Source of the DNA: Methanobacteriota archaeon
Lineage (GTDB): Archaea; JAADCQ01; Methanopyri; Methanopyrales; Methanopyraceae
Assembly: GCA_027064425.1 (NCBI GenBank)
Contig: JAMOPO010000015.1
Location: forward strand, 310,001-374,000
Reading direction: 5' to 3'
DNA length: 64,000 nucleotides
A program made the position numbers and the translations under genes. This document shows positions 1 to 64,000 of the stretch, piece by piece. The notes below the pieces were generated by a model. It had not been told where the DNA came from, made no database searches, and worked only from the letters and a program-made list of their open reading frames with translations. Each line of letters opens with the position of its first letter. Position 1 is the stretch's first letter.

Positions 1-1302
1 CACGGGCTCGTACAGGACCACCCGGTCACAGGCCGGCAGGTCGAGCCCCTCCTCACCGACGCTCGTGGATATCAGCACCCGGGCCTCACCCGTCCTGACC
101 CGGTTGATCGCCTCCAGCTGCTCCCGCTCGCTCATGTGCTGCTTACCGAGGAGCAGCGAGGTGGAGACGCCCTCGCTCTCCAGGAACCTTCTGAGAAGCT
201 TCGCCGTGTCGGTGTACTGGGTGAAGACCAGGCCCGTCTCCGCCTCCTCCACGAGCTCGAGGACGCGCGGCAGTTTAGGATGGTCCGGCTTGCCCTCGTT
301 CGCGGCGCGCTTGGCCACCTTCACGGCACGCTGGAAGTCCGGGTCGCCGAGCACGCGCTTGAGCGCCATGCCCCCGCGCTTCTCTCGCAGGCGCTCGAAG
401 TACCGCAGGAACGGACCCACGCCCTGCGTCTCCAGGATTTCACGCCCCTTAGCCAGCCTGAGCGCCTCCGCGACCACACCGAGCGCGCGGGAGTAGAAGT
501 CCGCGCGCTCCCGCCTCCTGGCCTTAAGCTCCCGCAGCTCCTCCCGGAGGGAGAGCAGCTTGCCCGTCCAGACCCGCGAGGTTCGGTCCAGGAAGCCCAT
601 ATCCTTGAGCGTCTCGAGCCGGCGCTTGTACGCCCGCTGCAGTCCCTCGCGAGCCTCCTCGAACCAGTCGGGCAGCTCCACGTCCACCCACTCGACGTCC
701 ACGCGACCCAGGTACGGCTTGACGTCCGGGTCGTCCTCCGTCTTGACGATAATCCGCTCGATCCCGAGGTTCCTCACCACCTCCTGAACCCTCTCGACGT
801 CGGAGCCGGGGGAGGCGGTCAGGCCCACGATCAGGCCGTCCAGCTCCCGGGCCACGTACACGTAGGGGTAGCCGCCGACGGCGCGGTGGGCCTCGTCGAA
901 GACCGTGACCGTGAACCGACTCGGGTCCACCCGGCCCTCGATCACGTCGTTCCGGACGACGTGGGGCGTGGCCACCACCACGTCCGCCTTCTTCCACAGG
1001 GTCTCACGCTCGTCCGGCTTCACCCGGCCCGTCAGCTCCAGCACACTCACGCCCCTCATCACTCGCTCGATGAACCGGGCGTGCTGCTCCACGAGCGGGA
1101 CGGTGGGGGCCAGCATCAGGGCCTGACCGCCGGACTCCTCCAGCACCCCGGCGATCACCAGGACCCCGACGGCCGTCTTGCCCAGTCCCGTGGGCATCAC
1201 GACGAGCGTGTTCTCACCGTGCTCCAGGATCTCCCGGGCCGCGTTGACCTGATAGTCCCGGCGCTCCAGCACGTCCCAGCGGATCAGTCTCCACCCGACC
1301 AT
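1..1302 (-). CDS. hef: Hef/XPF-type DNA repair helicase, N-terminal part
   Basis: Superfamily 2 helicase half of the archaeal Hef protein, which remodels stalled replication forks. The 434 visible residues contain a Q-like motif near residue 16, Walker A PTGLGKT at residues 37-43, a DEAH box (FDEAHRA) near residue 136 and a late helicase motif ([12 protein letters not shown]) near the cut edge. The C-terminal ERCC4 nuclease and HhH region would lie beyond the window, so its presence is assumed from the family. The ATG start lies inside the 3' end of the upstream kinase gene (19-base overlap), which suggests co-transcription. A helicase-only homologue cannot be excluded. Confidence 0.85.
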
Positions 1303-2060
1303 TTTCTGAGAACCTCCTCCGCCCGCTCTCGGAACCTTTCGACGGCCTCCTCCGGATCGTCGCACTCGGACACGATCTCGCGCCGGATGCGGCTCAGCAC
1401 CTCACCCAACTCCTGGGACGCCGTCCCCTCCTCGGCGGCCCTCCTCATAATCTCACCCATCACCTTCCTGGTGGCCTGGTCCACCTCGTCCACGGACTCC
1501 GGGGTGGGGCGCCGCTCCCTCCCCTCCCTCCGCGGCCGCTGAACCTCCAGCCCGGACCTGACGAACTCGAGGACTTCTTCCGTGACCTCGGCGTCGTCTA
1601 GCCGCAGCGCCCGGCGCTCCCACCACCGGTCCGGGTCCGGCGGCTCGAATCGCTCGTGGAGGCGCTTCACGACCTCGTCGGGGACGGGTCGACCCCGCTC
1701 GGCGTTCCTGCGCAGGCACTCCCTCAGCGGCACGTCCAGCCAAACGATGCCCCAGGGCGCCTCGCGCTCTAGGGCCAGCTTGGCCAGCTCTCGGCGCATG
1801 CTGGCGTAGTAGTTGGTGTCGTCGGCGATGACGAGGTCCAGCTCCTCCTCAAGCAGGGTCTCCACCACCCGGAGGAAGGCCCGACGGGCGACCTTCTCGA
1901 GCCTGGGCTTGAACTCACCCTGCCAGAGGAAGCCTCGGATGGCGTCGGCCTCCACGTGGGCGACGTCCCAGCCATCCCCGCGCAGGGTTCGAGCCAGCCC
2001 GCGCGCGAAACACGTTTTACCCGACGCGGGTGGTCCAGCCAGGATCAGTAGCCTCGTCAC
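1284..2060 (-). CDS. pstK: L-seryl-tRNA(Sec) kinase (PSTK)
   Basis: Predicted to phosphorylate Ser-tRNA(Sec) so that SepSecS can turn it into Sec-tRNA, the archaeal and eukaryotic route to selenocysteine. The 258-residue protein opens with a P-loop kinase fold: Walker A GPPASGKT at residues 9-16, a conserved DDTNYY motif near residue 80, and a long charged helical C-terminus, as in archaeal PSTK. The start is GTG, with a GGTGAT ribosome binding site in the palindrome shared with the divergent Get3 gene. Plain polynucleotide-kinase-like enzymes look similar in the N-terminal half, but length and the DDTNYY motif favour PSTK. It implies selenoproteins in this organism. Confidence 0.85.
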
Positions 2061-2062
2061 CG

Positions 2063-2080
2063 GATCACCCCGGGGTGATC
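2063..2080. promoter_or_regulatory. Perfect 18-bp palindrome carrying both divergent ribosome binding sites
   Basis: GATCACCCCGGGGTGATC sits between the GTG start of pstK (minus) and the TTG start of the Get3 gene (plus). Each half reads GGGGTGATC toward its own gene, a near-ideal complement to the 16S rRNA tail, a few bases before the start. The sequence is perfectly self-complementary, so it could also be an operator or fold in RNA. The 23-bp gap leaves no room for two separate promoters. Confidence 0.7.
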
Positions 2081-2083
2081 GGG

Positions 2084-3082
2084 TTGGGTCTCAAAGACAA
2101 GCTCGGGGGCTCGCGCGAGCCTCGGTACCTGTTCTTCGGAGGGAAGGGCGGGGTGGGCAAGACGACCTGCGCGGCCGCGACCGCGGTCTGGCTGGCGGAG
2201 CACGAGGACAAGGAGGTGCTCGTGGTCTCGACGGACCCGGCCCACTCGCTCTCGGACTCGTTCGACCAGGACATTGGCTCGGAGCCGACGCCCATCGAGG
2301 GTGTGGAGGGGCTTAAGGGGATCGAGATCGATCCGGAGAAGGCGGCGGAGGAGTACGTGGAGACGCTGAGACGGGTCTACGAGATGACGGACGACGAGAG
2401 CCTGAAGGAGGTGTTCGGTGGCGAGGACATGCTCAAGGAGCAGGAGGAGTTGCTGAAGAGCTCACCCGGTATCGACGAGGCTGCGGCCTTCCAGAAGTTC
2501 ATGGAGTTCATGCGCGACGACTCGTACGACGTGATCGTGTTCGACACGGCGCCCACGGGTCACACGCTGCGGTTCCTGTCGATTCCGGAGGCGCTGGAGC
2601 GGCAGGTCAAGACGATGATCAAGGTGCGGAAGACGCTGCGACAGGTCAGCAAGATGCTCAAGTCGCTGATCCCGTTCGCGGGCGGCGAGGAGGAGGAAGA
2701 GGAGGATGAGATCCTGGACAACCTGGAGCAGATGAAGGAGGAGATCGAGGAGGTGCGGGAGATCCTCAGTGACGCCTCGCAGACGGCGTTCCGGCTGGTG
2801 GTCACCCCGGAGGAGATGGCCATTTACGAGGCTCGGCGGGCCCTTCGGACGCTGAACCACTACGAGATCCCAGTGGACATGGTTATCGTGAACAAGGTGA
2901 TGCCGAAGCGGGCCGAGGAGTGCGAGTTCTGCCGGACGCGGCGTGAGATGGAGGAGAAGCGGCTGGAGCTGGTGGAGAAGTACTTCGGTGACAAGGAGAT
3001 CGTGCAGGTCCCCATGTTCGCCGAGGAGGTCCGCGGGCTGGACAAGATTCGAGAGGTGGCGGAGGTGCTGTACGGAGAGTAG
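2084..3082 (+). CDS. ArsA/Get3-family ATPase
   Basis: Cytosolic homodimeric ATPase related to eukaryotic Get3/TRC40, which hands tail-anchored membrane proteins to their receptor; archaeal members are often annotated as arsenical pump-driving ATPases. Visible motifs are the deviant Walker [11 protein letters not shown], switch [14 protein letters not shown], switch [15 protein letters not shown] and a CxxC pair (CEFC) that binds the inter-subunit zinc in Get3 proteins. That CxxC pair favours Get3 over a true arsenite ATPase. About 332 residues. TTG 2084 is chosen because GGTGAT of the palindrome lies four bases upstream; GTG 2075 is an in-frame alternative inside the palindrome. No arsenic genes are nearby. 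Confidence 0.85.
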
Positions 3083-3745
3083 GTGAGGATCGCGTTGAGG
3101 CGGTTCGAGCTGCACGCTCATACCTGCCTTACGGATGGGGAGCTGCTGCCGGCGGAGTTTCTCCGGCGGGCGGAGGAGCTGGACCACGAGGTGCTGGTGT
3201 TCTCCGAGCACGTGGATCCCTCGAACCTAGAGGACGCGGTGACGCGGCTGGCGGAGGCCTGCGACCGGCTGCGCGGGTACTACGAGACCGAGCCGGTGCC
3301 CGGGGCGGAGCTGACGCACGTTCCGCCGGAGCTGATCCCGGAGCTGGCGGAGGAGGCTCGGGATAACGGGGCCGAGCTGGTCCTGGTGCACGGTGAGACG
3401 CCGGCGGAGCCGGTGAAAGAGGGGACGAATCGGGCTGCGGTGGAGTGCGACGCGGTGGACGTGCTGGCGCACCCGGGGCTCATCGATCTGGAAACGGCCA
3501 GACTCGCCGCGGAAAACGGCGTGGCGCTGGAGCTCTCCGCGAAGCACGGGCACTGCCTGGCCAACGGGTGGGTGGCGCGGGTCGCCCTGGAGGTCGACGC
3601 GCCCCTGGTCCTGAACACGGACGCGCACAGGCCCTCGGACCTGCTCTCCCCCGAGGAGGCAGAGGTGATCGTGCGCGGGGCTGGAATCCCGAGAAAGATG
3701 GCGCGTTGGGTGCTGGAGGAGGTGCCCAGGCGGCTGCTGCGCTAA
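3083..3745 (+). CDS. PHP-domain phosphoesterase
   Basis: A PHP superfamily metal-dependent phosphoesterase of 220 residues. Metal-binding signatures are visible in order: HAHTCLTDG near the N-terminus, [21 protein letters not shown] and a terminal NTDAH, the layout of small archaeal PHP proteins related to histidinol-phosphatase. The substrate is not evident. The GTG start directly follows the stop codon of the Get3 gene, so the two are probably co-transcribed. The last four bases overlap the convergent rtcB gene. Confidence 0.85.
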
Positions 3746-5262
3746 CCCTTGACCACGCCGATGGGTCGCAGCCGGACGACCGGGTCGGAGATGCCCGCCT
3801 CGGCGACCGCCTTGACGACCTCGTCCACGTCCTTGTACGCCGGTGGTGCCTCCTCGGCCACCACCGGCATGCTCGCCGCCTTGACCAGGATGCCCTGTCG
3901 CTCCAGCTCCTTGGCGACGTCCTCGCCCCAGAACTTCCGCTTCGCCGCGGCCCGGCTCATCGTCCGGCCCGCGCCGTGGCAGGTGCTGCCCCACGTCTCC
4001 TCCATGGCCTTCTCGGTGCCGACCAAGATGTACGAGCCCGTGCCCATGTCACCCGGGATCAGCACCGGCTGCGGCAGGCCCTTGAACGGTACCGGCTCGC
4101 CGTGCTGCTTCAGCGCCTCCTCCGTGAACGCCCGCGTAGCTCCCTTCCGGTGCACGACCAGCCACTTCTCCTCACCGTCGACCGGGTGCCTCTCGATCTT
4201 GGCCATGTTGTGCGCGATGTCGTAGATCACCTCGATGCCCATGTCCTCCGCGTCCCCGTACTCGTCGCCGAACACCTCCACGAAGGACTCCCGCGTCCAG
4301 TGCGAGATCATCTGCCGGTTCGCGAACGCGTAGTTCGCCGCCGCGTTCATCGCGTTGAAGTACCGCTTCGCGTCGTCCGTGCCCATGGCCGCGCACGCCA
4401 GCTGCCGGTCCGGGATTTTCACGCCGAACCGCCGCTCTACGTCGCGCATCGACTTCTCCATGATCCGCAGGTGGTCCGAGCAGACCTGGTGACCGAATCC
4501 TCGCGAGCCCGTGTGGACCATGATCGTGACCTGGCCCTCCTCCTTGATGCCCATCTTCTCGGCGGCCTCCTTGTTGTAGATCTCATCCACCACCTGGATC
4601 TCCAGGAAGTGGTTGCCCGAACCCAGCGTGCCCAGCTGCGGCCGACCGCGCTCGATCGCCCGCTTGCTCGCCACGTCGTCCCGCGGCCCGTACTCCTCCC
4701 AGCCGATCTCCTCGTACGCGTGCGACATGTTACCCCGCGACTCGATCCGCTCCAGGTCCTCCTCGTAACCGTACCCCTCCTCCACCGCCCACTCGGCACC
4801 GTACAACATCACCTGCCGCAGCTCCTGCGTGGTCAGCCTCACCTTCCGGTGCCGGGAGCCCAGGCCGGCCGGCACGTTCCTGAAGATCGTTTCCAGCAGC
4901 TCCTTCAGCTTCGGCCGCACGTCCTCCTCCGTCAGGTCCGTCTTCATGACGCGCACGCCGCAGTTGATGTCGTAGCCCACGCCGCCCGGGCTGACCACGC
5001 CATCCTCCACGTCGAACGCCGCGACGCCGCCGATCGGGAAGCCGTAACCGTAGTGAGCGTCCGGCAGCGCGATCGAGTGCTTGTAGATGCCCGGCAGGCA
5101 GGCCACGTTCGCCACCTGGTCGAACACGCCCTTCTCCATCTCATCGATCAGCTTCTCGGTCGCGTAAATGCGGCCGGGCACCCTCATGCAGCCCTGATAG
5201 TCCTCCGGCAGCTCCCAAACGACGTTGTCACGGACGTGCTTCAGCATCGACTTCGGAGCCAT
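3742..5262 (-). CDS. rtcB: RNA-splicing ligase RtcB
   Basis: Ligates 2',3'-cyclic phosphate and 5'-OH RNA ends using GTP and Mn2+, joining tRNA exons after intron removal. The 506-residue protein shows the active-site Cys in GYDINCGVR (near residue 101), the metal and GTP site segments [15 protein letters not shown] and GDMGTGSY, and the guanylylated His region [10 protein letters not shown]. Length is normal and there is no intein, unlike some archaeal RtcB genes. ATG 5262 is preferred over GTG 5271 because GGGGGTGA lies five bases upstream. The upstream B3/B4 gene stops at 5268, so the genes are probably coupled. Confidence 0.95.
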
Positions 5263-5267
5263 CCTCG

Positions 5268-5942
5268 TCACCCCCGGGCCAGGACCTCCACCTCTCCGGA
5301 GGCCCTAGCACGCGCGCCTTCTTTCAAATATTGAACGGCCCGCTCCAGCGCCTCCTTCAGGTACTCGGGCTCCACCCCCGGCGCCCCGTGGGCCACCAGC
5401 AGCACCCGCTCCGTGTCCTCCCGCACCGCCGTCCGGCGCGAGTCCCGGTACGGCGAGACCGACACCGGGCCCTCCTCGTCCGCCAGGACCACCATGTCCT
5501 CCGACAGCTCCACCTCCTCGCCCGCAATGTCCACCATCCGCTCTCCCTCGCGCGCCGGCCGGATCACCAGCCTCCCGACCAGCGCGTCCCGGTCGAAGCA
5601 GCTGATCGGTACCCGGTACTCCGCGGACGCCAGGTTGTAAGAGTCCACGACCGCATTGATGCGCGGGAACCGACCCCGCAGGGCCCGCCTAAGCAGCGCC
5701 TCACCGGCCGGCCGCGTCTTCGTCGGGTCGATTCCAATGGACCACAGGTAGTCCCGGTAGGCTCGCACCACCGGGTCGTCCTTCAGCCCCTCCAGGTCGA
5801 ACCGCTCCCGCAGCCTCTCCGTCACCCGCTCCACCAGGTCGCCGGCGTCCGCCGAGGGATCGACCCCATCCACCTCCACGTACGCGAAGGACAGGCCCCG
5901 CTCCAGCACCTCATCCTCCACCCTCACCTCCAACCGGTTCAC
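5268..5942 (-). CDS. B3/B4 tRNA-binding domain protein
   Basis: A protein of about 224 residues dominated by a B3/B4 domain like that in the beta subunit of phenylalanyl-tRNA synthetase. Supporting segments are [38 protein letters not shown] and a C-terminal region with [11 protein letters not shown]. Stand-alone B3/B4 proteins are widespread and mostly uncharacterised, but a role in tRNA quality control is plausible beside rtcB. GTG 5942 gives the longest frame; TTG 5933 is equally good because GGGGGTGA lies five bases before it. The start overlaps the methyltransferase 3' end by about 32 bases. Confidence 0.75.
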
Positions 5943-6546
5943 CCCCGACCCGGTCGAGGACCAACATCACGCGGTCCCCATGCTCCTCGAACTCGGAGAC
6001 CCTCCACTCGCGGCCGAAAGCCGCGGCCACCAGCTCGCAGGACACCCACTCGTTGTTCCCCGTCAGCAGGTGGATCAGCCTGGTCGCCGCTCGGGCCACC
6101 CGGCTCGCCGGGTTCGGCAGCACGATGACCGCCCGAGCCCCGCGAGCCGTCACCCGGGTCACTTCCCGCGCCGCGACCCTCAGGTTCAGGTGCTGCAGGA
6201 CCTCCGAGAGCACCACCCCATCGAAATACCCGTCGGGGAGCGGCAGGTCGTGCGCGTCGGCGCGTAAGAACCGGACGTTTTCCCGGCTCGTCCGGGCCCG
6301 CGACGCCCGGATCATCCGAGCGTTGACGTCCACCCCAACGACCTCTGAGCAGTGCCGGGCCAGCCGCCGCGTCAGGTACCCCGTGGCGCACCCCACGTCC
6401 AGAACCCTGCGCCGCCCACGCAGCCGCCGAACCACCTCCTCGACCAGTCGCTCCGGGAGCGAGATCGGGGACGCCTCGTACACCGCCGCGAGCACCGAGT
6501 AGAACATTTTTTGACGGAGCCTCTCCCGGGACCGGCCCACCCGCAA
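5911..6546 (-). CDS. Class I SAM-dependent methyltransferase
   Basis: A small SAM-dependent methyltransferase. Motif I reads VLDVGCATGYLTRRLA, followed by an acidic residue at the end of strand 2 (VVGVDVNARM), the ADAHDLPLPDGYFDGVV segment and SEVLQHL, typical of the UbiE/COQ5-like group. The substrate is unknown. The 5' end is uncertain: TTG 6546, GTG 6540 and ATG 6507 are all in frame and none has a strong ribosome binding site. The N-terminal half of the longer open frame is antisense to the neighbouring surface protein and probably not translated. Likely transcribed with the B3/B4 and rtcB genes. Confidence 0.75.
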   Translation of the reverse strand: MRVGRSRERLRQKMFYSVLAAVYEASPISLPERLVEEVVRRLRGRRRVLDVGCATGYLTRRLARHCSEVVGVDVNARMIRASRARTSRENVRFLRADAHDLPLPDGYFDGVVLSEVLQHLNLRVAAREVTRVTARGARAVIVLPNPASRVARAATRLIHLLTGNNEWVSCELVAAAFGREWRVSEFEEHGDRVMLVLDRVGGEPVGGEGGG

Positions 6547-6559
6547 GTTCCCCCCGGGG

Positions 6560-7453
6560 ATGTGCGCCTTGAACGTGGCACCCATCATTCTAGCCGCGGT
6601 AGCGCTGGCCACGGCACCGCTCGCCGCGGGATATGCCCCCGTCCCGAAGCCGCCGGAGATCCAGACGGAGAAGCAGGCGGAGGAGCTCAAGGTTGGGCAA
6701 AAGGTCGAGGGCAAGGTTATCAAAAAGGTCGTTCAGTCCCAGCGGGCCGTCATCTACGTCAAGCCCTCCCGGCGCTCGGGCAAGGTCTATCGGGTACAGG
6801 TGCCGCCGAGCGTGGCGAAGAAGGTGAAACCGGGCACCGTCGTTGAGGTCTACAGGACCGAGCGAGGCACCGTGGTCAGGCCGGTGGGTGGCGCCGCGAG
6901 GACGGGAGGAGGTCGGGTCGGCCGGGTCCCAGCTGGGGGTGCCCCGGCGACGCCGACAGCGCGGGGAGGGACGACCGTGACTCCGGCGGCCGGACACTCG
7001 CCCAGCTACGCCGGTCACGCCGGCGCCCGGTACGCGCCGAGTGGTGAGGTCGCCCCATCGTCCCAGCCAACCGGCGCCGCAGGGGCCGGAGCCGGTGCGG
7101 CCGGAGCTGCCGGCGGGGTGACTGCGCCTGCGACCGGTGCCGGTGGTGGAGGGGGCGGAGCGGGCGGTGCTGGCGGAGGCGCCGGAGGTGCTGGAGCGAC
7201 CAAGAAGCAGCCGGGGGAACCGAGTGGTGGTAAGAAAGAGGTGAGAGGTAAGAGCGCGGGCAAGCCCGCGGGTGCCGGACCCGCGAAGCGGGGTCAGGCG
7301 GGGCCGGGATCGGCTGGAGTCTTCAGCCGGGAGGCACTGTCGTCAGGTGGTGAGTGGCTGCCCTACCTGGCGGCGGTGGCGTTGGTGGGAACGGCGGCCG
7401 CGGGTGCGTGGGCGGTGCTGAAACGGCGCCGGGAGTCGGAGTGGGAGTTATGA
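6560..7453 (+). CDS. Secreted, C-terminally membrane-anchored protein
   Basis: Function not recognised. The 297 residues have a hydrophobic signal peptide with an Ala-rich cleavage zone near residue 25 (LAAGYA), a compact basic beta-rich region at about residues 40-115 (VGQKVEGKVIKKV and PGTVVEVYRTERG resemble a small OB or SH3-like barrel), then about 130 residues of Ala/Gly/Pro-rich linker. It ends with one membrane segment (LPYLAAVALVG) followed by KRRR. This is the layout of a pseudomurein- or S-layer-spanning surface protein. Two other proteins in this window (17-24.6 kb) share the signal peptide plus C-terminal anchor plan. It is divergent from the methyltransferase with almost no intergenic space. 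Confidence 0.7.
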   Translation: MCALNVAPIILAAVALATAPLAAGYAPVPKPPEIQTEKQAEELKVGQKVEGKVIKKVVQSQRAVIYVKPSRRSGKVYRVQVPPSVAKKVKPGTVVEVYRTERGTVVRPVGGAARTGGGRVGRVPAGGAPATPTARGGTTVTPAAGHSPSYAGHAGARYAPSGEVAPSSQPTGAAGAGAGAAGAAGGVTAPATGAGGGGGGAGGAGGGAGGAGATKKQPGEPSGGKKEVRGKSAGKPAGAGPAKRGQAGPGSAGVFSREALSSGGEWLPYLAAVALVGTAAAGAWAVLKRRRESEWEL

Positions 7454-7489
7454 ATCAGGGGTTAGCGTCCCGTAAGGGGGGCGTTAAAG

Positions 7490-7867
7490 ATGGCCGAGTT
7501 CGAGGACACGGGCTTTGGTTGGGTGAAGTACGGCAGTGAGCGGTACGATCACGATATCTACGTGGACACGGAGGGCAACGTGCACCGGCGTGAGAAGAAC
7601 CTCTCACGCCAGAAGTTCGGCACGAGTCACCGCCTCTCCGCGGACGAGATCGAGCGGCTGCTGGAGCTGTGCGACGAGGAGCCGGACGTGATCGTGGTGG
7701 GCACGGGGCAGAACGGCGTGCTGACGGTGACCGATGAGGCCAGGGAGCTCTGTGAGGAGCGCGGGATCGAGCTGGTGGATCTGCGGACGCCGGAGGCCAT
7801 CGAGCGGTTCAACGAGCTGAAGGAGGAGGGCAAGCGGGTCGCGGCGATCATCCACACCACGTGCTAG
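7490..7867 (+). CDS. Mth938-like domain protein
   Basis: A 125-residue protein of the Mth938/DUF498 fold. Supporting segments are an N-terminal [18 protein letters not shown] strand region, [13 protein letters not shown] in the middle and a final [12 protein letters not shown], which match the family's glycine-rich loop and C-terminal strand. The family is structurally known but its biochemical role is not established in archaea. It has its own ATG start. The last four bases overlap the convergent pstB gene, so the two transcripts must share a terminator region. Confidence 0.8.
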
Positions 7868-8625
7868 GGTCCGAACTCCACCTCGATGTACTCCCTGGTT
7901 CGCTCGTCCTGCGGGTTGTTGAACAGCTCCTTGGTCTCGTTGGCCTCCACTAATTCTCCTTTCAGGAAGAACGCCGTGTAGTCGCCGATCCGGTAGGCCT
8001 GCGGTAGTATGTGCGTGACGAAGACGATGGTCACCTCGCCGCGCAGCTCGAGCACCGTCTCCTCGATCTTCCTGGTGGCGATGGGGTCCAGGTCGGACGT
8101 TGGCTCGTCCATGAGGAGCACGTCCGGGTCCACGGCGAGGGCCCGCGCGATGCAGAGCCGCTGCTGCTGGCCGCCGGAGAGCGCGGAGGCGGGGTCGTCC
8201 AGCCGGTCCTCGACCTCGTCCAGCAGGGCCGCCTTCTCCAGGGCCTCGTACACGCGGTCCTCGATCTCGTCCTCGTCCATTCCCATGAGGCGCAGCCCGT
8301 AGGCCACGTTGTCGTAGATGGACATCCACGGGAACGGGTTAGGGTGCTGGAACACCGTGGCCACCCGGCGCCGGTGCTCGATAATCTCCTCCTCACTCTC
8401 GTACTCTAGGATGTTGTCACCGTCGAACTCGACGACGCCCTCCGTCCTGGCGTACGGGATCTCTTTGATCATCAGGTTCAGGCACCGGATGAACGTGGAC
8501 TTGCCGCAGCCGGACGGGCCGATGATCGTCGTGATCTTCTTCTCCGGAATGTCCAGCGTGATGCCCTTCAGCGCCTCCTTGTCCCCGTAGTACACGTGCA
8601 GGTCGCGCACCTTGAACGCGGCCAT
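7864..8625 (-). CDS. pstB: Phosphate ABC transporter ATP-binding protein PstB
   Basis: Cytoplasmic ATPase of the high-affinity phosphate importer. It has Walker [10 protein letters not shown] near residue 36, a PstB-type NLMIKEIP segment, a Q-loop region (FQHPNPFP), the ABC signature LSGGQQQRL and Walker [13 protein letters not shown]. The 253-residue length is typical. It is the last gene of the pstS, pstCA, pstB order on the minus strand, four bases after the permease stop. No phoU homologue follows, so regulation by the usual PhoU partner is not encoded here. Confidence 0.95.
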
Positions 8626-8629
8626 GGTG

Positions 8630-10411
8630 CTACACCCGCCGCCCCACCCTCCGCTCGAACTTGTCTCGCATGTAGATCGCCAGGAAGTTCAGGCTCAGGG
8701 TCACGAGGATCAGGACCAGTGCGGCCGCGAAGGCCTTCTGCTTGGCCTCGGGGACCATGAGGTACTCCTTAGCTATTAGGTATATCCTGAACGCCAGCGC
8801 GTCCGTGGGCTGGAGCACGTGCACGAACGGGTTGCTCGAGACCAGTCCGATCATGACCGCGGTGAGGATGATCGGTGCCGCCTCCTCCGCCGCCCGGCAC
8901 ATGGAGAGCGTGATGCCCGCCGTGATCCCCGGCTTGGCCATGGGCAGCAGCACGTCCTTCACCACGTGGTACCACGACGCCCCAACGCCGCGCGCCGCCT
9001 CGATGTACTCCCTTGGAACGGACCGGAAGGCCTCCTCCGCCGTCCTGACCACCACCGGCAGGTTCATCGTCGCCAGCGTCAGCGCGCCGGCGAGCACTGA
9101 GTAACCCATCTTCATGTACACGACGAAGAGCGTCGCGCCGAACAGACCGTACACGATCGAGGGCACGCCCGCCAGCGTGTCGATCGCGAACCTCACCGCC
9201 CGCGTGAACCGGCTCTCACCCGCGAAGTGCGCCAGGTACAGCGCCGTCGGCACGCCGACCAGCACCGCGAACACCGTGGAGTAAAACATCAGCGCCAGCG
9301 TTCCCAGCAGGGCCGGGTACAGCGAGCTGTGCACCGGGTCGCCGATGCTCACCGGGCCGAACAGGGCGTCCCAGCTGAGCGCTCCGATCCCGTTCACGAA
9401 GATGTAGCCGGTGATGCCCACCAACGCGGCCGCCGCGATCACGCCCGCCGCGATCATGAGCCCCGTCATGAGCTTGCTCGCGAGGACGGGGTTCACCCGG
9501 CCGGCCTTCACCTTCCGACGCACCTTGGGCTTCCCGGCGCGCTCCCGGTACCAGTACGTGATCACGATGACCGCCGTCACCATCAGCATCAGCACCAGAC
9601 CCGCGAAGTACAGCGCGTAGTATCCCGGGGAACCCACGGGCAGCACCGTGGCCTGCAGGAGGATGTGTGCGGACAGCGGCCGGCATGGGTCCAGCGGGGA
9701 GTGCGGGATCATCAGCGCGCCGCCCGCGACCAGCGCCACCGCGACCGTCTCGCCCAGGGCCCTCAGTGTGCCCAGCATGCCACCGGCCGCGATTCCGGAC
9801 AGGGCGGCGGGCCACAGCACGGTCCTCACGACCTGCCACCGGGTGGCGCCCATTCCCAGCGCGGCCTCCACGTACTCCCGCGGGACCGAGCGGATGGCCT
9901 CCATCATCACGCTGGTCATGTACGGCAGGATCATGATCGCGACGATGATGCCGGCGACCAGAACCGAGTAGCCCGAGGGAGCGCCTAGGTAGTACCGCGC
10001 GAACGGGACCAGCGTGAGGATGCCGAACAGACCGTAAACGACCGAGGGGATGCCGGCCAGCATGTCGATGGCGGGTCGGAGCGTCCTGCGCAGGAACGTT
10101 GGAGCGAACTCCGCCAGGTACGTGGCGCAGAGCAGCGAGACGGGGAAGGCGATCGCCACGGCGATCGCGGTGACGTACAGGGTCGAGATGATCATCGGCA
10201 GTAGTCCGAGCTTGGGTGGCGTCGACTCCGGGTCCCAGCTCGTGCCGAGCAGGATCTGGCCCAGCGAGTTGAACTGCAGGGCCTTGACACCGTTGAGAGT
10301 TAGGAAGAAGTAGATCCCGACCACCGCGGCGATGGACAGCGCCGCCGCGACCGTGAGCGAGGTGATCATCCGCCGCGTGGTCTGCGCCTGCTCCCGAACG
10401 AGCTCCTTCAA
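8630..10411 (-). CDS. pstCA: Fused phosphate permease PstC-PstA
   Basis: Membrane channel of the phosphate importer with both permease subunits in one 593-residue chain. Residues about 1-295 match PstC and about 300-593 match PstA. Each half has its own hydrophobic segments, a SVVYGLFG or SIVYGLFG motif and an EAA coupling loop ([17 protein letters not shown] in the first half, [17 protein letters not shown] in the second). A basic linker ([12 protein letters not shown]) joins the halves. These proteins are normally separate, so the fusion fixes a 1:1 ratio. The start is TTG. An inverted repeat of the CGTTA-TAACG family lies just upstream. Confidence 0.92.
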
Positions 10412-10425
10412 CCCCCTCCCCCCAA

Positions 10426-10446
10426 CGTTAGCTGTCGTTTAACGAT
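10426..10446. repeat. Degenerate copy of the CGTTA-TAACG intergenic repeat
   Basis: CGTTAGCT-GTC-GTTTAACG-AT in the 80-bp gap after pstS and before pstCA. It keeps the outer CGTTA and TAACGAT and the exact 8-3-8 spacing of the better copies at 24846, 45554 and 60696. It may mark a 3' end or processing point that makes PstS more abundant than the permease. Weakest member of the family. Confidence 0.4.
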
Positions 10447-10491
10447 ACCCGGGGTTGTAGAAATAATGCACGAGGGGGCGGGCCGGGGACC

Positions 10492-11466
10492 TTACACGAG
10501 GGGCTTGATCTCCACGAACGGCTTCTTCGTGAACAGCGGCGCGTTCGGCGGCACCGGCACGTAGCCCAGCGCCTCGGCGATCTTCTTGTTCACGTCCGGC
10601 TTCCGGACCCACTTGATCAGCGCGATCACCGTCTTCGGCGCGCTAGCCCGGTCGATGATCAGGTACTCGGCTCGCGTCAGCGGGTACTTCTTCGACTGGA
10701 TCGTCTGCTTGTTCGCCTCGATGCCGTTCACCTTCAGCGGCTTGACCACGCTCGGCACCTTCTTCTCCTTCTTGGCCTTCACGACGTACACGTAGTCCAC
10801 GTAGCCGATCGCGTACGGCGTCTTCTCCACCTTCTCTAGCACCTCCGAGTTGGAGCCGCACAGGATCGCGTCCTTCCGGTAGTCCTTGATGTTCAGGTAC
10901 TTGTCGAACGTCGCCCGCGTGCCCGAGCCCTTCGCTCGACCGATCACGATGATCTTCTTGTGCGGTAGACCCGGCTTGACTTGGTCCCAGTACTGGATCT
11001 TACCCTCGTAGATGGCCTTGAGCGTCTTCAGGTCGATGTTGTCCAGCTGGCCCAGCGTCTTACCGTTCACGATCGGCACGATGCCGGACATCACCACCGG
11101 GCACATCACCGGGTCGCTCAGCTGCTGCGCCTCCTCCGGCTTGATCGGCCGCGACGCCATCGCAATGTCGAACGAGCCGTCGATCAGTCCCTTGATACCC
11201 GCACCCGATCCACCGTCCGTGACCATCAGCTGCACCGGCTCGTTCGGCAGACCGCGCACGCCCACCTGGTCACCCAGCTGCTTCCACGTCATGCGCTGCT
11301 CCTCACCGAGCTTGCTGGCCACCTTCATCATGAACGGCATCAGGCTCGTTGAACCGCCGATCTTCAGCTGCGTTTTCACCTGGGATGCCGAGTAATAGTA
11401 CGCGACGCCGCCACCGATCGCCGCCACGATCGCGACCGCGATCGCGGCCAGTACGGGCTTCTTCAT
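10492..11466 (-). CDS. pstS: Phosphate-binding protein PstS
   Basis: Extracytoplasmic phosphate receptor of the Pst transporter. The 324-residue chain has an N-terminal hydrophobic segment after KK (residues about 5-27), then KIGGSTSLMPFM, TDGGSGAGIKGL, AMASRPIKPEE and GRAKGSGTRATFDKYL, all typical phosphate-loop and hinge regions of PstS. No lipobox cysteine is present, so it is probably held by an uncleaved signal anchor or released. First gene of the pst operon, behind a TATA-like CTTATAAAG about 40 bases upstream that it shares with the divergent PP-loop gene. Confidence 0.93.
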   Translation of the reverse strand: MKKPVLAAIAVAIVAAIGGGVAYYYSASQVKTQLKIGGSTSLMPFMMKVASKLGEEQRMTWKQLGDQVGVRGLPNEPVQLMVTDGGSGAGIKGLIDGSFDIAMASRPIKPEEAQQLSDPVMCPVVMSGIVPIVNGKTLGQLDNIDLKTLKAIYEGKIQYWDQVKPGLPHKKIIVIGRAKGSGTRATFDKYLNIKDYRKDAILCGSNSEVLEKVEKTPYAIGYVDYVYVVKAKKEKKVPSVVKPLKVNGIEANKQTIQSKKYPLTRAEYLIIDRASAPKTVIALIKWVRKPDVNKKIAEALGYVPVPPNAPLFTKKPFVEIKPLV

Positions 11467-11494
11467 GCCCTAGCGACCCCCTCCGCCGCCCTCG

Positions 11495-11532
11495 CATCAG
11501 GCTTTATAAGAGTAGCGGAGCGGGACATCAGG
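11495..11532. promoter_or_regulatory. Bidirectional TATA region flanked by CATCAGG direct repeats
   Basis: TTTATAAG at 11503-11510 reads as a TATA box toward both pstS (minus) and the PP-loop gene (plus). It is flanked by two identical CATCAGG heptamers at 11495 and 11526, 31 bp apart, about three helical turns. Spaced direct repeats around a promoter suggest a dimeric regulator, possibly phosphate-responsive. No named regulator can be assigned. Confidence 0.45.
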
Positions 11533-11560
11533 TTCACAAAATGGGAAGTGGGGTTCCCGC

Positions 11561-12433
11561 TTGAAGCACTGCCGAGTCTGCGGGATCCCGGCCGACGTGG
11601 AGGGGGTGGAGCTCGACGAGGAGGGCGTCTGCCGGGCCTGCCGGAGCCAGCTGCCCCACCTGCCTGACCCGGGGGAGCTGCGCGAGCGCGTGATCGAGGA
11701 GCTGGAGTCCCACGACCGGGTCGCTGTGGCCGTCTCCGGCGGTCTCGACAGCCTGGCCGCGCTCGTCCTAGCCGCCCGCCACTGCCGCGAGGTGACGATG
11801 GTCACGGTCGACACCGGCGCCATCCACCCGGAGGCCTGGCGCCGCCTCCACCTCGCCCGCCGCCGGCTCGACGTGGAGTGGCGCGTGGTCGGGGACGTCG
11901 ACACCTTCCTCGAGCTCTTCGAGCGGCGGCTACCGAGGAATCAGTCGCCCTGCGGCCCCTGCTCTAAGATGATCGAGCGCCGGTGCGAGCGGGCCGCACG
12001 GGAGCTCGGCGTCGATGCCCTCGTGACCGGGCACGAGCTCCCGCACGGGACCGACCCGGTCGTCCCCAAGGACCCGCCCGTAATCCGCGCCATGTGCGGG
12101 CTGCCGGAGCGGGAGAGACGGGAGCTCGTCCGGGAGGAGCTCGGACTGAGCCCGAGGAAGCTGGCCGGCTACACGTCAAACTGCGTCGTGCTACCCTTCG
12201 CCCTCAAGCGCTTCCACGAGGAGCATGGGTACAGCTTCGAGGCGCCGCGGCTCGCCGCGATGGTGCGCATGGGCTACCTCAGCAAGCGGGAGATGTGGGA
12301 GCGGCTCGAGCCACCCGGAGAGGAGGAGCTAAGGGGACTGCTGGAGGAATGCCGGGGATGGATACCGAGGCGGTTGGAGCGGCTCCTGAGGGAGACGTTG
12401 AGTTCAGCGAGTGGGCCCGAAAGTGGGGAATGA
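11561..12433 (+). CDS. PP-loop ATPase with zinc-binding cysteines
   Basis: Adenylating PP-loop enzyme, probably a tRNA- or cofactor-modifying sulfurtransferase or amidotransferase. The N-terminus has a zinc ribbon (CRVC and CRAC, residues about 4-30), then the PP-loop SGGLDSLAAL near residue 65, a CGPC motif near residue 134 and VTGHE. The 290-residue product starts with TTG. The stop overlaps the ATG of the next PP-loop gene (ATGA), so translation is probably coupled and the two proteins may act together. The exact substrate cannot be told from sequence. Confidence 0.75.
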   Translation: MKHCRVCGIPADVEGVELDEEGVCRACRSQLPHLPDPGELRERVIEELESHDRVAVAVSGGLDSLAALVLAARHCREVTMVTVDTGAIHPEAWRRLHLARRRLDVEWRVVGDVDTFLELFERRLPRNQSPCGPCSKMIERRCERAARELGVDALVTGHELPHGTDPVVPKDPPVIRAMCGLPERERRELVREELGLSPRKLAGYTSNCVVLPFALKRFHEEHGYSFEAPRLAAMVRMGYLSKREMWERLEPPGEEELRGLLEECRGWIPRRLERLLRETLSSASGPESGE

Positions 12434-13260
12434 CCAGTCTAAGGCGGCTCCTGAACCTGCTCAGAGAGCGGCTGGAGGGCGAGCGCGTCCACCTGATGCT
12501 CTCCGGCGGCCAGGACAGCGCCGTTGCGGCCCGCGTCCTCCAGCTCGCCGGGCTCAGGGTCTCCGCCGTGCACGTGACTCACCGCTGGACGTGGCCCACA
12601 CCCGGCCTGGAGGCGCGCCGAGTGGCCCGCCGGCTCGGCCTCAGGCTGCACGTCATCGACATCACGGACCGGCTGCTCGAGCGCCTCCCCGGGGCCAAGG
12701 GGAAGTCGGTGTGCAAGATCTGCAAGCGCGTGATGCTCGAGGCGGTGCTCGAGGAGCTGGGGCCCGAGGTGCTGGCCACGGGCGAGTGCGGGCTCGACAC
12801 GATCGCCGGGGCGGTCCTGGACCTCGCCCGCAGGACCGGCGAGGAGCCGGAGTTCGTCCAGGTGCCGAAGCGGTTCTTCGGGAACGATACGCGGGTTGTT
12901 AGACCGCTCATCCGGCTGCACGAGCGGGACGTGCTCCGGCTGGCCGAGGAGCTGGGAGTCCGGGTGCGTCGGGTGGGGGAGACCGGAGACCTCAGGCGCG
13001 GGCGGCGCGAGGGGTGCCCGCTGCAGCACCTGGATCCCGAGGTGACGATCACGGAAGGGTTGCTGGAGGAGGTTTGGCGGGTCAACCTCGCGGCCCTGCG
13101 CGCCGCCCGCGAGCTCGACCGGACGTTCGCGGTCAAGTGGCCCTCGTTCAGGCTCCTTCTGCCCGAATCCGGGGAGTGTGAGCGGAGGCTGGTGGCGGAG
13201 CGCGCCTGGGAGGAGGCGGTTCGGGCCGGGTTCTCGAGCCGCCTCGAGAAAAGCACTTAA
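12430..13260 (+). CDS. PP-loop ATPase, predicted tRNA-modifying
   Basis: Second PP-loop enzyme of the pair, 276 residues. The PP-loop reads LSGGQDSAVAARVL near residue 23; it also has a CKIC pair near residue 97, ATGECGLDT and a KRFFGNDTRVVRPL segment. The pattern resembles archaeal PP-loop proteins of the predicted thiouridylase-subunit type (COG2117-like), though this is family knowledge rather than proof. The start is taken at ATG 12430 inside the ATGA overlap with the preceding gene. It ends just before the iron-type palindrome that precedes the next cluster. Confidence 0.72.
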   Translation: MTSLRRLLNLLRERLEGERVHLMLSGGQDSAVAARVLQLAGLRVSAVHVTHRWTWPTPGLEARRVARRLGLRLHVIDITDRLLERLPGAKGKSVCKICKRVMLEAVLEELGPEVLATGECGLDTIAGAVLDLARRTGEEPEFVQVPKRFFGNDTRVVRPLIRLHERDVLRLAEELGVRVRRVGETGDLRRGRREGCPLQHLDPEVTITEGLLEEVWRVNLAALRAARELDRTFAVKWPSFRLLLPESGECERRLVAERAWEEAVRAGFSSRLEKST

Positions 13261-13264
13261 TAGA

Positions 13265-13280
13265 GTTAGGTCGTCCTAAC
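13265..13280. promoter_or_regulatory. DtxR-type palindromic operator before the Fe-S ATPase cluster
   Basis: GTTAGG-TCGT-CCTAAC, directly after a TATA-like TTAATA (13257-13262) and 18 bases before the first ATG of the cluster. The half-sites are identical to those upstream of feoA at 29563. The spacing and sequence match the TTAGG-N4-CCTAA core bound by DtxR/IdeR/MDR1 metal regulators. A bound repressor would block the TATA or initiation region. Confidence 0.7.
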
Positions 13281-13297
13281 GGCGGGGGTGAGGAGGA

Positions 13298-13702
13298 ATG
13301 GCCCGGTACCGGTACATCGGACCCTGTCGATGCGGGCTGGGTCCGCACGCGTTCTACGAGGACACGGAGACGGGAGAGATCAAGCACGCCTGGCAGATCC
13401 TGAGCGAGAGCGGGCTGCCGGTACCGGCGTGGCCCGGTGGTGGATGGGGACGTGGCTGGCGCGGAGGACCCGGCTGGGGAGGCGGCTGGTGGTGGGCGCT
13501 GGCCTCGGCGGACGAGGAGACGAGGAAGGAGATGATCGAGGCCATGCGGAAGGCCTTCGGCGAGGACCTCGCCAAGGCCATGGAGAGCTTCGTCGAGAGC
13601 TTGAAGTCATCGAGTGAAGTCTCGAAGGACGAGCTCAAGGAGCTGCGGGAGAAGCTCGAGGAGCTAGAGAAGAAGCTCAAGGAGCTGAGCGGGGAGGAGT
13701 AG
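13298..13702 (+). CDS. Small uncharacterised protein of the Fe-S ATPase cluster
   Basis: Not recognised with certainty. The 134 residues comprise an N-terminal part with a CRCG motif and HAFYED, a Gly/Trp-rich stretch (about residues 46-65), and a charged coiled-coil C-terminus of about 60 residues rich in KEL repeats. Small Gly-rich proteins of DUF5320 type accompany NifX-like and ferredoxin-ATPase genes in many archaea, and the position fits. A strong GGTGAGGAGG site precedes the ATG. First gene of a tightly packed five-gene unit likely under iron control. Confidence 0.6.
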   Translation: MARYRYIGPCRCGLGPHAFYEDTETGEIKHAWQILSESGLPVPAWPGGGWGRGWRGGPGWGGGWWWALASADEETRKEMIEAMRKAFGEDLAKAMESFVESLKSSSEVSKDELKELREKLEELEKKLKELSGEE

Positions 13703-13714
13703 GGGGAACCCGAC

Positions 13715-13960
13715 GTGCCCGCCGCCACCCGCAGCGGTGTGAAGGTCTTCCGGTGCTCGCGGTGCGGTGAGCTCATCGAGGTGCCCTACGGCGCCCCTAA
13801 GCCGACCAGCTGCCCCAACTGCGGCGCTCCGGCGGTCTTCATCCACCGCGTGAACCCGGGCCCGGGCACCTGGGGAGGTTACGCGGGCATCGGTCGCGGG
13901 ATGGGCCGCGGTGGACCGGGACGCGGTGGCCCCGGGCGCGGTCGCGGGGGTCCGCGGTAA
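13715..13960 (+). CDS. Zinc-ribbon protein with Gly/Arg-rich tail
   Basis: An 81-residue protein with one rubredoxin-like zinc ribbon (CSRC about residue 14, then CPNC about residue 33) and a C-terminal tail of repeated RGGPGRG units that may bind RNA or simply be disordered. It starts with GTG, 13 bases after the previous stop, and its stop directly abuts the next gene. Function unknown. The zinc or iron site and the context suggest a metal-sensing or metal-carrying accessory protein. Confidence 0.6.
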   Translation: MPAATRSGVKVFRCSRCGELIEVPYGAPKPTSCPNCGAPAVFIHRVNPGPGTWGGYAGIGRGMGRGGPGRGGPGRGRGGPR

Positions 13961-14290
13961 GTGCGCGTGGCGGTGATGGTCGAGGGCGACGGCGTCTCGG
14001 CCCGGTTCGCCCGCGCCCCCGAGATCCGGGTGTACGAGGTCGAGGACGACGAGGTCGAGCTCGTGGAGGCCAAGGAGAACCCGGCGGCCGGTCTGCCCCG
14101 TGGGGCCGGCCGGCAGATCGTCGGCGTGCTCACCCAGCTTGACGTGGACGCGACGGTCGCCGGCCGGTACGGTCCCAACGCCCTCCAGGGGCTGAAGGCG
14201 CAGGGCATCAAGGCCTACATCGCCGAGCCCGGGACGGACCCGGAGGAGGCCGCACGCAAGGCGGCCCGAGGCGAGCTGCCCGAGGGATGA
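13961..14290 (+). CDS. NifX/NifB-type cofactor-binding domain protein
   Basis: A 109-residue protein of the dinitrogenase iron-molybdenum cofactor family. Visible family features are the N-terminal VAVMVEGDGVSARFARAPE, a GRQIVGVLTQLDVDATVAG core and a YGPNALQGLKAQGIKAY segment. Such stand-alone domains bind Fe-S clusters or precursors and usually sit beside MinD-type ferredoxin ATPases, as here. No nitrogenase structural genes are in the window, so nitrogen fixation is not implied. GTG start immediately after the zinc-ribbon gene. Confidence 0.85.
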   Translation: MRVAVMVEGDGVSARFARAPEIRVYEVEDDEVELVEAKENPAAGLPRGAGRQIVGVLTQLDVDATVAGRYGPNALQGLKAQGIKAYIAEPGTDPEEAARKAARGELPEG

Positions 14291-14293
14291 TCG

Positions 14294-15073
14294 TTGAGGC
14301 TGGCCGTGACCGGCGGCAAGGGCGGCGTGGGTAAAACCACGGTCGCCGCTCACGCGCACCGGATCCTGGGCTGGGACGCGGTGGACCTGGACGTCACCGC
14401 CCCAAACCTGCACCTGTACCTCGACTGCGAGGAGGTCGAGCGCCGCCGCGTCCACCTATTGGGTCCCAAGGTCGACCCGGACTCGTGCACGCTCTGCGGC
14501 GAGTGCGCCCGGGCCTGTCCCGCCGGCGCCCTGATCGTCGGCCGGTCCTGGGACTTCGACCCCGACCTGTGCCACGGGTGTGGCCTGTGCGTGAGGGTGT
14601 GTCCTCGCGGGGCTTTAGATTACGTGGAAATTGAAATCGGCGAGGTCAGGGAGTACCGGGTCCGAGACACCGGGTCCCGGCTCCGCTCCGGTCGACTGAA
14701 CGTAGGGGATCGCCGCTCCCGGCACCTGGTGAACCACCTGCTGGACCGGCTTGAAGGAGACGAGATACTCCTCGACACGCCCGCCGGAGCCGGTAAGGAG
14801 GTCTACGACGCCCTCCGAGCGGCCGACGCCGCGCTCGTCGTCACCCAGCCCACCCCGGCCGCGTACCGCGACCTCCGCCGCCTCCTCCGGGTCGTGCGGG
14901 CCGCGGACCTGCCGCACGTGGTCCTGATCAACATGGCCGACGTCTCCGAGCGTTGGACCGAGAGGATCGAGCGGGAGGTCGACGCTCCCACGCTGAGGGC
15001 GCCCCGCGTGGACGACCCGCTGGAGTCCGACGAGCTCCGAGACGCCGTCCGGGCCGCGCTCGACGAGCTGTGA
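14294..15073 (+). CDS. MinD-superfamily P-loop ATPase with inserted ferredoxin domain (first copy)
   Basis: A 259-residue ATPase of the MinD/Mrp group with a two-cluster ferredoxin inserted after the first nucleotide-binding strands. The deviant Walker [11 protein letters not shown] lies near residue 7. Two 4Fe-4S motifs, [12 protein letters not shown] and [12 protein letters not shown], follow at about residues 62-105. The C-terminal half has [11 protein letters not shown] and [12 protein letters not shown]. Family members are thought to load or carry Fe-S clusters. It starts with TTG and is followed 13 bases later by a second, divergent copy, suggesting a heterodimer. Confidence 0.85.
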
Positions 15074-15086
15074 GGGCGGGGCCGAG

Positions 15087-15845
15087 TTGAGGGTCGCCGT
15101 CCTGGGCGGGAAGGGTGGCGTCGGGAAGACGGTGATCTCCATCGCGCTCGCGCACGAGCTCGGTGCCGTCCTCGTGGACGCCGACGTCACCGAGCCCGAC
15201 ACGCCCGCCTACCTGGACCTTGAGCGGGAGCGGACCGTCACCGAGGTGAGGGCCCGGTACGCGGTCCGGACCGAGGACTGCGTCGGCTGCGAGCGGTGCC
15301 TGGAAGTTTGCCCGTGGAGGGCCCTCGACGATCCGGTCGCCTGCGACGGGTGCGGGGCGTGCGCGACCGCCTGCCCCGAGGACGCGATCGAGCTCCGCGA
15401 GACCGAGCTGGGTCGCGTCGTCGAGTCCCGGGAGCCTGAGTTGAACCTCCGCGTCGTGCACCCCGAAGTCGAGCCCTGGGCCCCGGAGCTCGCCAACATC
15501 GTCCACCAGATGATCCCGGAGGACGGGGACTGCGTGATCGACTGTCCGGCCGGCCTGGGGTGTCCCGTGATCGCGGCGCTCACTTCCGCCGACGCGGCGG
15601 TGCTCGTAACCACGCCTGAACCCGCCGCCCTTCACGATTACCGCCGCGCCCAGGCACTGGCCCGTAAGCTCGACCTGCCCACCGTCAGGGTGCTGAACAG
15701 GGCCGACTCCGACGACCGCGGCGGGTTCGACGTGGTCATCCCGGAGGACGAGCGGGTGCTGCGGGCGGTGCTGGACCGGGATCCTCGGGGGCTGGTCTCC
15801 GCGCTTCGAGAGCGCGTGCGTCGGATTGCAGCGCTGCTGCCTTGA
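15087..15845 (+). CDS. MinD-superfamily P-loop ATPase with inserted ferredoxin domain (second copy)
   Basis: Tandem paralogue of the preceding gene, 252 residues. Walker [11 protein letters not shown] near residue 8, ferredoxin motifs [12 protein letters not shown] and [12 protein letters not shown] at about residues 66-100, then [12 protein letters not shown] and [13 protein letters not shown]. It keeps the same architecture but has diverged clearly from its neighbour, so duplication is old. The TTG start follows GGCGGGG. Together with the NifX-like protein the pair may form an Fe-S scaffold or carrier complex induced by iron limitation. Confidence 0.85.
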
Positions 15846-15887
15846 CCCTCCCCCGTTTTCCACCGGATAAGCCGGCGGGTGAGCGCG

Positions 15888-15998
15888 ATGTCATCCTCCC
15901 GGCGCCGGAGTGAGCGGAGGCGGCGGCAGAGGCGGCGCCACCGCCCCTACGAGCCCTTCGAGGACGTCAAACACTACGACATCGCCGGCTGCAGCTAG
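15888..15998 (+). CDS. Small basic protein, possible
   Basis: A 36-residue frame with Arg making up about a third of the N-terminal half, then HRPYEPFEDVKHYDIAGCS. GGGTGA lies five bases before the ATG, the same spacing seen at strong starts in this window (rtcB), and this supports translation. It occupies the gap between the Fe-S ATPase cluster and the convergent GTPase gene. No homologue is recognised. GC-rich sequence easily yields Arg-rich frames, so it could be spurious. Confidence 0.4.
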   Translation: MSSSRRRSERRRRQRRRHRPYEPFEDVKHYDIAGCS

Positions 15999-16013
15999 GC
16001 CCCTCTTCGCGGT

Positions 16014-17066
16014 CTAATCCCCCTCGACCTCCTGGATCACGCCCACCGCCGCCGGTTCGGTTCCCACGGTCAGCAGAAACCTATCTCCCGGCTCCGCCAC
16101 GACCTCCCGGTCCAGCCGGAGCCTCACCCGGGCCACGTTGTGCCCTTCCGCGTAGGGTCGGAGCGTGCCCGTGCCCGCGTCCGTCTCGATCTCTACGAAC
16201 CGCGCGTTCACGGCGGCCGAGAACACGTGCGCCTTCACCATACTCCCCGGTCGGAGCTTCGCCCCGATGGATAGGACCTCCGCCTCCAGCTCCTCGGTCG
16301 TCGTCAGGTCCTCGCCCAGGTGCATGCCCCGGGTCACCGAGACGTCCTCGTCCACTCTCAGTCTGGCCCGGAAGGGCACACCCGGCCGGGGCCTCGGATC
16401 GAGCTCCACTACCTCGGCCTCCTCACCGCCCGGATATACTCGCACGGTTTCGCCGAGGCGACCGCGGTCCAGCACGCAGAACGCGTCCACGAGCTCGTCC
16501 TCCACCCGCCGAGTCGACTCGATGGGGGCCCGGGGCGGGCCCTCAGGCTCGGGCCGCGGCGGCTCCTCGAGCCCGGCCAGCGCGTCCAGGAGCTCCTCCG
16601 CGCCCTCGCCCGTCTTCGCCGAGACGAGGATCGGTTCACACACGGCTTCCACGCCCAGTAGGTCGAGCAGCTCCGTAACCTCCTCGGCCACCTCCCGCGC
16701 ACGCTCACCGCTCACCAGGTCGATCTTGTTCACGACCGGGACGATCTCGGCCCCGTAAAACGAGACGATGAGCGCGTGGTCGATGGTGCCCGGGCACGGG
16801 CCCTCGTCGGCCGCCACCACCAGGATCGCGTAGTCCGCGCTCCAGGCGGAGGCCAGCATGTTACGGATGTAGTCCCGGTGCCCCGGCACGTCCACCAGCG
16901 AGACCGTCGTCCCCTCCAGCTCCAGGAAAGCCCGCGCCGGCTCGATGGTTACGCCCATCTCCCGCTCGTGCGGCAGCCGGTCCAGCCACTCCCCCGTGAG
17001 GGCCTTGATCAGCGTCGTCTTGCCGTGGTTGAAGTGCCCGCAGACGACCACGTTGACGACCGTCAT
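16014..17066 (-). CDS. EF-Tu/SelB-family GTPase paralogue
   Basis: A 350-residue translational GTPase with G, II and III domains only. G1 is GHFNHGKT (usual GHxDHGKS/T, with Asn replacing Asp), followed by a switch region EREMGVTIEP, G3 DVPGHRDYIRNM, G4 NKID and G5 SAKTG. Domain II/III elements include GMHLGEDL and AEPGDRFLL. It is shorter than a canonical aEF1A and lacks the extra C-terminal domain of archaeal SelB, so its role is unclear. PSTK in this window makes a selenocysteine-related role possible but unproven. ATG 17066 is the best start, directly before the first strand. Confidence 0.75.
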   Translation of the reverse strand: MTVVNVVVCGHFNHGKTTLIKALTGEWLDRLPHEREMGVTIEPARAFLELEGTTVSLVDVPGHRDYIRNMLASAWSADYAILVVAADEGPCPGTIDHALIVSFYGAEIVPVVNKIDLVSGERAREVAEEVTELLDLLGVEAVCEPILVSAKTGEGAEELLDALAGLEEPPRPEPEGPPRAPIESTRRVEDELVDAFCVLDRGRLGETVRVYPGGEEAEVVELDPRPRPGVPFRARLRVDEDVSVTRGMHLGEDLTTTEELEAEVLSIGAKLRPGSMVKAHVFSAAVNARFVEIETDAGTGTLRPYAEGHNVARVRLRLDREVVAEPGDRFLLTVGTEPAAVGVIQEVEGD

Positions 17067-17106
17067 GATCCCGAGCCCGGACTCGGGACTCGGTCGGGGC
17101 GTATTG

Positions 17107-20100
17107 TTACCACCGGGGCCGCCCACCGACCGGCCCGGCGCGCCTCAGCCCCTGGGTGAAGAGCGCCGCGGTCCCGACCGCCGCGAGCAGGACCAGAACC
17201 AGCAGCCACCGCGGGAAGTAGGGGGCCGCCCCCGACGGGTGCTCCCTCGCGAGAACACGGGTGGCCCTGACACCGCGGTGGGCAGCCACACCCGCCCCCT
17301 TGGCACCCGTGGTTGCCGCGGCCGGGCCCCTAGCCGGAACCCCGGTCAGTGAGAGGCCGCCGGTCGCCCCTCGGGACTGTGCTTCGCGGGTCCAGGGCCG
17401 GGAGATCATGGCAGTCAGCCCGCTCGGTGGCCCTGAGAGTCCTCGGGCCGGACGGAGGAGGGTTGAGGTGACGGCGGGGGTCGCCGGCGCAGCCGTGGCG
17501 ACTTCGGTGACTTCCGGGGCGGCCCTCGGGGTGGCCACGGGGCCCGTCGTCGCGCTTGCGGTGACGTGGGTGAGAACCGCCGGGGTGACTGCCGGGCCGG
17601 CGACCGGAACTTCGAGTGCGGCATGGGTGCCGACGGTCGGGCCGAGAGTCGCTGGGGCGGGCGCGGGACCCGGTGCCCTGGCGGGCCCGGTGATGGTCGC
17701 TGGAGTCGCGGTTGCGAGGCTCACAGGCGTCGGGGCTCCGATCATCGGAACGGTCGCGAGGAGCTCGGCGGCGAGCCGTGCCACCGCTTGAACCTGGAAG
17801 GCGCAGAGCTCCGGGCAGCAGCAGGACGTAGCTAGGACCCAGGAGAGGACCTCTCGCGGGTACGTCACGCCGAGGTCCCGGGAGATCCTCACCAGGAAGA
17901 AGGCGGCCGAGGCCAAGGCGGCGGGTACGCTTCGGAGCCAGCCCGCGTGCTCCCTGACGACGGACCACACGGTCGGCAGGACGGCCCGGTAGGGCTCTCG
18001 TCCCGCGGCCACGTAGCCGAGGGTGGCGAACCGCTTGAGGGATCGGAGCAGGTAGAGCGCGCCCGAGACCCCGAACCGCCGGAGTCCCTCGATGAATCGC
18101 CGGTTGAGGAGGGTCCGCAGCAGGCTCTCGACGAGGTACGTCCGGGTGGCGACTAGCGGCCCGGTGACGCCGCGCTCGACCTGGGCGTGGAGTGTCCGGA
18201 GCTCGGTCGTGGCGCGCAGGAGGGCCCTCCTCCAGCCGACGAGGCGCGCGAGGCCGCCGGCGCTCTTGGCCAGGTTCCACCCGGGCTTGAAGGCGCCCAG
18301 GTCGAGCCTCGAGACGTCCAGGGTGAGCCGTCGGAGGGTCTCCGGTTTGAGCAGGTAGTCGAGGAGCGCGGCGATCGTGGCCTCTAGACCCACCGTGCAG
18401 CCGCAGCAGAACAAGTTCGAGTAATCGTCGTAGGAGTCGTAGACCTGCAGGGTTGTGTCCGAAGTGATCACGGCAAGAGCGAGCGCGAGCGGGCAGTGGA
18501 GGAAGGGTTGCCGGGTCCCGGTGAGTTCGGAGCGGGTGTACGGAAGGATGACGTAGGACAGGCTGGCGAGCGCGCGTAGCCCCAGCCACTCGAGACTCTC
18601 CCGGTCGTACAGCCCCGCCTCAAGCATGGGGAGAATGGGGGCCGTGAGGTCCCCCGGGCACTGGGTGAAGGCACCGACCGCGGCGAGCACCGGGGCGTTC
18701 TCGCCCGTGAGCTCGCCCAGGAGCCAGCGCGGGAGGCCGGCCCGCAGGGCCTCGCGTAGGGCCAGGTACGACACGGCCCAGTTCAGGAACGGGGCGTTGC
18801 GGGAGGGCGGGATCCAGAGGCCGGTTCCCAGTGCTACGGACCAGAGGAGCTCGGCCAGGTTCCAGCCGACGAGGTCTCGCAGCCCCACGACCACGTAGTC
18901 GTTCAGCCGCTTGAGACCCTCCCACAGCTCCCGCAGCGTGCCCACCGGGTCGGCCCGCAGCCGCTCCCGGACCCGGGTGAGCAGGGCTCGGAGGAGCTGC
19001 GGAACCAGCCCGCGCTCGCGGAGGCGGGAGAGCGCTCGGTTGATCCACTCCTCGAGCGTCCGAAGCAGGTCCTGGAGCGCCGTGGACCGGTCGGTCCCGT
19101 GCGGGCGGGCGGTGGGCAGCAGGTACGACCGCTCACCCAGGGCGTAGGCGATCCACGGCTCCGCCGAGATCACGTCGAGCATTCGGCACAGGTTGATCAG
19201 CGATAGCGCGGATGGACTGATCCCCTGGAACGTGGCCCCGGAGACGACGAGGAGCACGTCGCACCTGACCCGGGGCTCGCGGAGCACGGTCACGGCCAGC
19301 ACCCTGGCGACCTTGACGTCGAAGGCCAGCTCGCCGACGACCACGGCGCGCCGACCCGGAGTCAGCCGGATGGGGTACCGGAACCGAACCGTGACTCGGG
19401 CCCTCGGGTCGCGCTCGGAGCGGAGCACGACGGTCCGGTCGTCCACCACGCGGTCCACGACGCCGGCGACGCAGGCGCTGGTGCCGCCGCACACGGTCGG
19501 CATCGCGACGAGGTCGGCCACGTCCACCACGTCCTCCTCACTGTAGTAAACGACCAGGTCAGCGCACAGCAGGCGCACGTTCTCCACCCGGATGGCTGGA
19601 ACTCCGAGCACCGTGACCTCGCTCCCGAGCGGGACGGAGACCCCCTCGGGGAGGATCACCTCCACCCGGGCCGTCCCGTCGTCCAGGATGGCCACGGTGC
19701 CCTCCGGTCCCGGGCGCAGCTCGGTGACCCGGCCGCGCAGCAGGAGGACCTGCACCGGGACGTTGATGTGCCGAACGTGGATCAGCGGTAGCTCCCAGGG
19801 CAGCACGCCGATGACCTCGCCGGTGAGGTTGGTCCCGTAGGAGGCCCGGCCCGTGGTGGTCGGCACGTAGCTGCGGAACGAGGTCTTGACCGGGATGTAC
19901 CCGAGCAGCTCCAGCGCCAGCGCGTACTGCAGACCTCCCGTCGCCAGGTCCGTCGGGCCCATGACCGTGACCACCCGCTTTGACGTCCGGCGGAGCTCCA
20001 GGGCCAGCGTGGCCGCGGCCGAGACCGCCAGCTCGTCCGGAAACCGGCGCACGTCGTATCCGCACGCGTTCCGGCCGGTCGGGGCGACGTCCAGGTACCG

Positions 20101-20847
20101 GAAGGGGGAGCCGGAGAACCCCGGGCGCACGTACTCGCCTCGCAGCGCCCGAAGCAGGTTCTCGACCTCCAGTCGAGCGCTGAGGAGGAAGCGCTGGAGT
20201 ACCCGCAGGGCCAGCCGAGAGACCTCGTCGACCGCCCGCCCGGCCCACACGGCCGCCCAGTCCACCCTCGGACTGGACCACAGCGCCCGCCGCAACGCGA
20301 GCTCGACCATGCACTCCAGCGAGCCGAGCGGGTCCTCCGGATCGATCGACGGCAGCCCGTACACGTGCAGCCCGCACATCCCCGACTCCTCCACAGTCTC
20401 GCGCAGGAGCTCGTAGAGCGCCTCCGCGCAGCGATCGAAGTCGCGCTCGAGGTCCCGGAGGTCGCGCGCCACCGCGACGTACAGCCCGGTCTCCCGGAGG
20501 AGCCCCTGAATCGCCTCCCTCAGGGCGTCGGCCCGGGTCGTCAGGTACCGCTCCAGCAGGTCCAGTAGCCTCGCGACCCGCGGGTCGAGCTCCACCCGGT
20601 TCCTCGGGGCGGGAAAGTGACCGAGGACGATCGCGCCCAGCCGGCGTCGCGCCGTCGCGCAGCCCACCACATCTCCCACGTGGTACAGGCAGACGATCGG
20701 CGTGCCGGCCGGTAGGATGATCGGGAACTCCCACCCCACGGGCAGGACGGGCTTCATCGGAGCCCACTCTAGGTTCCCGCGACCGCCCACCCGGACGACG
20801 GCGTCCACGTCCAGCCTCCGGGTCAGGTAATACCAGAACGCCAGGTT
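17107..20847 (-). CDS. CobN-like surface protein, C-terminal part after frameshift
   Basis: Continues the CobN-like chain in a shifted frame for about 1246 residues. It begins with the CobN segment LDVDAVVRVGGRGNLEWAP, keeps APTGRN, and has RVRCDVLLVVSGATFQG near the canonical RxDVxLRxSG motif. Two conserved histidines of the usual VHVGxHGxLEW motif are Arg here. About 160 residues of beta-rich, OB-like sequence interrupt the domain (roughly 19285-19775). The end is an Ala/Thr/Pro-rich stalk and one membrane helix (WLLVLVLLAAVGTAALF) with basic residues after it. It is therefore extracytoplasmic and anchored. The first in-frame start codon is GTG 20808, but homology begins upstream. Confidence 0.75.
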   Translation of the reverse strand, partial: NLAFWYYLTRRLDVDAVVRVGGRGNLEWAPMKPVLPVGWEFPIILPAGTPIVCLYHVGDVVGCATARRRLGAIVLGHFPAPRNRVELDPRVARLLDLLERYLTTRADALREAIQGLLRETGLYVAVARDLRDLERDFDRCAEALYELLRETVEESGMCGLHVYGLPSIDPEDPLGSLECMVELALRRALWSSPRVDWAAVWAGRAVDEVSRLALRVLQRFLLSARLEVENLLRALRGEYVRPGFSGSPFRYLDVAPTGRNACGYDVRRFPDELAVSAAATLALELRRTSKRVVTVMGPTDLATGGLQYALALELLGYIPVKTSFRSYVPTTTGRASYGTNLTGEVIGVLPWELPLIHVRHINVPVQVLLLRGRVTELRPGPEGTVAILDDGTARVEVILPEGVSVPLGSEVTVLGVPAIRVENVRLLCADLVVYYSEEDVVDVADLVAMPTVCGGTSACVAGVVDRVVDDRTVVLRSERDPRARVTVRFRYPIRLTPGRRAVVVGELAFDVKVARVLAVTVLREPRVRCDVLLVVSGATFQGISPSALSLINLCRMLDVISAEPWIAYALGERSYLLPTARPHGTDRSTALQDLLRTLEEWINRALSRLRERGLVPQLLRALLTRVRERLRADPVGTLRELWEGLKRLNDYVVVGLRDLVGWNLAELLWSVALGTGLWIPPSRNAPFLNWAVSYLALREALRAGLPRWLLGELTGENAPVLAAVGAFTQCPGDLTAPILPMLEAGLYDRESLEWLGLRALASLSYVILPYTRSELTGTRQPFLHCPLALALAVITSDTTLQVYDSYDDYSNLFCCGCTVGLEATIAALLDYLLKPETLRRLTLDVSRLDLGAFKPGWNLAKSAGGLARLVGWRRALLRATTELRTLHAQVERGVTGPLVATRTYLVESLLRTLLNRRFIEGLRRFGVSGALYLLRSLKRFATLGYVAAGREPYRAVLPTVWSVVREHAGWLRSVPAALASAAFFLVRISRDLGVTYPREVLSWVLATSCCCPELCAFQVQAVARLAAELLATVPMIGAPTPVSLATATPATITGPARAPGPAPAPATLGPTVGTHAALEVPVAGPAVTPAVLTHVTASATTGPVATPRAAPEVTEVATAAPATPAVTSTLLRPARGLSGPPSGLTAMISRPWTREAQSRGATGGLSLTGVPARGPAAATTGAKGAGVAAHRGVRATRVLAREHPSGAAPYFPRWLLVLVLLAAVGTAALFTQGLRRAGPVGGRPRW

Positions 20848-20851
20848 GCGT
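20845..20851 (-). other. Frameshift point inside the CobN-like gene
   Basis: On the coding strand the bases are ACG-C-AAC. The upstream frame reads ACG CAA CCT; the downstream CobN frame starts at AAC CTG GCG TTC TGG. Homology (PPT-x-NLAFWYYL against the family PPHxYLAFYxWL) is best restored by adding two bases, for example CA in a CACA run. A 2-base deletion therefore explains the break better than a +1 slip. It may be a real mutation, a sequencing error or recoding. Confidence 0.7.
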
Positions 20852-23188
20852 GGGCGGCAGGAGCATCGCCCAGAGCTCGGCGCGGGTCTTCATCCGAAAC
20901 AGTGGCGGTTCTGGCAGAATGTATACGTTTCCGAATCTTACTCCAGGTATTGGGAAGGCGCGCACGCCGTCGGTGATCCTCAGGAACGGGGACTCCTCGG
21001 GCGGGCCCCACCCGAACAGCCCGCCCAGCTCGTCCAGCCGATCACGCCACTCCTTCCACAGCTCGTCCAGCTCCCGCAGCACCGATTCCCTATCCACCGA
21101 CCGTCCGAGGGCGGCCTCCACCAGCACTCGCTCCACGCCCTCCAGCACCCGCGCGAGCCGGCGGGCGAGCTCCCGGCGCTCGTCCTCCGGGAGGTCCAGT
21201 CGGTCGAGGGCAGCGAGCACGGTGTCGCGGAGGGACCGGAGTCTCATCCGGAGGAACTCGAGGTAGCGTCGGTCCGGCGGCAGCTCCTCGGGACGGGCCC
21301 GTTCGACGAGGTAGCGGAGGTAGCCGAGGATGCCGCGCTCCACGTACAGCCGGGTGGGCTCGGGGAGGGAGCGGTACCACCGCAGGTACTCGTCGAGCGT
21401 GACCTTGTCCAGGAGCAGCAGCTCGACCCGGTGCGATCGGCCGGCGACTCGCTCGGTGATCCGGTTCAGGCCCGTGCGTAGGGGCGGCGTCCTCACGTAG
21501 GGGCCCAGGTGATAAGCTCTCGACAGGTACTCACGCCAGAACCCGTCCGAGAGCTCGAGGAGTATGTTCAGGGCTTCGCGGAAGGCCTCGACCGCCCCTC
21601 GCAGGTCACCCCGCTGGAGGAGCTCCCAGGCCTGACGATCGAGCTCGATAACGCGCCGGAGCCGGTCGTCCCACGGCGTCCGGACGGCGTACCCTTCAGC
21701 CTCGAGCCAGGCGAGGACGTGCAGGATGCTCGCGGGCACGTCCAACTGATCCGCCACGGCCACGAAGTCACGGCCGTAAGTATCCACGCCGTAAACCAGC
21801 GCGACTCGCTTCTCGTGGTTCGGCTTCTCTCGGAGCCGGCGCAGGTGGTCGACCAGGCGCACGACCGCATCGATCGTCTCGGAGACCGCGGCACCGCTGG
21901 CTAGGAGGACGCCGCCGGGCACGTGCCGGGCGAGCTCGGGCGAGAGCCGGACGACGCGGGAGGTACCGACGAGGAAGGGGCCGAGGAAGCCGAGGTTCTC
22001 GGGCACGATCACGTTGAAAATCATGTAATGGTCCGCGGCGCGCTCAGACATGTAGAGGCACTCCCACTGGAGCCGGGTCATGCCCATGTGGTTGGCGTCG
22101 AGGGCGACGACGGGGACGTCCAGCCGCTCGAGGAGGCGAACGAGCCGGCTGTCGGGACCGTAATACCGCATCATGCTGTGGTTCACGGCCCAGAGAACGC
22201 AGACGGTGCGCTCCGAGCGCACGGCGGCCTCGAGCGCGCGGAGGAAGTCCTCGGGAAGCATGTACAGGACGTCGTAGTGCAGGGCGACGCCGATCACGTT
22301 GTAACCGCGCTCGCGGAGCCGGAGGGCGAGGGCGCGCAGCCAGTCCAGGTAGCCGAGGTGTCGGCCGAGCAGGTTCACGGAGTCGAAGACGACGAACACC
22401 GTCGGCGCGCCGGGCCGGTACGTGCCTCGGGCTCGGGCGAGCTCGCGGTAGCGGGCGAGGAGCTCGGACAGCCTCGGGAGGACCGCGGCCCGGATCAGCT
22501 CGACGAACCAGCGCGGGTACACGGTGACGCCGTGGTAGCTGGAGAGGACCTCGCCGTGCGGGTACCTCCGCTGGTAGGATCGTATCAGCCCGGGGCTGGC
22601 GGGCTCCTCAGGGGCCACGACGGTGTCCGAGACGGGGTCGTACAGGGACAGCAGGCCGTCGAGATAGAACGCCTTGGGCGGCTCGCCCGTAGCTACGTAC
22701 CGGAAGAACTGGATCACGTTCCGCTCGGAGAGCGTGGCCAGGAACAGGTACAGCGGAATCTCGGCGCCGCCCACGTCGACGGTGCGGTCGGCGAGGGGGA
22801 TCATGCGGGCGCGGGCGGACCCGGTCGGGAGGTTGATCCGGTTCTGGTACACGTAGAACGGGACGCCGCGGGCGAGGGCCTCGGCCAGGGCCACGTACTC
22901 GGGGGCGGAGTAGGGCTCGAGCGCCGTCAGCCCGGAGGAGCGGTAGAGAACGACCGCGGAGGCCTCGCGGATGCGTTGGCAGACCTCCTCTCGGACGTCC
23001 GTCCGCTCGGCGCCGACGATGAGCGCATCGTAGGAGCGGGGGTCAATGGCCAGGAACTCGAGGCCGGCCTTATGCAGTGGTTCGAGGAACTGGCCGGCGT
23101 AGCGGGAGATGATCACGATCTCGCCGGCGTGGGTGGGGGTGGGGAGCAGAAGCAGCGGGAGCAGAAGGAGGAGGGTGGGCCGGGTCAT
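20849..23188 (-). CDS. CobN-like surface protein, N-terminal part before frameshift
   Basis: First 780 residues of a giant CobN/BchH-type protein. It starts with a leucine-rich signal peptide (MTRPTLLLLLPLLLL) cleaved after THA, so unlike cytoplasmic cobaltochelatase it is exported. Later segments fit the family: PRWFVELIRAAVLPRL, FVVFDSVNLLGRHLGY, and a late FGNVYILPEPP that corresponds to the CobN GNVFVGPQPP region. Homology then jumps to another frame at 20848. The same frame stays open to 19559 but reads as non-homologous Arg/Gly-rich sequence. It follows the toroid-protein gene by 16 bases and is probably its operon partner. Confidence 0.75.
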
Positions 23189-23204
23189 CGGGGGCGTTAC
23201 CCCC

Positions 23205-24581
23205 CTACCGGCGCCGGGCGAGGAGGAGGGCGATCAGGGCCGGTAGTGTGACGACCGGGTGGACGGGCAGCTTCCACCTCCTGACCTTCTTGCCGATTCC
23301 GAGCTTCTTGGCGAGGGCGAACGCGGCCAGCGCGTAGGAGGTGGCCAGCGTCTGGCTCCGGAACCGCAGCTCGGGGCTCCAGACGCTGCGGATGAAGTAC
23401 CAGTAGAACGGCAGCCGGAGGCGCTTGGCCTCCTGGTACTGCCGGTACAGCACGTCCAGCGCCTGCACGATGGCCGGGTGGTTCGGGTCGATGAGGCCCA
23501 GCTCGGCGCAGCGCAGCAGCGCGACGAGGGCGGAGGCGGTGCTACCGTAGTCCGGCGGGTACTCGGTCAGCGGCCCGCGGCCCCACATACCGGTCTTCGG
23601 GTCCCGGAGGGAGAGCAGGTAGTCGATCGCCCGCTTGAGGGCCTTCTTCACGCGCTCAACGAGGTCCTTCAGCTCCCGCTCCTTCCCGGCCTCGCGCACG
23701 GCCTTGAGCCAGTCGCAGAGGGCGATCATCGCCCGGGCGTGGCCCGTGGTGTACAGCGGGTACGGGCAGCCCGTGTCCCGCGGGTCGGTGTAGAAGTTGC
23801 CCTTCTCGTCCTGGTGGTTGAGGAACCACTCGACCACCTTAAGAACCAGGCCGTCGTCCGGCGGCGCGCCCGCCGCCAGCAGCGTTCGGAGGCAGTAGGA
23901 GGTCACGTCCGTGATCCCGTGCGCCCCGCCCGGCCGATCCGGGTAGTCGATCCAGAAGTAGCCCTCGTCCTCCTTTTGCAGGTTCGGACCCTCGCGGAGC
24001 CAGGCGACCACCTTCTTGAGGAACGGTTCGTACTCCCTCCACAGGTCGTCCGGGATGATCCCCGCCTTACGGGCCCGGAAGAACGGGAGCGCGAACTTCG
24101 CCGTCAGGCCGGCGCTGGCGACCTCCTTGCCCTGCCGGATCCGCACCCAGTAGGCCCACTTGCCGTTCGGGTCCTCCTTCCGCTGGTACTTGCCCTTGAC
24201 GTTCCACATGAACTGGAGCGCCTTCAGGATCATCTCTCGGACCGTGTCGTCCCGCACGCCCGCCTCGTAGGCCGTCAGGAGTGTGTCCATGACCACGTAC
24301 GTGTGCAGGTTCGGCAGGCAGTAGTACGTCACGTCCCGCTTGTACGTCATCGGGAACGCGCCGACGTCCTCGGGCTTGACCTCGTACTCCGCCCACTGGC
24401 CCTGCCGGTTCTTGTACCGGATCTTTTTGCCCACGTCCTTCTCCGTGTACTGCTGCTCCTTGAGCCAGGACTTCGCCGCCTGCAGGGCCTCGTCGATCTG
24501 CGCCGGGGTGATAGCGTGGGTCGGCGCGGCGGCGGTAGCGGCCGCCAGCAGGAGTACGATCAAGGCTCTCGTTGGCGGCAT
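23205..24581 (-). CDS. Secreted alpha/alpha-toroid (prenyltransferase-like) protein with C-terminal anchor
   Basis: A 458-residue exported protein. A signal peptide (LIVLLLAAATAAA, cleaved near THA) is followed by repeated helical hairpins with QW/terpenoid-toroid character: VTYYCLPNLHTYVVMDTL, DVTSYCLRTLLAAG, TTGHARAMIALCDWL and YGSTASALVALLRC. These resemble the prenyltransferase/squalene-cyclase repeat fold, but the catalytic DxDD of cyclases is not seen. It ends with a short hydrophobic stretch (VVTLPALIALLLA) and RRR. The next gene, 16 bases downstream, is the CobN-like surface protein, so the two probably form a surface complex. A TATA box lies about 40 bases upstream. Confidence 0.75.
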   Translation of the reverse strand: MPPTRALIVLLLAAATAAAPTHAITPAQIDEALQAAKSWLKEQQYTEKDVGKKIRYKNRQGQWAEYEVKPEDVGAFPMTYKRDVTYYCLPNLHTYVVMDTLLTAYEAGVRDDTVREMILKALQFMWNVKGKYQRKEDPNGKWAYWVRIRQGKEVASAGLTAKFALPFFRARKAGIIPDDLWREYEPFLKKVVAWLREGPNLQKEDEGYFWIDYPDRPGGAHGITDVTSYCLRTLLAAGAPPDDGLVLKVVEWFLNHQDEKGNFYTDPRDTGCPYPLYTTGHARAMIALCDWLKAVREAGKERELKDLVERVKKALKRAIDYLLSLRDPKTGMWGRGPLTEYPPDYGSTASALVALLRCAELGLIDPNHPAIVQALDVLYRQYQEAKRLRLPFYWYFIRSVWSPELRFRSQTLATSYALAAFALAKKLGIGKKVRRWKLPVHPVVTLPALIALLLARRR

Positions 24582-24615
24582 TATCCTCGCACCCCTGCGG
24601 GCGCCAGTATTACCG

Positions 24616-24625
24616 ACTTATAATC
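24616..24625 (-). promoter_or_regulatory. TATA box for the secreted toroid/CobN-like operon
   Basis: On the minus strand the sequence reads GATTATAAGT, about 40 bases before the ATG at 24581, in otherwise GC-rich DNA. It fits an archaeal TATA element with a short leader. Confidence 0.55.
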
Positions 24626-24845
24626 AGACCGCCGCTCAGTGTTCGTTCACCCTAAGAGAACGCGGCTTCGTCACACCGGCGCCGGGTCCCGGGGTCGCCC
24701 TGTCGGGGCGCGGGTACAGCGGCGGTCCGAGCTCAGGGCTAGGCGTGAGAGCCCAGTCAGCTCCCGGGCGAGGGCTGGACCTGGGGGCGGCGGGCGGGGC
24801 GAGTCCCGAAACGTCTGGAGGTGAGTCGAGGGCGGGTGGCTCCTT

Positions 24846-24867
24846 CGTTAAGATAATCGTAACGATT
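24846..24867. repeat. Intergenic inverted repeat, CGTTACGA-N3-TCGTAACG-ATT family
   Basis: CGTTAAGA-TAA-TCGTAACGATT, followed by CGTGG. One mismatch separates the left arm from a perfect inverted repeat. It lies 32 bases beyond the stop of the dehydroquinate synthase gene and shares arm sequence, 3-base spacer and right flank with the copies at 45554 and 60696. Confidence 0.7.
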
Positions 24868-24898
24868 CGTGGGGGGCGTGGGAGGGTGGGACCTGGGC

Positions 24899-26110
24899 CT
24901 ACTTCTCGATGATGCTCTCCTCGACCTCCATGCCGAAGTGGCGGCCCTTGCGCTCCTCGGTCTCGACGAAGGCGAGCACCTTGTCACCGGGCTTGAGGTC
25001 GACGACGGAGACGGGCTCGCCGTCCTCGCGGACGAGGTGGATGGTCTCGGCGTTCTGGACGATGGTTTGGATTTCGATGCCCTCGTACTCGGCCTTGATC
25101 AGGAGGAGCGGTCGCTTCTCGATCTTGAGGCGGCCGACGACGGCGGTGCGGGTGTTGCCGTCCTTGTCGACGATGAGGACCTCGTCGCCGGGCTCGAGCT
25201 CGGAGAGGTACTTGGTCTTGCCGCCGGGCACGCGGATGTACGCGTGGACGGGCCCGGCGTTGACGCGGAAGGGCCGCGGTTCGACGTAGGGGTTGTCGAG
25301 GCTCTCGCTGTGGATCAGGAACATGCCGCGGGCGGTGGAGCCGACGAGCATGCCCTCTCCTTCCTCCATGAGGGTGCAGGTGTCGACGCAGACGCGGTCT
25401 CCCTTGCCGATGGGCTCGATCTCCTTGATCTCGACGGGGACGAGCTCGAACTTCTCGGCGGTGACCTCCTCGGCCACCTCGGCCGTCTTCTTGATCTCGC
25501 CCGGCTCGATGCGCTGGGCGTCGAGCAGCACGCCGTCGGAGCCGACCTCGAGGGTCTCGAAGGCGATCTTGGCCTCCTCCGCGTCCCGGGCGCCGGCGAT
25601 GATCTTGGTGGGCTCGTCCTGGAGCTCGGCGATCAGGTTCTCGAGTGGGATGATCTTCCAGTCGCGGCCGATGGCGATCAGGTAGTCGGGCTCGAGCTCC
25701 TTGGAGATGTCGGCGGCGAAGCGCTCGTAGGGCTTGTCCTCGATCTCGACGTACTCGGCGACCTCGTAGCCCGCCTCCTTAACCCGACGGATGAGCTCTC
25801 CGTCGATGGACTCGCTCACGTCGTCGGGCAGGTCGATCGTGCCGTCGCCCTCGCCTCGGATGCCGACGATGACGAGGTCGGCGTCGACGTTCTCCAGCTC
25901 GTCGAGGGCCAGGTCGGGCGAGCCGCCCTCGGCCGCGAGCGGGACGGCGACCTTGACGTTGCCCAGCTCCTTGACCTTCTCCACCTCCTCCGGTAGGCAG
26001 ACGATCACGTCCGCGCCGGCCTCGATGGCCTCGGTGACGAAGGGCTTCTTCTCCTCCCACGAGCCCTCAAAGGCGATCGAGACCCAAACCTCCTTCTTCT
26101 CGTCGCTCAT
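24899..26110 (-). CDS. aroB': 3-dehydroquinate synthase II (AroB')
   Basis: Second enzyme of the archaeal alternative early shikimate route: NAD-dependent oxidative deamination and cyclisation of 2-amino-3,7-dideoxy-D-threo-hept-6-ulosonate to 3-dehydroquinate. The 403-residue protein shows the family's conserved stretches VWVSIAFEGSWEEKK, GSDGVLLDAQRIEPGEIKK, DRVCVDTCTLMEEGEGMLVGS and RPFRVNAGPVHAYI. It is preceded by the gene for the first enzyme with a 7-base gap, forming a two-gene aromatic amino acid operon, possibly with a winged-helix gene at its front. Confidence 0.92.
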   Translation of the reverse strand: MSDEKKEVWVSIAFEGSWEEKKPFVTEAIEAGADVIVCLPEEVEKVKELGNVKVAVPLAAEGGSPDLALDELENVDADLVIVGIRGEGDGTIDLPDDVSESIDGELIRRVKEAGYEVAEYVEIEDKPYERFAADISKELEPDYLIAIGRDWKIIPLENLIAELQDEPTKIIAGARDAEEAKIAFETLEVGSDGVLLDAQRIEPGEIKKTAEVAEEVTAEKFELVPVEIKEIEPIGKGDRVCVDTCTLMEEGEGMLVGSTARGMFLIHSESLDNPYVEPRPFRVNAGPVHAYIRVPGGKTKYLSELEPGDEVLIVDKDGNTRTAVVGRLKIEKRPLLLIKAEYEGIEIQTIVQNAETIHLVREDGEPVSVVDLKPGDKVLAFVETEERKGRHFGMEVEESIIEK

Positions 26111-26117
26111 GGCGCGT

Positions 26118-26942
26118 CTACACCCGCTCGAGCTCCCTCATGGCCTCCTCTACGTCGGCCTCCTCGTGGATGATCTTCGCGATGGCCCGGGCCATCGCCT
26201 CGCGCATGCGCGGGGACTTGTGCGCGAAGATGTTCCGGCCGATGGCCGCGCCCGCCGCGCCCGCCTCGATCGCGCCCTTGACCATCTCGAGAACCTCCTC
26301 CGGCGTCTCGGCCTTCGGCCCGCCCGCGATGACCACCGGGACCGGGCAGCCCTTCACCACCTCCTTGAAGGAGTCCGGGTCGCCCGTGTAGTTCGTCTTG
26401 ACGATGTCCGCGCCCAGCTCCGCGCCCACGCGGGCCGCGTGCTTCACGTACTCCACGTCGAACTCGTCCTCCACCTGCGGGCCCCGCGGGTACATCATCG
26501 CGACCAGCGGCATGCCCCACTCCTCGCACTTCCGCGCGACCTCACCCAGCTTTTTCAGCATCTCCGGCTCCTCCTCGGCGCCCACGTTCACGTGCACGCT
26601 GACCGCGTCCGCGCCGAGCCGGATCGCCTCCTCGACGTCCGCCACCTGCACCTTGTAGTTCGGGTCCGGGCCCAGGTCCGTGCTCGCCGACAGGTGCACG
26701 ATCAGTCCCACGTCGCGCCCGTACCCGCGGTGACCCGCGCGCACCATCCCCTTGTGCATCAGGACCGCGTTGGCGCCGCCCCGGGCCACCGCGTCCACCG
26801 TCTCCTCCAGGTCCTTCAGGCCCGTGATCGGACCCATCGTCACGCCGTGGTCCATCGGCACGATCAGCGTCCGGCCCGTCTCACGGTCCATGATCCGCTC
26901 CATCCGGATCTTCTTACCGATGTGGCCCACCTCGACGTCCAA
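26118..26942 (-). CDS. aroA': 2-amino-3,7-dideoxy-D-threo-hept-6-ulosonate synthase (AroA')
   Basis: Class I aldolase-type enzyme of 274 residues that condenses L-aspartate semialdehyde with a 6-deoxy-5-ketofructose phosphate, starting the alternative shikimate route. Diagnostic segments are [37 protein letters not shown], a catalytic Lys in VKTNYTGD and [13 protein letters not shown]. The start is TTG 26942, two bases after the stop of the winged-helix gene, pointing to co-transcription. Fructose-bisphosphate aldolase class I looks related, but operon context with AroB' decides the call. Confidence 0.92.
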
Positions 26943-26944
26943 GC

Positions 26945-27319
26945 CTACCCTTCCCCCTCCTCACGCCCTTCCAGGCGCTCGGCGAGGCGTTCGTAACGCT
27001 CCAGGAGGAGCTCGAAATCCTCCTTGAGGGAGCGAAGCTCCTCGAGCACGCGCCTCAGCCGCTCCGGAGCCTCCTCGGTGAGCACGGCCCCGCGCGGGGA
27101 GGGGCGGATGATGCCCTCCCGCTCGAGCGCGCGGAGGGAGTAGCGAACCTTGTGCCACTCCATCCCGGAGAGCTCGGAGAGGCGCTCGATCCCGACCGGC
27201 TCGTTGTCCGACACGAGCTCGAGTATCCGGGCGTGACGCTCCAGGACCCTCAGCGCCTCCTTGAGCGACCCGAGCACCGCCGCGCTCCCCGCGCCATGCT
27301 CCGTGCTAGCAGGTAGCAC
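26945..27319 (-). CDS. Winged-helix DNA-binding protein
   Basis: A 124-residue predicted transcription regulator. A winged helix-turn-helix is visible at about residues 35-80 ([21 protein letters not shown], then [20 protein letters not shown]), followed by a charged C-terminal helix suited to dimerisation. It leads the aroA'-aroB' operon and may control it. The 5' end is uncertain: GTG 27319 falls inside an inverted repeat with GGTGA only one base away, and a GTG about 15 codons further in is an alternative. Confidence 0.7.
27303..27319. promoter_or_regulatory. Inverted repeat at the start of the winged-helix gene
   Basis: GTGCTA-GCAGG-TAGCAC overlaps the putative GTG start of the regulator gene. 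The two 6-base arms are perfect. A site at its own start suggests autoregulation by the winged-helix protein or a small RNA hairpin limiting translation. Confidence 0.4.
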
Positions 27320-27337
27320 GTCACCTGTACAAAAAGA

Positions 27338-29296
27338 TTACGGGCCCGCGAGCGCGAGTAGCCGGTGGGCCAGCGCGCCCATCACCGTGGCCACGGCCAG
27401 GTTCGTCAGGAGCGCGAGCGCCGTGAGTCGCGCCGACTCCGTCTCCGTGTAGATCGCGCCCAGGGTGGACGCGCACGGCAGGTACAACGTGCTCACCAGG
27501 GCCAGGACGTACGCCTGGTCCGGGCTAAGGCGCATGTGGAGGGTGGAGATCGTGGAGATCACGGTCTCCTTCGCGAGCACCCCGGTGAGCAGCGCCACCG
27601 CGCCGCCCCAGTCCAGCCCGAGGAGCGGTTCGATCAGCGGCTCCAGCGCCTTGCCGACGAGCTCCGCCGCGCTCCCGTGACCGAGCGGCGCCGGGTACCG
27701 GGTGAGGGCCCAGATCGCGATGGAGGCGGCGAGGATCACCGTCCCGGCCTTCTTGAGGAACTCGTTCGAGCGCAGCCAGGCCACCCGAAGCACGGTCCCG
27801 GGGTGGGGCCGCCGGAGCCGAGGGAGCTCGATCACCGTGCCCAGGCCGGGCTCGGCCGGTCCGTAGAGCAGGCGGTTGAGCAGGGCGGCGGTCCCGAGGA
27901 AGGTGAGGACGGCGATCGCGTAGATGGAGGCGGCCGCGGGCACCCGCCATGGATCGGGCAGCTGGGCGGTCAGGTAGGCGATCACGGAGAGCCTGGCGCT
28001 GCACGGGATGGCGGGGAGGGCGAGGACGGTGACCACCAGCGCCCGAGGGTCCTCGATGATGCGGGAGCCCGTGATCCCCGGCACGTTGCACGCCAGGGAG
28101 AGCATCGCCGGGAAGACGGACTTGCCGTGCAGACCGAACCGCGAGAGCAGGCCGGCGAGGAGGGCGGCGACCCGGGCGGTGTAGCCGGAGTCCTCGAGCG
28201 CGGTGAGGAGCAGGAGCATGACCAGGATGTACGGGTACATGGCCAGCACGGTGCCCACGCCGCGGAGGATCCCGTCGCCGAGGAGGCCGCCCCAGGGCTC
28301 GGGCAGCGCCGCGCTCACGCGGTCCGCCAGGGACTCGAGCGCGTCCTCCAGGGGCTCGGACAGGAGGTCGCCCAGGTAGAAGGCGGCGGCGAAGACGGCC
28401 GTGATGGTCGCGCCAGCTAGGAGTCCGCCCCAGAGCGGGTGGGTGAGTACGCGGTCGAGCCGGGCCTGCCGGTCGAGCGCGGGGCGGCCGGAGATGGCTG
28501 CACGCACGATCTCCGAGGCGAGCTCGTCCCGGGCCCGCTTGATCGCGGCCCGGGGGTCCTGGTCCAGCGTCTCGATCAGGTCGCGGTGGATCCGCTCGAC
28601 GAGCTCGGGCAGGTCCTCGAGGTCCCGGCTCAGTCGCTCCAGCAGGTCCTCGTCGCCTTCAAGGAGCTTGATCGCGAGCCACTCGGCCCGGTGGCGGGGC
28701 TCGCTCAGCTCCCGCTCGATCCGCTCGCGGAGCTCTCGAACGGCGGCCCGAATGGGGCGCGGGTAGTCGACCCGGGGTGGCCTCGGCTCGACCCGTCCCT
28801 CCACGACGTCGGAGATGGCCCGTTTGAGTCGGTCGATCCCCGTACCGCGCTTGGCGGAGAGGGGTACGACCGGCACGCGGAGCCGGCGCTCGAGGGTGCG
28901 GACGTCCACGTCCAGGTCCATGCGCTCGGCCTCGTCCATCATGTTGACCGCGAGGACGAGTCGGGTGCGCCCGAGCTCGGCGATCTCGAGGAGCAGCGAG
29001 ACGCCGCGGACGAGGTTCAGCGCGTCGGCCACGACCACGATCACGTCCGCGCGCTCGTCGAGGCGGTCGAGGAGGAAGTCGCGGGTGATGCGCTGGTCCT
29101 CCGAGGTGGCGACGAGGCTGTACGTGCCGGGCAGGTCGATCACGCGGTAGCGGTGGCCTCGGAACTCGTACGTGCAGGTCCTCCGCTCGACGGTGACCCC
29201 GGGCCAGTTCCCGACTTCAAGGGAGGCGCGGCAGAGGCGGGACATGAGCGTGGTCTTGCCCACGTTCGGCGGACCCGCGAGCGCGACGGTTCTCAT
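27338..29296 (-). CDS. feoB: Ferrous iron transporter FeoB
   Basis: Membrane Fe2+ permease with an N-terminal GTPase. About 652 residues. The G domain has GPPNVGKTT, the switch II region DLPGTYSL, NMMDEAE as G4 and LSAKRGTGIDRL as G5. The membrane part begins near residue 285 with two Gate-type regions (LSLACNVPGITGSRI, LPAIPCSARLSVIAYL) and a C-terminal helix bundle. The ATG at 29296 fits the G-domain start; GTG 29311 would add five residues. It lies 11 bases after feoA, behind the DtxR-type palindrome, so iron-repressed expression is likely. Confidence 0.95.
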   Translation of the reverse strand: MRTVALAGPPNVGKTTLMSRLCRASLEVGNWPGVTVERRTCTYEFRGHRYRVIDLPGTYSLVATSEDQRITRDFLLDRLDERADVIVVVADALNLVRGVSLLLEIAELGRTRLVLAVNMMDEAERMDLDVDVRTLERRLRVPVVPLSAKRGTGIDRLKRAISDVVEGRVEPRPPRVDYPRPIRAAVRELRERIERELSEPRHRAEWLAIKLLEGDEDLLERLSRDLEDLPELVERIHRDLIETLDQDPRAAIKRARDELASEIVRAAISGRPALDRQARLDRVLTHPLWGGLLAGATITAVFAAAFYLGDLLSEPLEDALESLADRVSAALPEPWGGLLGDGILRGVGTVLAMYPYILVMLLLLTALEDSGYTARVAALLAGLLSRFGLHGKSVFPAMLSLACNVPGITGSRIIEDPRALVVTVLALPAIPCSARLSVIAYLTAQLPDPWRVPAAASIYAIAVLTFLGTAALLNRLLYGPAEPGLGTVIELPRLRRPHPGTVLRVAWLRSNEFLKKAGTVILAASIAIWALTRYPAPLGHGSAAELVGKALEPLIEPLLGLDWGGAVALLTGVLAKETVISTISTLHMRLSPDQAYVLALVSTLYLPCASTLGAIYTETESARLTALALLTNLAVATVMGALAHRLLALAGP

Positions 29297-29307
29297 GCAC
29301 CGCCCCC

Positions 29308-29532
29308 TCACTCCTCCTCCACGATCACCTTGGACGCGAGGCCGCGGCCGATCGAGAACGTGCTACCTTCCGCCCGGACAACGATCGGGCCGGGGCCCGA
29401 CTTGACGACCTCCACCCGGGCACCCGGCCGCAGCCCGAGGTTGTACAGCATGGCCGCGGCGCCTCGACCCGCCACCACATCCACGATCCGTACCACGCGG
29501 CCCTCCTCCACCTCAGCGAGGGTCTTGGGCAA
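29308..29532 (-). CDS. feoA: Ferrous iron transport protein FeoA
   Basis: Small cytosolic SH3-like partner of FeoB, 74 residues from TTG 29532. Family features are the N-terminal LPKTLAEVEEGRVVRIV, AAMLYNLGLRPGARVEVV and a final strand FSIGRGLASKVIVEE. Longer in-frame extensions run through the promoter and operator and are not credible. No clear ribosome binding site precedes the TTG, so the transcript may have a very short leader. First gene of the feoAB operon. Confidence 0.9.
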   Translation of the reverse strand: MPKTLAEVEEGRVVRIVDVVAGRGAAAMLYNLGLRPGARVEVVKSGPGPIVVRAEGSTFSIGRGLASKVIVEEE

Positions 29533-29562
29533 GCCCCGGCCCCGCCGAGCCGTCGGGTCAAC

Positions 29563-29595
29563 GTTAGGCCGGCCTAACGACACCCATCTATATAA
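29563..29595 (-). promoter_or_regulatory. feoAB promoter with DtxR-type operator
   Basis: On the minus strand a TATA box (TTATATAG, about 29586-29595) is followed by a perfect 16-bp palindrome GTTAGGCCGGCCTAAC (29563-29578), which covers the expected transcription start. The TATA box overlaps the end of the acetyl-CoA synthetase gene. The half-sites equal those at 13265. This is the textbook position for a metal-dependent DtxR/MDR1-type repressor site. Confidence 0.8.
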
Positions 29596-30928
29596 CTTTT
29601 GCCCAAAGCGCCGCGTTCCGCAGCGCCCGCGCCGCCCGCTCCGGCGAGGGGAACGTCGGTACCCCGGCCTCCTCGAGCGTCCTGACACCCACAGCCACCG
29701 AGTGCCGGCCCATCCACACGCCGAGCACCGGTCCGGGGAACTCCTCCGCGAACTCCGCCACGACCCGCGCCGTCTGCACGGGCTCGGTCACGCTCTGCGG
29801 GGTGAGGATCACGAGCACCGCCCCGTACCGGTCCGGGTCCGCGAACTCCTCCAGCGCTACCCGGTAGCGGTCCGCGTCCGCGTCCCCCAGCACGTCCACC
29901 GGGTTCCCCGTCGCCGCCTCCTCCGGCAGGACCGACGGGTCGCCCCCTGGCTCCGGGAGCTCGAACCCCGCCTCGTGCAGCGCGTCCGCCGCGAGGATCC
30001 CGCCACCCCCCGCGTTCGTGACGATGAGCACCCGGTTCGAGCGCGGCGGACCCGCCTTCGCCAGGAGCTTCGCCGTGTCGAACGCCTCCTCGAACCCCTC
30101 CACGAAGACCCCGCCGAACTGCTCGACCACCCCCCGGTACACCTCGCCCGAGCCCGCCAGCGAGCCCGTGTGCGTGCTCACCGCCTCCGCGCCCGCCTCC
30201 GTCCGCCCACCCTTCAGCACGATCACCGGCTTCTCCTCCGCGCACGAGGACAGCGCCTCCACGAACGCCCTCCCGTCCTTCACTCCCTCCAGGTAGAGGA
30301 CGACTACCTTCGTCTCGTCGTCCTCGGCCAGGTACTCCAGGAAGTCCGGGAAGTCTAGGTCCGCCGCGTTGCCCAGGCTCACGAACTTGCTGAAGCCCAC
30401 CCCGACCGTGCCCACGTCCCCCGAGGAGAACCAGTCGATGACCGAGGTCGCCAGCGCCCCGCTCTGCGACACGAACGCGATGTCACCCTCCGGCGGCATC
30501 TCCGCCGCGAACGAGGCGTTCAGCCCGGCCCGCGCGTTGATGATCCCCAGGCAGTTCGGCCCCACGATCCGCACGCCCGCCTCCCGCGCCGCCTGCACCA
30601 GCTCCCGCTCCAGCTCCTCGTTCCCCGCCTCCGAGAAGCCCGCTGAGATGACCACGCAGTACCTCGCGCCGACCTCGCCCGCCTCTCGCACGACCTCCGG
30701 CACGACCGGCGCGGGCACGGCGATCACGACCAGGTCGACCGGGGCCGGCACCTCCGAGAGCGAGGGGTAGCACCGCACGCCCAGGATCTCGTCCGCGTGC
30801 GGGTTGACCGGGTACACGTCCCCCTCGAACTCCGCGAGCAGGTTCCGGAGCACGCTGTGACCCACCTTGCTCGGGTCCCGGGAGGCGCCCACGACCGCGA
30901 CCGAGCGCGGCTCGAAGAGGCGGTCCAT
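29588..30928 (-). CDS. ADP-forming acetyl-CoA synthetase, alpha subunit
   Basis: Alpha chain of archaeal acetyl-CoA synthetase (ADP-forming), which conserves energy by making ATP from acyl-CoA. The 446-residue protein has the N-terminal CoA-binding Rossmann fold (VAVVGASRDPSKVG), succinyl-CoA-synthetase-like domains (GPNCLGIINARAGLNASF, FVSQSGALATSVIDW) and the phospho-histidine loop STHTGSLAGS. The beta (ATP-grasp) subunit is not in the window. Its ATG directly abuts the stop codon of the CBS gene upstream, indicating an operon. The feoA promoter lies inside its last codons. Confidence 0.9.
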   Translation of the reverse strand: MDRLFEPRSVAVVGASRDPSKVGHSVLRNLLAEFEGDVYPVNPHADEILGVRCYPSLSEVPAPVDLVVIAVPAPVVPEVVREAGEVGARYCVVISAGFSEAGNEELERELVQAAREAGVRIVGPNCLGIINARAGLNASFAAEMPPEGDIAFVSQSGALATSVIDWFSSGDVGTVGVGFSKFVSLGNAADLDFPDFLEYLAEDDETKVVVLYLEGVKDGRAFVEALSSCAEEKPVIVLKGGRTEAGAEAVSTHTGSLAGSGEVYRGVVEQFGGVFVEGFEEAFDTAKLLAKAGPPRSNRVLIVTNAGGGGILAADALHEAGFELPEPGGDPSVLPEEAATGNPVDVLGDADADRYRVALEEFADPDRYGAVLVILTPQSVTEPVQTARVVAEFAEEFPGPVLGVWMGRHSVAVGVRTLEEAGVPTFPSPERAARALRNAALWAKVI

Positions 30929-31297
30929 CTACTCCTCCCCCAGCAGCGCTCTGACCGCGTCCAGGACGGTCAGCACGCCCACCACGCGCCCCTCCTCCAC
31001 GACCACCGCCCGGTCCTGCCCGGCCGCCGCCATCCGGTCGAGCGCCAGCTCGAGCGGGTCGTCCGGGCGCACCTTCACCGCCTCCCGGGCGACCTCGCCC
31101 GCCCGCAGCTCCCGCCACTCGCCCGTGGCGAGCGCCCAGGCCACGTCCACCGACGTCACGATTCCGACCAGCCGCCCGTCGTCCACCACCGGCACCCCGT
31201 GGATCGACTCCTCCGAGAGCGCCCGCAGGACCCGCTCCAGCGGCTCGTCGGGGCCCACGGAGATCACGTCCTCAACCATCACGTCCCGGACGCGCAC
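30929..31297 (-). CDS. CBS-domain pair protein
   Basis: About 122 residues forming two CBS repeats (VRDVMVEDVISVGPDEPL and LRAGEVAREAVKVRPDDPL each begin a repeat, ending HGVPVVDDGRLVGIVT and RAVVVEEGRVVGVLT). Such pairs sense adenine nucleotides. GTG 31297 is chosen because it opens the first repeat and lies about 40 bases from a TATA-like ATATAA. Tight coupling to the ADP-forming acetyl-CoA synthetase gene suggests energy-charge sensing, an inference from position. Confidence 0.85.
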   Translation of the reverse strand: MRVRDVMVEDVISVGPDEPLERVLRALSEESIHGVPVVDDGRLVGIVTSVDVAWALATGEWRELRAGEVAREAVKVRPDDPLELALDRMAAAGQDRAVVVEEGRVVGVLTVLDAVRALLGEE

Positions 31298-31330
31298 GCC
31301 GCAGCCCCGGCGGACCGGGTACCGAGGCGG

Positions 31331-31341
31331 GTCATATAAGG
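31331..31341. promoter_or_regulatory. Shared TATA-like element between CBS and ferredoxin genes
   Basis: GTCATATAAGG lies about 35 bases before the CBS gene (minus) and about 60 bases before the ferredoxin gene (plus). Its core reads TATA on both strands, so it could serve either or both genes. Confidence 0.4.
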
Positions 31342-31401
31342 TTAGGCTCGTCGAACTCGCAACGGTGATCAAGGCCGGTCTCGACCCGAAGGGTGGGGCT
31401 C

Positions 31402-31617
31402 GTGAGCGAGATCGTCGAGGTCGAAACGCGGCAGGCCCGCTTCGTGCTGGATTCGAGCGAGTGCGACGGGTGCGGTGAGTGCATGCGCGCCTGCCCGACC
31501 CGGGCCATCATCGTCGGGGAGGAGTACCTGGAGATCGATGAGGAGCGGTGCCGGGCGTGCGGTAGCTGCGCCCGGGCCTGCCCCACGGGCGCGCTCCGGA
31601 TGGAGCCCCGCGCTTGA
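31402..31617 (+). CDS. 2[4Fe-4S] ferredoxin
   Basis: A 71-residue electron carrier with two classical motifs, CDGCGECMRACP and CRACGSCARACP, each able to bind one 4Fe-4S cluster. An N-terminal strand (VETRQARFVLDSSE) precedes them. GTG 31402 is preferred over GTG 31393 because GGGTGG sits five bases upstream. It is divergent from the CBS gene. The redox partner is not evident from the neighbours. Confidence 0.88.
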   Translation: MSEIVEVETRQARFVLDSSECDGCGECMRACPTRAIIVGEEYLEIDEERCRACGSCARACPTGALRMEPRA

Positions 31618-31661
31618 TTATTTATCCCGGGACCGGCCGGCGCGGGCCGGGGTGACCGGCC

Positions 31662-32363
31662 CTGGCGGTCCGGGAGCCAACGGAGGGGGAGCTGAAGGAG
31701 CTGCGGGAGGTCCTCGAAGAGCTCACGGGTTCGGACCTCGGCATCGAGGACCGCGAGGTCACGATCGAGCGCATCCGTGGCCCCGTCCGGGCCGAGCGCG
31801 TGTTCCTGGACGGCCGGCCGATACTCACGATCACCTTCGACCCCTGGACCGCCTCCTGCGTGTACACCCTCACCCCGCACGGGGCCCGCGAGGCGGAGGA
31901 GATCACGGGCGAGCGGCCCGAGCGCCGGAGGATCGTGCGCAAGGACCCGTACGACCTGATCGACTTCGAGCCGACCGGGACCAAGCGCGACCTCGAGCGG
32001 GCCATCCGGCGCGCCCTCGAGGAGTGCGACGTGGACGTGCTCGAGCTCGAGACCGCGACCGAGATCGTCGAGGACGTCGAGCTCACCGGCGTGGCCATCT
32101 ACACCGCTCGCGAGTTCCTCTACGTCGACGTCATCCCGCCCGACCCCGCCGGCCGGCCCAACCCCATCAACGCGATCGCCCGCATCATCCACGCGTTCAC
32201 CGGCGAGGAGACCGAGCCCTGGTTGCACCCTGATTACCGCTTCCTCGGCGTCCGGCACACCCACGCGGGCAAGGAGGTCACCGTCGCCATCGGGGACACC
32301 ACCGTCACCTTCGAGGCCGTCCTAACCCGCCACGGACTCCGCATCCGCTCCCGCCGGGGGTAA
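31662..32363 (+). CDS. Uncharacterised protein with apparent CTG start
   Basis: Not recognised. The 233-residue product has an acidic helical N-terminus (EGELKELREVLEELTG), a beta-rich middle (PILTITFDPWTASCVYTLT), a helical stretch (TGTKRDLERAIRRALEE) and a C-terminus with HPDYRFLGVRHTHAG. The frame is closed by a stop at 31653 and the first ATG/GTG/TTG is GTG 31800, yet the sequence between reads as normal protein. CTG 31662 stands six bases after GGTGA, so a CTG start is likely. It is followed six bases later by the HARP gene and is probably co-transcribed. Confidence 0.65.
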   Translation: MAVREPTEGELKELREVLEELTGSDLGIEDREVTIERIRGPVRAERVFLDGRPILTITFDPWTASCVYTLTPHGAREAEEITGERPERRRIVRKDPYDLIDFEPTGTKRDLERAIRRALEECDVDVLELETATEIVEDVELTGVAIYTAREFLYVDVIPPDPAGRPNPINAIARIIHAFTGEETEPWLHPDYRFLGVRHTHAGKEVTVAIGDTTVTFEAVLTRHGLRIRSRRG

Positions 32364-32368
32364 CCCCC

Positions 32369-33049
32369 GTGTACAAGCAGCGCTTCGTCCTCGACACCAC
32401 CGCCTTCACCCACCAGGACGTCGTCGACCGCCTCGGCGACGGCGACCTCTGCCGCGCCGTCTCCGAGCTCCTCGACCTCATCGCCCGCGCCCGCATGGAG
32501 CTTCACATCAGCTGCTACCTCCCGTACCCCACCGTCTACCGCGAGCTCAAGGGCTTCCTCGAGCGCAACGACTGCCCGGCCGAGCTCGTCTCCCGCCTCG
32601 ACACCTGGATCGTCAAGAAAACCCCCAACCGATACGAGGTCAAGGTCCCCGCCCGACTCTTCATGGCCTACGTCAAGGACATGCGCGGCCGCCTCGACCG
32701 CGGCCGTAAACACGCCGAGAAGGCCATCTGGAACGCCGCCCTAGAGACCTACGAGATCATGCTCCGAGAGGAGGCCGACGTGCCCAAGGAGAAGATCATT
32801 CGCGAGATCATCGGCGAGACCGTCCGCCGCTTCCGCCGCAAGTACCGCCGCACCGTCCGCCACGGTACCCTCGACAGCGCCCCCGACCTCGACGTTCTCC
32901 TCCTCGCCAAGGAGCTCGACGCCGCCGTCGTCGCCCAGGACGAGGGCATCGAGCGCTGGGCCCGCGAGCTCGGCCTCCGCTACATGCCCGCCACCTCCTT
33001 TCCCGACATGATCCAGGAGTACCTAGAGCTCGCCAAGGAGGTGGAGTGA
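32369..33049 (+). CDS. HARP-type protein-only RNase P (RNA ligase partner family)
   Basis: A 226-residue PIN-domain nuclease of the family first called RNA ligase partner and later shown, in Aquifex, to be an RNA-free RNase P (HARP). The first catalytic Asp is in FVLDTTAF near residue 9, a charged helical middle (residues about 60-150) matches the HARP spike helices, and further acids lie in SAPDLDVLLLAKELDAAVVAQDEG. It starts with GTG. Its stop overlaps the ATG of the TPP enzyme. The RNA-based RNase P subunit Rpp29 is also present at 49.9 kb, so 5' tRNA processing may be redundant. Confidence 0.88.
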   Translation: MYKQRFVLDTTAFTHQDVVDRLGDGDLCRAVSELLDLIARARMELHISCYLPYPTVYRELKGFLERNDCPAELVSRLDTWIVKKTPNRYEVKVPARLFMAYVKDMRGRLDRGRKHAEKAIWNAALETYEIMLREEADVPKEKIIREIIGETVRRFRRKYRRTVRHGTLDSAPDLDVLLLAKELDAAVVAQDEGIERWARELGLRYMPATSFPDMIQEYLELAKEVE

Positions 33050-34491
33050 TGCGGCTCGCGCACCACCTTAAGCCCGTCTTCGCCGTCCCCGGGGACGACA
33101 TCCACGAGCCCTACCTCGAGCTCGCCGAGCGCGACGAGCTCATCCGCACCAACCGCGAGGACACCGCCGCCTACGCCGCCATCGGCGCCGCCGAGGTCTC
33201 CAACGAGCCCGCCGCACTCCTCGCCACCCGCGGCCCCGGCCTCGCCCACGCCCTACCCGGCCTCGCCTGCGCCCTCGCCGACCACGTCCCCATCCTCTGC
33301 ATCACCGGAGCGCCCGTCGACCAGGGCTTCCAGTCCCTCCTACCCAGCCTCGAGTCCAACCGGCTCCGACTCACCGTCACCGACGACCCGAAAGAGGCCG
33401 CACGGTCCCTCGCCCGCTCCCGGCCCGCCGTCCTAACCCGGCCCCAGGCTCCCGACGAGCTCGAACCGCACCTCCGCGAAGCCCAGCCACCCCAGCCCAC
33501 CGACGATGAAATCGACGAGGTCCGCCGCCGCCTCGAGGGCAAGAAGGTCACCATCCTCGTCGGCCGCGGCTGCTACCGCTCCCTCGCCGGCGAACACATC
33601 GAGCGCCTCGCCGAGCTCCTGAACGCCCCCATCGTCCAGACCATGCGCGGCCGCGGCATCGTCCCCGAGTACCACCCTCGCAACTACGGCGTCGTCGGCC
33701 TCCGCGGCTGGGCCAACCACGTCCTGCAGGAGGCGGACGTCATCCTCGCCCTCGGCGCCCGCCTCACCGAGCGCACCCTACCCGAGGAACCCGACGCCGA
33801 GATCATCGCCGTCACCCTCCACCTCAACGGTCCCGCCGACCTACACCTCGAGTGCGATCCCGTGCCACTCCTGCAGGCCCTCGTCAAAGACCCGCCCGAA
33901 ACGCAGCCCTGGGAGCCCGAGCGCCGCGAGCCCGACGAACCCGACACCCACGCCTACCGCGTCGTCAAGACCGCCCTCCGCGCCTGGATCGGCCCCGTCA
34001 CCCTCGACTCCGGCCAGCACACGCCCCTCACCCTCCTCGCCGCCCACCTCTCCTCCCCCAACGAGCTCATCCACTCCGGCGCCTTCTGCCCCATGGGTTT
34101 CGCCCTCCCCGCCGCCCTCGGTGCCGCCACCCGTACCCCCGAGCCCGTCCTCGCCATCACCGGCGACGGCGGCTTCCTCGCCACGCATCACGAGCTCGAG
34201 ACCGCCGTCCGAGAGGACCTCCCCATCACCGTTCTCGTCCTCCGCAACCGAGAGCTCGGCTTCACCCGACAGACCGCCGACCTGGACGACCCCGAGCCCG
34301 CCAAGATGGACCTGCCCACCGACCCCGCCGACCTCGCCGAGGCCTACGGCATCGAGGTCCACCGTCTCGAGCACGACCAGACCGACGAGCTCCACCGCAC
34401 CCTCCGCGACGCCGAGATGCAGCGCGAGCCCACCGTCGTCATCGTCGAGCTGCCCCGAGAGGACATCCCGCTCCCCGGCCGGTCCGACTGA
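33049..34491 (+). CDS. Thiamine-diphosphate-dependent enzyme, acetolactate synthase-like
   Basis: A 480-residue TPP enzyme with the three-domain layout of the acetolactate synthase/decarboxylase family but shorter than typical catabolic or anabolic AHAS (about 550-600). N-terminal Pyr domain: FAVPGDDIHEPYLEL, NREDTAAYAAIGAAEV with the expected Glu, TRGPGLAHALPGL. C-terminal PP domain: GAFCPMGFALPAALGAA and GDGGFLATHHELETAVRE. The FAD-binding middle looks reduced. The substrate is unknown; sulfopyruvate or similar decarboxylation is one possibility. ATG overlaps the HARP stop. Coding-strand composition is unusually C-rich. Confidence 0.8.
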   Translation: MRLAHHLKPVFAVPGDDIHEPYLELAERDELIRTNREDTAAYAAIGAAEVSNEPAALLATRGPGLAHALPGLACALADHVPILCITGAPVDQGFQSLLPSLESNRLRLTVTDDPKEAARSLARSRPAVLTRPQAPDELEPHLREAQPPQPTDDEIDEVRRRLEGKKVTILVGRGCYRSLAGEHIERLAELLNAPIVQTMRGRGIVPEYHPRNYGVVGLRGWANHVLQEADVILALGARLTERTLPEEPDAEIIAVTLHLNGPADLHLECDPVPLLQALVKDPPETQPWEPERREPDEPDTHAYRVVKTALRAWIGPVTLDSGQHTPLTLLAAHLSSPNELIHSGAFCPMGFALPAALGAATRTPEPVLAITGDGGFLATHHELETAVREDLPITVLVLRNRELGFTRQTADLDDPEPAKMDLPTDPADLAEAYGIEVHRLEHDQTDELHRTLRDAEMQREPTVVIVELPREDIPLPGRSD

Positions 34492-34701
34492 GCCACCCCG
34501 ACCCTTCGCCCCCTCTCCCACCCTTACCATTGTAACCGTGGGCCAGCGGGCCTCAGCAAGCGACGACCCGCGACTCCAGCCCCGGCCTACAACCCGGGCG
34601 GGTCCGGCCGAGGGGCGAGCGCGCCCATCGGTCCCGGCCTGTACGCTGCGGTGGGGTCGGCCCGCCCTCGCAACCGTTTTATCCTCCAGCCTGATTACAA
34701 A
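34492..34701. other. Intergenic region, 210 bp
   Basis: Starts with a pyrimidine-rich tract after the TPP gene (about 34492-34530) that may end its transcript, and finishes with a TATA box at 34676 for the next gene. No frame or fold is convincing in between. Confidence 0.5.
34676..34683 (+). promoter_or_regulatory. TATA box giving a probably leaderless transcript
   Basis: GTTTTATC lies about 22 bases before the ATG at 34702. With archaeal spacing the transcript would begin at or next to the start codon, and no ribosome binding site is present. Confidence 0.55.
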
Positions 34702-35349
34702 ATGACGGCACGCCCGGAACCCGGGGTGGCGCGAGTGACCTGGCAGGGCGCCCCATTGCCTTCGGATCCCGTGGAGCGGATTCGGTGCCTGCGCGTGCTC
34801 CGGGAGGCGTATCGGCGGCAGGTCAAGCCCGAGCTGCGAGAGACGTACCGGCGGGTTGGCGGGAAGACGTACGGGCCTTATTACGTCGCGTACTTTAAGC
34901 GGACTCCGGGGCGCCGGCACCCCAGGCTGATCTACCTGGGCAAGTCGGGCCCGAGCGTCGAGTTCGTCGAGTGGCTCGCCGAGCAGTCGAGGAGAACCGT
35001 GCTTGACCTTGCTCGACTCGCGGTGCGGCACCTTCGAGCCGCGCTCGAGCGGATCGTTGAGGAGGCTCGCGGGTCGGGGGACTCGCGCCGGCTAATCGCC
35101 CGCACCCTCGCCCTCGCCTTCGACCTCGAGCCCGCAGGACTCCCCCAGCTCCGCGACCTCCTCGACCGAGCACCCAGGTTCGCGAGGACCGTGCTCGGCC
35201 CCTGGAAAGCCTGGTTCACCGAGCGGGTGCTCAGAAAGCTCCTCTACCGCCGGTCTCGGGATGGTAAGCGCTGGGTGCCCGACGTTCAGCTCGAGCTTGA
35301 GCGGTGGCGGTCCGGGCGCGGGGCGCGGTGCGACCGGACGCGACCGTGA
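34702..35349 (+). CDS. Basic uncharacterised protein, DUF6788-like N-terminus
   Basis: A 215-residue Arg-rich protein. The segment GKTYGPYYVAYFKRTPGRRHPRLIYLGK (shown here in part; residues about 52-80) resembles the YGPYY...YLGK signature of DUF6788 proteins, which often occur in mobile or poorly conserved archaeal loci. The rest is helical and basic (RRTVLDLARLAVRHLRAAL), ending with KRWVPDVQLELERW, and could bind nucleic acid. ATG 34702 follows a TATA box closely. It borders the 452-bp region where strand composition flips. Function unknown. Confidence 0.6.
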   Translation: MTARPEPGVARVTWQGAPLPSDPVERIRCLRVLREAYRRQVKPELRETYRRVGGKTYGPYYVAYFKRTPGRRHPRLIYLGKSGPSVEFVEWLAEQSRRTVLDLARLAVRHLRAALERIVEEARGSGDSRRLIARTLALAFDLEPAGLPQLRDLLDRAPRFARTVLGPWKAWFTERVLRKLLYRRSRDGKRWVPDVQLELERWRSGRGARCDRTRP

Positions 35350-35501
35350 TCTCCGCGGGACACTCGGCGTGAGCGTCGGCTCGGGTCGGTCGGGCTCGCT
35401 CCGGGTCGCGAGCGTTTTCCGGGGGTCATGTCCTCCATCGTGTTGGCACCCTCGGCTCGGGGCGGCCCCGAAGCCTGCGCCCCCACCGCTCGGAAACGGG
35501 T

Positions 35502-35523
35502 CGTTATGGGGCTTGTAACGTTC
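35502..35523. repeat. Degenerate intergenic inverted repeat
   Basis: CGTTATGG-GGC-TTGTAACGTTC, then CGTGG. Same 8-3-8 spacing and right flank as the copy at 24846, with decayed inner arms. It lies exactly 97 bp before another copy. Confidence 0.5.
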
Positions 35524-35598
35524 CGTGGGCGGCCTCGGGGCCCGCGACTCCGATCATCCCCGGCGGTCGCCGTGGGTCCACCTCATCATCGGCCGGTT

Positions 35599-35620
35599 CG
35601 TTCCGGTGGTCGTAACGATT
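35599..35620. repeat. Intergenic inverted repeat copy followed by T-tract
   Basis: CGTTCCGG-TGG-TCGTAACGATT, followed by GGGTTTTTC. The right arm and ATT flank are perfect; the left arm has two changes. The T-run would suit a terminator for plus-strand transcripts. Confidence 0.6.
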
Positions 35621-35653
35621 GGGTTTTTCGGTCGTGGGTGCGCGTGGGGCGCC

Positions 35654-35711
35654 GCGGGATGAGGAGAACCCCGGTCTCTGAGGTGTGATGAGGGATAGGC
35701 GTGCCGACCGC
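35654..35711 (+). ncRNA. Candidate box C/D guide RNA
   Basis: Ordered elements: stem GCGG (35654), C box GGGATGA (35656-35662, one mismatch), 15-base guide, D' box CTGA (35678), 3-base spacer, C' box GTGATGA (35685), 12-base guide, D box CCGA (35704), stem CCGC (35708). The 58-base length, spacing and terminal stem fit archaeal C/D sRNAs, which are abundant in Methanopyrus. The D box has C in place of U. The guide targets were not worked out. Confidence 0.5.
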
Positions 35712-35801
35712 AAGGGTCTTGTCGTGGGAGGGGACCGGTGCGGATGGATGATGAGGGGCTGATGTGCCGAGCTCGATGAGGTGAAGGGCGGGTGTGCTGA
35801 C

Positions 35802-36809
35802 TCAGAGCGTGATGGTGCCGAGCTGTCGGGCGCGCTTGAGGAGGCTCTGGAGTGGTGGGTCCTCGGGCTCGAGCTGGAGTGGGTCGCCGAGCTCCCACTC
35901 CTCTTTGAGCCACTCGAGGGCGCGCTGGGCGGCCTGGTGGGCCTCGTGGTCCCAGCCCCAGGGTAGCGGGACGAGGACGGGGTAGGCGGTCTCGCCGTCG
36001 TAGAGGACGACGGCGGTGTCGTAGTGGTGGCCGCAGTGGACGCCCTCCTCGGTGAGGGCGCGGTGGAGCTCATCGTTGAGCTGGGCGGTGGTGAGGACGC
36101 CGTCGGGGTCGGGGGACTTGCGGAGGTAGTCGCGGACGCCGCAGCCGCTCTCGTTCTTCCACCACTCGAAGCGTGGGAAGTGGAGGTCGGCCTCGCGCAG
36201 GGCGGCGACGACGTGACCCTTGTCGAGCTTGAGGTCAAGGAGTGGGCGGTACTCGAGGGCGTTGGGGTGCTCGGTGGTGGGTGGCATCTGGGCGCGGTGT
36301 GGGGCCTCGCCGTAGTTGGCGCCGCCGAGGATGAGGGAGCCGGGGAAGGCGTGAGCGGCGGCCTCGAAGCGGAGCTTGCCGCACTGCTGGCAGAGGTCGC
36401 GCTTGGCGTTGTATGGGGGTGGCGGAACCTGGAGGTGGTAGAAGCTGACGGGGGTCTCGTAGTGCTGGTCGAGGTGCTGGGCGACTAGGTGGGCGCGGGC
36501 GTGGACGAGGGCGCGGGGCATGCCGGGGAAGAAGCCGATGGTGTAGAGGATGAGCTCGACGCCGTACTCCTCGCAGGCGCGGGCGGCGGCGACGGCCAGG
36601 ACGGCGCTGTCCATGCCCTCGAGGGCGACGCAGACCTGGGCGGGCTCGGTGCGGTGCATGGTGTCCTGGATGGCCTGGGTGATGCGGTCGAGGACGCCCT
36701 CCTCGTGGCGGTGGTACGGGTAGACGGCGTCCCAGATGGGCGCCTCGTGGGCGGACGGGGCGCTCTCAACGGTCTCGAGGTCGCGCTTGCGGGGCTGGAT
36801 CTCGTGCAC
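35802..36809 (-). CDS. PP-loop-like ATPase with altered loop
   Basis: A 335-residue protein with a PP-loop-type fold. The loop reads VALEGMDSAVLAVA (residues about 62-75), where SGGxDS has become EGMDS. Downstream it has CQQCGKLRFEAAA, GGANYGEAPHR and a His-rich C-terminal half, suggesting a zinc-dependent PP-loop enzyme with changed nucleotide contact. Substrate unknown. GTG 36809 is the first ordinary start; an upstream in-frame CTG (36824) lies seven bases after GGTGA and may be the real one. Coding-strand composition is C-rich, unlike the following plus-strand genes. Confidence 0.6.
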   Translation of the reverse strand: MHEIQPRKRDLETVESAPSAHEAPIWDAVYPYHRHEEGVLDRITQAIQDTMHRTEPAQVCVALEGMDSAVLAVAAARACEEYGVELILYTIGFFPGMPRALVHARAHLVAQHLDQHYETPVSFYHLQVPPPPYNAKRDLCQQCGKLRFEAAAHAFPGSLILGGANYGEAPHRAQMPPTTEHPNALEYRPLLDLKLDKGHVVAALREADLHFPRFEWWKNESGCGVRDYLRKSPDPDGVLTTAQLNDELHRALTEEGVHCGHHYDTAVVLYDGETAYPVLVPLPWGWDHEAHQAAQRALEWLKEEWELGDPLQLEPEDPPLQSLLKRARQLGTITL

Positions 36810-37008
36810 CTCGATGCGGGCCAGCGGTGTCTCACCCCCTCGCGCGGAGGTTATTTTGGGGGTGGGCCCTGTGCCCGGGTGTCGGCGCGCGCGTCATCCC
36901 TCCTGATCGGTCGGCTAGGACGCTGTCCCGGGCTCTGGGCCGGGCCCTCATCGGCGGCCCGTCGGGCTTCCGTCGGGCCCGGGTCGCGGGCGTTGGGGGC
37001 CCGTGCGC

Positions 37009-37716
37009 ATGGCCCTGCTGGAGGTTAAAGACCTGAGGGTGCGCGCGGGCGGCAGGGAGATCGTCAAGAGGGCGTCGCTGCGGGTGGACGAGGGAGAGAT
37101 CGTGAACCTGATCGGGCCGAACGGGTCGGGTAAGAGCACGCTGGCGCGGGCGATCATGGGGAGTGAAGGCTACGAGGTGGAGGGGGAGATTCGGTTCAAG
37201 GGCGAGGACATCTCGGACCTCCCGATGCACGAGCGGGCGCGGCGCGGGCTGACGCTGTGCTGGCAGGAGCCGGCGCGGTTCGAGGGGCTGACGGTGGGCG
37301 AGTACCTGATGGCGGGGTGCGACGACGAGGAGTGGGCGCGCCGGTGCCTACGGATGGTGGGGCTGGACCCGGACGAGTACTGGGAGCGGGAGTGTGGTGA
37401 GGGCCTGAGCGGTGGCGAGCGGAAGCGGGTGGAGCTGGCGTCGGTGATGGTGATGCGACCGGACCTGGTGATCCTGGACGAGCCGGACGCTGGGCTGGAC
37501 ATGACGTCGTCGGAGGACCTGGCAAAGCTGATCGAGTGGATGCGGAGGGAGGGCTCGTCGGTCCTGCTGATCACGCACAGCCGGGATCTGGCGGAGCGTG
37601 TGGGTGACCGGGCGTACCTGATGATGGACGGGGAGATCGTGGAGGAGGGCGACCCGGAGGAGATCGTGTACAAGTGCCGGATGTGCGGGGGAGACCTGGT
37701 GTGCGAGGCGGAGTGA
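37009..37716 (+). CDS. sufC: Fe-S cluster assembly ATPase SufC
   Basis: ABC-type ATPase of the SUF Fe-S assembly complex. About 235 residues: Walker A GPNGSGKST, the SufC-like TLCWQEPARFEGLTVGEYL region, signature LSGGERKRVELA and Walker B LVILDEPDAGLD. An unusual CxxC (CRMCGG) near the C-terminus could bind metal. ATG 37009 is used; GTG 37003 is possible. The stop overlaps the GTG of sufB, so translation is coupled. The short SufC-SufB pair is the archaeal minimal SUF system. Confidence 0.92.
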   Translation: MALLEVKDLRVRAGGREIVKRASLRVDEGEIVNLIGPNGSGKSTLARAIMGSEGYEVEGEIRFKGEDISDLPMHERARRGLTLCWQEPARFEGLTVGEYLMAGCDDEEWARRCLRMVGLDPDEYWERECGEGLSGGERKRVELASVMVMRPDLVILDEPDAGLDMTSSEDLAKLIEWMRREGSSVLLITHSRDLAERVGDRAYLMMDGEIVEEGDPEEIVYKCRMCGGDLVCEAE

Positions 37717-38624
37717 GCGAGGAGGAGGTGTTCGGTCCGGCGGAGTACCACGCGGATCCCGACGCTCCCCGGGTGGTGATCCTGGAGAACAAGGTGGTGA
37801 ACGTGCAGGATCGGGAGGGGCTGGAGCTGGAGGCGGAGGAGCTGGACGACGGCGTGCGGGCGGAGCTGGTGGTGAAGGAGGGGTTCGAGCTGGACGAGCC
37901 GGTGCACTTCTGCGTCGGGATCCCGTGGGAGGAGGGCGTGCAGCGGATCGAGACCCGGGTGGTGGTGGAGCCCGAGGCTCGGATCAGGCTGCTGTCGCAC
38001 TGCTCGTTCCCGCGGGCGGAGGACGTGCTGCACGAGATGAAGGCGGAGTTCGTGGTGAAGGACGGCGCGGAGCTGGAGGTGCAGGACATTCACTACCACG
38101 GTGAGGGTGGCGTGCGGCTGCGGGCGGAGTACGATGTGGAGGTGGGCGAGGGAGCCCGGCTCTCGAGCGAGTTCCGGCTGACGAAGGGTCGGGTGGGCGA
38201 GCTGTGGTGGGTGTCTCGGGGCGTGGTGCGTAGGGAAGGCTCGCTGGAGGGTGTGGTCCGGATCATGGCGCGGGAGGACGACAAGGTGGACATCGAGGAG
38301 AGCGTGCGGCTGGTGGGTGAGGACTCGCGGGCGGTGCTGGACTCGCGCGCGGCGGCGATCGACGGGGCTCGGGTGCGGTTCGTGGGCGAGCTGTCTGGTG
38401 AGGCCCCGGGCGCTAAGGGCCACGTGGAGTGCTCCGAGATCATCCGCGGCGACGGTCGGGTGGAGAGCGTGCCGAAGCTAAAGGTGGTGGATCCCGACGC
38501 TCGCCTGACGCACGAGGCGGCGCTGGGAACGCTCGAGCGCCGCGAGATCGAGGCGCTTATGTCCCGGGGCCTGTCGGAGGAGGAGGCCGTCGAAATGCTC
38601 GTGGAAGCGATGCTGAGGGGGTAG
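37713..38624 (+). CDS. sufB: Fe-S cluster assembly scaffold SufB/SufD
   Basis: Beta-helix scaffold partner of SufC, 303 residues, shorter than bacterial SufB (about 480) as in other methanogens. Supporting segments are ARIRLLSHCSFPRAEDVLHEMKA (shown in part), HYHGEGGVRLRAEYDVE, RAVLDSRAAAIDGARVRF and the terminal VPKLKVVDPDARLTHEAALG with GLSEEEAVEMLVEAM, the conserved SufB/D C-terminal fold. GTG 37713 overlaps the sufC stop (GTGA). SufB and SufD cannot be told apart in a single-copy archaeal system. Confidence 0.9.
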   Translation: MSEEEVFGPAEYHADPDAPRVVILENKVVNVQDREGLELEAEELDDGVRAELVVKEGFELDEPVHFCVGIPWEEGVQRIETRVVVEPEARIRLLSHCSFPRAEDVLHEMKAEFVVKDGAELEVQDIHYHGEGGVRLRAEYDVEVGEGARLSSEFRLTKGRVGELWWVSRGVVRREGSLEGVVRIMAREDDKVDIEESVRLVGEDSRAVLDSRAAAIDGARVRFVGELSGEAPGAKGHVECSEIIRGDGRVESVPKLKVVDPDARLTHEAALGTLERREIEALMSRGLSEEEAVEMLVEAMLRG

Positions 38625-38629
38625 TCCGC

Positions 38630-39292
38630 TTGGCCGTGGAGGAGGGTGACTTCGTGAAAATCCACTACACGGGCCGCGTGAAGGAGACCGACGAGGTGAT
38701 CGACACGACGCGGGAGGAGGTGGCGGAGGAGCACGACCTGGACGTGCGGACGGGTCCGGTCGTGGTCGTGGTGGGGGCAGGGATGGTCTGGGAACCGGTG
38801 GAGGAGGAGCTGAAGGGCAGGAAGCCGGGCGATGAGTTCGAGGTGGAGGTGCCTCCGGAGAAGGCGTTCGGTGAGCGGGACGCGTCGCTGGTGCGGACGT
38901 ACCGGCGGTCGGAGGTGCGAGGGGATGTGCGGCCGGGTGGCACGGTGGTGACGCCGGAGGGTCGCCGGGGCCGAGTGGTCAGCGTGGACGGTGGCCGGGT
39001 GCGGGTGGACATGAACCATCCGTTGGCGGGAAAGACGCTGGTGTACGAGGTGGAGGTGCTGGAGGTGCTTGAGGGCGTGGAGGAGCGGGCGGAGGGGTTG
39101 CTGGACACGCTGGCGCCGGGGATCGACGTGGAGCTGGAGTGGGAGGACGAGGACGGGACGCTGCGGCTGCGGGTGGAGGGTGAGGACGCGGTGAAGACGG
39201 GATGGTTCGGGGCGAAGCGGCGGTTCGTGGAGCTGATGCGAGAGCACGACGATCGGGTGGAGAAGGTGGTCGTCGAGGAGGTGTTCAAATAA
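38630..39292 (+). CDS. FKBP-type peptidyl-prolyl isomerase, SlyD-like
   Basis: A 220-residue long archaeal FKBP. The N-terminal FKBP core ([21 protein letters not shown]) is interrupted by the insert-in-flap chaperone domain (about residues 80-130, [13 protein letters not shown] to [18 protein letters not shown]), then a C-terminal extension of about 75 residues with [12 protein letters not shown]. It acts in protein folding in the cytosol. Start is TTG 38630, six bases after the sufB stop. The 3' end overlaps egsA by eight bases on the opposite strand. Confidence 0.88.
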
Positions 39293-40343
39293 CGCCGGTC
39301 TCGCGGGCGGCGCGCTCGGCGGCCTCGCGGGTGAGGCCGCGGTCGCCGAGGATGGTGTAGCGTTCGGGCCGGATCTCGTGGGCGGTGCAGAGGGCCTCGA
39401 TCAGCTCCTCCTCGCTGATCCCCAGCTCCTCCGCGGTGGTGGGAGCGCCGGCGCGCTTCAGGGTGTCTCGGATGCGACGCCAGTCGCCGCCGTGGAGGTA
39501 CTCCATGATAATGGTGCCGACGCCGCACTGCTCGCCGTGGAGGGCGGGGCGGTCGGCGATGACGTCGAGGGCGTGACTGAAGAGATGCTCGGAGCCGCTG
39601 CAGGGGCGGGAGGAGCCGGCGATGCTCATGGCGACGCCGCCGCTGATGAGGGCCTGAACGAGCTTCTTGATGCCCTCGGGCAGGAGCTGGCCGATGGGCT
39701 TGGCGTTCTTGATGACGATCTTGGCGGCCATGAGGGAGAGGCTGGCGGCGTACTCGCTGTAGGGCTCGTTGCGGAGCCGGTGGGCGAGTCGCCAGTCCTT
39801 GACGGCGGTGATGTTGGACACGACGTCGCCCACGCCGGCGCGGATGAGCCGCTCGGGGGCCTCCCGGATCACGTTTATATCAGCGAGCACGGCGAGCGGT
39901 GCGTGGGCGGGCTCGGAGTAGGGCCGGTCCTCCCTGCGGATGGAGGCGAAGGGTGAGGCGATGCCGTCGTGCGAGGCGGAGGTGGGCACGCTGACGAAGG
40001 GGATACGCTCGCGATAGGAGGCGACCTTGGCCACGTCGATGACCTTCCCGCCGCCCACGGCGACCGCGACGTCGGCTCCCGCGGCCTTGAGCTCTTCCAA
40101 AGCCTTTTTCACGTCCTCCTCGGTGGACCCCCGGACGATCACCGTCGTGGTCTCGTACCCGGCCTCCTCAAGGTACTCCTCCACGTCCCGGCCCGCGACC
40201 TTCTTCGTGGTGGGACCCGTGAAGATCGCGACCGTGCCCTCCGGGATGCCGACGCTCCGCAGGAGGCTCGGGGCGTCGGGCAGCACGTCGGTCCCGACGA
40301 GGACCTCGCGCGGGAGCTGCATTCTCTTCTTCGAGATCTCCAC
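39285..40343 (-). CDS. egsA: sn-glycerol-1-phosphate dehydrogenase
   Basis: Makes sn-glycerol-1-phosphate from dihydroxyacetone phosphate, the step that sets archaeal lipid stereochemistry. The 352-residue NAD(P)- and Zn-dependent enzyme shows [65 protein letters not shown] and [10 protein letters not shown], with the zinc ligands in the last segments. GTG 40343 is the likely start. It is divergent from proS with 27 bp between starts, so the two share a very short promoter region. Confidence 0.93.
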
Positions 40344-40370
40344 GGTAACCAGCCCCGGCGGGGTGATCGT

Positions 40371-41774
40371 TTGGAGTTCTCGGAGTGGTACGCGGAGGTG
40401 TTGAGGGACGCGGAGGTCATGGACGTGCGGTACCCGGTTAAAGGCCTGTACGTGTGGCTGCCCTACGGGTTCGAGATCCGGCAGCGGGTGATCGAGAAGC
40501 TGCGGAAGCGGCTGCGGGAGACGGGGCACAAGGAGGTCCTGTTCCCAACGCTGATCCCGGAGACGCAGCTGGAGAAGGAGGCGGAGCACATCGCGGGCTT
40601 CGAGGACGAGGTGTTCTGGGTGACGCACGGTGGCCTGAAGGAGATGGACGAGAAGCTGGCGCTGCGACCGACGAGCGAGACTGCGATCTACCCGATGTTC
40701 GCCCTGTGGATACGATCGCACGCGGACCTGCCGCTGAAGGTCTTCCAGATCGTGAACACGTTCCGGTACGAGACGAAGCACACGCGGCCGCTGATCCGGA
40801 TGCGGGAGATCACGACGTTCAAGGAGGCGCACACGGCGCACGCAACGCGGGAGGAGGCGGAGGAGCAGGTGCGGGAGGCCTTCGAGATCTACTCGTCGTT
40901 CTTCGAGGACCTGGGCATCCCGTACGTGGCCTCGGTGCGGCCGGAGTGGGACAAGTTCCCGGGCGCGGAGTACACGGTGGCGTTCGACACGGTGATGCCG
41001 GACGGGCGGGCGCTGCAGATCGGAACCATTCACATGCTGGGTCAGAACTTCTCGAAGACGTTCGACGTAACCTTTGAAACGGAGGAGGGGGACCAGGAGT
41101 ACGCCCACATGACCTGCTACGGAGTCTCGGACCGCGTCGTGGCCTCGGTGATCGCGATCCACGGGGACGAGCACGGGCTCGTTCTGCCGCCGGACGTGGC
41201 CCCGTACCAGGTCGTGATCGTGCCGATCCTGAAGAAGGGCATGCGAGAGGAGATCCTGCAGCGGGCTCGGGAGGTGAAGGAGGAGCTATCTGAGGTGGCG
41301 CGGGTCAAGCTCGACGACCGGGACATGAGCCCGGGACGAAAGTTCCATTACTGGGAGCTGAAGGGTGTGCCGCTGCGCGTGGAGATCGGCGCCCGTGAGG
41401 TGGAGGAGGACACGGCGGTCGTCTTCCGGCGGGACGAGATGGAGCGAGAGACGTACTCCGCCTCGGAGCTGCCGGACGTGGTCCCGGAGCTGCTGGACGA
41501 GATGAAGAAGAACCTGCGGGAGCGGGCCTGGGAGAGGTTCGAAAAGTTCATGCACCGGGCCGAGTCGCTGGAGGAGGTGCGCGAGTTCGTCGGCGACGGC
41601 ATCGTGGAGACCGGTTGGTGCGGGTCGGAGGAGTGCGGTCGGAAGCTGGAGGAGGAGGTCGAGGGCGACGTTCTCGGCACTCCTTACCCGGAGGAGAAGG
41701 GGCCCGAGTTCGACCGGTGCCCCGTGTGCGGGGAGCCCGCCGAGCACACGATCCGCGTGGCCAAAACTTACTGA
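40371..41774 (+). CDS. proS: Prolyl-tRNA synthetase
   Basis: Class II synthetase charging tRNA(Pro), 467 residues in the archaeal/eukaryotic-type form. Motif 2 region [39 protein letters not shown] before it, and a C-terminal zinc-like domain with [10 protein letters not shown] and CPVCGEPA, ending in Tyr as in the group. Early reports that methanogen ProRS also charges tRNA(Cys) were later revised in favour of the SepRS/SepCysS route. TTG 40371 is preceded by GGGTGATCG. Confidence 0.94.
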
Positions 41775-41792
41775 AGATCAGGGGTGTGAGCG

Positions 41793-42443
41793 TTGCAGAT
41801 AACGGATGTCATGAAGGAGTTGGATCAGCTGACTAAGGGCACGACCACGGTTGGTATCAAGGCGAAAGACGCGGTGGTCCTCGCCGCGGATCGGCGGGCG
41901 GTCATGGGCAACCTGATCGCGGGCAAGGAGGTCAAGAAGATTTTCAAGGTGCACGACTACGTGGGCGTCACCACGGCGGGCTCCGTTGCGGACGCGCAGA
42001 AGATCGTGGAGCTGATGAAGGCGGAGGCGCGGCTGTACCAGCTGCGGCACGGGCGGCGCATCAGCGCCCGGGCGATCGCGAACGTGACCTCCCACGTCCT
42101 GCACTCCAGCCTCAAGGCCTTCCGACCGTACCTTGTGCAGCTGATCATCGGCGGGTTCAATCAGGACGAGCCCTCCCTGTACAACCTCGACCCCAGCGGC
42201 TCGATCATCGAGGAGGACTACACGGCCACCGGCTCGGGCTCGCCCACGGCCTACGGTGTCCTGGAGGCCGAGTACGAGGAGGACATGTCCCTGGACGACG
42301 CGATCGAGGTGGCCGTTCGCGCCGTTCACTCCGCCCTGGAGCGGGACACGGGCACGGGTGAGGGGGTGACCGTGGTCACGATCACGCGGGAGGAGGGGTA
42401 CCGGGAGCTGCCGGAGGAGGACGTGGAGGAGTACCTCCCGTAG
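41793..42443 (+). CDS. psmB: Proteasome beta subunit
   Basis: Catalytic subunit of the archaeal 20S proteasome, 216 residues. A short propeptide ends at Gly16, and the mature chain would start at Thr17 in KGTTTVGIKAKDAVVLAADRR, the nucleophile. Also visible are GNLIAGKEVKKIFKV, GVTTAGSVADAQ and GSGSPTAYGVLE. It begins with TTG behind a GGTGTGAG stretch, 18 bases after proS. The alpha subunit and PAN are not in the window. Confidence 0.95.
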   Translation: MQITDVMKELDQLTKGTTTVGIKAKDAVVLAADRRAVMGNLIAGKEVKKIFKVHDYVGVTTAGSVADAQKIVELMKAEARLYQLRHGRRISARAIANVTSHVLHSSLKAFRPYLVQLIIGGFNQDEPSLYNLDPSGSIIEEDYTATGSGSPTAYGVLEAEYEEDMSLDDAIEVAVRAVHSALERDTGTGEGVTVVTITREEGYRELPEEDVEEYLP

Positions 42444-42513
42444 GCGTAAGCGGGCGCTCTCCGACCCCCGACGATCCCCGGATGCCAACACCGGTGACGC
42501 AGGGGCGGCGAGG

Positions 42514-44469
42514 TTGAGCGAAGGAGGTGGCAGGAAATCGCTGAGCGAGGTGAAGAAGGAGATCAAAGAGAAGGTGGAGGAGGTCCTCCCCTCAGACATC
42601 GTCGTAACCGACGTGGACTTCGAGGGTCCCGAGGTCGTCATCTACACCAACTCGCCCCACTCCTTCGTCAAGGACGACTCCGACCTCATCACCCGGCTAG
42701 CCAAGGCCCTGCGCAAGCGCGTCAAGATCCGACCCAACCCCAGCGCCCTCTCCCCCGCCAAGGACGCGAAGAAGGTCATCCTGGACATCATCCCGGAGGA
42801 CGCCGGCGTCGACGAGCGGGACCTGCTCTTCCTGGAGACCGGTGAGGTCGTCATCTTCGCCAAGAAGCCGGGCCTCGTCATCGGTAAGCGCGGCAAGAAC
42901 GTGCACAAGATCTCCCGGGACACCGGCTGGGTCCCGAAGATATACCGGAAACCGCCCATCCCCTCCAAGACCGTCAACACGACCCGCCGGCTCATCCTCT
43001 CCGACGACTCCCGCCGCGAGTTCCTCAAGAACGTCAGCGAGCGCATCTTCTGCGGCCGCACGCGCAGCCGCGGCAGCGAGTCCCGCTGGGCCCGCGTCAG
43101 CGCGCTCGGCGGGTTTCAGGAGGTCGGCCGCTCCGCTCTCTTCCTGCACACCGAGGAGAGCCGCGTGCTCCTTGACTGCGGCGTGAACGTCGCCGCCAAC
43201 GGCCGGGACGCGTACCCGCACTTCAACGTGCCCGAGTTCCGGATGGACGACCTGGACGCCGTCGTCATCACCCACGCGCACCTCGACCACTGCGGCTTCC
43301 TGCCCTACTTCTACCGGCACGAGGTCATCGAGAGCCGCGTGCCCGTGTACTGCACGCCGCCCACCCGCGACCTGATGTACCTCCTCCTCATTGACTACAT
43401 CAAGGTCATGGAGAAGCGCGGTCAGGAGCCCCCGTACACCGAGAAGGACGTCAAGAAGGTAATCAAGCGCACGATCACCCTCAACTACCGCGAGCCCACC
43501 GACATCACCCCGGACATCAGCATCACCTTCTACAACGCCGGCCACATCCTCGGCTCCGCCTCCGTGCACGTGTTCCTTCAGGACAAGGGCTACAACTTCG
43601 TGTACACGGGAGACATCAACCCGACCCCGTCCCGCCTCCTCGAGGGCGCGGACAATCAGTTCAAGCGCGTGGACTGCATGGTCATCGAGGCCACCTACGG
43701 CGACTCCCGGCACGGCAGCCGGCGCAAGGAGGAGGCCCGCTTCCGGAAGATCGTCCAGGAGACCATCCGGAAGGGTGGAAAGGTCCTCATCCCCTCCTTC
43801 GCCGTCGGGCGCGCCCAGGAGGTCATGCTCGTCCTCGAAGACATGTACCGCAAGGGCGAGCTCGAGTGCCCCGTGTACCTCGACGGCATGATCTACGAGG
43901 CGACCGCCATCCACTCCACCTACCCCGAGTACCTCAACAAGCGCCTCCAGCACCGGATCCTCCACGAGGACGACGACCCGTTCACCTCCGAGGTGTTCGA
44001 GCCCGTCGAGGGCTCCGACCACCGGCGCGCGATCATCGAGGACGATGACCCGGCCGTGATCCTCTCCACCTCCGGCATGCTCGAGGGCGGACCCATCCTC
44101 GAGTACCTCAAGGAGCTCTCCGAGGACCCTAAGAACACGCTCGTGTTCGTGGGCTACCAGGCCGAGGGCACGCTGGGTCGGCAGATTCAGGAGGGTGCCA
44201 AGGAGGTCCCGCTCCCCACCCCGGAGGGCAAAACCGAGACGCTCCGGATCAAGCTCCGCGTCGAGACCGTGAGCGGGTTCAGCGGCCACGGCGACAAGAT
44301 CGAGCTGACCAAGTACGTCCGGACGGTCAAGCCCTCCCCGCCACCGAAGATCTTCACCAACCACGGCGAACCCAAGGCCTGCAAGCACCTGTCGAACCAC
44401 TTAAGGCGGACGTTCAGGAAGGTTTTCTCCATGGCCCCTGAGAACCTCGAGTGCTTCCGGCTGACGTGA
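42514..44469 (+). CDS. aCPSF1/FttA beta-CASP ribonuclease
   Basis: A 651-residue KH-KH-metallo-beta-lactamase-beta-CASP protein, the archaeal CPSF73 homologue that cuts RNA and acts as the transcription termination factor. The N-terminal KH part has GLVIGKRGKNVHKI; the metallo-beta-lactamase core has THAHLDHCGFLPYF and FYNAGHILGSASVHVF; beta-CASP motifs include FAVGRAQEVMLVLE and GFSGHGDKIELTKY with a final NHGE. It starts with TTG. It is probably one enzyme reading the 3' ends of genes in this window, which makes the nearby intergenic repeats of interest. Confidence 0.94.
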   Translation: MSEGGGRKSLSEVKKEIKEKVEEVLPSDIVVTDVDFEGPEVVIYTNSPHSFVKDDSDLITRLAKALRKRVKIRPNPSALSPAKDAKKVILDIIPEDAGVDERDLLFLETGEVVIFAKKPGLVIGKRGKNVHKISRDTGWVPKIYRKPPIPSKTVNTTRRLILSDDSRREFLKNVSERIFCGRTRSRGSESRWARVSALGGFQEVGRSALFLHTEESRVLLDCGVNVAANGRDAYPHFNVPEFRMDDLDAVVITHAHLDHCGFLPYFYRHEVIESRVPVYCTPPTRDLMYLLLIDYIKVMEKRGQEPPYTEKDVKKVIKRTITLNYREPTDITPDISITFYNAGHILGSASVHVFLQDKGYNFVYTGDINPTPSRLLEGADNQFKRVDCMVIEATYGDSRHGSRRKEEARFRKIVQETIRKGGKVLIPSFAVGRAQEVMLVLEDMYRKGELECPVYLDGMIYEATAIHSTYPEYLNKRLQHRILHEDDDPFTSEVFEPVEGSDHRRAIIEDDDPAVILSTSGMLEGGPILEYLKELSEDPKNTLVFVGYQAEGTLGRQIQEGAKEVPLPTPEGKTETLRIKLRVETVSGFSGHGDKIELTKYVRTVKPSPPPKIFTNHGEPKACKHLSNHLRRTFRKVFSMAPENLECFRLT

Positions 44470-44496
44470 CCCCAACCGTGGCCGAGGGTGGTGCCC

Positions 44497-45537
44497 GTGA
44501 GCGAGCAGATGACGTACAAGGACGCGGGCGTGGACATCGACAAGGAGGCCCTCGCCGTCAGGGCGATCCGGGAGGTCCTCGAGCGGCACCGGATCGAGCC
44601 CGAGGAGTGCGAGGAGGTCGAGGGGATCGGCCACTACGCCGCGGTCCTGCGCGTGCGCGACCAGCTCATGACGCTCAACGTGGACGGGGTCGGCTCGAAG
44701 GTCCTCGTCGCCCAGCTCGTGGACCGGTACGACACCGTGGGCATCGACGCGATCGCGATGAACGCGAACGACGCGATCTGCCTGGGCGCACGGCCCGTCG
44801 CCTTCCTCGATTACTTGGCCATGGAAGACCCGGACCCGGACGTGTGTCGGGAGATCGCTAAGGGGCTGGCCGAGGGGGCCAAGGAGGCCGGTGCGCCGGT
44901 CGTGGGCGGCGAGCTCGCCACCCTGCCCGAGATCGTGCGGGGCGAGCGGGAGGGTCGCGGCTTCGACCTGGTCGTGGCCTGCCTAGGGCTCCTGGACGGG
45001 GAGCCCGTGACGGGTGAGGAGATCGAGCCGGGTGACGCGATCGTCGGGCTCCGCAGCTCGGGGATCCACAGCAACGGGCTCACCCTGGCTCGGAAGGTCC
45101 TGCTCCGGGAGTACGATCCGGACGACGAGCTGCCGCACGGTCGAACGGTGGCGGAGGAGCTGCTCGAGCCGACGCGAATCTACGTGCGCCCGGTCCTGAG
45201 GGTGCTGGAGGAGTTCGAGGTGCACGGGATCGCGCACATTACCGGGGGCGGGTTCGAGAACCTGAAGCGGCTGCGGGAGGACGTGCGCTACGTCATCGAC
45301 GACCCGCTGAAGCCCCAGCCGATCTTCGAGATCATCCGGGAGCTGGGCAACGTCCCGCTGGACGAAATGTACCGGACGTTCAACATGGGGATGGGAATGG
45401 CGCTCGTGGTTCCGGAGGAGGAGGCGGAGGACGTGGTGGACGCGGTCTCGGGCGAGGTGGAGGCGAAGGTGGTGGGTCGAGTCGAGGAGGGCGAGGGCGT
45501 GGTGATTGAGGCGGAGGAGGGGAAGGTCCGGCTCTGA
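44497..45537 (+). CDS. purM: Phosphoribosylformylglycinamidine cyclo-ligase (AIR synthetase)
   Basis: ATP-dependent ring closure of FGAM to AIR in purine synthesis. About 346 residues with TLNVDGVGSKVLVAQLV, AMNANDAICLGARPVAFLDYL, GGELATLPEIV, GLRSSGIHSNGLTLARKV, HITGGGFENLKRL and a terminal NMGMGMALVVPEE. GTG 44497 is preferred because GGGTGG sits five bases upstream; GTG 44488 would add three residues. A near-perfect inverted repeat follows 17 bases after the stop and separates it from the convergent ribosomal operon. Confidence 0.95.
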   Translation: MSEQMTYKDAGVDIDKEALAVRAIREVLERHRIEPEECEEVEGIGHYAAVLRVRDQLMTLNVDGVGSKVLVAQLVDRYDTVGIDAIAMNANDAICLGARPVAFLDYLAMEDPDPDVCREIAKGLAEGAKEAGAPVVGGELATLPEIVRGEREGRGFDLVVACLGLLDGEPVTGEEIEPGDAIVGLRSSGIHSNGLTLARKVLLREYDPDDELPHGRTVAEELLEPTRIYVRPVLRVLEEFEVHGIAHITGGGFENLKRLREDVRYVIDDPLKPQPIFEIIRELGNVPLDEMYRTFNMGMGMALVVPEEEAEDVVDAVSGEVEAKVVGRVEEGEGVVIEAEEGKVRL

Positions 45538-45553
45538 TCGCCCCCGGTGGAAA

Positions 45554-45575
45554 CGTTACGAATCTCGTAACGATT
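45554..45575. repeat. Best copy of the intergenic inverted repeat
   Basis: CGTTACGA-ATC-TCGTAACG with flank ATTGGG. The two 8-base arms are perfectly complementary with a 3-base loop. It lies between the converging purM (17 bp away) and L32e (41 bp away) genes, a position suited to a bidirectional terminator or boundary site. Confidence 0.8.
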
Positions 45576-45615
45576 GGGAGGAACAAGGACAGGGCGTCCG
45601 ATCCGGGCGTCCGGC

Positions 45616-46020
45616 TCAGGCGTTCAGGACCACGATGCCCAGCTCCTCCGCCTTCTTGAGGATCTCGCGCCGCTTGCGCTTACCGACGCGGGAGGCGATC
45701 CGCGCCGCCTGGCGCTCCGGGTCGATCTTCTCCAGGTCCTTCGGGTTGTAAACGAGCACCTCCTCGTACCCGGACGGGTGCAGGCCGCGCACCTTCTTCG
45801 GTGACCGGTAGCCCGGGTTGGGCATCTTGGGCTTGCCCTTCAGCTTGCGGCGCATCTTGCTGTGCCGACCCTTGGGCCGGCGCCACTTCTCGCCCAGGCG
45901 CTTGTACCGGTGCCACTCCTGGCGCCGGAACTTGGGCTTCTTGCGCTTAAGCTCCTCCCGGAGCTTGAGCAGGCGCTCCTCCTCCTTGGACAGGTTCGGG
46001 TTGCGGACCAAGGGCGCCAC
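45616..46020 (-). CDS. rpl32e: Ribosomal protein L32e
   Basis: Large-subunit protein of 134 residues with the L32e core [37 protein letters not shown] and [20 protein letters not shown]. It begins with GTG, four bases after the L6 stop region. It is the last gene of the ribosomal operon here; the usual archaeal successors L19e and L18 do not follow, so the operon is broken at this point. Confidence 0.95.
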
Positions 46021-46023
46021 CCC

Positions 46024-46647
46024 TTAGACGCGTGGCTCGATCTTCTTGCCGTCCTTCTCGACGATGTAGATACCGTCCTGGAACACCCGCGGGTCGCGAT
46101 CCTTGATCTCGGTCGCCTGCTCCAGGTTGGCCGCGGTCTGACCCACGGCCTCCTTGTCGATGCCTCGAACGATGATGTCCTGACCCTTGACGATGACCTC
46201 GGTGTTCTCCGGGTCCACGATCTCGGCGACCCGCGGCACGTTCTCACCCATGAAGTTCTCGATGTACACCTTGCCCTTCTCCTGGTCCACCTTGACCTCC
46301 GGCGGGAAGTGCGAGTACACCAGCTTGAGCTTGTACTCGTGGCCCTCGGTGACACCCTTCTGCATGTTCTTGATGTAGGACTTGATCATGCCGAGGATGG
46401 CCTTGGTCCGCCGGTTGTGCTTCGTGGCGGCGATGACGACCTCGTCGTCCTCGAGCCACATGTAAACGTCCGGGTAGTAGAACTCCTTCGTGACCTCACC
46501 CTTGGGACCCTTGACCGTGACCTCGTAGCGCCGGTCGTGCCGCTGCTCGATCTCGACCTCCACCTCGTCCTTGATCTTAACCCGCTCCTCCATCACGATA
46601 ACGCCGGGGATGGCGTCCTCGGCCGGCTCGAGCCGGGCCTCGGACAT
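46024..46647 (-). CDS. rpl6p: Ribosomal protein L6
   Basis: Large-subunit protein, 207 residues, with two L6 repeats ([37 protein letters not shown] shown in part). Conserved [28 protein letters not shown] region is present (positions about 90-115). An N-terminal acidic extension of about 20 residues precedes the fold. It sits between S8 and L32e, the standard archaeal order, with GGGGG-type ribosome binding sequence before the ATG. Confidence 0.95.
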
Positions 46648-46659
46648 GGCCGGCTCCCC

Positions 46660-47052
46660 CTAGTACACGTAGGCCAGCAGTCGGCCGCCGATGCCGCGCT
46701 CCTTCGCCTCGTAGTGAGACATCACGCCCTCGGGCGTGGTCACGATCAGGATGCCGAAGTCACGGGCCGGCAGGTACCGCTGCTCCCAGTACTCCCACTC
46801 GTCCTTCTTCACCGGGTGCCGGGGCTTGATCACGCCGCAGTCGTTGATCCTGCCCACCAGCCGGACCAGGAACTTGCCGGAACGTCCGTCGTCGATGAAC
46901 TCGAAGCTGCCGATGTATCCGTGCTCCTGCATGACCTTCAGCACGCGGCCGATGAGCTTGGAGGCGGGCTCGATGACGCACTCCTTGTTGCCGACCATCT
47001 CGTTGTTCTTGATCGTGGCCATCGCGTCGGCCAGCGGGTCCATCAGGGTCAT
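46660..47052 (-). CDS. rps8p: Ribosomal protein S8
   Basis: Small-subunit protein, 130 residues. Typical archaeal/eukaryotic S8 (S15a) features: [50 protein letters not shown] and a final [20 protein letters not shown] with GGRLLAYVY. In standard position after S14. ATG 47052 and ATG 47043 are both possible. Confidence 0.96.
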
Positions 47053-47091
47053 GAGGGCGTCACCCCCCAGGGACCGCGGGTGGGTGCGGGC

Positions 47092-47238
47092 CTAGTGGTA
47101 CTTCTTGAAACCCATCTTCTCCGCCACCTCTCGGAAGCACTGCCGACAGAGCATGATCCCGTACTTCTGAATGACTCCGTGCGTGTCGCCACAGCGCCGG
47201 CACCTGCGAGCGCCCTTACCAAACTCCCGCTTGGCCAT
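47092..47238 (-). CDS. rps14p: Ribosomal protein S14 (zinc-binding type)
   Basis: A 48-residue small-subunit protein in the expected slot between L5 and S8. It begins [17 protein letters not shown] and ends MGFKKYH, with CRRC and CRQC pairs forming the zinc site of the short S14 type. ATG at 47238, stop TAG at 47092. Confidence 0.96.
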
Positions 47239-47244
47239 GGCTCG

Positions 47245-47808
47245 TCACCCCGGCACGACCTCCACGTCGAACTCCTCCTCCATGAAGACGATTCCCTCCT
47301 CCTTCGTCAGGCGGTGTCGACGCGGGATGGGCCGGCGGCAGCGGCGGCGACGCATCACGCGGAACCCGGGTCGTTCCAGTACCACGGCGATGTCCATTCC
47401 GAAAATACCGATTTCGGGGTCGTACTCGACGCCCTCGATGGCGATGTGCTCTTCCAGGCCGAACGAGACGTTGCCGAACTCATCGAACTGGCTCTCCTTC
47501 AGCTCGCGACCGATAGCGTCCAGGGCCTTGTCCAGGAACTCCCGGGCCCGCTCGCGGCGCAGGTCCACCTTGACGCCGATGGGCTGGCCGCGGCGGATAC
47601 CGAAGCTCGGGTTCGTCTCCTTGGCGACCGTGTACACGGGCTTCTGGCCGGTGAGATCGTGGAGGAGCTGGTAGGCCTTCTCCAGCCGCTCGCCCGACTC
47701 GCCGACGCCGATGTTGACCGTGACCTTACCGATCCGCGGCCGGCGCATCGGGTTGCTCTCCCAGTCCTCGAGGATCTTGCGACGGGTCTCCTCGTCCACG
47801 ACGGACAA
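47245..47808 (-). CDS. rpl5p: Ribosomal protein L5
   Basis: Large-subunit protein that binds 5S rRNA, 187 residues. Conserved parts are [48 protein letters not shown] (in pieces) and a C-terminal [20 protein letters not shown]. It starts with TTG seven bases after the S4e stop. The N-terminal 20 residues extend beyond the usual start, and a shorter start is possible. Confidence 0.95.
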
Positions 47809-47814
47809 GGGTGG

Positions 47815-48603
47815 CTAGGCCCCCTCCTCGGGCTGGACGGTGACCAGTGGCTCGTCCTTGCCGATCACGATGAGCCGGTCCTTCGTCGTCTGGAACTGGT
47901 CGCCCTCCTCGTTTTCGATGGTCACGAGGTCCTCCTGCGGGCCCTGGATCTTCTTGATCTCGACGATGCGGCCGACCTCGCCCGCGTGCCGGCCCATCAT
48001 GACGTAGACGTATACGCCCTCCTCCATCGGGATGTGGTCCTCCACCTCCCACCGCTCGTCGCTGTCCGGCTCCGGCAGCCGCAGGACCAGGCTGTCGCCG
48101 ACGCTGTACACGTCCTCCTTCGGGTCCGTCGGGTCCTCGATCTCCACGAGCCAGTTCTTGCCGTCGTGCATGGTGATCTGCAGGTCGCCGCCCTTGACGT
48201 ACGTCTTGTTCTTGATCCGGCAGACCTTGATCCGGGCCTCCTCCTCGTCGATGGGCACCACGTCGATCCGGTGGTGACGGTTCATGATCACCCGGTAGCA
48301 CTCGCCCGTTCGCGGGATCTCCACGACGTCCATGATGCCGACCGGGTACTTCGGCTCCTTCCGCGGCACGCCGTCGACGTAGATCTCACCGCGCGTGATG
48401 ATCTTCCGCGCCTCTCGGGCGTAGTCCGCGTAGCCCAGGATGTCTCGGACCAAGATCAGCATTGGCACGCTCGTATCCATCGTGTGCGGGCCGGGGTACG
48501 GGCGCGGGGCGAACTTACCGCCTTCCTTCCGCGGGATCGGCCAGGAGTACGGCGCGGCCAGGCGCTTGATGTGGCGCTTGGGACCGCTCCGCGCGCGACC
48601 CAT
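47815..48603 (-). CDS. rps4e: Ribosomal protein S4e
   Basis: Small-subunit protein specific to archaea and eukaryotes, 262 residues: GPKRHIKRLAAPYSWPIPRK, an S4-type RNA-binding part (REARKIITRGEIYVDGVPRKE) and a KOW-containing C-terminus (HAGEVGRIVEIKKIQG). Located between L24 and L5 as in other archaea. The C-terminus ends acidic, in keeping with the rest of the operon. Confidence 0.96.
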   Translation of the reverse strand: MGRARSGPKRHIKRLAAPYSWPIPRKEGGKFAPRPYPGPHTMDTSVPMLILVRDILGYADYAREARKIITRGEIYVDGVPRKEPKYPVGIMDVVEIPRTGECYRVIMNRHHRIDVVPIDEEEARIKVCRIKNKTYVKGGDLQITMHDGKNWLVEIEDPTDPKEDVYSVGDSLVLRLPEPDSDERWEVEDHIPMEEGVYVYVMMGRHAGEVGRIVEIKKIQGPQEDLVTIENEEGDQFQTTKDRLIVIGKDEPLVTVQPEEGA

Positions 48604-48615
48604 TCAGAGCACCCC

Positions 48616-49107
48616 CTACTCCTCTCCCTCAGATTCCTCTTCGGACTCGGACTCCTCCTCGGCCTTCTCTTCGCGCTCCTCCTTCTCTTCTTCTTCCTTA
48701 CCCTCCTTCTCCAGCTCCCGAGCGTCCAGCTCCTCGGGGGTTCCACCGGAGCGCTCGATGATCTTGCGGCGCATCGGGTCGTCGAGCTTGGGCTTGAGGA
48801 TCATGACGTTGGACGGGTGGATCGGGTAGTACACCTCCTCACCGTCCGAGCGCTCGATCGTGGCACCCTCGACGTAGATACGCATGCGTTTCAGGTCCAC
48901 CTTGACGACCTCGCCCTCGTGCCCCTTGAAGTCACCGCGCATGATCCGGACGATGTCGCCCTTCCGGATGGGCAGGCTGCGCCGGTTGTACCGCTTCCGG
49001 AGCTCCGGGTGCAGGGTCGCGCTCATCAGCTTCTGCCGCTTGTGGAGGGGGGCGTTGAAGAAGGCCTTGCGCTGCTTGCGCGGCTGTCTGGACTTGGTCC
49101 AGCGCAC
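48616..49107 (-). CDS. rpl24p: Ribosomal protein L24 with long acidic tail
   Basis: Large-subunit protein, 163 residues. The KOW domain ([27 protein letters not shown], in pieces) and [26 protein letters not shown] match archaeal L24. The last about 35 residues are almost only Glu with some Ser and Lys, an unusual acidic extension for an RNA-binding protein; it agrees with the acidic proteome of Methanopyrus, which keeps high internal salt. GTG start 49107. Confidence 0.95.
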
Positions 49108-49119
49108 GGTCGGGACCCC

Positions 49120-49521
49120 CTATACGATGATGCTCGCCAGGCTGCCGATGCGCGGCCAGCGCTCGGCCGCCTCCTTGGCCACGGGTCCTCGGATCTCGGA
49201 GCCTCGCGGGGCACCGTCCGGGGTCGTGATCACGGCCGCGTTGTCCTCGAACTTAACCCGGGTTCCGTCGGGCCGGCGGTACTCCTTCTTCTGCCGGATG
49301 ATCACCGCGTTCACAACCTCCTTCTTCATGTCCGGCGTACCCTCCTTCACCGAGCAGACGACCATGTCACCGATCCCGGCGTTCGGCAGCCGGCGCCGGA
49401 CGCCCTTGTAGCCCTTGACCGCGATGATCTGCAGCTCCCGGGCTCCGGTGTTGTCCGCGCAGACGAGCCGGGCGCCCACCGGCAGCGCGGCGCGCGGGGA
49501 CTTGGCCTTGATCGGGCGCAT
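49120..49521 (-). CDS. rpl14p: Ribosomal protein L14
   Basis: Large-subunit protein, 133 residues, with the L14 signature [39 protein letters not shown] and [23 protein letters not shown] in order. The final Ile-Ile-Val is typical. Its ATG overlaps the S17 stop by one base, reflecting the compact operon. Confidence 0.96.
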
Positions 49522-49865
49522 CAGCGCTCACCCGCCCGCTCCAGGACTTCGATGACGACGAAGCTCTTCGTCTTGCTCAGGGGCCGGCACTCCGCGATCT
49601 TGACCCGGTCACCCTCGCGGGCGTCGATGCACGGCGGGTTGTGCGCGGGAATCCGGGACCGCCGGCGCTCCCAGCGCTCGTACTTGTGGTCGTACTTGTA
49701 GTACTCGCGCTCCACGATCACGGTCTTGTCCATCCGGTCGCTGACCACCACGCCCTCCAGGATCATCCCGCGGACCCTCAGGTTGCCGTGGAACGGGCAG
49801 TTCGGGTCGTCACACTCCCGCTTGGGCGGCGTGACTCCGAGCCCGATGTCCTTCGCCTTCGCCAA
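49521..49865 (-). CDS. rps17p: Ribosomal protein S17
   Basis: Small-subunit protein, 114 residues. The N-terminal part has [30 protein letters not shown] (in pieces) and the C-terminal part [30 protein letters not shown], with the Cys residues typical of archaeal S17. It starts with TTG 49865, 14 bases after Rnp1. Confidence 0.95.
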
Positions 49866-49879
49866 GGACCTGCACCCCC

Positions 49880-50203
49880 TCAGTCCAGGTAGTCCTCCGG
49901 GTCGAAGCGGCCACGGACGGTCTCCGCGTACTTGAACCGCTTAGTTAGCCTTTCCTCCGGACGACCCACGAGCAGGGCGCCGTCAACGCGCACGCGCTCG
50001 CCGGAGGGCAGCTTGAGCTCGAGCAGCACCTGATCTTTTACTATAACCTTTTCACCGGAGTCCGTCTCGAGCACGAGCGTGTTCTTCGTCTCGTCCACGA
50101 TCACGCCCTCCAGACCCTCGTACGGCGGCCCGAGCGACTTGATCACCCGGCACTCCAGTCCTATGAGCTCGTGCCGCAGAAGGTTCCTGGGGGTGATGGG
50201 CAC
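49880..50203 (-). CDS. rnp1: RNase P protein component 1 (Rpp29/Pop4)
   Basis: Protein subunit of the RNA-based RNase P, 107 residues. Matches archaeal Rpp29: [37 protein letters not shown] and [20 protein letters not shown]. Its usual place between L29 and S17 is kept. GTG 50203 directly abuts, back to back, the GTG of the divergent gene (CACGTG). Together with the HARP gene at 32.4 kb, both kinds of RNase P are encoded in the window. Confidence 0.93.
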
Positions 50204-50632
50204 GTGTCTTCCCCCACCGTCAAGGTCTTCCGCTCGGAGACCTGCCGGCGGCTGCTCTCCCTGGCCCTCGAGGAGGCGAGGGACATCGAGCGCGGCTCGG
50301 ACGACGTCCGGTACGACGCGGACGAGCGCGTCCTGCGGCTCTCGGACGACCCGGCCCGACTCACGATCACCTCGGAGCGGGCGGCGGAGCTGCTCGGGGG
50401 CGACGACCGCGTCGAGCTGACGTTCAACGACCCGGCCGTGGCCGAGACGGAGCGGTGCTGCTTCCTGGACAAGATCCGGCTGGCCGAGGAGCTCGGACGC
50501 CTCCTGGTGCAGCGCAAATTCGAGGAGTTTGCGGAGCGCGTGCGCGGCCTGTCCGAGACCGCCCGAGTCGAGCTGTCCGGCGACCCGGAGTACGAGCCCG
50601 TCGCCCTCCGGTCACCCCTCACCCAGCCGTGA
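50204..50632 (+). CDS. Uncharacterised acidic protein divergent from rnp1
   Basis: Not recognised. 142 residues, acidic and helical: [21 protein letters not shown], a beta-rich middle ([24 protein letters not shown]), then [19 protein letters not shown] and a Glu-rich helix. No known motif. The GTG shares CACGTG with the rnp1 start, leaving no private leader, and GGGGGTGATGGGCAC lies before it. A longer frame from GTG 50171 would overlap rnp1 further. The 3' end overlaps the convergent dehydrogenase gene by 21 bases. Confidence 0.6.
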
Positions 50633-51697
50633 GACGATCTCCTCCGTCACCTCCTCCGTGCTCGCCTTCCCACCGATGTCCGGCGTCCGCACGCCCTCTC
50701 GCAGCGTCTCTTCCACCGCGCGCTCGACCGCCCTCGCCTCCTCCTCGTATCCCAGCCACTCGAGCATCATGGCGGCGGAGAGGATGGCGGCGATGGGGTT
50801 GGCGATGCCCTTGCCGGCGATGTCGGGCGCGGACCCGTGCACCGGCTCGAACAGCGCGTGCTCCTCACCCAGGTTCGCGCTCGGCGCCAGGCCGAGACTG
50901 CCCATCAGCCCGGCGGCCAGGTCGGAGAGGACGTCCCCGAAGAGGTTGGAGGTTAGGATTACGTCGAAGCGGTCGGGCTCGAGCACGAGCTTGTAGGCGG
51001 CCGCGTCCACGTACTCCTCCTCCCACTCCAGGCCCCGGGACTCGATCACCTCGGCCGCCTCGCGCTTGAACGTCCCGCAGGTGAGCTTCAGCACGTTCGC
51101 CTTGTGGACGATCGTGACCCTCCCGTCCCGATCCTCGGCCAGGTCGCAGGCGACCTCCGCGACCCTGCGGGCGCCCTTCCGGGAGATCTTCCGGAGGGCG
51201 ATGGTGACCCCGTCGTGCACCTCGCACTCGCAGCCGACGTAGAGCCCCTCCGTGTTCTCGCGCACGATCACAAAGTCAAACTCGGTCTCGGTGGGCCGGG
51301 GGACGGGCCAGGACCGGGCGGGTCGGACGTTCGCGTACAGGTCCAGCTCCCGCCGCAGGCGGACGATGGGGCTCTCCGCCTCGGGGTCCTCGGGCGTCGT
51401 GCAGGCGCCGAAGAGCACGGCATCCGCCTCGCGGCACGCCTCGATGGTGTCCTCCTCGATGGTCACGCCCTTCTCCTTCCAGAGCCGGTAGCCGGCCCTC
51501 CGCTCCTCGAGCTCCAGCTCGCCGCCGAGAACCTCACGGAGGACGCGGACGGCGGCGTCGATCACCTCGGGACCGATGCCGTCGCCGGGGATCACGACGA
51601 CGGTGGGCGACGCGTCCACCCCCGCGGTCGGTCGGGGAGGACCCTCCGCAAGGCCAATCCTCTTCATCCCGGCGTCCAGCCGGGGCAGGCTCTTCAT
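50612..51697 (-). CDS. aksF: Homoisocitrate/isopropylmalate dehydrogenase
   Basis: NAD-dependent beta-decarboxylating dehydrogenase, about 361 residues, of the LeuB/AksF family. Segments: VVVIPGDGIGPEVIDAAV, SPIVRLRRELDLYANVRPARS, FVIVRENTEGLYVG, IVHKANVLKLTCGTF, ILTSNLFGDVLSDLAAGL and FEPVHGSAPDIAGKGIANPIA. AksF serves coenzyme B synthesis and LeuB leucine synthesis; the nearby aksA/aksDE genes favour AksF. ATG 51697 overlaps the UPF0210 stop (ATGA), but the first about 26 residues are outside the family fold and GTG 51619 may be the true start. Confidence 0.85.
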   Translation of the reverse strand: MKSLPRLDAGMKRIGLAEGPPRPTAGVDASPTVVVIPGDGIGPEVIDAAVRVLREVLGGELELEERRAGYRLWKEKGVTIEEDTIEACREADAVLFGACTTPEDPEAESPIVRLRRELDLYANVRPARSWPVPRPTETEFDFVIVRENTEGLYVGCECEVHDGVTIALRKISRKGARRVAEVACDLAEDRDGRVTIVHKANVLKLTCGTFKREAAEVIESRGLEWEEEYVDAAAYKLVLEPDRFDVILTSNLFGDVLSDLAAGLMGSLGLAPSANLGEEHALFEPVHGSAPDIAGKGIANPIAAILSAAMMLEWLGYEEEARAVERAVEETLREGVRTPDIGGKASTEEVTEEIVSRLGEG

Positions 51698-53046
51698 CGG
51701 GGGAACTTGGGTGGGATGCGCCCCCGGCGCTCGAACATGGTGGGTCGGTAGTCGGAGACGTCCATAACGGGCGCCTTGCCCAGCAGGCCGCCCATCTCGA
51801 ACTCGTCGCTCGGCTCCTTGCCCGGGGCGGGAATGATGCGCACGGCCGTGGGCTTGCCCGTGGCCACGCCGATGGCGGCCTCGTCCGCGATGATGCCGGC
51901 GATCGTCTCGACGGGCGTGTCACCCGGGATCACGACCATGTCGATGCCGACGGAGCAGACGGCGGTCATCGCCTCGAGCTTCTCCAGGGTCAGCGCCCTC
52001 TTCGCCGCCCGAGCCATCCCGGCGTCCTCGCTCACGGGGATGAAGGCCTCGCTGTAGCCGCCGTGCCGGGAGGTCGCGGCCGCGCCGCCCTTCTTGACCG
52101 CGTCCATCAGGAGGTGCAGGGCGGCCGTGCTGCCGGGGCAGCCGCAGGACTCGAGCCCGATCCCTTCGAGGATCTCGGCCACGCTGTCCCCCTCCTCCGG
52201 CGTGGGGGCGAGGGAGAGGTCCACGGCCCCGAACTCGACGCCGAGGCGCTCGGCGACGCGTCGCCCGACGAGCTCACCGACCCGGGTGATCTTGAACGCG
52301 GTGCGCTTGATCTCGTCGTGCAGGGTGCGGAAGTCGGCGTCACCCAGCTCCTCGATCACGGCGCGAACGACGCCGGGCCCGGAGATCCCGACGTTCACGC
52401 ACGCGTCGGGCTGGCCGACCCCGTGGAACGCGCCGGCCATGAACGGGGTGTTCTCGGGCGCGTTGGTGAGTGCCACGAGCCGGGCGCACCCGTGCCCGTC
52501 CGTCCGCTCGGCCGTCTCCTTCACCGCCTCGGCCGTGCGCTTGATCGCCTCCATGTTGATCCCGTAGCGCTCGTCGGCCACCACGACCGAGGCGCACAGC
52601 CGCTCCGTCCGCTCGATCGCCTCCGGGATCGTGTCCAGTACGACCTCGTCCCCCTCGGCGAACCCGTCGTAGACGAGCGCGGTGTAGCCGCCGATGAAGT
52701 CCACGCCGACCTCCTCGGCGGCCTCGTCCAGAGCGTCCGCGAGCTGCAGCGCGGCCTCCTCCCCGAGCTCCCGGGCGGCCGGGGCGACGATGAGGCAGCA
52801 GGGCGTCACCGCGATCCGCTTGTGAACGATCGGGACCCCCAGCTCCTCCTCCACCTCCTCGACGACTTCGACCAGATCGCCGGCCACGTCGAGCAGCTTC
52901 CGCTTGACGCGCTCGCACAGCTCGCTCGGGTCCGGGCTCGCGCAGTCCAGGAGGCTGACGCCCAGCGTGACCGCCCGCACGTCCAGGTTCATCCGGCGGA
53001 CCATCTCCACGGCCTCGAGCGCCTCCTCCACGTCCAACCGACCCAA
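51694..53046 (-). CDS. UPF0210 (DUF711) family protein
   Basis: A 450-residue protein of the UPF0210 family, structurally related to pyruvate formate-lyase-like folds but of unknown chemistry. Visible conserved parts: RRMNLDVRAVTLGVSLLDCA, IVHKRIAVTPCCLIVAPA, FIGGYTALVYDGF, APENTPFMAGAFHGVGQPDACVNVGISGPG (in pieces), ESCGCPGSTAALHLLMDAV and SVGIDMVVIPGDTPVETIAGII. The small ACT-domain gene that always accompanies it in many prokaryotes lies just upstream, so they probably work together. TTG start. Confidence 0.85.
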   Translation of the reverse strand: MGRLDVEEALEAVEMVRRMNLDVRAVTLGVSLLDCASPDPSELCERVKRKLLDVAGDLVEVVEEVEEELGVPIVHKRIAVTPCCLIVAPAARELGEEAALQLADALDEAAEEVGVDFIGGYTALVYDGFAEGDEVVLDTIPEAIERTERLCASVVVADERYGINMEAIKRTAEAVKETAERTDGHGCARLVALTNAPENTPFMAGAFHGVGQPDACVNVGISGPGVVRAVIEELGDADFRTLHDEIKRTAFKITRVGELVGRRVAERLGVEFGAVDLSLAPTPEEGDSVAEILEGIGLESCGCPGSTAALHLLMDAVKKGGAAATSRHGGYSEAFIPVSEDAGMARAAKRALTLEKLEAMTAVCSVGIDMVVIPGDTPVETIAGIIADEAAIGVATGKPTAVRIIPAPGKEPSDEFEMGGLLGKAPVMDVSDYRPTMFERRGRIPPKFPR

Positions 53047-53062
53047 CGCGGGAGCCCCCGGC

Positions 53063-53335
53063 CTAGACCCGGTGCATCGCCCGGTACACGTCCTCGTGCT
53101 GCACGACGACCTCCACGCCGAGCTCCTTACCGACCCTCTCCAGCTCCCGGCGCAGCTCCTTCAGGCTCACGTCCGCCTCGGAGAGGTCCACGAGCATGAC
53201 CATCGCGAAGATGTCCCGGAGCACGGTCTGCGAGATGTCCTCAATGTTCACGTTGTGGTCCGCTAGGACGCGCGACACGCCCGCCACGATACCGGGCCGG
53301 TCCACCCCGATGACCGTCACCACGGCCCGGGTCAA
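53063..53335 (-). CDS. UPF0237 ACT-domain protein
   Basis: A single ACT domain of 90 residues: AVVTVIGVDRPGIVAGVSRVLADHNVNIEDISQTVL (in pieces), ending VQHEDVYRAMHRV. The family is a small amino-acid-binding sensor, usually encoded next to UPF0210 as here (16-base gap), which it probably regulates. TTG 53335 with GGGGGTAC upstream gives the standard 90-residue length. The longer frame to 53929 is antisense to uppP and rejected. Confidence 0.85.
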   Translation of the reverse strand: MTRAVVTVIGVDRPGIVAGVSRVLADHNVNIEDISQTVLRDIFAMVMLVDLSEADVSLKELRRELERVGKELGVEVVVQHEDVYRAMHRV

Positions 53336-53417
53336 CCCGGTACCCCCGACGTGGTTTCCAAACCCACGCCGAATATGCCCATTAGAACCCCGGTCGGGAC
53401 CGCGGACGGGGCGGATC

Positions 53418-54221
53418 GTGCCCGAGCTGTGGACCTCGATCCTGGCGGGGGTGGTACAGGGCACCCTCGAGTGGTTACCGGTCAGCAGCGAGGGCCAGGC
53501 CGCAATGGCCCTGATGCGAGTTATAGGAGTGCCCCCCAAGGTCGCGCTCGACCTCGCCCTGTGGCTGCACGCCGGGACCCTGCTGGCCGTGCTCGCCCGC
53601 TTCGCGGGACCGTACCTCCGCACGGTCGTCGGGCTGCTCCGGGGCGGTGAGTGGCGCCGGCTCGCGGCCTTCCTGATCGTGGCGACCCTCGCCACGGGCG
53701 CGGTGGGGTTCCCCGTGTACAAGGTGCTCAAGCGCGCGATCTCGGCGGCCACGGGCGACGCCGTCCAGATGCTCATCGGCCTCGCGCTGGTCGTCACCGG
53801 ACTGCTCCTCAGGGTCTCCCCGGCCGGGCTCCGAGACCGGTGGGACGTGGGGCTCGCGGACGCCCTGATCGTGGGGATCGGGCAGGGGTTCGCCGTCATA
53901 CCGGGCATCAGCCGCTCGGGAACGACCATGGCGCTGCTCCTCTGGCGGCGGTTCGAGTCGGAGGACGCGGTCTGGCTCTCCTTCTACCTCGCGGGTCCGG
54001 CGATGCTCGGGGCCACCCTCCTCGAGCTGAAGGAGGGGATGGAGGCGGTACGGGCCGTGGGCGCGGGGTGGATGGTGGGCGCGCTGACCACCTCCTTCAT
54101 CGTCAGCCTGGTCTGCATGGAGGCGCTCCTCCGGGTGGCCCGGCGGCTGGACTTCTCCAAAATCTGCATCCTGCTCGGAGCGATCTCGCTGCTGGTACCG
54201 CTGGTCGGGAAGGTGGCTTAG
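53418..54221 (+). CDS. uppP: UppP-type polyprenyl-diphosphatase
   Basis: Integral membrane phosphatase, 267 residues, that recycles polyprenyl carrier lipid for cell-wall or glycan assembly (archaea use related phosphodolichol-like carriers). Two catalytic motifs are visible: GTLEWLPVSSEGQ near the N-terminus and PGISRSGTTMALLLWRR in the second half, in the inverted-repeat topology of the BacA/UppP family. GTG 53418 gives the usual N-terminus. A pseudomurein wall would fit such a carrier. Its stop lies close to the fluoride channel gene. Confidence 0.88.
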   Translation: MPELWTSILAGVVQGTLEWLPVSSEGQAAMALMRVIGVPPKVALDLALWLHAGTLLAVLARFAGPYLRTVVGLLRGGEWRRLAAFLIVATLATGAVGFPVYKVLKRAISAATGDAVQMLIGLALVVTGLLLRVSPAGLRDRWDVGLADALIVGIGQGFAVIPGISRSGTTMALLLWRRFESEDAVWLSFYLAGPAMLGATLLELKEGMEAVRAVGAGWMVGALTTSFIVSLVCMEALLRVARRLDFSKICILLGAISLLVPLVGKVA

Positions 54222-54263
54222 GGGGCGGGGACGATCCCGCCCTCGCTCAAGGAGCTCGCGGCG

Positions 54264-54626
54264 GTGGCGGCGGGCGGCGCCCTGGGGGCGGTGACGCGCT
54301 ACCTGGTCTCGGGCGCGGTCCCGGAGGTGCGAGGGATCCCGATGGGGACGGTGGTGGTCAACGGGCTCGGGTCGTTCATCCTGGGGTTCGCGATGTGGGC
54401 GGTGAGCCTGGGGATGCGGCTCTCGCCCGAGGCGCGGGCGCTGCTGACCGTGGGGTTCTGCGGTAGCTTGACGACGCTCAGCACGGTGGCGTACGAGTTC
54501 GTCGAGTTGTGGGCGACCTCACCGGTCCTCGCTGTTACCTACTTAACCGTTAACGTGGCCACGGGGGTCCTCGGCGTCCTCGGCGGTGTGGCGCTGGCGC
54601 ACTGGGTCATGGTGGGGAGGGCGTAG
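54264..54626 (+). CDS. crcB: CrcB/Fluc fluoride channel
   Basis: Small four-helix membrane protein of 120 residues, fluoride exporter family. Signature GGALGAVTRYLVS at the N-terminus, PMGTVVVNGLGSFILG in helix 2 (channel Asn) and GFCGSLTTLSTVAYEF in the helix 3 break are all present. GTG 54264 is the first normal start; residues KELAAV just upstream also read as family-like with no ordinary start, so the gene may begin earlier at a non-standard codon. Followed two bases later by the DUF190 gene. Confidence 0.88.
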   Translation: MAAGGALGAVTRYLVSGAVPEVRGIPMGTVVVNGLGSFILGFAMWAVSLGMRLSPEARALLTVGFCGSLTTLSTVAYEFVELWATSPVLAVTYLTVNVATGVLGVLGGVALAHWVMVGRA

Positions 54627-54628
54627 GG

Positions 54629-54961
54629 TTGGCGAGGGAGCTCCAAGAGCCGGTCAAGATGAAGATGTACCTGCTCGAAGGGGATCGGATCGAAGGCGTG
54701 CCCGCCGTGGACTGGGTGCTGAAGAAGGTGAAGGAGCTCGGGCTGCGTGGGGCTACGGTGCACCGCTGCTTCGCCGGGTGCGGGCGACGGGGCCGCTCGG
54801 AGGCCCGGATCCTGAGGCACTCGACCAACCTTCCCATCGTGATCGAGGTCGTGGACGAGAGGGAGCGGGTCGAGCGCCTGGTGAATCTCCTGAAGCGTAA
54901 GGTGGACGTGGGCGTGATCACGGTCGAACGGCTCGAGAAGGCGTACGATCTGGAGGGGTGA
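54629..54961 (+). CDS. DUF190 protein
   Basis: A 110-residue cytosolic protein of the UPF0166/DUF190 family: KMKMYLLEGDRIEGVPAVDWVL, GATVHRCFAGCGRRG and STNLPIVIEVVDERERVERL, a ferredoxin-like fold that often pairs with CrcB, sometimes fused. TTG start, two bases after crcB. The pairing suggests it modulates the fluoride channel. Overlapping frames on both strands are shadows. Confidence 0.85.
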   Translation: MARELQEPVKMKMYLLEGDRIEGVPAVDWVLKKVKELGLRGATVHRCFAGCGRRGRSEARILRHSTNLPIVIEVVDERERVERLVNLLKRKVDVGVITVERLEKAYDLEG

Positions 54962-54965
54962 ACCC

Positions 54966-56147
54966 GTGCAGAGCCCCTACGTGCGCGAGGCGGTGAAGGA
55001 CCTGGACCTGCCGGACGAGGTGGTCATCTACGACACGACGCTGAGGGACGGCGAGCAGACGCCTGGAGTCAGCTTCACCCCGGAGCAGAAGCTGGAGATC
55101 GCGCACCTCCTGGACGAGCTGGGCGTGCACCAGATCGAGGCCGGATTCCCGGTGGTCTCCGAGGGCGAGAGGGAGGCGGTTCGGAGGATCGCCAGGGAGG
55201 ACCTGGACGCGGATATCCTGTGCCTGGCGAGAACGCTGCGCGGGGACGTGGACGCGGCGGTGGAGTGCGAGGTGGACGGGGTCATCACCTTCATCGCGAC
55301 CTCGGACCTGCACCTGAAGCACAAGCTGAAGATGAGCCGCGAGGAGGTGCTCGAGCGGATCGCGGACACCGTGGAGTACGCGAAGGACCACGGGCTGTGG
55401 GTCGCGTTCTCCGCCGAGGACGGGACACGAACGGAGTTCGAATTCTTGGAAAAGGTGTACCGGACCGCGGAGGAGTGCGGGGCGGACCGCGTGCACGCCA
55501 CGGACACGGTGGGGGTCATGATCCCGGAGGCCATGCGCCGGTTCGTGAGGAAGATCCGCAGGGTCGTGGACCTACCCATCGGGGTGCACTGCCACGACGA
55601 CTTCGGGATGGCCGTGGCGAACTCCCTGGCCGCGGTGGAGGCGGGCGCTCAGGCCATCTCAACCACCGTGAACGGGATCGGCGAGCGCGCGGGCAACGCC
55701 GCGCTCGAAGAGGTGGTAATGGCGCTGGAGAAGCTCTACGGGCTCGACCTCGGCCTCAACACGGAGGTGCTCGCGGAGCTGTCCCGGAAGGTCGCCGAGT
55801 ACTCCGGGATCGACGTGCCCCCGAACAAGGCGGTCGTGGGTGAGAACGCGTTCCGGCACGAGTCCGGAATCCACGTGGCTGCCGTGCTCGAGGAACCCAG
55901 GACGTACGAGCCCATGGACCCGCGCGAGGTGGGGATGGAGCGGAAGATCGTGCTCGGTAAGCACACCGGACGCAAGGCGGTGATCGCCAAGCTGAAGGAG
56001 CTGGGCGTGGAGCCGGAGGAGGAGATAGTCGAAGAGGTCCTGCGCGAGATCAAGGCGCTCGGCGACCGGAAGGTGAGGATCACCGACTCGAAGCTCCGGA
56101 AGATCGTGAAGCGCGCGGTGGAATCGCGAGGAGATCGTGGCTCATGA
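54966..56147 (+). CDS. aksA: Homocitrate synthase family protein AksA
   Basis: Claisen-condensing enzyme adding acetyl-CoA to 2-oxoglutarate and then longer oxoacids in coenzyme B side-chain synthesis. The 393 residues comprise the TIM barrel (VVIYDTTLRDGEQTPGVSFT, IEAGFPVVSEGEREAV, IHCHDDFG-like VHCHDDFGMAVANSLAAVEAGA, in pieces) and a short C-terminal part (HTGRKAVIAKL). The Leu-regulatory domain of isopropylmalate synthases is missing, favouring AksA over LeuA. GTG start four bases after DUF190. Opens the aksA-aksD-aksE group. Confidence 0.9.
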   Translation: MQSPYVREAVKDLDLPDEVVIYDTTLRDGEQTPGVSFTPEQKLEIAHLLDELGVHQIEAGFPVVSEGEREAVRRIAREDLDADILCLARTLRGDVDAAVECEVDGVITFIATSDLHLKHKLKMSREEVLERIADTVEYAKDHGLWVAFSAEDGTRTEFEFLEKVYRTAEECGADRVHATDTVGVMIPEAMRRFVRKIRRVVDLPIGVHCHDDFGMAVANSLAAVEAGAQAISTTVNGIGERAGNAALEEVVMALEKLYGLDLGLNTEVLAELSRKVAEYSGIDVPPNKAVVGENAFRHESGIHVAAVLEEPRTYEPMDPREVGMERKIVLGKHTGRKAVIAKLKELGVEPEEEIVEEVLREIKALGDRKVRITDSKLRKIVKRAVESRGDRGS

Positions 56148-56649
56148 GGAACTCGACCAGGTCGCTCGCCCTCCGAGAGAACTCGCGGAAGGCCTCTTCC
56201 TCGCCCCACCACTCACCCTCCACGCTCGCAAGGCCCTTGGAGACGAGCCTCCGGAGCGCCAGCTCCACCAGCCCGTCCCGACGGGGATCGCCCGTCCGGC
56301 CCAGCCGCACCGTCACCGCCCGCCTCCCCCGCCACTTCACCACCCTGAGAGGTAGCGAGCGGCCCCCGACCGGGCCCAACAGGTCACACACGAGGCAGGT
56401 CACGTACAGGTCCTCGTCCTTGAGGTACCTACGCCCGGACTCCAGCACCCTGCCCGCGGCCTCCAGCTCCCACATCGGCACGAACCCGCGCGGCCGGTAC
56501 CGGCCCACGTCCCGCGGGTGACAGTACGGTGGACCGCCCACCGGGCAGGCGAACGCCCGGTGCTCGATCTCGCCCAGGACCACCTCGCACAGGCTCCTCT
56601 TGAGCAGCTTCCGACAGTCTTCGCCCGAGAGCGACCGGACCAGGACCAA
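56080..56649 (-). CDS. Uncharacterised Cys-containing protein
   Basis: Not recognised. 189 residues from TTG 56649: SGEDCRKLLKRSLCEVVLGE, FACPVGGPPYCHPRDVGRYR and DLYVTCLVCDLLGPVGGRSL suggest a metal-binding part with CPxxxxPxCH and CxxC patterns. A winged-helix-like C-terminal region (LVELALRRLVSKGLASVEGEWWG, in pieces) follows. It is inserted antisense between aksA and aksD and overlaps the aksA end by 68 bases. The 26-bp gap to aksD serves both starts. Confidence 0.6.
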   Translation of the reverse strand: MVLVRSLSGEDCRKLLKRSLCEVVLGEIEHRAFACPVGGPPYCHPRDVGRYRPRGFVPMWELEAAGRVLESGRRYLKDEDLYVTCLVCDLLGPVGGRSLPLRVVKWRGRRAVTVRLGRTGDPRRDGLVELALRRLVSKGLASVEGEWWGEEEAFREFSRRASDLVEFLMSHDLLAIPPRASRSSGASSR

Positions 56650-56675
56650 CCGGGAGACACCCCGGGGGGCCCGGG

Positions 56676-57908
56676 TTGGCCAGCGTAGCCGAGCGTATCC
56701 TGTCTGAAAAATGTGGCGAGCGCGTCGAGGCCGGAGACGTCGTGGCCATCGAGCCGGACGTGATCATGCTGCACGACGGGTCCGGGGCCACGGCCCTCCG
56801 GACCCTCCGGGAGCTAGGGACGGAGCGCGTGAGGCGGCCGGAGAAGGTCGTCCTAATCTTCGACCACTCCGTCCCACCCAGCTCGGTGGAGGCGGCCAAC
56901 CGGCAGAACGAGCTCCTCGAGTTCGCCCGGCGGCACGGGATCGAGCGCGTCCACGTGGACGAGGGAATCTGCCACCAAATCCTCGTGGAGGAGGGGTACG
57001 CCCAACCGGGCCGCGTCGTCTTCGGCGGGGACTCGCACACCCCGACCGTTGGAGCCGTTTCCGCCCTCGGGTTCGGCTTCGGCGGCACCGACATGGCCTT
57101 CACGCTGCTGTACGGTGAGCTCTGGATCCGCGTACCCCGGACCATCCGAGTACACGTGACCGGGGAGCTCGAGGCGGGGGTCACGGCGAAGGACCTGGCC
57201 CTAACCATCGTCGGCGAGCTGGGGGCCGGGTACGCGGACTACGCCGTTCTCGAGTACACCGGCCTGCCGGAGCGCCTGCCCACGGGCGACCGAATGTGCC
57301 TGTGTAACCTGGCCACGGAGGCGGGGGCCAAGTCCGCCTACGTACCGCCCAAGGACGGTCCCGAGGACCTGCGGCCCGGGGACGCCGACGAGGTCGTCGA
57401 GGTCGACGCCTCAGAGGTCGAGCCGGTCGTCTCCGTCCCGGACGCCGTGGACGACGTGAGGCCGGTCGGAGACGTGCAGGGCACCGAGATCACCCGGGTG
57501 TTCGTCGGCTCGTGCACCAACGGTCGGTACCGGGACGTTAGGGCGTTCACGGAGGCGCTGGACGCGCTCGGCGGCCCCGACTCGGACGTCCGAGTCGTGG
57601 TCGTGCCGGCCTCCCGACGCGTTCTGCTCAAGCTGACCCGGGACGGGACCCTGGAGCGCCTCCTCGAGCTCGATGTGACCGTGGCCCCGCCCGGGTGCGG
57701 TCCCTGTCTGGGCGAGCACATGGGCGTGCTGGGCGACGACGACGTGTGCGTCTCCACCGCCAACCGCAACTTCCCGGGCCGAATGGGGTCGACCGAGGCC
57801 GACATCTACCTGGCCAGCCCGCTCACCGCGGCCGTGGCCGCCGCCCTGGGGGAGCTCGCGGACCCGCGCGAGGAGCTCCCCGACAGCGTGCTGGAACGGG
57901 TGGGATGA
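56676..57908 (+). CDS. aksD: Homoaconitase large subunit (AksD)
   Basis: 4Fe-4S hydro-lyase subunit, 410 residues, of the LeuC/AksD group. The cluster cysteines are visible in SCTNGR and in APPGCGPCLG, with other family parts FGGDSHTPTVGAVSALGFGFGGTDMAF (in pieces) and STANRNFPGRMGS. Paired four bases later with the small subunit whose specificity loop resembles homoaconitase. It isomerises homocitrate and longer homologues for coenzyme B synthesis; leucine pathway use cannot be excluded. TTG start. Confidence 0.9.
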   Translation: MASVAERILSEKCGERVEAGDVVAIEPDVIMLHDGSGATALRTLRELGTERVRRPEKVVLIFDHSVPPSSVEAANRQNELLEFARRHGIERVHVDEGICHQILVEEGYAQPGRVVFGGDSHTPTVGAVSALGFGFGGTDMAFTLLYGELWIRVPRTIRVHVTGELEAGVTAKDLALTIVGELGAGYADYAVLEYTGLPERLPTGDRMCLCNLATEAGAKSAYVPPKDGPEDLRPGDADEVVEVDASEVEPVVSVPDAVDDVRPVGDVQGTEITRVFVGSCTNGRYRDVRAFTEALDALGGPDSDVRVVVVPASRRVLLKLTRDGTLERLLELDVTVAPPGCGPCLGEHMGVLGDDDVCVSTANRNFPGRMGSTEADIYLASPLTAAVAAALGELADPREELPDSVLERVG

Positions 57909-57911
57909 GCC

Positions 57912-58415
57912 GTGAGGTGGGAGGGACGCGCCTGGGTGTTCGGCGACGACGTTGACACGGACCAGATCATCCCGGGCCGCTACCTCCGGCGGGTCTCCTA
58001 CGACGAGCTGGGCAGGTACGCGATGACGGGGGCGGACCCGGAGTTCCCGGAGAAGGTCCGGGAGGGTGACATCATCGTCGCGGGCCGGAACTTCGGGTGC
58101 GGCTCCTCCCGGGAGCAGGCGGTCATGGCGCTGCAGCAGGCCGGGGTCGCGTGCGTCGTCGCACGCTCCTTCGCTCGGATCTTTTACCGGAACGCTCTGA
58201 ACCGGGGTCTGCCGACGATCGAGGCGCGCGGGGATCCCACGGAGGTCGTTGAGGACCGTGAGAGGGTCGTCGTCGACCTGGACGAGCTCGTTCTGAGGAC
58301 AGGGTCGGGCGAGGTGCCCCTCCGCGAGCCACCCGAGTTCGCCCTGAGGGCCTGGCGAGAGGGCGGTCTGCTGGAGCTTGCCAGGGAGGACCCGGAGCGG
58401 CCGCCGTGGCGATGA
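57912..58415 (+). CDS. aksE: Homoaconitase small subunit (AksE)
   Basis: Swivelling domain of the homoaconitase, 167 residues. Conserved parts: VFGDDVDTDQIIPGRYLRRVSY, GDIIVAGRNFGCGSSREQA and SFARIFYRNALNRGLP. The loop after RY reads LRR, closer to the YLRT loop described for methanogen homoaconitase than to the isopropylmalate isomerase version; this is recalled from the family and not tested here. GTG start. Its 3' end may overlap the UPF0146 gene. Confidence 0.88.
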   Translation: MRWEGRAWVFGDDVDTDQIIPGRYLRRVSYDELGRYAMTGADPEFPEKVREGDIIVAGRNFGCGSSREQAVMALQQAGVACVVARSFARIFYRNALNRGLPTIEARGDPTEVVEDRERVVVDLDELVLRTGSGEVPLREPPEFALRAWREGGLLELAREDPERPPWR

Positions 58416-58800
58416 CGCCGAGCTGCGCCTCCTCCTGCGGGCCGTCAGGGAGTTGGGCGCGAGCCGGGTCGTGGAGGTGGGCCACGGGAGGAACCTACGG
58501 TACCTCTCGTTCCTGCGAGAGCACGGGGTGGACGCGGTCGGGGTCGAGACGCGAACCGAGCACGTCCGGAGGGCGCTGGCTCGGGGCCTACCCTCGGTGA
58601 ACGTGGACGCGGTCGGGGAATCGGGCTGGGTCAGGCGGGTGCTGAGGCCCGACCTGGTCTACTCGGCGCGGCCCCCGGTGGAGCTGGCTCTGGGCCTCTT
58701 GAGGGAGTATTCCCCGGTGCTGCTGAGAATGAGGGAGGAAGAGCGGTGGGAGCTGCCGGAGCCGACCCGCCGGTTGGGACCCTGGGACCTCTACGCCTAG
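58378..58800 (+). CDS. UPF0146 family protein
   Basis: About 140 residues with a truncated Rossmann-like fold: SRVVEVGHGRNLRYLSFLREHG, VDAVGVETRTEHVRRAL and PDLVYSARPPVELALGLL, matching the small archaeal UPF0146 family, which resembles a methyltransferase half. Function unknown. The 5' end is unsure: TTG 58378 gives a 38-base overlap with aksE, and a later TTG is possible. The last four bases overlap the convergent ABC permease gene. Confidence 0.78.
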   Translation: MPGRTRSGRRGDDAELRLLLRAVRELGASRVVEVGHGRNLRYLSFLREHGVDAVGVETRTEHVRRALARGLPSVNVDAVGESGWVRRVLRPDLVYSARPPVELALGLLREYSPVLLRMREEERWELPEPTRRLGPWDLYA

Positions 58801-59909
58801 AGGTACTCCCGGACACGGTCGTACAGGACCGAGCCCGCGGCCAGGAAGCCCAGCGTAAAGCCCAGCAGGATGAGCAGGTCCACGGGGTCCAGGTAGCCCA
58901 GCAGCGCGGCCTTCCGGGCCGCGTCACCCATGTAGTACATCGGGTTGATGAGGGCGAACGCCCGGGCCCAGCCCGGCATGACGCTGATCGGCATGAAAAT
59001 GCCGGAGAGGAACATCATCGGGATGGTCACCGCGCCCGTGGCCATCTCCGCGACCTCGGAGCGGCCGGCGAGCGACGCCATGAGGAGGCCGAGCCCGACC
59101 ATCGTGGCGGCGGATAGCGCCCCCACCAGGAACAGCAGGACGGGGTGGAGGATCTTCGCGCCCAGGGCCAGCGCGACGAGCACGACGATCGCGCACCTGA
59201 CGCATCCCCAGATGGTCATGTTCACGAACCGGCCGATGACGACGTCCCGCGCCCGGATGGGGGCCGCGAAGAGGGCGTAGGCCACGCCCAGCTCGATCTC
59301 CTCCATCATGAGGCGCCCGAGCCCGAAGATGGAGCCCATCGCCGCGGTCATGACGGCCAGTCCCGGGACCAGGTAGTCGAAGTACTTCATTCCCTTCACC
59401 GGCGTTTGCACGCGAAACGGGTTGAACTGCGGCACGTGGACGGGCCGCTCGGGCGCCGCTTTCAGCACCGGGGCCAGCCGCCTCACGGAGGACTTGACGG
59501 TGCCCGCCACGTGCCTCGCCCAGGACCGCTGGATCTTGTTCAGGACGTACCGGGAGCCCATCGGATCGGTTGGATCGTAATAGACCGTGGCCTTGCGGTC
59601 CGGGAACCCGGACGGCAGGTACAGAAAGACCGAGGCCGAGCCCCGCCGAACCAGGTCGCGTCCCTCTCGAACGCTCTTCACGTGGATCAGGTGGATCCGA
59701 TGATCGCACCTCAGCTGGTCAACGATCGGGTCCCCGGCGCCCGAGTCGTGCCGGAGGATCGCGACGTTGACGCTGGTTGGCTTCACGTCGTGGAAGGCCC
59801 CGTACATCACGATCATCATGACGATGGGCGTGACGATGGTGACCGTCACCCGCCTCCGGTCCTTCACCCAGGCCTTGAAGTCCCGGGCGGCGATCGTGCG
59901 CCAGCTCAC
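58797..59909 (-). CDS. ABC-2 type transporter permease
   Basis: Membrane subunit of an ABC exporter, 370 residues. One N-terminal helix (VTVTIVTPIVMMIVMYG), an external domain of about 140 residues (PSGFPDRKATVYYDPTDP and following), and five C-terminal helices including VPGLAVMTAAMGSIFGLGRLM and the ABC-2 motif region GIFMPISVMPGWARAFALINP. Substrate unknown; drug, lipid or surface polymer export are typical. The ATPase gene ends four bases upstream. Confidence 0.88.
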   Translation of the reverse strand: MSWRTIAARDFKAWVKDRRRVTVTIVTPIVMMIVMYGAFHDVKPTSVNVAILRHDSGAGDPIVDQLRCDHRIHLIHVKSVREGRDLVRRGSASVFLYLPSGFPDRKATVYYDPTDPMGSRYVLNKIQRSWARHVAGTVKSSVRRLAPVLKAAPERPVHVPQFNPFRVQTPVKGMKYFDYLVPGLAVMTAAMGSIFGLGRLMMEEIELGVAYALFAAPIRARDVVIGRFVNMTIWGCVRCAIVVLVALALGAKILHPVLLFLVGALSAATMVGLGLLMASLAGRSEVAEMATGAVTIPMMFLSGIFMPISVMPGWARAFALINPMYYMGDAARKAALLGYLDPVDLLILLGFTLGFLAAGSVLYDRVREYL

Positions 59910-59913
59910 GCCC

Positions 59914-60621
59914 TCACTCCCCCGCCACCTGCGCCGCGACGGACCGGTACGCGTCCAGCACGGACCCGTGCTCGCTCATCAGCCGGTCGAACGGCTCGTC
60001 CAGGGCCTTGCGGCCCTCCAGGAAGATCAGGACGCGGTCCGGCTCCAGCTGCTCCACCTCGTGAACGTCGTGGGAGACGTAGAGGACCGTCGTCCCCGAC
60101 TCGTTGTACTCGCGCACGGCCTCTATCACGTCCTGCCGGGCCGTCGGGTCCAGCTCGTTGGTCGGTTCGTCGAGCACCAGGATCTCGGGCCGGAGGGCGA
60201 GGGCCAGGGCGACGGCGGCGCGCTTCCGCATGCCGCCGGAGAGGTGCTCCACGCGCCGGTCCATGTACTCGTGCACCTCCAGGAGCTCGAACGGCTCCTC
60301 GTCCGGCTCGACACCGTACAGCTCGGCGTAGAACCGGACGTTCTCCCGAACGGTCTGCTCGAGGTACAGCCCTCCCTGCTGAGGCACGATGGAGACGCGG
60401 CGCTTGATGTCCGGGTCGGACGGGTCGCCCCCCAGGACGCGGATCTCGCCCCTGGTGGGCCTGGTGACGCCGCACACGATCTTGATGAACGTGGACTTGC
60501 CGGCACCGTTGGGGCCGAGGATGGCCACGAGCTCTCCCCGGTCTATGTCGACGTTCACGGAGCGGAGGGCGACGACCCGCCCGTACTCCTTCCACAGGTT
60601 CGTGGCCTGGACGGCGGACAA
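59914..60621 (-). CDS. ABC transporter ATPase
   Basis: ATP-binding partner of the ABC-2 permease, about 235 residues: Walker A GPNGAGKSTFIK, Q-loop VPQQGGLYLEQTVRENV, signature LSGGMRKRAAVAL and Walker B ILVLDEPTNELDPTARQD. TTG 60621 follows GGGGGGT and gives a standard N-terminus (SAVQATNLWKEYG); ATG 60666 would add 15 residues of low similarity. Operon with the following permease. Confidence 0.88.
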   Translation of the reverse strand: MSAVQATNLWKEYGRVVALRSVNVDIDRGELVAILGPNGAGKSTFIKIVCGVTRPTRGEIRVLGGDPSDPDIKRRVSIVPQQGGLYLEQTVRENVRFYAELYGVEPDEEPFELLEVHEYMDRRVEHLSGGMRKRAAVALALALRPEILVLDEPTNELDPTARQDVIEAVREYNESGTTVLYVSHDVHEVEQLEPDRVLIFLEGRKALDEPFDRLMSEHGSVLDAYRSVAAQVAGE

Positions 60622-60695
60622 GGTGACCCCCCGCGGCGTCGCCCGGCCGCCCACGCCTTTGGTCATTCACCCGGGGACCGCGGTTGGAGGAGGGT

Positions 60696-60717
60696 CGTTT
60701 CGAACATCGTAACGATT
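60696..60717. repeat. Intergenic inverted repeat copy
   Basis: CGTTTCGA-ACA-TCGTAACGATT, followed by CGT. One mismatch between arms. It lies 17 bases beyond the stop of the macro-domain gene, before the ABC ATPase gene on the same strand. Confidence 0.7.
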
Positions 60718-60733
60718 CGTCCGGCGGGAGGGC

Positions 60734-61270
60734 TCAGCGCAGGGCCTCAGCGAACGCCTCCGCCAGCTCCTCCTCGTACCCCACCAGGAAGACCCTGCGA
60801 ACCCGCTCGAGCTCCGGAGCCAGCTCCCGGATAACGCCGACCATGGTCTCCGCGGCGTCCTCGTAGGGGACGCCGCCGACCCCGGTTCCCATCCCCGGGA
60901 ACGCGACGGACTCCACGCCCAGCTCCTCCGCCTTTTCCAGCGCCGCCCGGGTGGCCTTCTCGACGTTCTCCACGCCGATCCGCTGGGCCGGCCGCTCCAT
61001 GGTGGGTGCGTGGATGACGTACTCCGCGCTCAGCCGGCCCGCGGTCGTGGCGACGGCTTCACCCACGGGGATCGGCGCCTTCTCGCGCGCCTCGCGCTCG
61101 ATCTCCTCCCCTCCCTTCTCCTTGATCGCGGCCGCCACGCCGCCTCCCATCACGCCCTGGCTGTTGGCCGGGTTCACGATCGCGTCCGCGTCCTCCAGCT
61201 CGGTGATGTCGCCCTGGAGGACGATCACCTCAACCCCTTCCACTTCGGTGCGGAACACCTCCTTCAGGGG
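60734..61270 (-). CDS. Macro-domain (ADP-ribose-binding) protein
   Basis: A 178-residue macro domain: VIVLQGDITELEDADAIVNPANSQGVMGGGVAAAIKEKGG (in pieces) contains the ADP-ribose loop, and VAFPGMGTGVGGVPYEDAAE the second loop. Macro proteins bind or hydrolyse ADP-ribose derivatives, including O-acetyl-ADP-ribose and DNA/RNA-linked ADP-ribose. TTG 61270 with GGGGGTG upstream is preferred to the longer frame. A stand-alone gene between two intergenic regions. Confidence 0.88.
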   Translation of the reverse strand, partial: PLKEVFRTEVEGVEVIVLQGDITELEDADAIVNPANSQGVMGGGVAAAIKEKGGEEIEREAREKAPIPVGEAVATTAGRLSAEYVIHAPTMERPAQRIGVENVEKATRAALEKAEELGVESVAFPGMGTGVGGVPYEDAAETMVGVIRELAPELERVRRVFLVGYEEELAEAFAEALR

Positions 61271-61377
61271 CAAGCGCCGGCACCCCCAGCCTCGGGAACC
61301 CCGTCGTATCTTCATCACTACGCCCGGGACTCCGCTGGCGCGGTGCTCCTCATCGGCCTACGGGGGCGCCGGGCGGG

Positions 61378-61440
61378 CCGGTTTCGGCCCCCGTCATACT
61401 CATCACCGCTCAGAGGGGACAATGGTTCCTCATCAACCAG
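61378..61440 (-). ncRNA. Candidate box C/D guide RNA
   Basis: On the minus strand: stem CTGGTT, C box TTGATGA, 16-base guide, D' box CTGA, 3-base spacer GCG, C' box GTGATGA, 12-base guide, D box CCGA, stem AACCGG. The terminal bases can form a 6-pair stem with one G-U. Total about 63 bases. The order, spacing and the same CCGA D box as the candidate at 35654 support a guide RNA for 2'-O-methylation. Targets not worked out. Confidence 0.58.
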
Positions 61441-61618
61441 CGTGATCGGGGTCAGCGTGAGCGTGTGCCCGGCGGCTTGCCCGCCCCCTCATCCCGACCC
61501 GCGAAGGGAGCGTCAGGGACGGCCTCCGGGCTTTACCGGGCTGCCGACCGGTCGGGGCATCCCCGGCGGTCGGGGAGACCGCCCGGTTCCCGACCGGGCG
61601 CCCTCGGACTGCCAGGAT

Positions 61619-61626
61619 CTATAATC
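61619..61626 (+). promoter_or_regulatory. TATA box for the membrane protein gene
   Basis: CTATAATC about 45 bases before the GTG at 61670, after the inverted-repeat cluster. Fits an archaeal promoter with a leader of about 20 bases. Confidence 0.5.
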
Positions 61627-61669
61627 GTTTCCGCCAAGAACCAGCGCGGTCGGCGGGGCGTGGGGAGGC

Positions 61670-62428
61670 GTGACGCTTGAGGACTACCTGGCCCGACTGA
61701 AGGAGTCCAGCGCCGTCCACGAGCCGGACCTGAGGATCCCCGTGAAGCGGGCCCTACTGCCCTGGGTGCTGACCTACGCGTCGTGGGTCGGGATGGCGCT
61801 GCTACCGGGGCCCGAGCGACTCCACGCGCCGCACCCGGGACACTTTGCGCTGCTGGGAGCGGCCGCGCTCGCGGTCCTGGGCACGCTGCTGGTGGGCGAG
61901 GCCCTCTACCTGTATTACCTTTACCTGCTGATCCGGCGCCGCAACGAGCACTTCGAGCGCTCGCACCGGTTCTTCCTGGCCCTGGTAAGGCTGCTCCGAG
62001 AGGCCGGGTACGAGGACGTATCGGCGCTCGAGCTGAAGGTGGAGGAGCTGAGGAGGGAGCCCAAGAACCCGGTCCTCTGGGTGATCCTCTCGCTGGTCCC
62101 GGTGCTGGGGCTCCTGGCCGTCCTTTACGTGTACCACTCGCTGAATCGAGACTTCCACGAGCACTCCGTCGTGGAACGCAGCCTGGTGGAGGGCGTGGCC
62201 CGGGCCCTGGGAATGAGCCCGTACGAGCCCCCGTTCGAGGTGGAGGAGCTGGAACCGGTGCCGCGGCGGAGCACCGGCCTGTACCTGCTGCTGACGCTGC
62301 TAACGCTCGGGGTCTTCTCCGCGTACTGGTGGTACACCCTGGTACGGGACCCGAACGGGCACTTCCGGGCACACGAGCGGTTCGAACGGCGGCTGATTAG
62401 GGCGATAGAGGAGGGGATGGGAGGGTGA
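61670..62428 (+). CDS. Four-helix membrane protein, DUF4234-like
   Basis: A 252-residue integral membrane protein with two similar halves. Each half ends in a membrane helix followed by an Arg/His-rich motif: LYYLYLLIRRRNEHFERSHRFF and AYWWYTLVRDPNGHFRAHERFE (second shown in part), reminiscent of DUF4234 proteins. Other helices are ALLPWVLTYASWVGMALL and VLWVILSLVPVLGLLAVLYVYH. Function unknown. GTG start. It converges with rgyB, the stops nearly touching. Confidence 0.7.
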   Translation: MTLEDYLARLKESSAVHEPDLRIPVKRALLPWVLTYASWVGMALLPGPERLHAPHPGHFALLGAAALAVLGTLLVGEALYLYYLYLLIRRRNEHFERSHRFFLALVRLLREAGYEDVSALELKVEELRREPKNPVLWVILSLVPVLGLLAVLYVYHSLNRDFHEHSVVERSLVEGVARALGMSPYEPPFEVEELEPVPRRSTGLYLLLTLLTLGVFSAYWWYTLVRDPNGHFRAHERFERRLIRAIEEGMGG

Positions 62429-62429
62429 C

Positions 62430-64000
62430 TCAGCCCCCTACCTCCTTCAGCAGCTCGGCCAGCAGGCCGATGAGGCCGCGCTCGTTGAGCAGCTCCCGCG
62501 CGCGGTCCGAGAGTCGGTACGCGTCTCCAACGGGTTCGAACAGGTCCGTCTGGGCCAGTCGTCCAAGCTCCTTCTCGGAGAAGGTCGCGTCCGCGCCCTC
62601 CCGGGCCACTCGCCGCAGCACGTCGATGGCGGCGTCGCTTAGCCGCTCCGCCAGCTCGGGCGGTAGGCGCAGCTCCTCGATGAGGGCGGTCGTCTCCTCC
62701 TCGCCATCGCCGGGCAGCTGGGCCCGGCAGGCGTAGAACTCGGTTTCCTCGTACTCCCGGGCCCTGTCGATGACCCAGCCGAGCACGGGCGTCTGGACGC
62801 GGCCGGCGCTGAGCCAGGTCATGGCCTCCAGCTCGACGTCCGGCTCGACCTCCTCGCCGTTGACCACCGCCCGGACCTCCACGGCGTCCTCCCGGACCGA
62901 CTCGGCGTCGCCGAGCTCCCGGTTCTCGTCCATGAGGGTGGCGACATAGGTGACCTGGCCACCCCGGGAGATGCGCGTCCGAACGACGTACTCATCGCCC
63001 TCTCGGCGCACGCGGACGGGCCGGGACGGGACGTCCTCGTCCTCGAACCGGCGGCGGAAGTCAATGATCTTCACGCCCTCGGGCAGGCGGATACGGAGCT
63101 CGATGAACGTGCCGCGGTCACGCTCGCCCAGGTCGATGGTGAGGAGCTTGAACACCTCCCACAGGTCCTGGGACAGTGCGAAGCCGATCCACCGGTCGGC
63201 GACCCGGCGGAGGATCTGGGCGGACACGCGCCCGGCGTCCACGTCCTTCCAGTTCTCCTCCTCCAGCGCCTCGGAGATGCCGCGCCGGGTGACCTCGTGG
63301 AACTCGGTCCGGTGAACCTCCGCGGTGACCCAGCCGAGGTAGTTGAACACGTCCCACCCGATCTTCTCTCCCTCGGTGTCCGGGTCCGTGCCGATCAGGA
63401 TGACGTCGGCCTCGGCGGCGAGGTCCCGGATGGATTCCAGGAGTGGCGTCTTCAGCTCAACCTCGCCACCGCAGTTCGGGCACTCCTCGCGGCCCACGAC
63501 CTGCTCACCGCACTCCCGGCACCGGCCCAGCACGTCGTACACCGGCACCCACCGATCACCCACCTGCTCCACACCGAAGACGCCCTCGTCCTCCACGAGG
63601 TCCGCGACGTGGCCCTGCGTGGCGACAACGGTCAGGTGCAGGCCCTCGGCCGCGGCCTCGTAGGCCACGCCACCGTCCAGCCGGCGCCGGGAGGGCCGGC
63701 GCGAGAACAGGGAGGCGATCATCCGGGCCTTGTTCGGCGATTCGACGATCATCAGGGCCGAGCGGGCGAGCTTGCCGGCCTCCTCCGGCTCGAGCTCGCC
63801 CCGGAGGATCTTGCGCACGCGCTCCCGGTCGTCGTCCACCTTCTCCACCAGCTCGTCCAGCTCCTCCTCGGACACGCCCTCCAGGTTCAGGCCGATGTCG
63901 TCCGCCGTGAGCTCCTCCGGGTAGGACTTCCACTCGAACTCGGTCCCGTACGTGTACGACATTCGCCGGATCAGGCCGTTGAGCAGCCGGAGCTCCCGGT
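62430..64000 (-). CDS. rgyB: Reverse gyrase subunit B (RgyB), C-terminal part
   Basis: C-terminal 523 residues of a reverse gyrase chain that continues past the right edge; in-frame sequence reads RELRLLNGLIRR before the internal Met at 63962. The Toprim region starts ALMIVESPNKARMIASLFS, contains a zinc finger (CRECGEQVV with CPNCGG) and TDPDTEGEKIGWDVFNYLG, and is followed by SAGRVQTPVLGWVIDR of type IA topoisomerases. The chain then ends without the catalytic-Tyr domain. M. kandleri is known for splitting reverse gyrase this way, with the Tyr in RgyA. It introduces positive supercoils at high temperature. Confidence 0.9.
   Translation of the reverse strand, partial: RELRLLNGLIRRMSYTYGTEFEWKSYPEELTADDIGLNLEGVSEEELDELVEKVDDDRERVRKILRGELEPEEAGKLARSALMIVESPNKARMIASLFSRRPSRRRLDGGVAYEAAAEGLHLTVVATQGHVADLVEDEGVFGVEQVGDRWVPVYDVLGRCRECGEQVVGREECPNCGGEVELKTPLLESIRDLAAEADVILIGTDPDTEGEKIGWDVFNYLGWVTAEVHRTEFHEVTRRGISEALEEENWKDVDAGRVSAQILRRVADRWIGFALSQDLWEVFKLLTIDLGERDRGTFIELRIRLPEGVKIIDFRRRFEDEDVPSRPVRVRREGDEYVVRTRISRGGQVTYVATLMDENRELGDAESVREDAVEVRAVVNGEEVEPDVELEAMTWLSAGRVQTPVLGWVIDRAREYEETEFYACRAQLPGDGEEETTALIEELRLPPELAERLSDAAIDVLRRVAREGADATFSEKELGRLAQTDLFEPVGDAYRLSDRARELLNERGLIGLLAELLKEVGG

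Follow-up and report, generated by a model that had tools for sequence, protein, structure and literature searches.

Archaeal transcription termination is currently explained by U-tracts together with aCPSF1, a system that works at the RNA level. aCPSF1 (FttA) termination is the 3'-end system of the same domain as the element described here, and the aCPSF1 gene is present in Methanopyrus. However, the aCPSF1 signal is a U-tract in RNA, whereas the Methanopyrus element is a DNA palindrome with a C-rich tract before it at protein genes. Bacterial intrinsic terminators also carry an inverted repeat beyond the gene, but the Methanopyrus element has neither a stable hairpin nor a U run. REP/BIME elements, too, are palindromic and occupy gene ends and convergent gaps; compared with them, the Methanopyrus site is short, stands in strict register with RNA ends and has no stable stem. 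To our knowledge, a stop signal of this kind, a protein-bound DNA palindrome, has not been described in archaea.

The Pol I roadblocks (Reb1, Nsi1 and TTF-I) likewise have a protein-binding DNA site just past the RNA 3' end, although the protein is putative in the present case. In yeast, Reb1 brings Pol I to a halt 15 bp ahead of its binding site, and suppressed RNA cleavage commits the enzyme to termination (PMC12366685). When cleavage of the RNA can no longer rescue the enzyme, termination is favoured there, and the same may hold in Methanopyrus. Like a terminator of the Reb1/TTF-I type, the Methanopyrus element is a DNA site of specific sequence that lies a set distance past the RNA 3' end. 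It differs from the Pol I roadblocks in that it is dyad-symmetric, lacks a T-rich tract and has a shorter spacing than the 15 bp of Reb1; moreover, Pol I roadblocks serve rRNA genes, whereas the Methanopyrus element serves tRNAs, other RNAs and some mRNAs.

A related sequence was reported in 2017: in the heat-loving Methanopyrus kandleri AV19, CGTTA(N)9TAACG was seen some 10 bp past roughly half of the tRNA genes and was guessed to be a maturation signal (PMC5217627). Its core, spacing and genus are the same as those of the present element, which however spans 25 bp, has a stronger gene-proximal arm and is found at all tRNA genes checked as well as at other RNAs and protein genes. The first-pass annotation stated that no named element matches; no name exists indeed, but this shorter form had been published.

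Results

A family of 25-bp palindromes in the window

The window is a stretch of 64,000 nucleotides from a Methanobacteriota archaeon, whose genome was surveyed over 1.54 Mb in 57 contigs. The palindromic repeat family that the first-pass annotation described in it is real. At up to three mismatches, the pattern CGTTACGANNNTCGTAACG has five matches in the window (24846, 35502, 35599, 45554 and 60696) against 0.18 expected, and 100 shuffled windows gave at most two each, none reaching five. Genome-wide, the same search returned 85 matches and the reversed control returned none. The sixth annotated copy, at 10426 (CGTTAGCTGTCGTTTAACG), is weak: it keeps CGTTA-N9-TAACG only, scores 10.1 versus 24-46 at tRNA-linked sites, and may be a chance match or a decayed copy. 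All six sites lie between genes, as annotated, according to gene calls by a purpose-written Markov script without curated annotation. The trinucleotide ATT does follow the right arm at 24846, 35599, 45554 and 60696, but it is the outer end of one palindrome arm. Alignment of the sites thus extends the annotated 19-bp unit (8-3-8) to a 25-bp dyad, AATCGTTACGA-RNY-TCGTAACGATT. The features of the window are as follows.

10423..10447, minus strand: very weak palindrome behind a PstS-type gene (10492-11466, minus), at 44 nt
24843..24867, minus strand: palindrome behind a C-rich tract, 31 nt downstream of the 3-dehydroquinate (DHQ) synthase II stop (24899-26110, minus)
24868..24898, minus strand: C-rich, G-poor tract between stop codon and palindrome, a feature enriched at motif-bearing gene ends
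35499..35523, plus strand: degenerate palindrome (score 22.8) in a convergent gap, with a DUF1678 gene (34726-35349, plus) ending 149 nt before it
35596..35620, minus strand: degenerate palindrome between convergent genes, score 22.9
45551..45575, minus strand: best palindrome copy, between the convergent PurM and L32e genes, E 5e-7 with the tRNA-site profile
60693..60717, minus strand: palindrome behind a macro-domain protein gene (60734-61258, minus), 16 nt from its stop

A profile built from tRNA-linked sites only, with no window site included, also recovered 24845-24867 (E 1e-4), 60695-60717 (E 2.9e-4) and, weakly, 35501-35522 (E 0.005); 35596..35620 was not recovered. The copies at 45554, 24846 and 60696 are strong, that at 35502 is moderate, and those at 35599 and 10426 are weaker. 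At 45554, 40 nt separate the strong arm from the stop codon of the ribosomal protein L32e gene (45616-46020, minus), and 13 nt separate the other arm from that of PurM (44488-45537, plus); 45551..45575 is one site common to these two convergent genes. This element also occurs in genome G003, downstream of the aCPSF1 gene there (L170); a search for it in AV19 (L169) did not find it. The aCPSF1 gene of the window (42514-44469) is located two genes upstream of the element. The 24846 site is kept at the orthologous DHQ synthase II gene of AV19 (protein 82% identical), and the C-rich tract at 24868..24898 is a possible accessory element.

The copies had been thought to share one polarity on the plus strand, which was taken to favour a chromosomal function. 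In the window, the common polarity arises because the stronger arm faces minus-strand gene ends at 45554, 24846 and 60696. Genome-wide, the sites run both ways (57/55), and at tRNA genes their orientation follows the tRNA, so this argument falls away, as does origin-linked polarity. The orientations come from a position weight matrix trained on tRNA sites, and those of near-symmetric protein-gene sites are therefore uncertain.

The palindrome follows stable-RNA genes, with a fixed spacing behind tRNAs

The palindrome lies 3' of all 31 Rfam tRNA genes in the source genome, all 31 in AV19 (G002) and all 28 checked (of 31) in a third Methanopyrus, G001. Three more sites stand behind tRNA-like 3' halves called by neither program, which may be intron-containing tRNAs of the kind reported in PMC3695527. 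The element is within 7-23 nt of the 3' ends of tRNA-Sec, 5S, SRP RNA and RNase P RNA, and sites are found 83-396 nt from those of 16S and 23S.

The commonest distance in the source genome is 8 nt from the discriminator base, that is, CCA plus 5 nt. In AV19 and G001, the gap from discriminator to element is 8-11 nt with an encoded CCA and 6-7 nt without (p=6e-7). Counted from the encoded RNA end, the distances become similar (5-8 nt and 6-7 nt, respectively), indicating that the spacing tracks the encoded end; from there to the invariant GTT it is 9-12 nt. Moreover, the tRNA-proximal arm is closer to the consensus than the distal arm in each genome (p about 5e-5 or lower).

Inspection by eye revealed a TATA-like promoter sequence in three genomes between the element and the next gene at two tandem tRNAs, and also between the tRNA-Ala element and 23S. 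A promoter-like sequence after the element is the picture expected of separate transcription units that the element ends, and suggests that tRNA-Ala and 23S are such units in Methanopyrus.

An RNA-level signal for tRNA 3' maturation, read by a maturation enzyme as speculated previously (PMC5217627), could also account for how closely the element keeps to encoded tRNA ends in the three species, and tRNA maturation is unusual in M. kandleri (PMC3695527). However, the element is not tied to tRNA alone, since it is also found behind 5S, SRP RNA, RNase P RNA, rRNAs and protein genes.

The palindrome is best read as a double-stranded DNA site

When each half-site is read on its own strand, base preferences in the two arms agree closely across 90 tRNA-linked sites of the three species (r=0.95), and GTT and AAC show complete or almost complete invariance. 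No more than 20 of the 90 sites could form 8 bp, and seven could form 10 bp. Arm-to-arm covariation is near chance: with 11 pairs compared in both of two sets, a few of the 22 tests gave p 0.01-0.04, uncorrected. C-A mismatches number 22 and 14, against 27 and 18 expected of independent arms. The predicted fold at 37 C is more stable than that of shuffled sequence, as for any palindrome, and none of the sites is predicted to fold as RNA at 90 or 98 C. An RNA hairpin as a general requirement was therefore rejected. Taken together, the equal arm preferences, the little or no covariation and the lack of a fold at 90-98 C make a double-stranded DNA site for a putative symmetric protein the best reading of the palindrome, as opposed to an RNA hairpin.

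These data also bear on the maturation signal: an enzyme that recognizes single-stranded RNA would not be expected to use a dyad whose half-sites share their preferences but form no helix, and we consider that explanation unlikely. An RNA hairpin or aCPSF1-dependent RNA terminator signal would account for the palindromic sequence and for the C-rich, G-poor tract upstream of it at protein genes, and aCPSF1 (TIGR03675) scores over its cut-off in all five Methanopyrus genomes. However, C-A mismatches are nearly as frequent as independent arms would give, few sites can pair and none folds at 90-98 C. Moreover, the U-tract that is the known aCPSF1 signal (PMC8716108) is absent: no U4 or longer was found in the tRNA trailers before the palindrome, which are short, nor any consistent T run in the palindrome flanks. 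We therefore regard a signal of this type as quite improbable. The first-pass annotation had offered a terminator or an RNA 3'-end signal for aCPSF1; the evidence favours the terminator, while an aCPSF1 signal in its known form, with U-tract or conserved RNA structure, does not fit, although aCPSF1 is present.

Protein genes and genomic placement

By our own gene calls, the stop codons of about 26 protein genes are followed by a site at 11-55 nt. Genes adjoining sites include those for McrB, the thermosome, AtpA, a polyferredoxin, a rubrerythrin-like protein and the ribosomal proteins L32e, S15 and L7Ae family, as well as the less obvious DHQ synthase II, TruD and the macro-domain protein. Many of them belong to types that are usually highly expressed, as judged by gene type. 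C/D sRNA 3' ends occur near sites in isolated cases only, which does not support these RNAs as the main site class, and all Rfam sRNA candidates in the window are below the gathering score.

These gene-context counts cover stretches around sites and tRNA genes, short of a full-genome census, and the background gap statistics come from site-selected stretches and the window. Within this scope, none of 84 sites scoring at least 15 is inside a called gene, which bears out enrichment outside genes, the property on which the first-pass annotation had staked the family. None of 47 non-tRNA sites scoring at least 20 lies in a divergent gap, compared with 33 of 154 gaps of at least 30 nt overall (p=8e-5). 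The 3' flanks of site-bearing protein genes are C-rich and G-poor: their first 12 nt contain a mean of 7.3 C versus 4.4 in 89 site-less genes (p=1e-8). CACGCC occurs in nine of 26 such flanks versus none of the 89, a word chosen after reading the sequences. Several cut-offs, distances and motif words, CACGCC among them, were examined, and the p-values are uncorrected for multiple tests. Some protein-gene sites have the weaker arm toward the gene end, and an element also separates mcrB from mcrD, a place at which transcription would not be expected to end completely.

Placement at the 3' ends of stable-RNA and usually highly expressed genes and in convergent but not divergent gaps would also suit a topoisomerase-loading, insulator or replication-barrier site at strongly transcribed gene ends, REP/BIME-like and no terminator itself. 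Such a site, however, would need neither the 5-8 nt spacing to RNA ends nor a strong arm toward tRNA genes, and promoter-like sequence behind the element in tandem RNA genes also speaks against it; its likelihood appears low. That the element is a small mobile palindrome or passive repeat, as also considered in the first-pass annotation, is suggested by its dispersed and similar copies. This is very improbable given the fixed register to RNA 3' ends (5-8 nt at tRNAs) in different species, the lack of copies within genes and the orthologous positions kept in AV19 at DHQ synthase II, AtpA and one further gene.

Genus restriction and absence of TFS

Profile searches found the motif in five of five Methanopyrus genomes and in none of 26 other archaeal genomes. 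Exact full-length matches were sought in genome_contigs, where the genus itself may be absent, and none was found; three viral contigs contain the 18-base core once each, which we judged near chance. TFS, the factor that rescues backtracked polymerase, did not reach its family cut-off in any of the five Methanopyrus genomes, with weak partial matches only, and was over the cut-off in four of 14 control genomes, which include four archaea. M. kandleri has been reported to lack TFS (PMC1177939).

Discussion

We propose that the palindrome is probably a DNA-level transcription terminator bound by a putative protein. The basis for this in the sequence is its placement 3' of stable RNAs, the fixed spacing, a dyad without RNA covariation, a separate promoter behind the element in every tandem RNA-gene case examined, the genus restriction and the lack of any TFS match over the cut-off; from these we infer protein binding, the polymerase block and the effect of TFS loss. 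A symmetric (dimeric), sequence-specific protein would bind AATCGTTACGA-N3-TCGTAACGATT directly past the gene end and stop or release RNA polymerase. Every stable-RNA gene checked would be closed in this way, as would a limited number of protein genes, and a single element could serve both members of a convergent gene pair.

The absence of TFS may make the roadblock effective, and by analogy with Pol I a polymerase without TFS might be committed to termination. In Thermococcus, however, TFS is dispensable, with modest effects only on elongation through histone chromatin (PMC10899632), and because that archaeon tolerates its loss, we only infer a link between TFS and termination. The RNA end and the palindrome edge are 5-8 nt apart, so tRNAs would lose their final few bases at a rigid roadblock if the polymerase did not push in. 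More speculatively, the folded T-arm of the tRNA, about 8-11 nt upstream of the 3' end, may aid release like a terminator hairpin; the distance is similar to that from hairpin to RNA end in bacterial terminators (quoted in PMC12366685). A bolder version, which we put forward tentatively as the less likely case, is that Methanopyrus, which lacks TFS, reserves a DNA-binding protein for termination, comparable to Reb1/TTF-I. Bound to the universal palindrome, this archaeal counterpart would halt polymerase on or only a few bases from the mature 3' end of every stable RNA, and so would set tRNA 3' ends directly.

What is new is the presence of the element behind all tRNA genes checked in three species, behind other stable RNAs and behind protein genes, together with the spacing rule, the case for DNA over RNA recognition and the terminator reading. 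The palindrome can be used as a marker of gene ends, including those of unannotated small RNAs. If the proposal is true, archaea would have, besides U-tracts and aCPSF1, another means of ending transcripts: a DNA palindrome placed behind each stable-RNA gene throughout the genus. It would invite direct comparison with the roadblock termination of eukaryotic Pol I, and the absence of TFS in Methanopyrus might be linked to it.

Genomic settings of the element

Features in the window and at other Methanopyrus loci (L, stretch around a site or tRNA gene; C, contig) are as follows.
Window 42514-44469, +: gene for aCPSF1, the ribonuclease of archaeal transcription termination, two genes 5' of the palindromic element at 45554
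Window 35655-35709, +: weak C/D-box sRNA candidate, scoring under the Rfam gathering score
Window 61381-61437, -: a second such candidate, likewise under that score
L048 2168-2460, -: small zinc-ribbon-like protein (CPNC...CEEC), not called by our gene caller, its gene ending directly before the element at C26:42681
L133 1527-1551 (M. kandleri AV19 1111226): element 5' of a CRISPR array (Rfam CRISPR-DR11), ~215 bp from its first repeat
L047 2204-2228 (C26:20003): element between mcrB and mcrD-mcrC

In three genomes (L058 1-765, L109, L148), the element and a TATA-like promoter sequence lie between tRNA-Ala and the 23S gene 3' of it, which suggests that the two are transcribed separately.

CAACTTATACGATGAGCTCGC is repeated ~60-80 nt 5' of an element at L026 (C2), L037 (C13), L059 (C48) and C31:39717 of G003, another Methanopyrus genome. 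The intervening stretch is GC-rich and variable, and the whole arrangement represents a candidate family of small noncoding RNAs. At the mcr genes, the element possibly causes the accessory genes to be expressed less than mcrB.

Follow-up and report, generated by a model that had tools for sequence, protein, structure and literature searches.

A CobN-like protein with an exported architecture and its toroid partner in Methanopyrus: a putative surface tetrapyrrole-binding branch of the HmuS-like chelatases

Within the 64,000-nucleotide window, the whole stretch of DNA analysed here, two minus-strand genes follow one another across a gap of 16 bases, the first encoding an exported alpha/alpha-toroid protein and the second a giant CobN-like protein (Table 1). 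The first-pass annotation had placed the toroid gene at this distance upstream and in the same direction, as the ORF coordinates confirm, and had predicted for its product a signal peptide and a C-terminal anchor, which correspond to a signal-like start and a hydrophobic end followed by RRR. It had also described a CobN-like protein with a signal peptide, an Ala/Thr/Pro stalk and a membrane helix; all of these are present, but no ORF of the window has both ends, as the gene is frameshifted. Hydropathy and the orthologue ORFs mark the CobN-like protein as exported and membrane anchored, the signal-like segment being read from the sequence and its conservation in orthologues. In most Methanopyrus exported CobN-like proteins the chain ends in Trp after the anchor.

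Table 1. Features of the toroid and CobN-like gene pair (positions in the window)
Feature	Position	Strand	Description
Exported toroid protein	23205..24581	-	458 aa; 12-helix alpha/alpha toroid between a signal-like N-terminus and a hydrophobic C-terminal segment, then RRR
CobN-like first ORF	19559..23188	-	True coding from 23188 to about 20848 (signal peptide, head/neck, start of domain III); remainder out of frame
Signal-peptide-like segment of CobN-like protein	23126..23188	-	MTRPTLLLLLPLLLLPTPTHA; conserved in orthologues
Frameshift point	20846..20847	-	5 bases fewer than in both congeneric orthologues (DNA alignment)
CobN-like second ORF	17107..20808	-	Remaining domain III, OB-like insert, domains V-VI, stalk, membrane helix
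RVGGRG at the site of chelatase motif HFG(T/A)HG	20776..20793	-	Both His replaced by Arg
Inserted beta-rich region of tandem OB-like character	19270..19752	-	Types A and B only (alignment, orthologue model)
LFCCGC at the site of the domain V acidic/GG motif	18397..18414	-	Family alignment
Cys motif SCCCPELC closing the CobN body	17803..17826	-	Corresponds to CCHHTCGNP of the exported CobN-like proteins in other archaea
Ala/Thr/Pro-rich stalk	17224..17796	-	About 190 aa, 70% A/T/P/G/V
Strong C-terminal membrane helix, then a short basic tail with Trp as last residue (GGRPRW)	17107..17223	-	

The orthologues in two congeneric genomes, G001 and G002, are each a single intact ORF (1,944 and 1,942 aa) preceded by the toroid gene, and carry the signal peptide, CobN body, Ala/Thr/Pro stalk and terminal membrane helix in one reading frame. 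When the window DNA is aligned with these two orthologues (three species in all), the substitution rates at codon positions 1/2/3 are 0.233/0.134/0.435 upstream of the deletion and 0.247/0.151/0.446 downstream of it in the second frame, a pattern of coding constraint on both sides, each in its own frame. The CobN-like gene is thus either freshly broken or mis-assembled in the window genome. A recent pseudogene, for which the 5-base deletion that splits the gene and the intactness of both orthologues speak, is neither favoured nor disfavoured over an assembly error: constraint continues past the deletion, the window genome (G000) is a draft in 57 contigs so that an error is plausible, and the hmuS gene of B. 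theta provides a precedent, having been wrongly frameshifted in the first assembly (PMC12583661). The window copy may accordingly be inactive in the sequenced genome, and a pseudogene there would fit the interpretation developed below for the intact orthologues.

Homology to CobN, as claimed in the first-pass annotation, is borne out by matches of the two ORFs to PF02514 at 103 and 122 bits against a cut-off of 24.5, the first ORF covering profile positions 52-350 and the second 425-789, and by a score of 289 bits for an intact orthologue. A model of the body of the G002 orthologue (AF2, aa 436-1600; pLDDT 78, pTM 0.75), which ends at the domain V motif and leaves domain VI outside it, retrieves only CobN, ChlH and HmuS structures as its top 13 PDB matches, with E values from 1.5e-17 to 1.6e-13. 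TM-scores against the solved chelatases are low (about 0.33), perhaps in part due to the beta-rich OB-like insert of types A and B, for which PF01336 matches are sub-threshold and OB folds occur among the weak PDB matches. The modelled fold supports assignment of the window protein to the class I chelatases, and sequence and fold place it in one superfamily with CobN and ChlH (PDB 7c6o, 9uk9, 4zhj), which are cytoplasmic and ATPase-driven, whereas the window protein is exported, anchored and devoid of the conserved His.

The toroid protein is 79% identical to its orthologues. The window copy scores 22.1 bits against PF13243, under the Pfam cut-off of 26.1, while a paralogue clears that cut-off at 54.4 bits. 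Its single-sequence AF2 model (pLDDT 65, pTM 0.71) has 12 helices, and the top matches in a PDB fold search are alpha/alpha toroids alone (GH105, squalene-hopene cyclase, alpha-2-macroglobulin/complement), the best with an E value of 6.5e-6 and a TMt of 0.63. An alpha/alpha toroid fold is thereby supported at the level of the model, and the PDB matches support both folds proposed for the pair. The partner shares this fold with GH105 proteins, squalene-hopene cyclase and the complement/A2M thioester domain but differs from them in its sub-threshold Pfam score, its export and its tie to CobN-like genes; neither a DxDD nor a CGEQ motif is present in its sequence. A relationship to transcobalamin or intrinsic factor is unsupported, with neither among the top 50 PDB fold matches.

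The pairing described in the first-pass annotation recurs in the congeneric genomes and across paralogues, so the lack of paired genes in relatives that would have refuted it is not borne out. In the complete genome G001, each of the five exported CobN-like genes (types A, B, C1, C2 and D) adjoins one of five toroid genes, a 1:1 arrangement, and a search of that whole genome found no toroids beyond the five paired ones. All five pairs recur in G002 next to one additional toroid gene elsewhere (5/6 toroids paired), and the window genome has several exported CobN-like genes, that of the window being of type A. The two genes are in tandem in types A and B and divergent in types C and D. Trees of the CobN-like proteins and of the toroids are congruent, ((A,B),(C1,C2),D), and the two sets of distances are correlated (r=0.955, permutation p=1e-4); the CobN-like/toroid unit has therefore most likely been duplicated as a pair. 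No toroid occurs at any of 97 loci of relatives outside Methanopyrus, nearly all of the exported type, and the toroid family gives weak matches in only 6 of 242 other archaeal genomes. Because of this absence from all 97 loci, toroids are not a general part of the exported CobN system, and the pairing is found in Methanopyrus only.

Several other neighbours were considered as components of the module and set aside. FeoAB (27338-29688), a candidate linked iron system, is missing from the congeneric loci. An ArsP_1-type permease upstream of the pair in G001 and G002 is not essential, because it is absent from the window. An exported 490-aa protein at the C1 locus falls short as a CbiX-like class II chelatase (17.1 against 22 bits), and its orthologues lend no support. 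Two other archaeal loci do have FeoB next to an exported CobN-like gene.

The archaeal CobN-like proteins outside the cob pathway divide into two kinds, cytoplasmic and exported. Among the CobN proteins of other archaea that were tested, a C-terminal membrane segment is found in 28/28 long and 0/9 short proteins, and the long genes often adjoin genes for DUF2162, an ExbB-family protein and DUF2149. Across 247 archaeal genomes, a long CobN-like protein is encoded in all 27 that have DUF2149, as opposed to 1 of the 27 CobN-bearing genomes without it (Fisher 2.9e-14). A neighbourhood survey took in 97 loci, among them ones from named Methanosarcinales, ANME, Desulfobacterota, Planctomycetota, Dyadobacter and Betaproteobacteria; it brought out ExbB at 63 loci, DUF2149 at 63 and DUF2162 at 38 (lower bounds, as many loci end at contig ends). 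In every Methanopyrus genome there is a single DUF2162-ExbB-DUF2149 operon, located away from the CobN-like genes including the window pair. DUF2149 has one membrane segment with an Asp at its start that is invariant in 65/65 sequences. It has no sequence homology to ExbD detectable in PDB and Pfam searches, and descent from ExbD was dropped as a sequence-based assignment, the layout alone being in common.

This gene set has a counterpart in the Bacteroidota, where HmuS is characterised as a heme de-chelatase whose removal of iron takes place outside the cytoplasm (PMC12583661). The hmuYRSTUV operon of P. gingivalis is annotated as HmuY, a TonB receptor, CobN, a hypothetical protein, ExbB and DUF2149 (PMC10434189), and HmuU and HmuV therefore correspond to the archaeal ExbB and DUF2149; hmuS-hmuU-hmuV is the same gene set as the archaeal CobN-like/ExbB/DUF2149 loci. 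HmuS (PDB 9d26/9p4s; PMC12583661, PMC13227078) resembles the window protein as an exported, membrane-anchored member of the class I chelatase fold, and hmuU (ExbB) and hmuV (DUF2149) are gene neighbours common to HmuS and the relatives of the window protein. The window protein differs in lacking both His of HFGTHG and the domain V motif, in its additional OB-like insert, stalk, Cys motifs and toroid partner, and in lacking HmuY and HmuR. The heme ligands of HmuS, Met79 and His254, and its Met-rich insertion lack a reliable alignment with the window protein, whose head domain is too divergent. Also comparable are the archaeal exported proteins annotated as CobN or BtuS-like in Methanosarcinales and other methanogens, which share with the window protein a signal peptide, a CobN body that closes with a Cys-rich motif, and a C-terminal membrane helix; unlike it, nearly all keep the His and most keep CCHHTCGNP, and their genes often accompany DUF2162-ExbB-DUF2149 but in no case a toroid. 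A link of CobN-like proteins to metals is suggested by two methanogens: in M. barkeri the BtuS-type proteins respond to the iron/sulfur source (PMC10846266), and in M. marburgensis a protein annotated as CobN1, which may or may not be of an exported type, is made at high level, together with NikR1, only under Ni limitation (PMC12350162). The role of the many archaeal CobN-like proteins outside the cob pathway was described as unclear in the 2025 HmuS study.

The active-site motifs set type A apart from the rest of the exported family. The HFG(T/A)HG motif is conserved across the superfamily (PMC12583661), and its place is taken in the three species with type A by RVGGRG (the window and one orthologue) or RIGSRG (the other orthologue). 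In the family alignment, types B, C1, C2 and D of Methanopyrus all have the second His of the motif. It is retained in 18/20 full-length Methanopyrus exported proteins, both exceptions being of type A like the window copy, and in 22/23 exported proteins of other archaea, the deviant one being L116; these counts come from profile matches, unlike the 97-locus survey, whose search patterns contained the chelatase motif and were blind to its loss. The domain V motif of HmuS, LSLDHxxEFMGG, is likewise absent from the window protein, which has SNLFCCGCTVGLEA at that site, the acidic residues and GG being replaced in type A by LFCCGC. In many exported proteins the body closes with a Cys motif, which reads CCHHTCGNP in most other archaea and CCCPELC in type A. 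The alignments show near-universal retention of the putative catalytic His in the exported family, type A excepted, and on these sequences type A is a natural catalytic-site mutant, apparently fixed in evolution.

The best reading of the window type is that of a surface tetrapyrrole-binding pseudo-chelatase, a candidate lineage-specific branch of the HmuS-like exported chelatases. Each of the five Methanopyrus modules would consist of an anchored, outward-facing chelatase-fold protein and a secreted toroid duplicated with its CobN-like gene, and the exported family would bind tetrapyrroles on the outside of the cell and (de)metallate them, in the way that HmuS treats heme. With its His and domain V motif gone and Cys clusters acquired, the window type would act as a receptor without catalytic activity, capturing a tetrapyrrole or its metal and handing it over to a catalytic paralogue or to the membrane module, with the toroid as a possible cap or scaffold. 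The combination of a surface pair module, formed by an outward-facing class I chelatase member and its dedicated toroid, with a non-catalytic receptor role for the window type is advanced tentatively, its chances falling just short of even.

On the question of energy supply, the single ExbB/DUF2149/DUF2162 membrane module of Methanopyrus may serve the exported chelatases, supplying ion-motive energy as a substitute for the CobST ATPase of the cytoplasm. ExbB and DUF2149 would couple the ion gradient to the exported CobN-like proteins, because there is no outer membrane in these archaea on which TonB could act. The wider proposal, that an ion-motive ExbB/DUF2149 motor with DUF2149 as its ExbD-like part, and not an AAA+ ATPase, powers the exported class I chelatases in a system widespread among archaea that have neither outer membrane nor TonB, with five toroid-capped chelatases sharing one motor in Methanopyrus and the window type as a pseudo-chelatase receptor, is more doubtful and on balance unlikely to hold in every part.

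A surface protein that is still active, with Arg and the Cys residues of CCGC and CCCPELC performing (de)chelation, perhaps of another metal or macrocycle, would account for the full-length conservation of type A with its coding-constraint pattern over three species, for the retention of the rest of the CobN fold and for the new conserved Cys motifs. It is improbable given that turnover by HmuS depends on the equivalent His538 (PMC12583661), a residue that nearly all relatives retain, and that both His and the domain V motif have been lost together. Comparably improbable is a module that binds or processes a surface polymer such as an S-layer glycan, pseudomurein or exopolysaccharide, with the CobN fold re-used as a scaffold. 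Polymer binding would suit the closest solved folds of the toroid model, the GH105 unsaturated glycuronyl hydrolases, the weak Pec_lyase matches of paralogue toroids, the OB-like insert and a long stalk typical of surface proteins; the alpha/alpha toroid fold alone, however, says little about substrate, and the chelatase His is in place in the four sister types. Tetrapyrrole or metal binding is better supported than polymer binding because of the genome-wide tie between long CobN-like proteins and DUF2149 and the parallel with the hmu genes. An ordinary cytoplasmic CobN, the cobaltochelatase subunit of B12 synthesis, is ruled out for practical purposes, since CobN is the best named family but equivalog scores are far under their cut-offs (PRK12321, 99 against 1235 bits; TIGR02257, 81 against 822), a signal peptide and anchor are present, and the genome separately encodes a canonical cytoplasmic CobN (1,024 bits) whose HFGTHG is intact.

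The first-pass annotation was right to separate the protein from ordinary CobN on account of its export, as the low equivalog scores also indicate, but a location outside the membrane does not in itself preclude chelatase chemistry, because exported, anchored CobN-like proteins occur widely and one of them, HmuS, is a heme de-chelatase (PMC12583661). Its interpretation of a surface binding module is partly supported, being correct in outline while missing the HmuS relative, the motor-like genes and the loss of catalytic residues. The exported kind of CobN-like protein follows DUF2149 from genome to genome and often adjoins ExbB in organisms without an outer membrane, and Methanopyrus adds to this system a 1:1 toroid partner and, in type A, a naturally mutated catalytic site. 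If the proposal is true, methanogens would possess an ion-driven extracellular (de)chelatase for the scavenging of metals or tetrapyrroles.

The genes upstream of the type A toroid gene in the window include FeoB and FeoA, which lie on its strand and are not found at the corresponding place in the congeneric genomes. At two other archaeal loci, a FeoB gene is located immediately downstream of the exported CobN-like gene. The 3-dehydroquinate synthase II of the window gives a weak, sub-threshold match to the Hint module (E 1.9e-4). In the two congeneric genomes an ArsP_1-type permease (PF03773), absent from the window, is positioned between the gene for this enzyme and the toroid.

Coordinates of the genes and operons described
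Feature	Locus	Position	Remark
FeoB + FeoA	window	27338-29688	2.7 kb upstream of toroid gene
3-dehydroquinate synthase II	window	24899-26110	
ArsP_1-type permease	L049	10043-11065	
ArsP_1-type permease	L050	9628-10611	
FeoB	L114	11103-13058	
FeoB	L154	3756-5708	
Split cytoplasmic-type CobN	L058	G000 C26:28882-32260	
Split cytoplasmic-type CobN	L137	G002 C1:621296-624301	
DUF2162-ExbB-DUF2149 operon	L129	6373-8552	
DUF2162-ExbB-DUF2149 operon	L130	5718-7896	
DUF2162-ExbB-DUF2149 operon	L131	6709-8902	

Each Methanopyrus genome carries one DUF2162-ExbB-DUF2149 operon, which is preceded by a gene for a ~220-aa protein of unknown family and whose DUF2162 bears an N-terminal extension of ~150 aa. 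A second cytoplasmic-type CobN is encoded as N- and C-terminal halves on opposite strands (L058, L137), with stop codons inside one of the G001 halves; separate C-terminal halves of ~500 aa also occur in other archaea (G079, G109, G115 and G128).

Three short, similar contigs of G000 (C9, C10 and C55, carrying L132, L133 and L134) each contain a C2-type toroid adjoining an exported coiled-coil protein, and are apparently repeats of the C2 locus, either recently duplicated or unresolved. Most exported Methanopyrus CobN-like proteins end in tryptophan just past the membrane helix (GW, RW, NW or TW), a terminus that could possibly function as a cytoplasmic docking tail.
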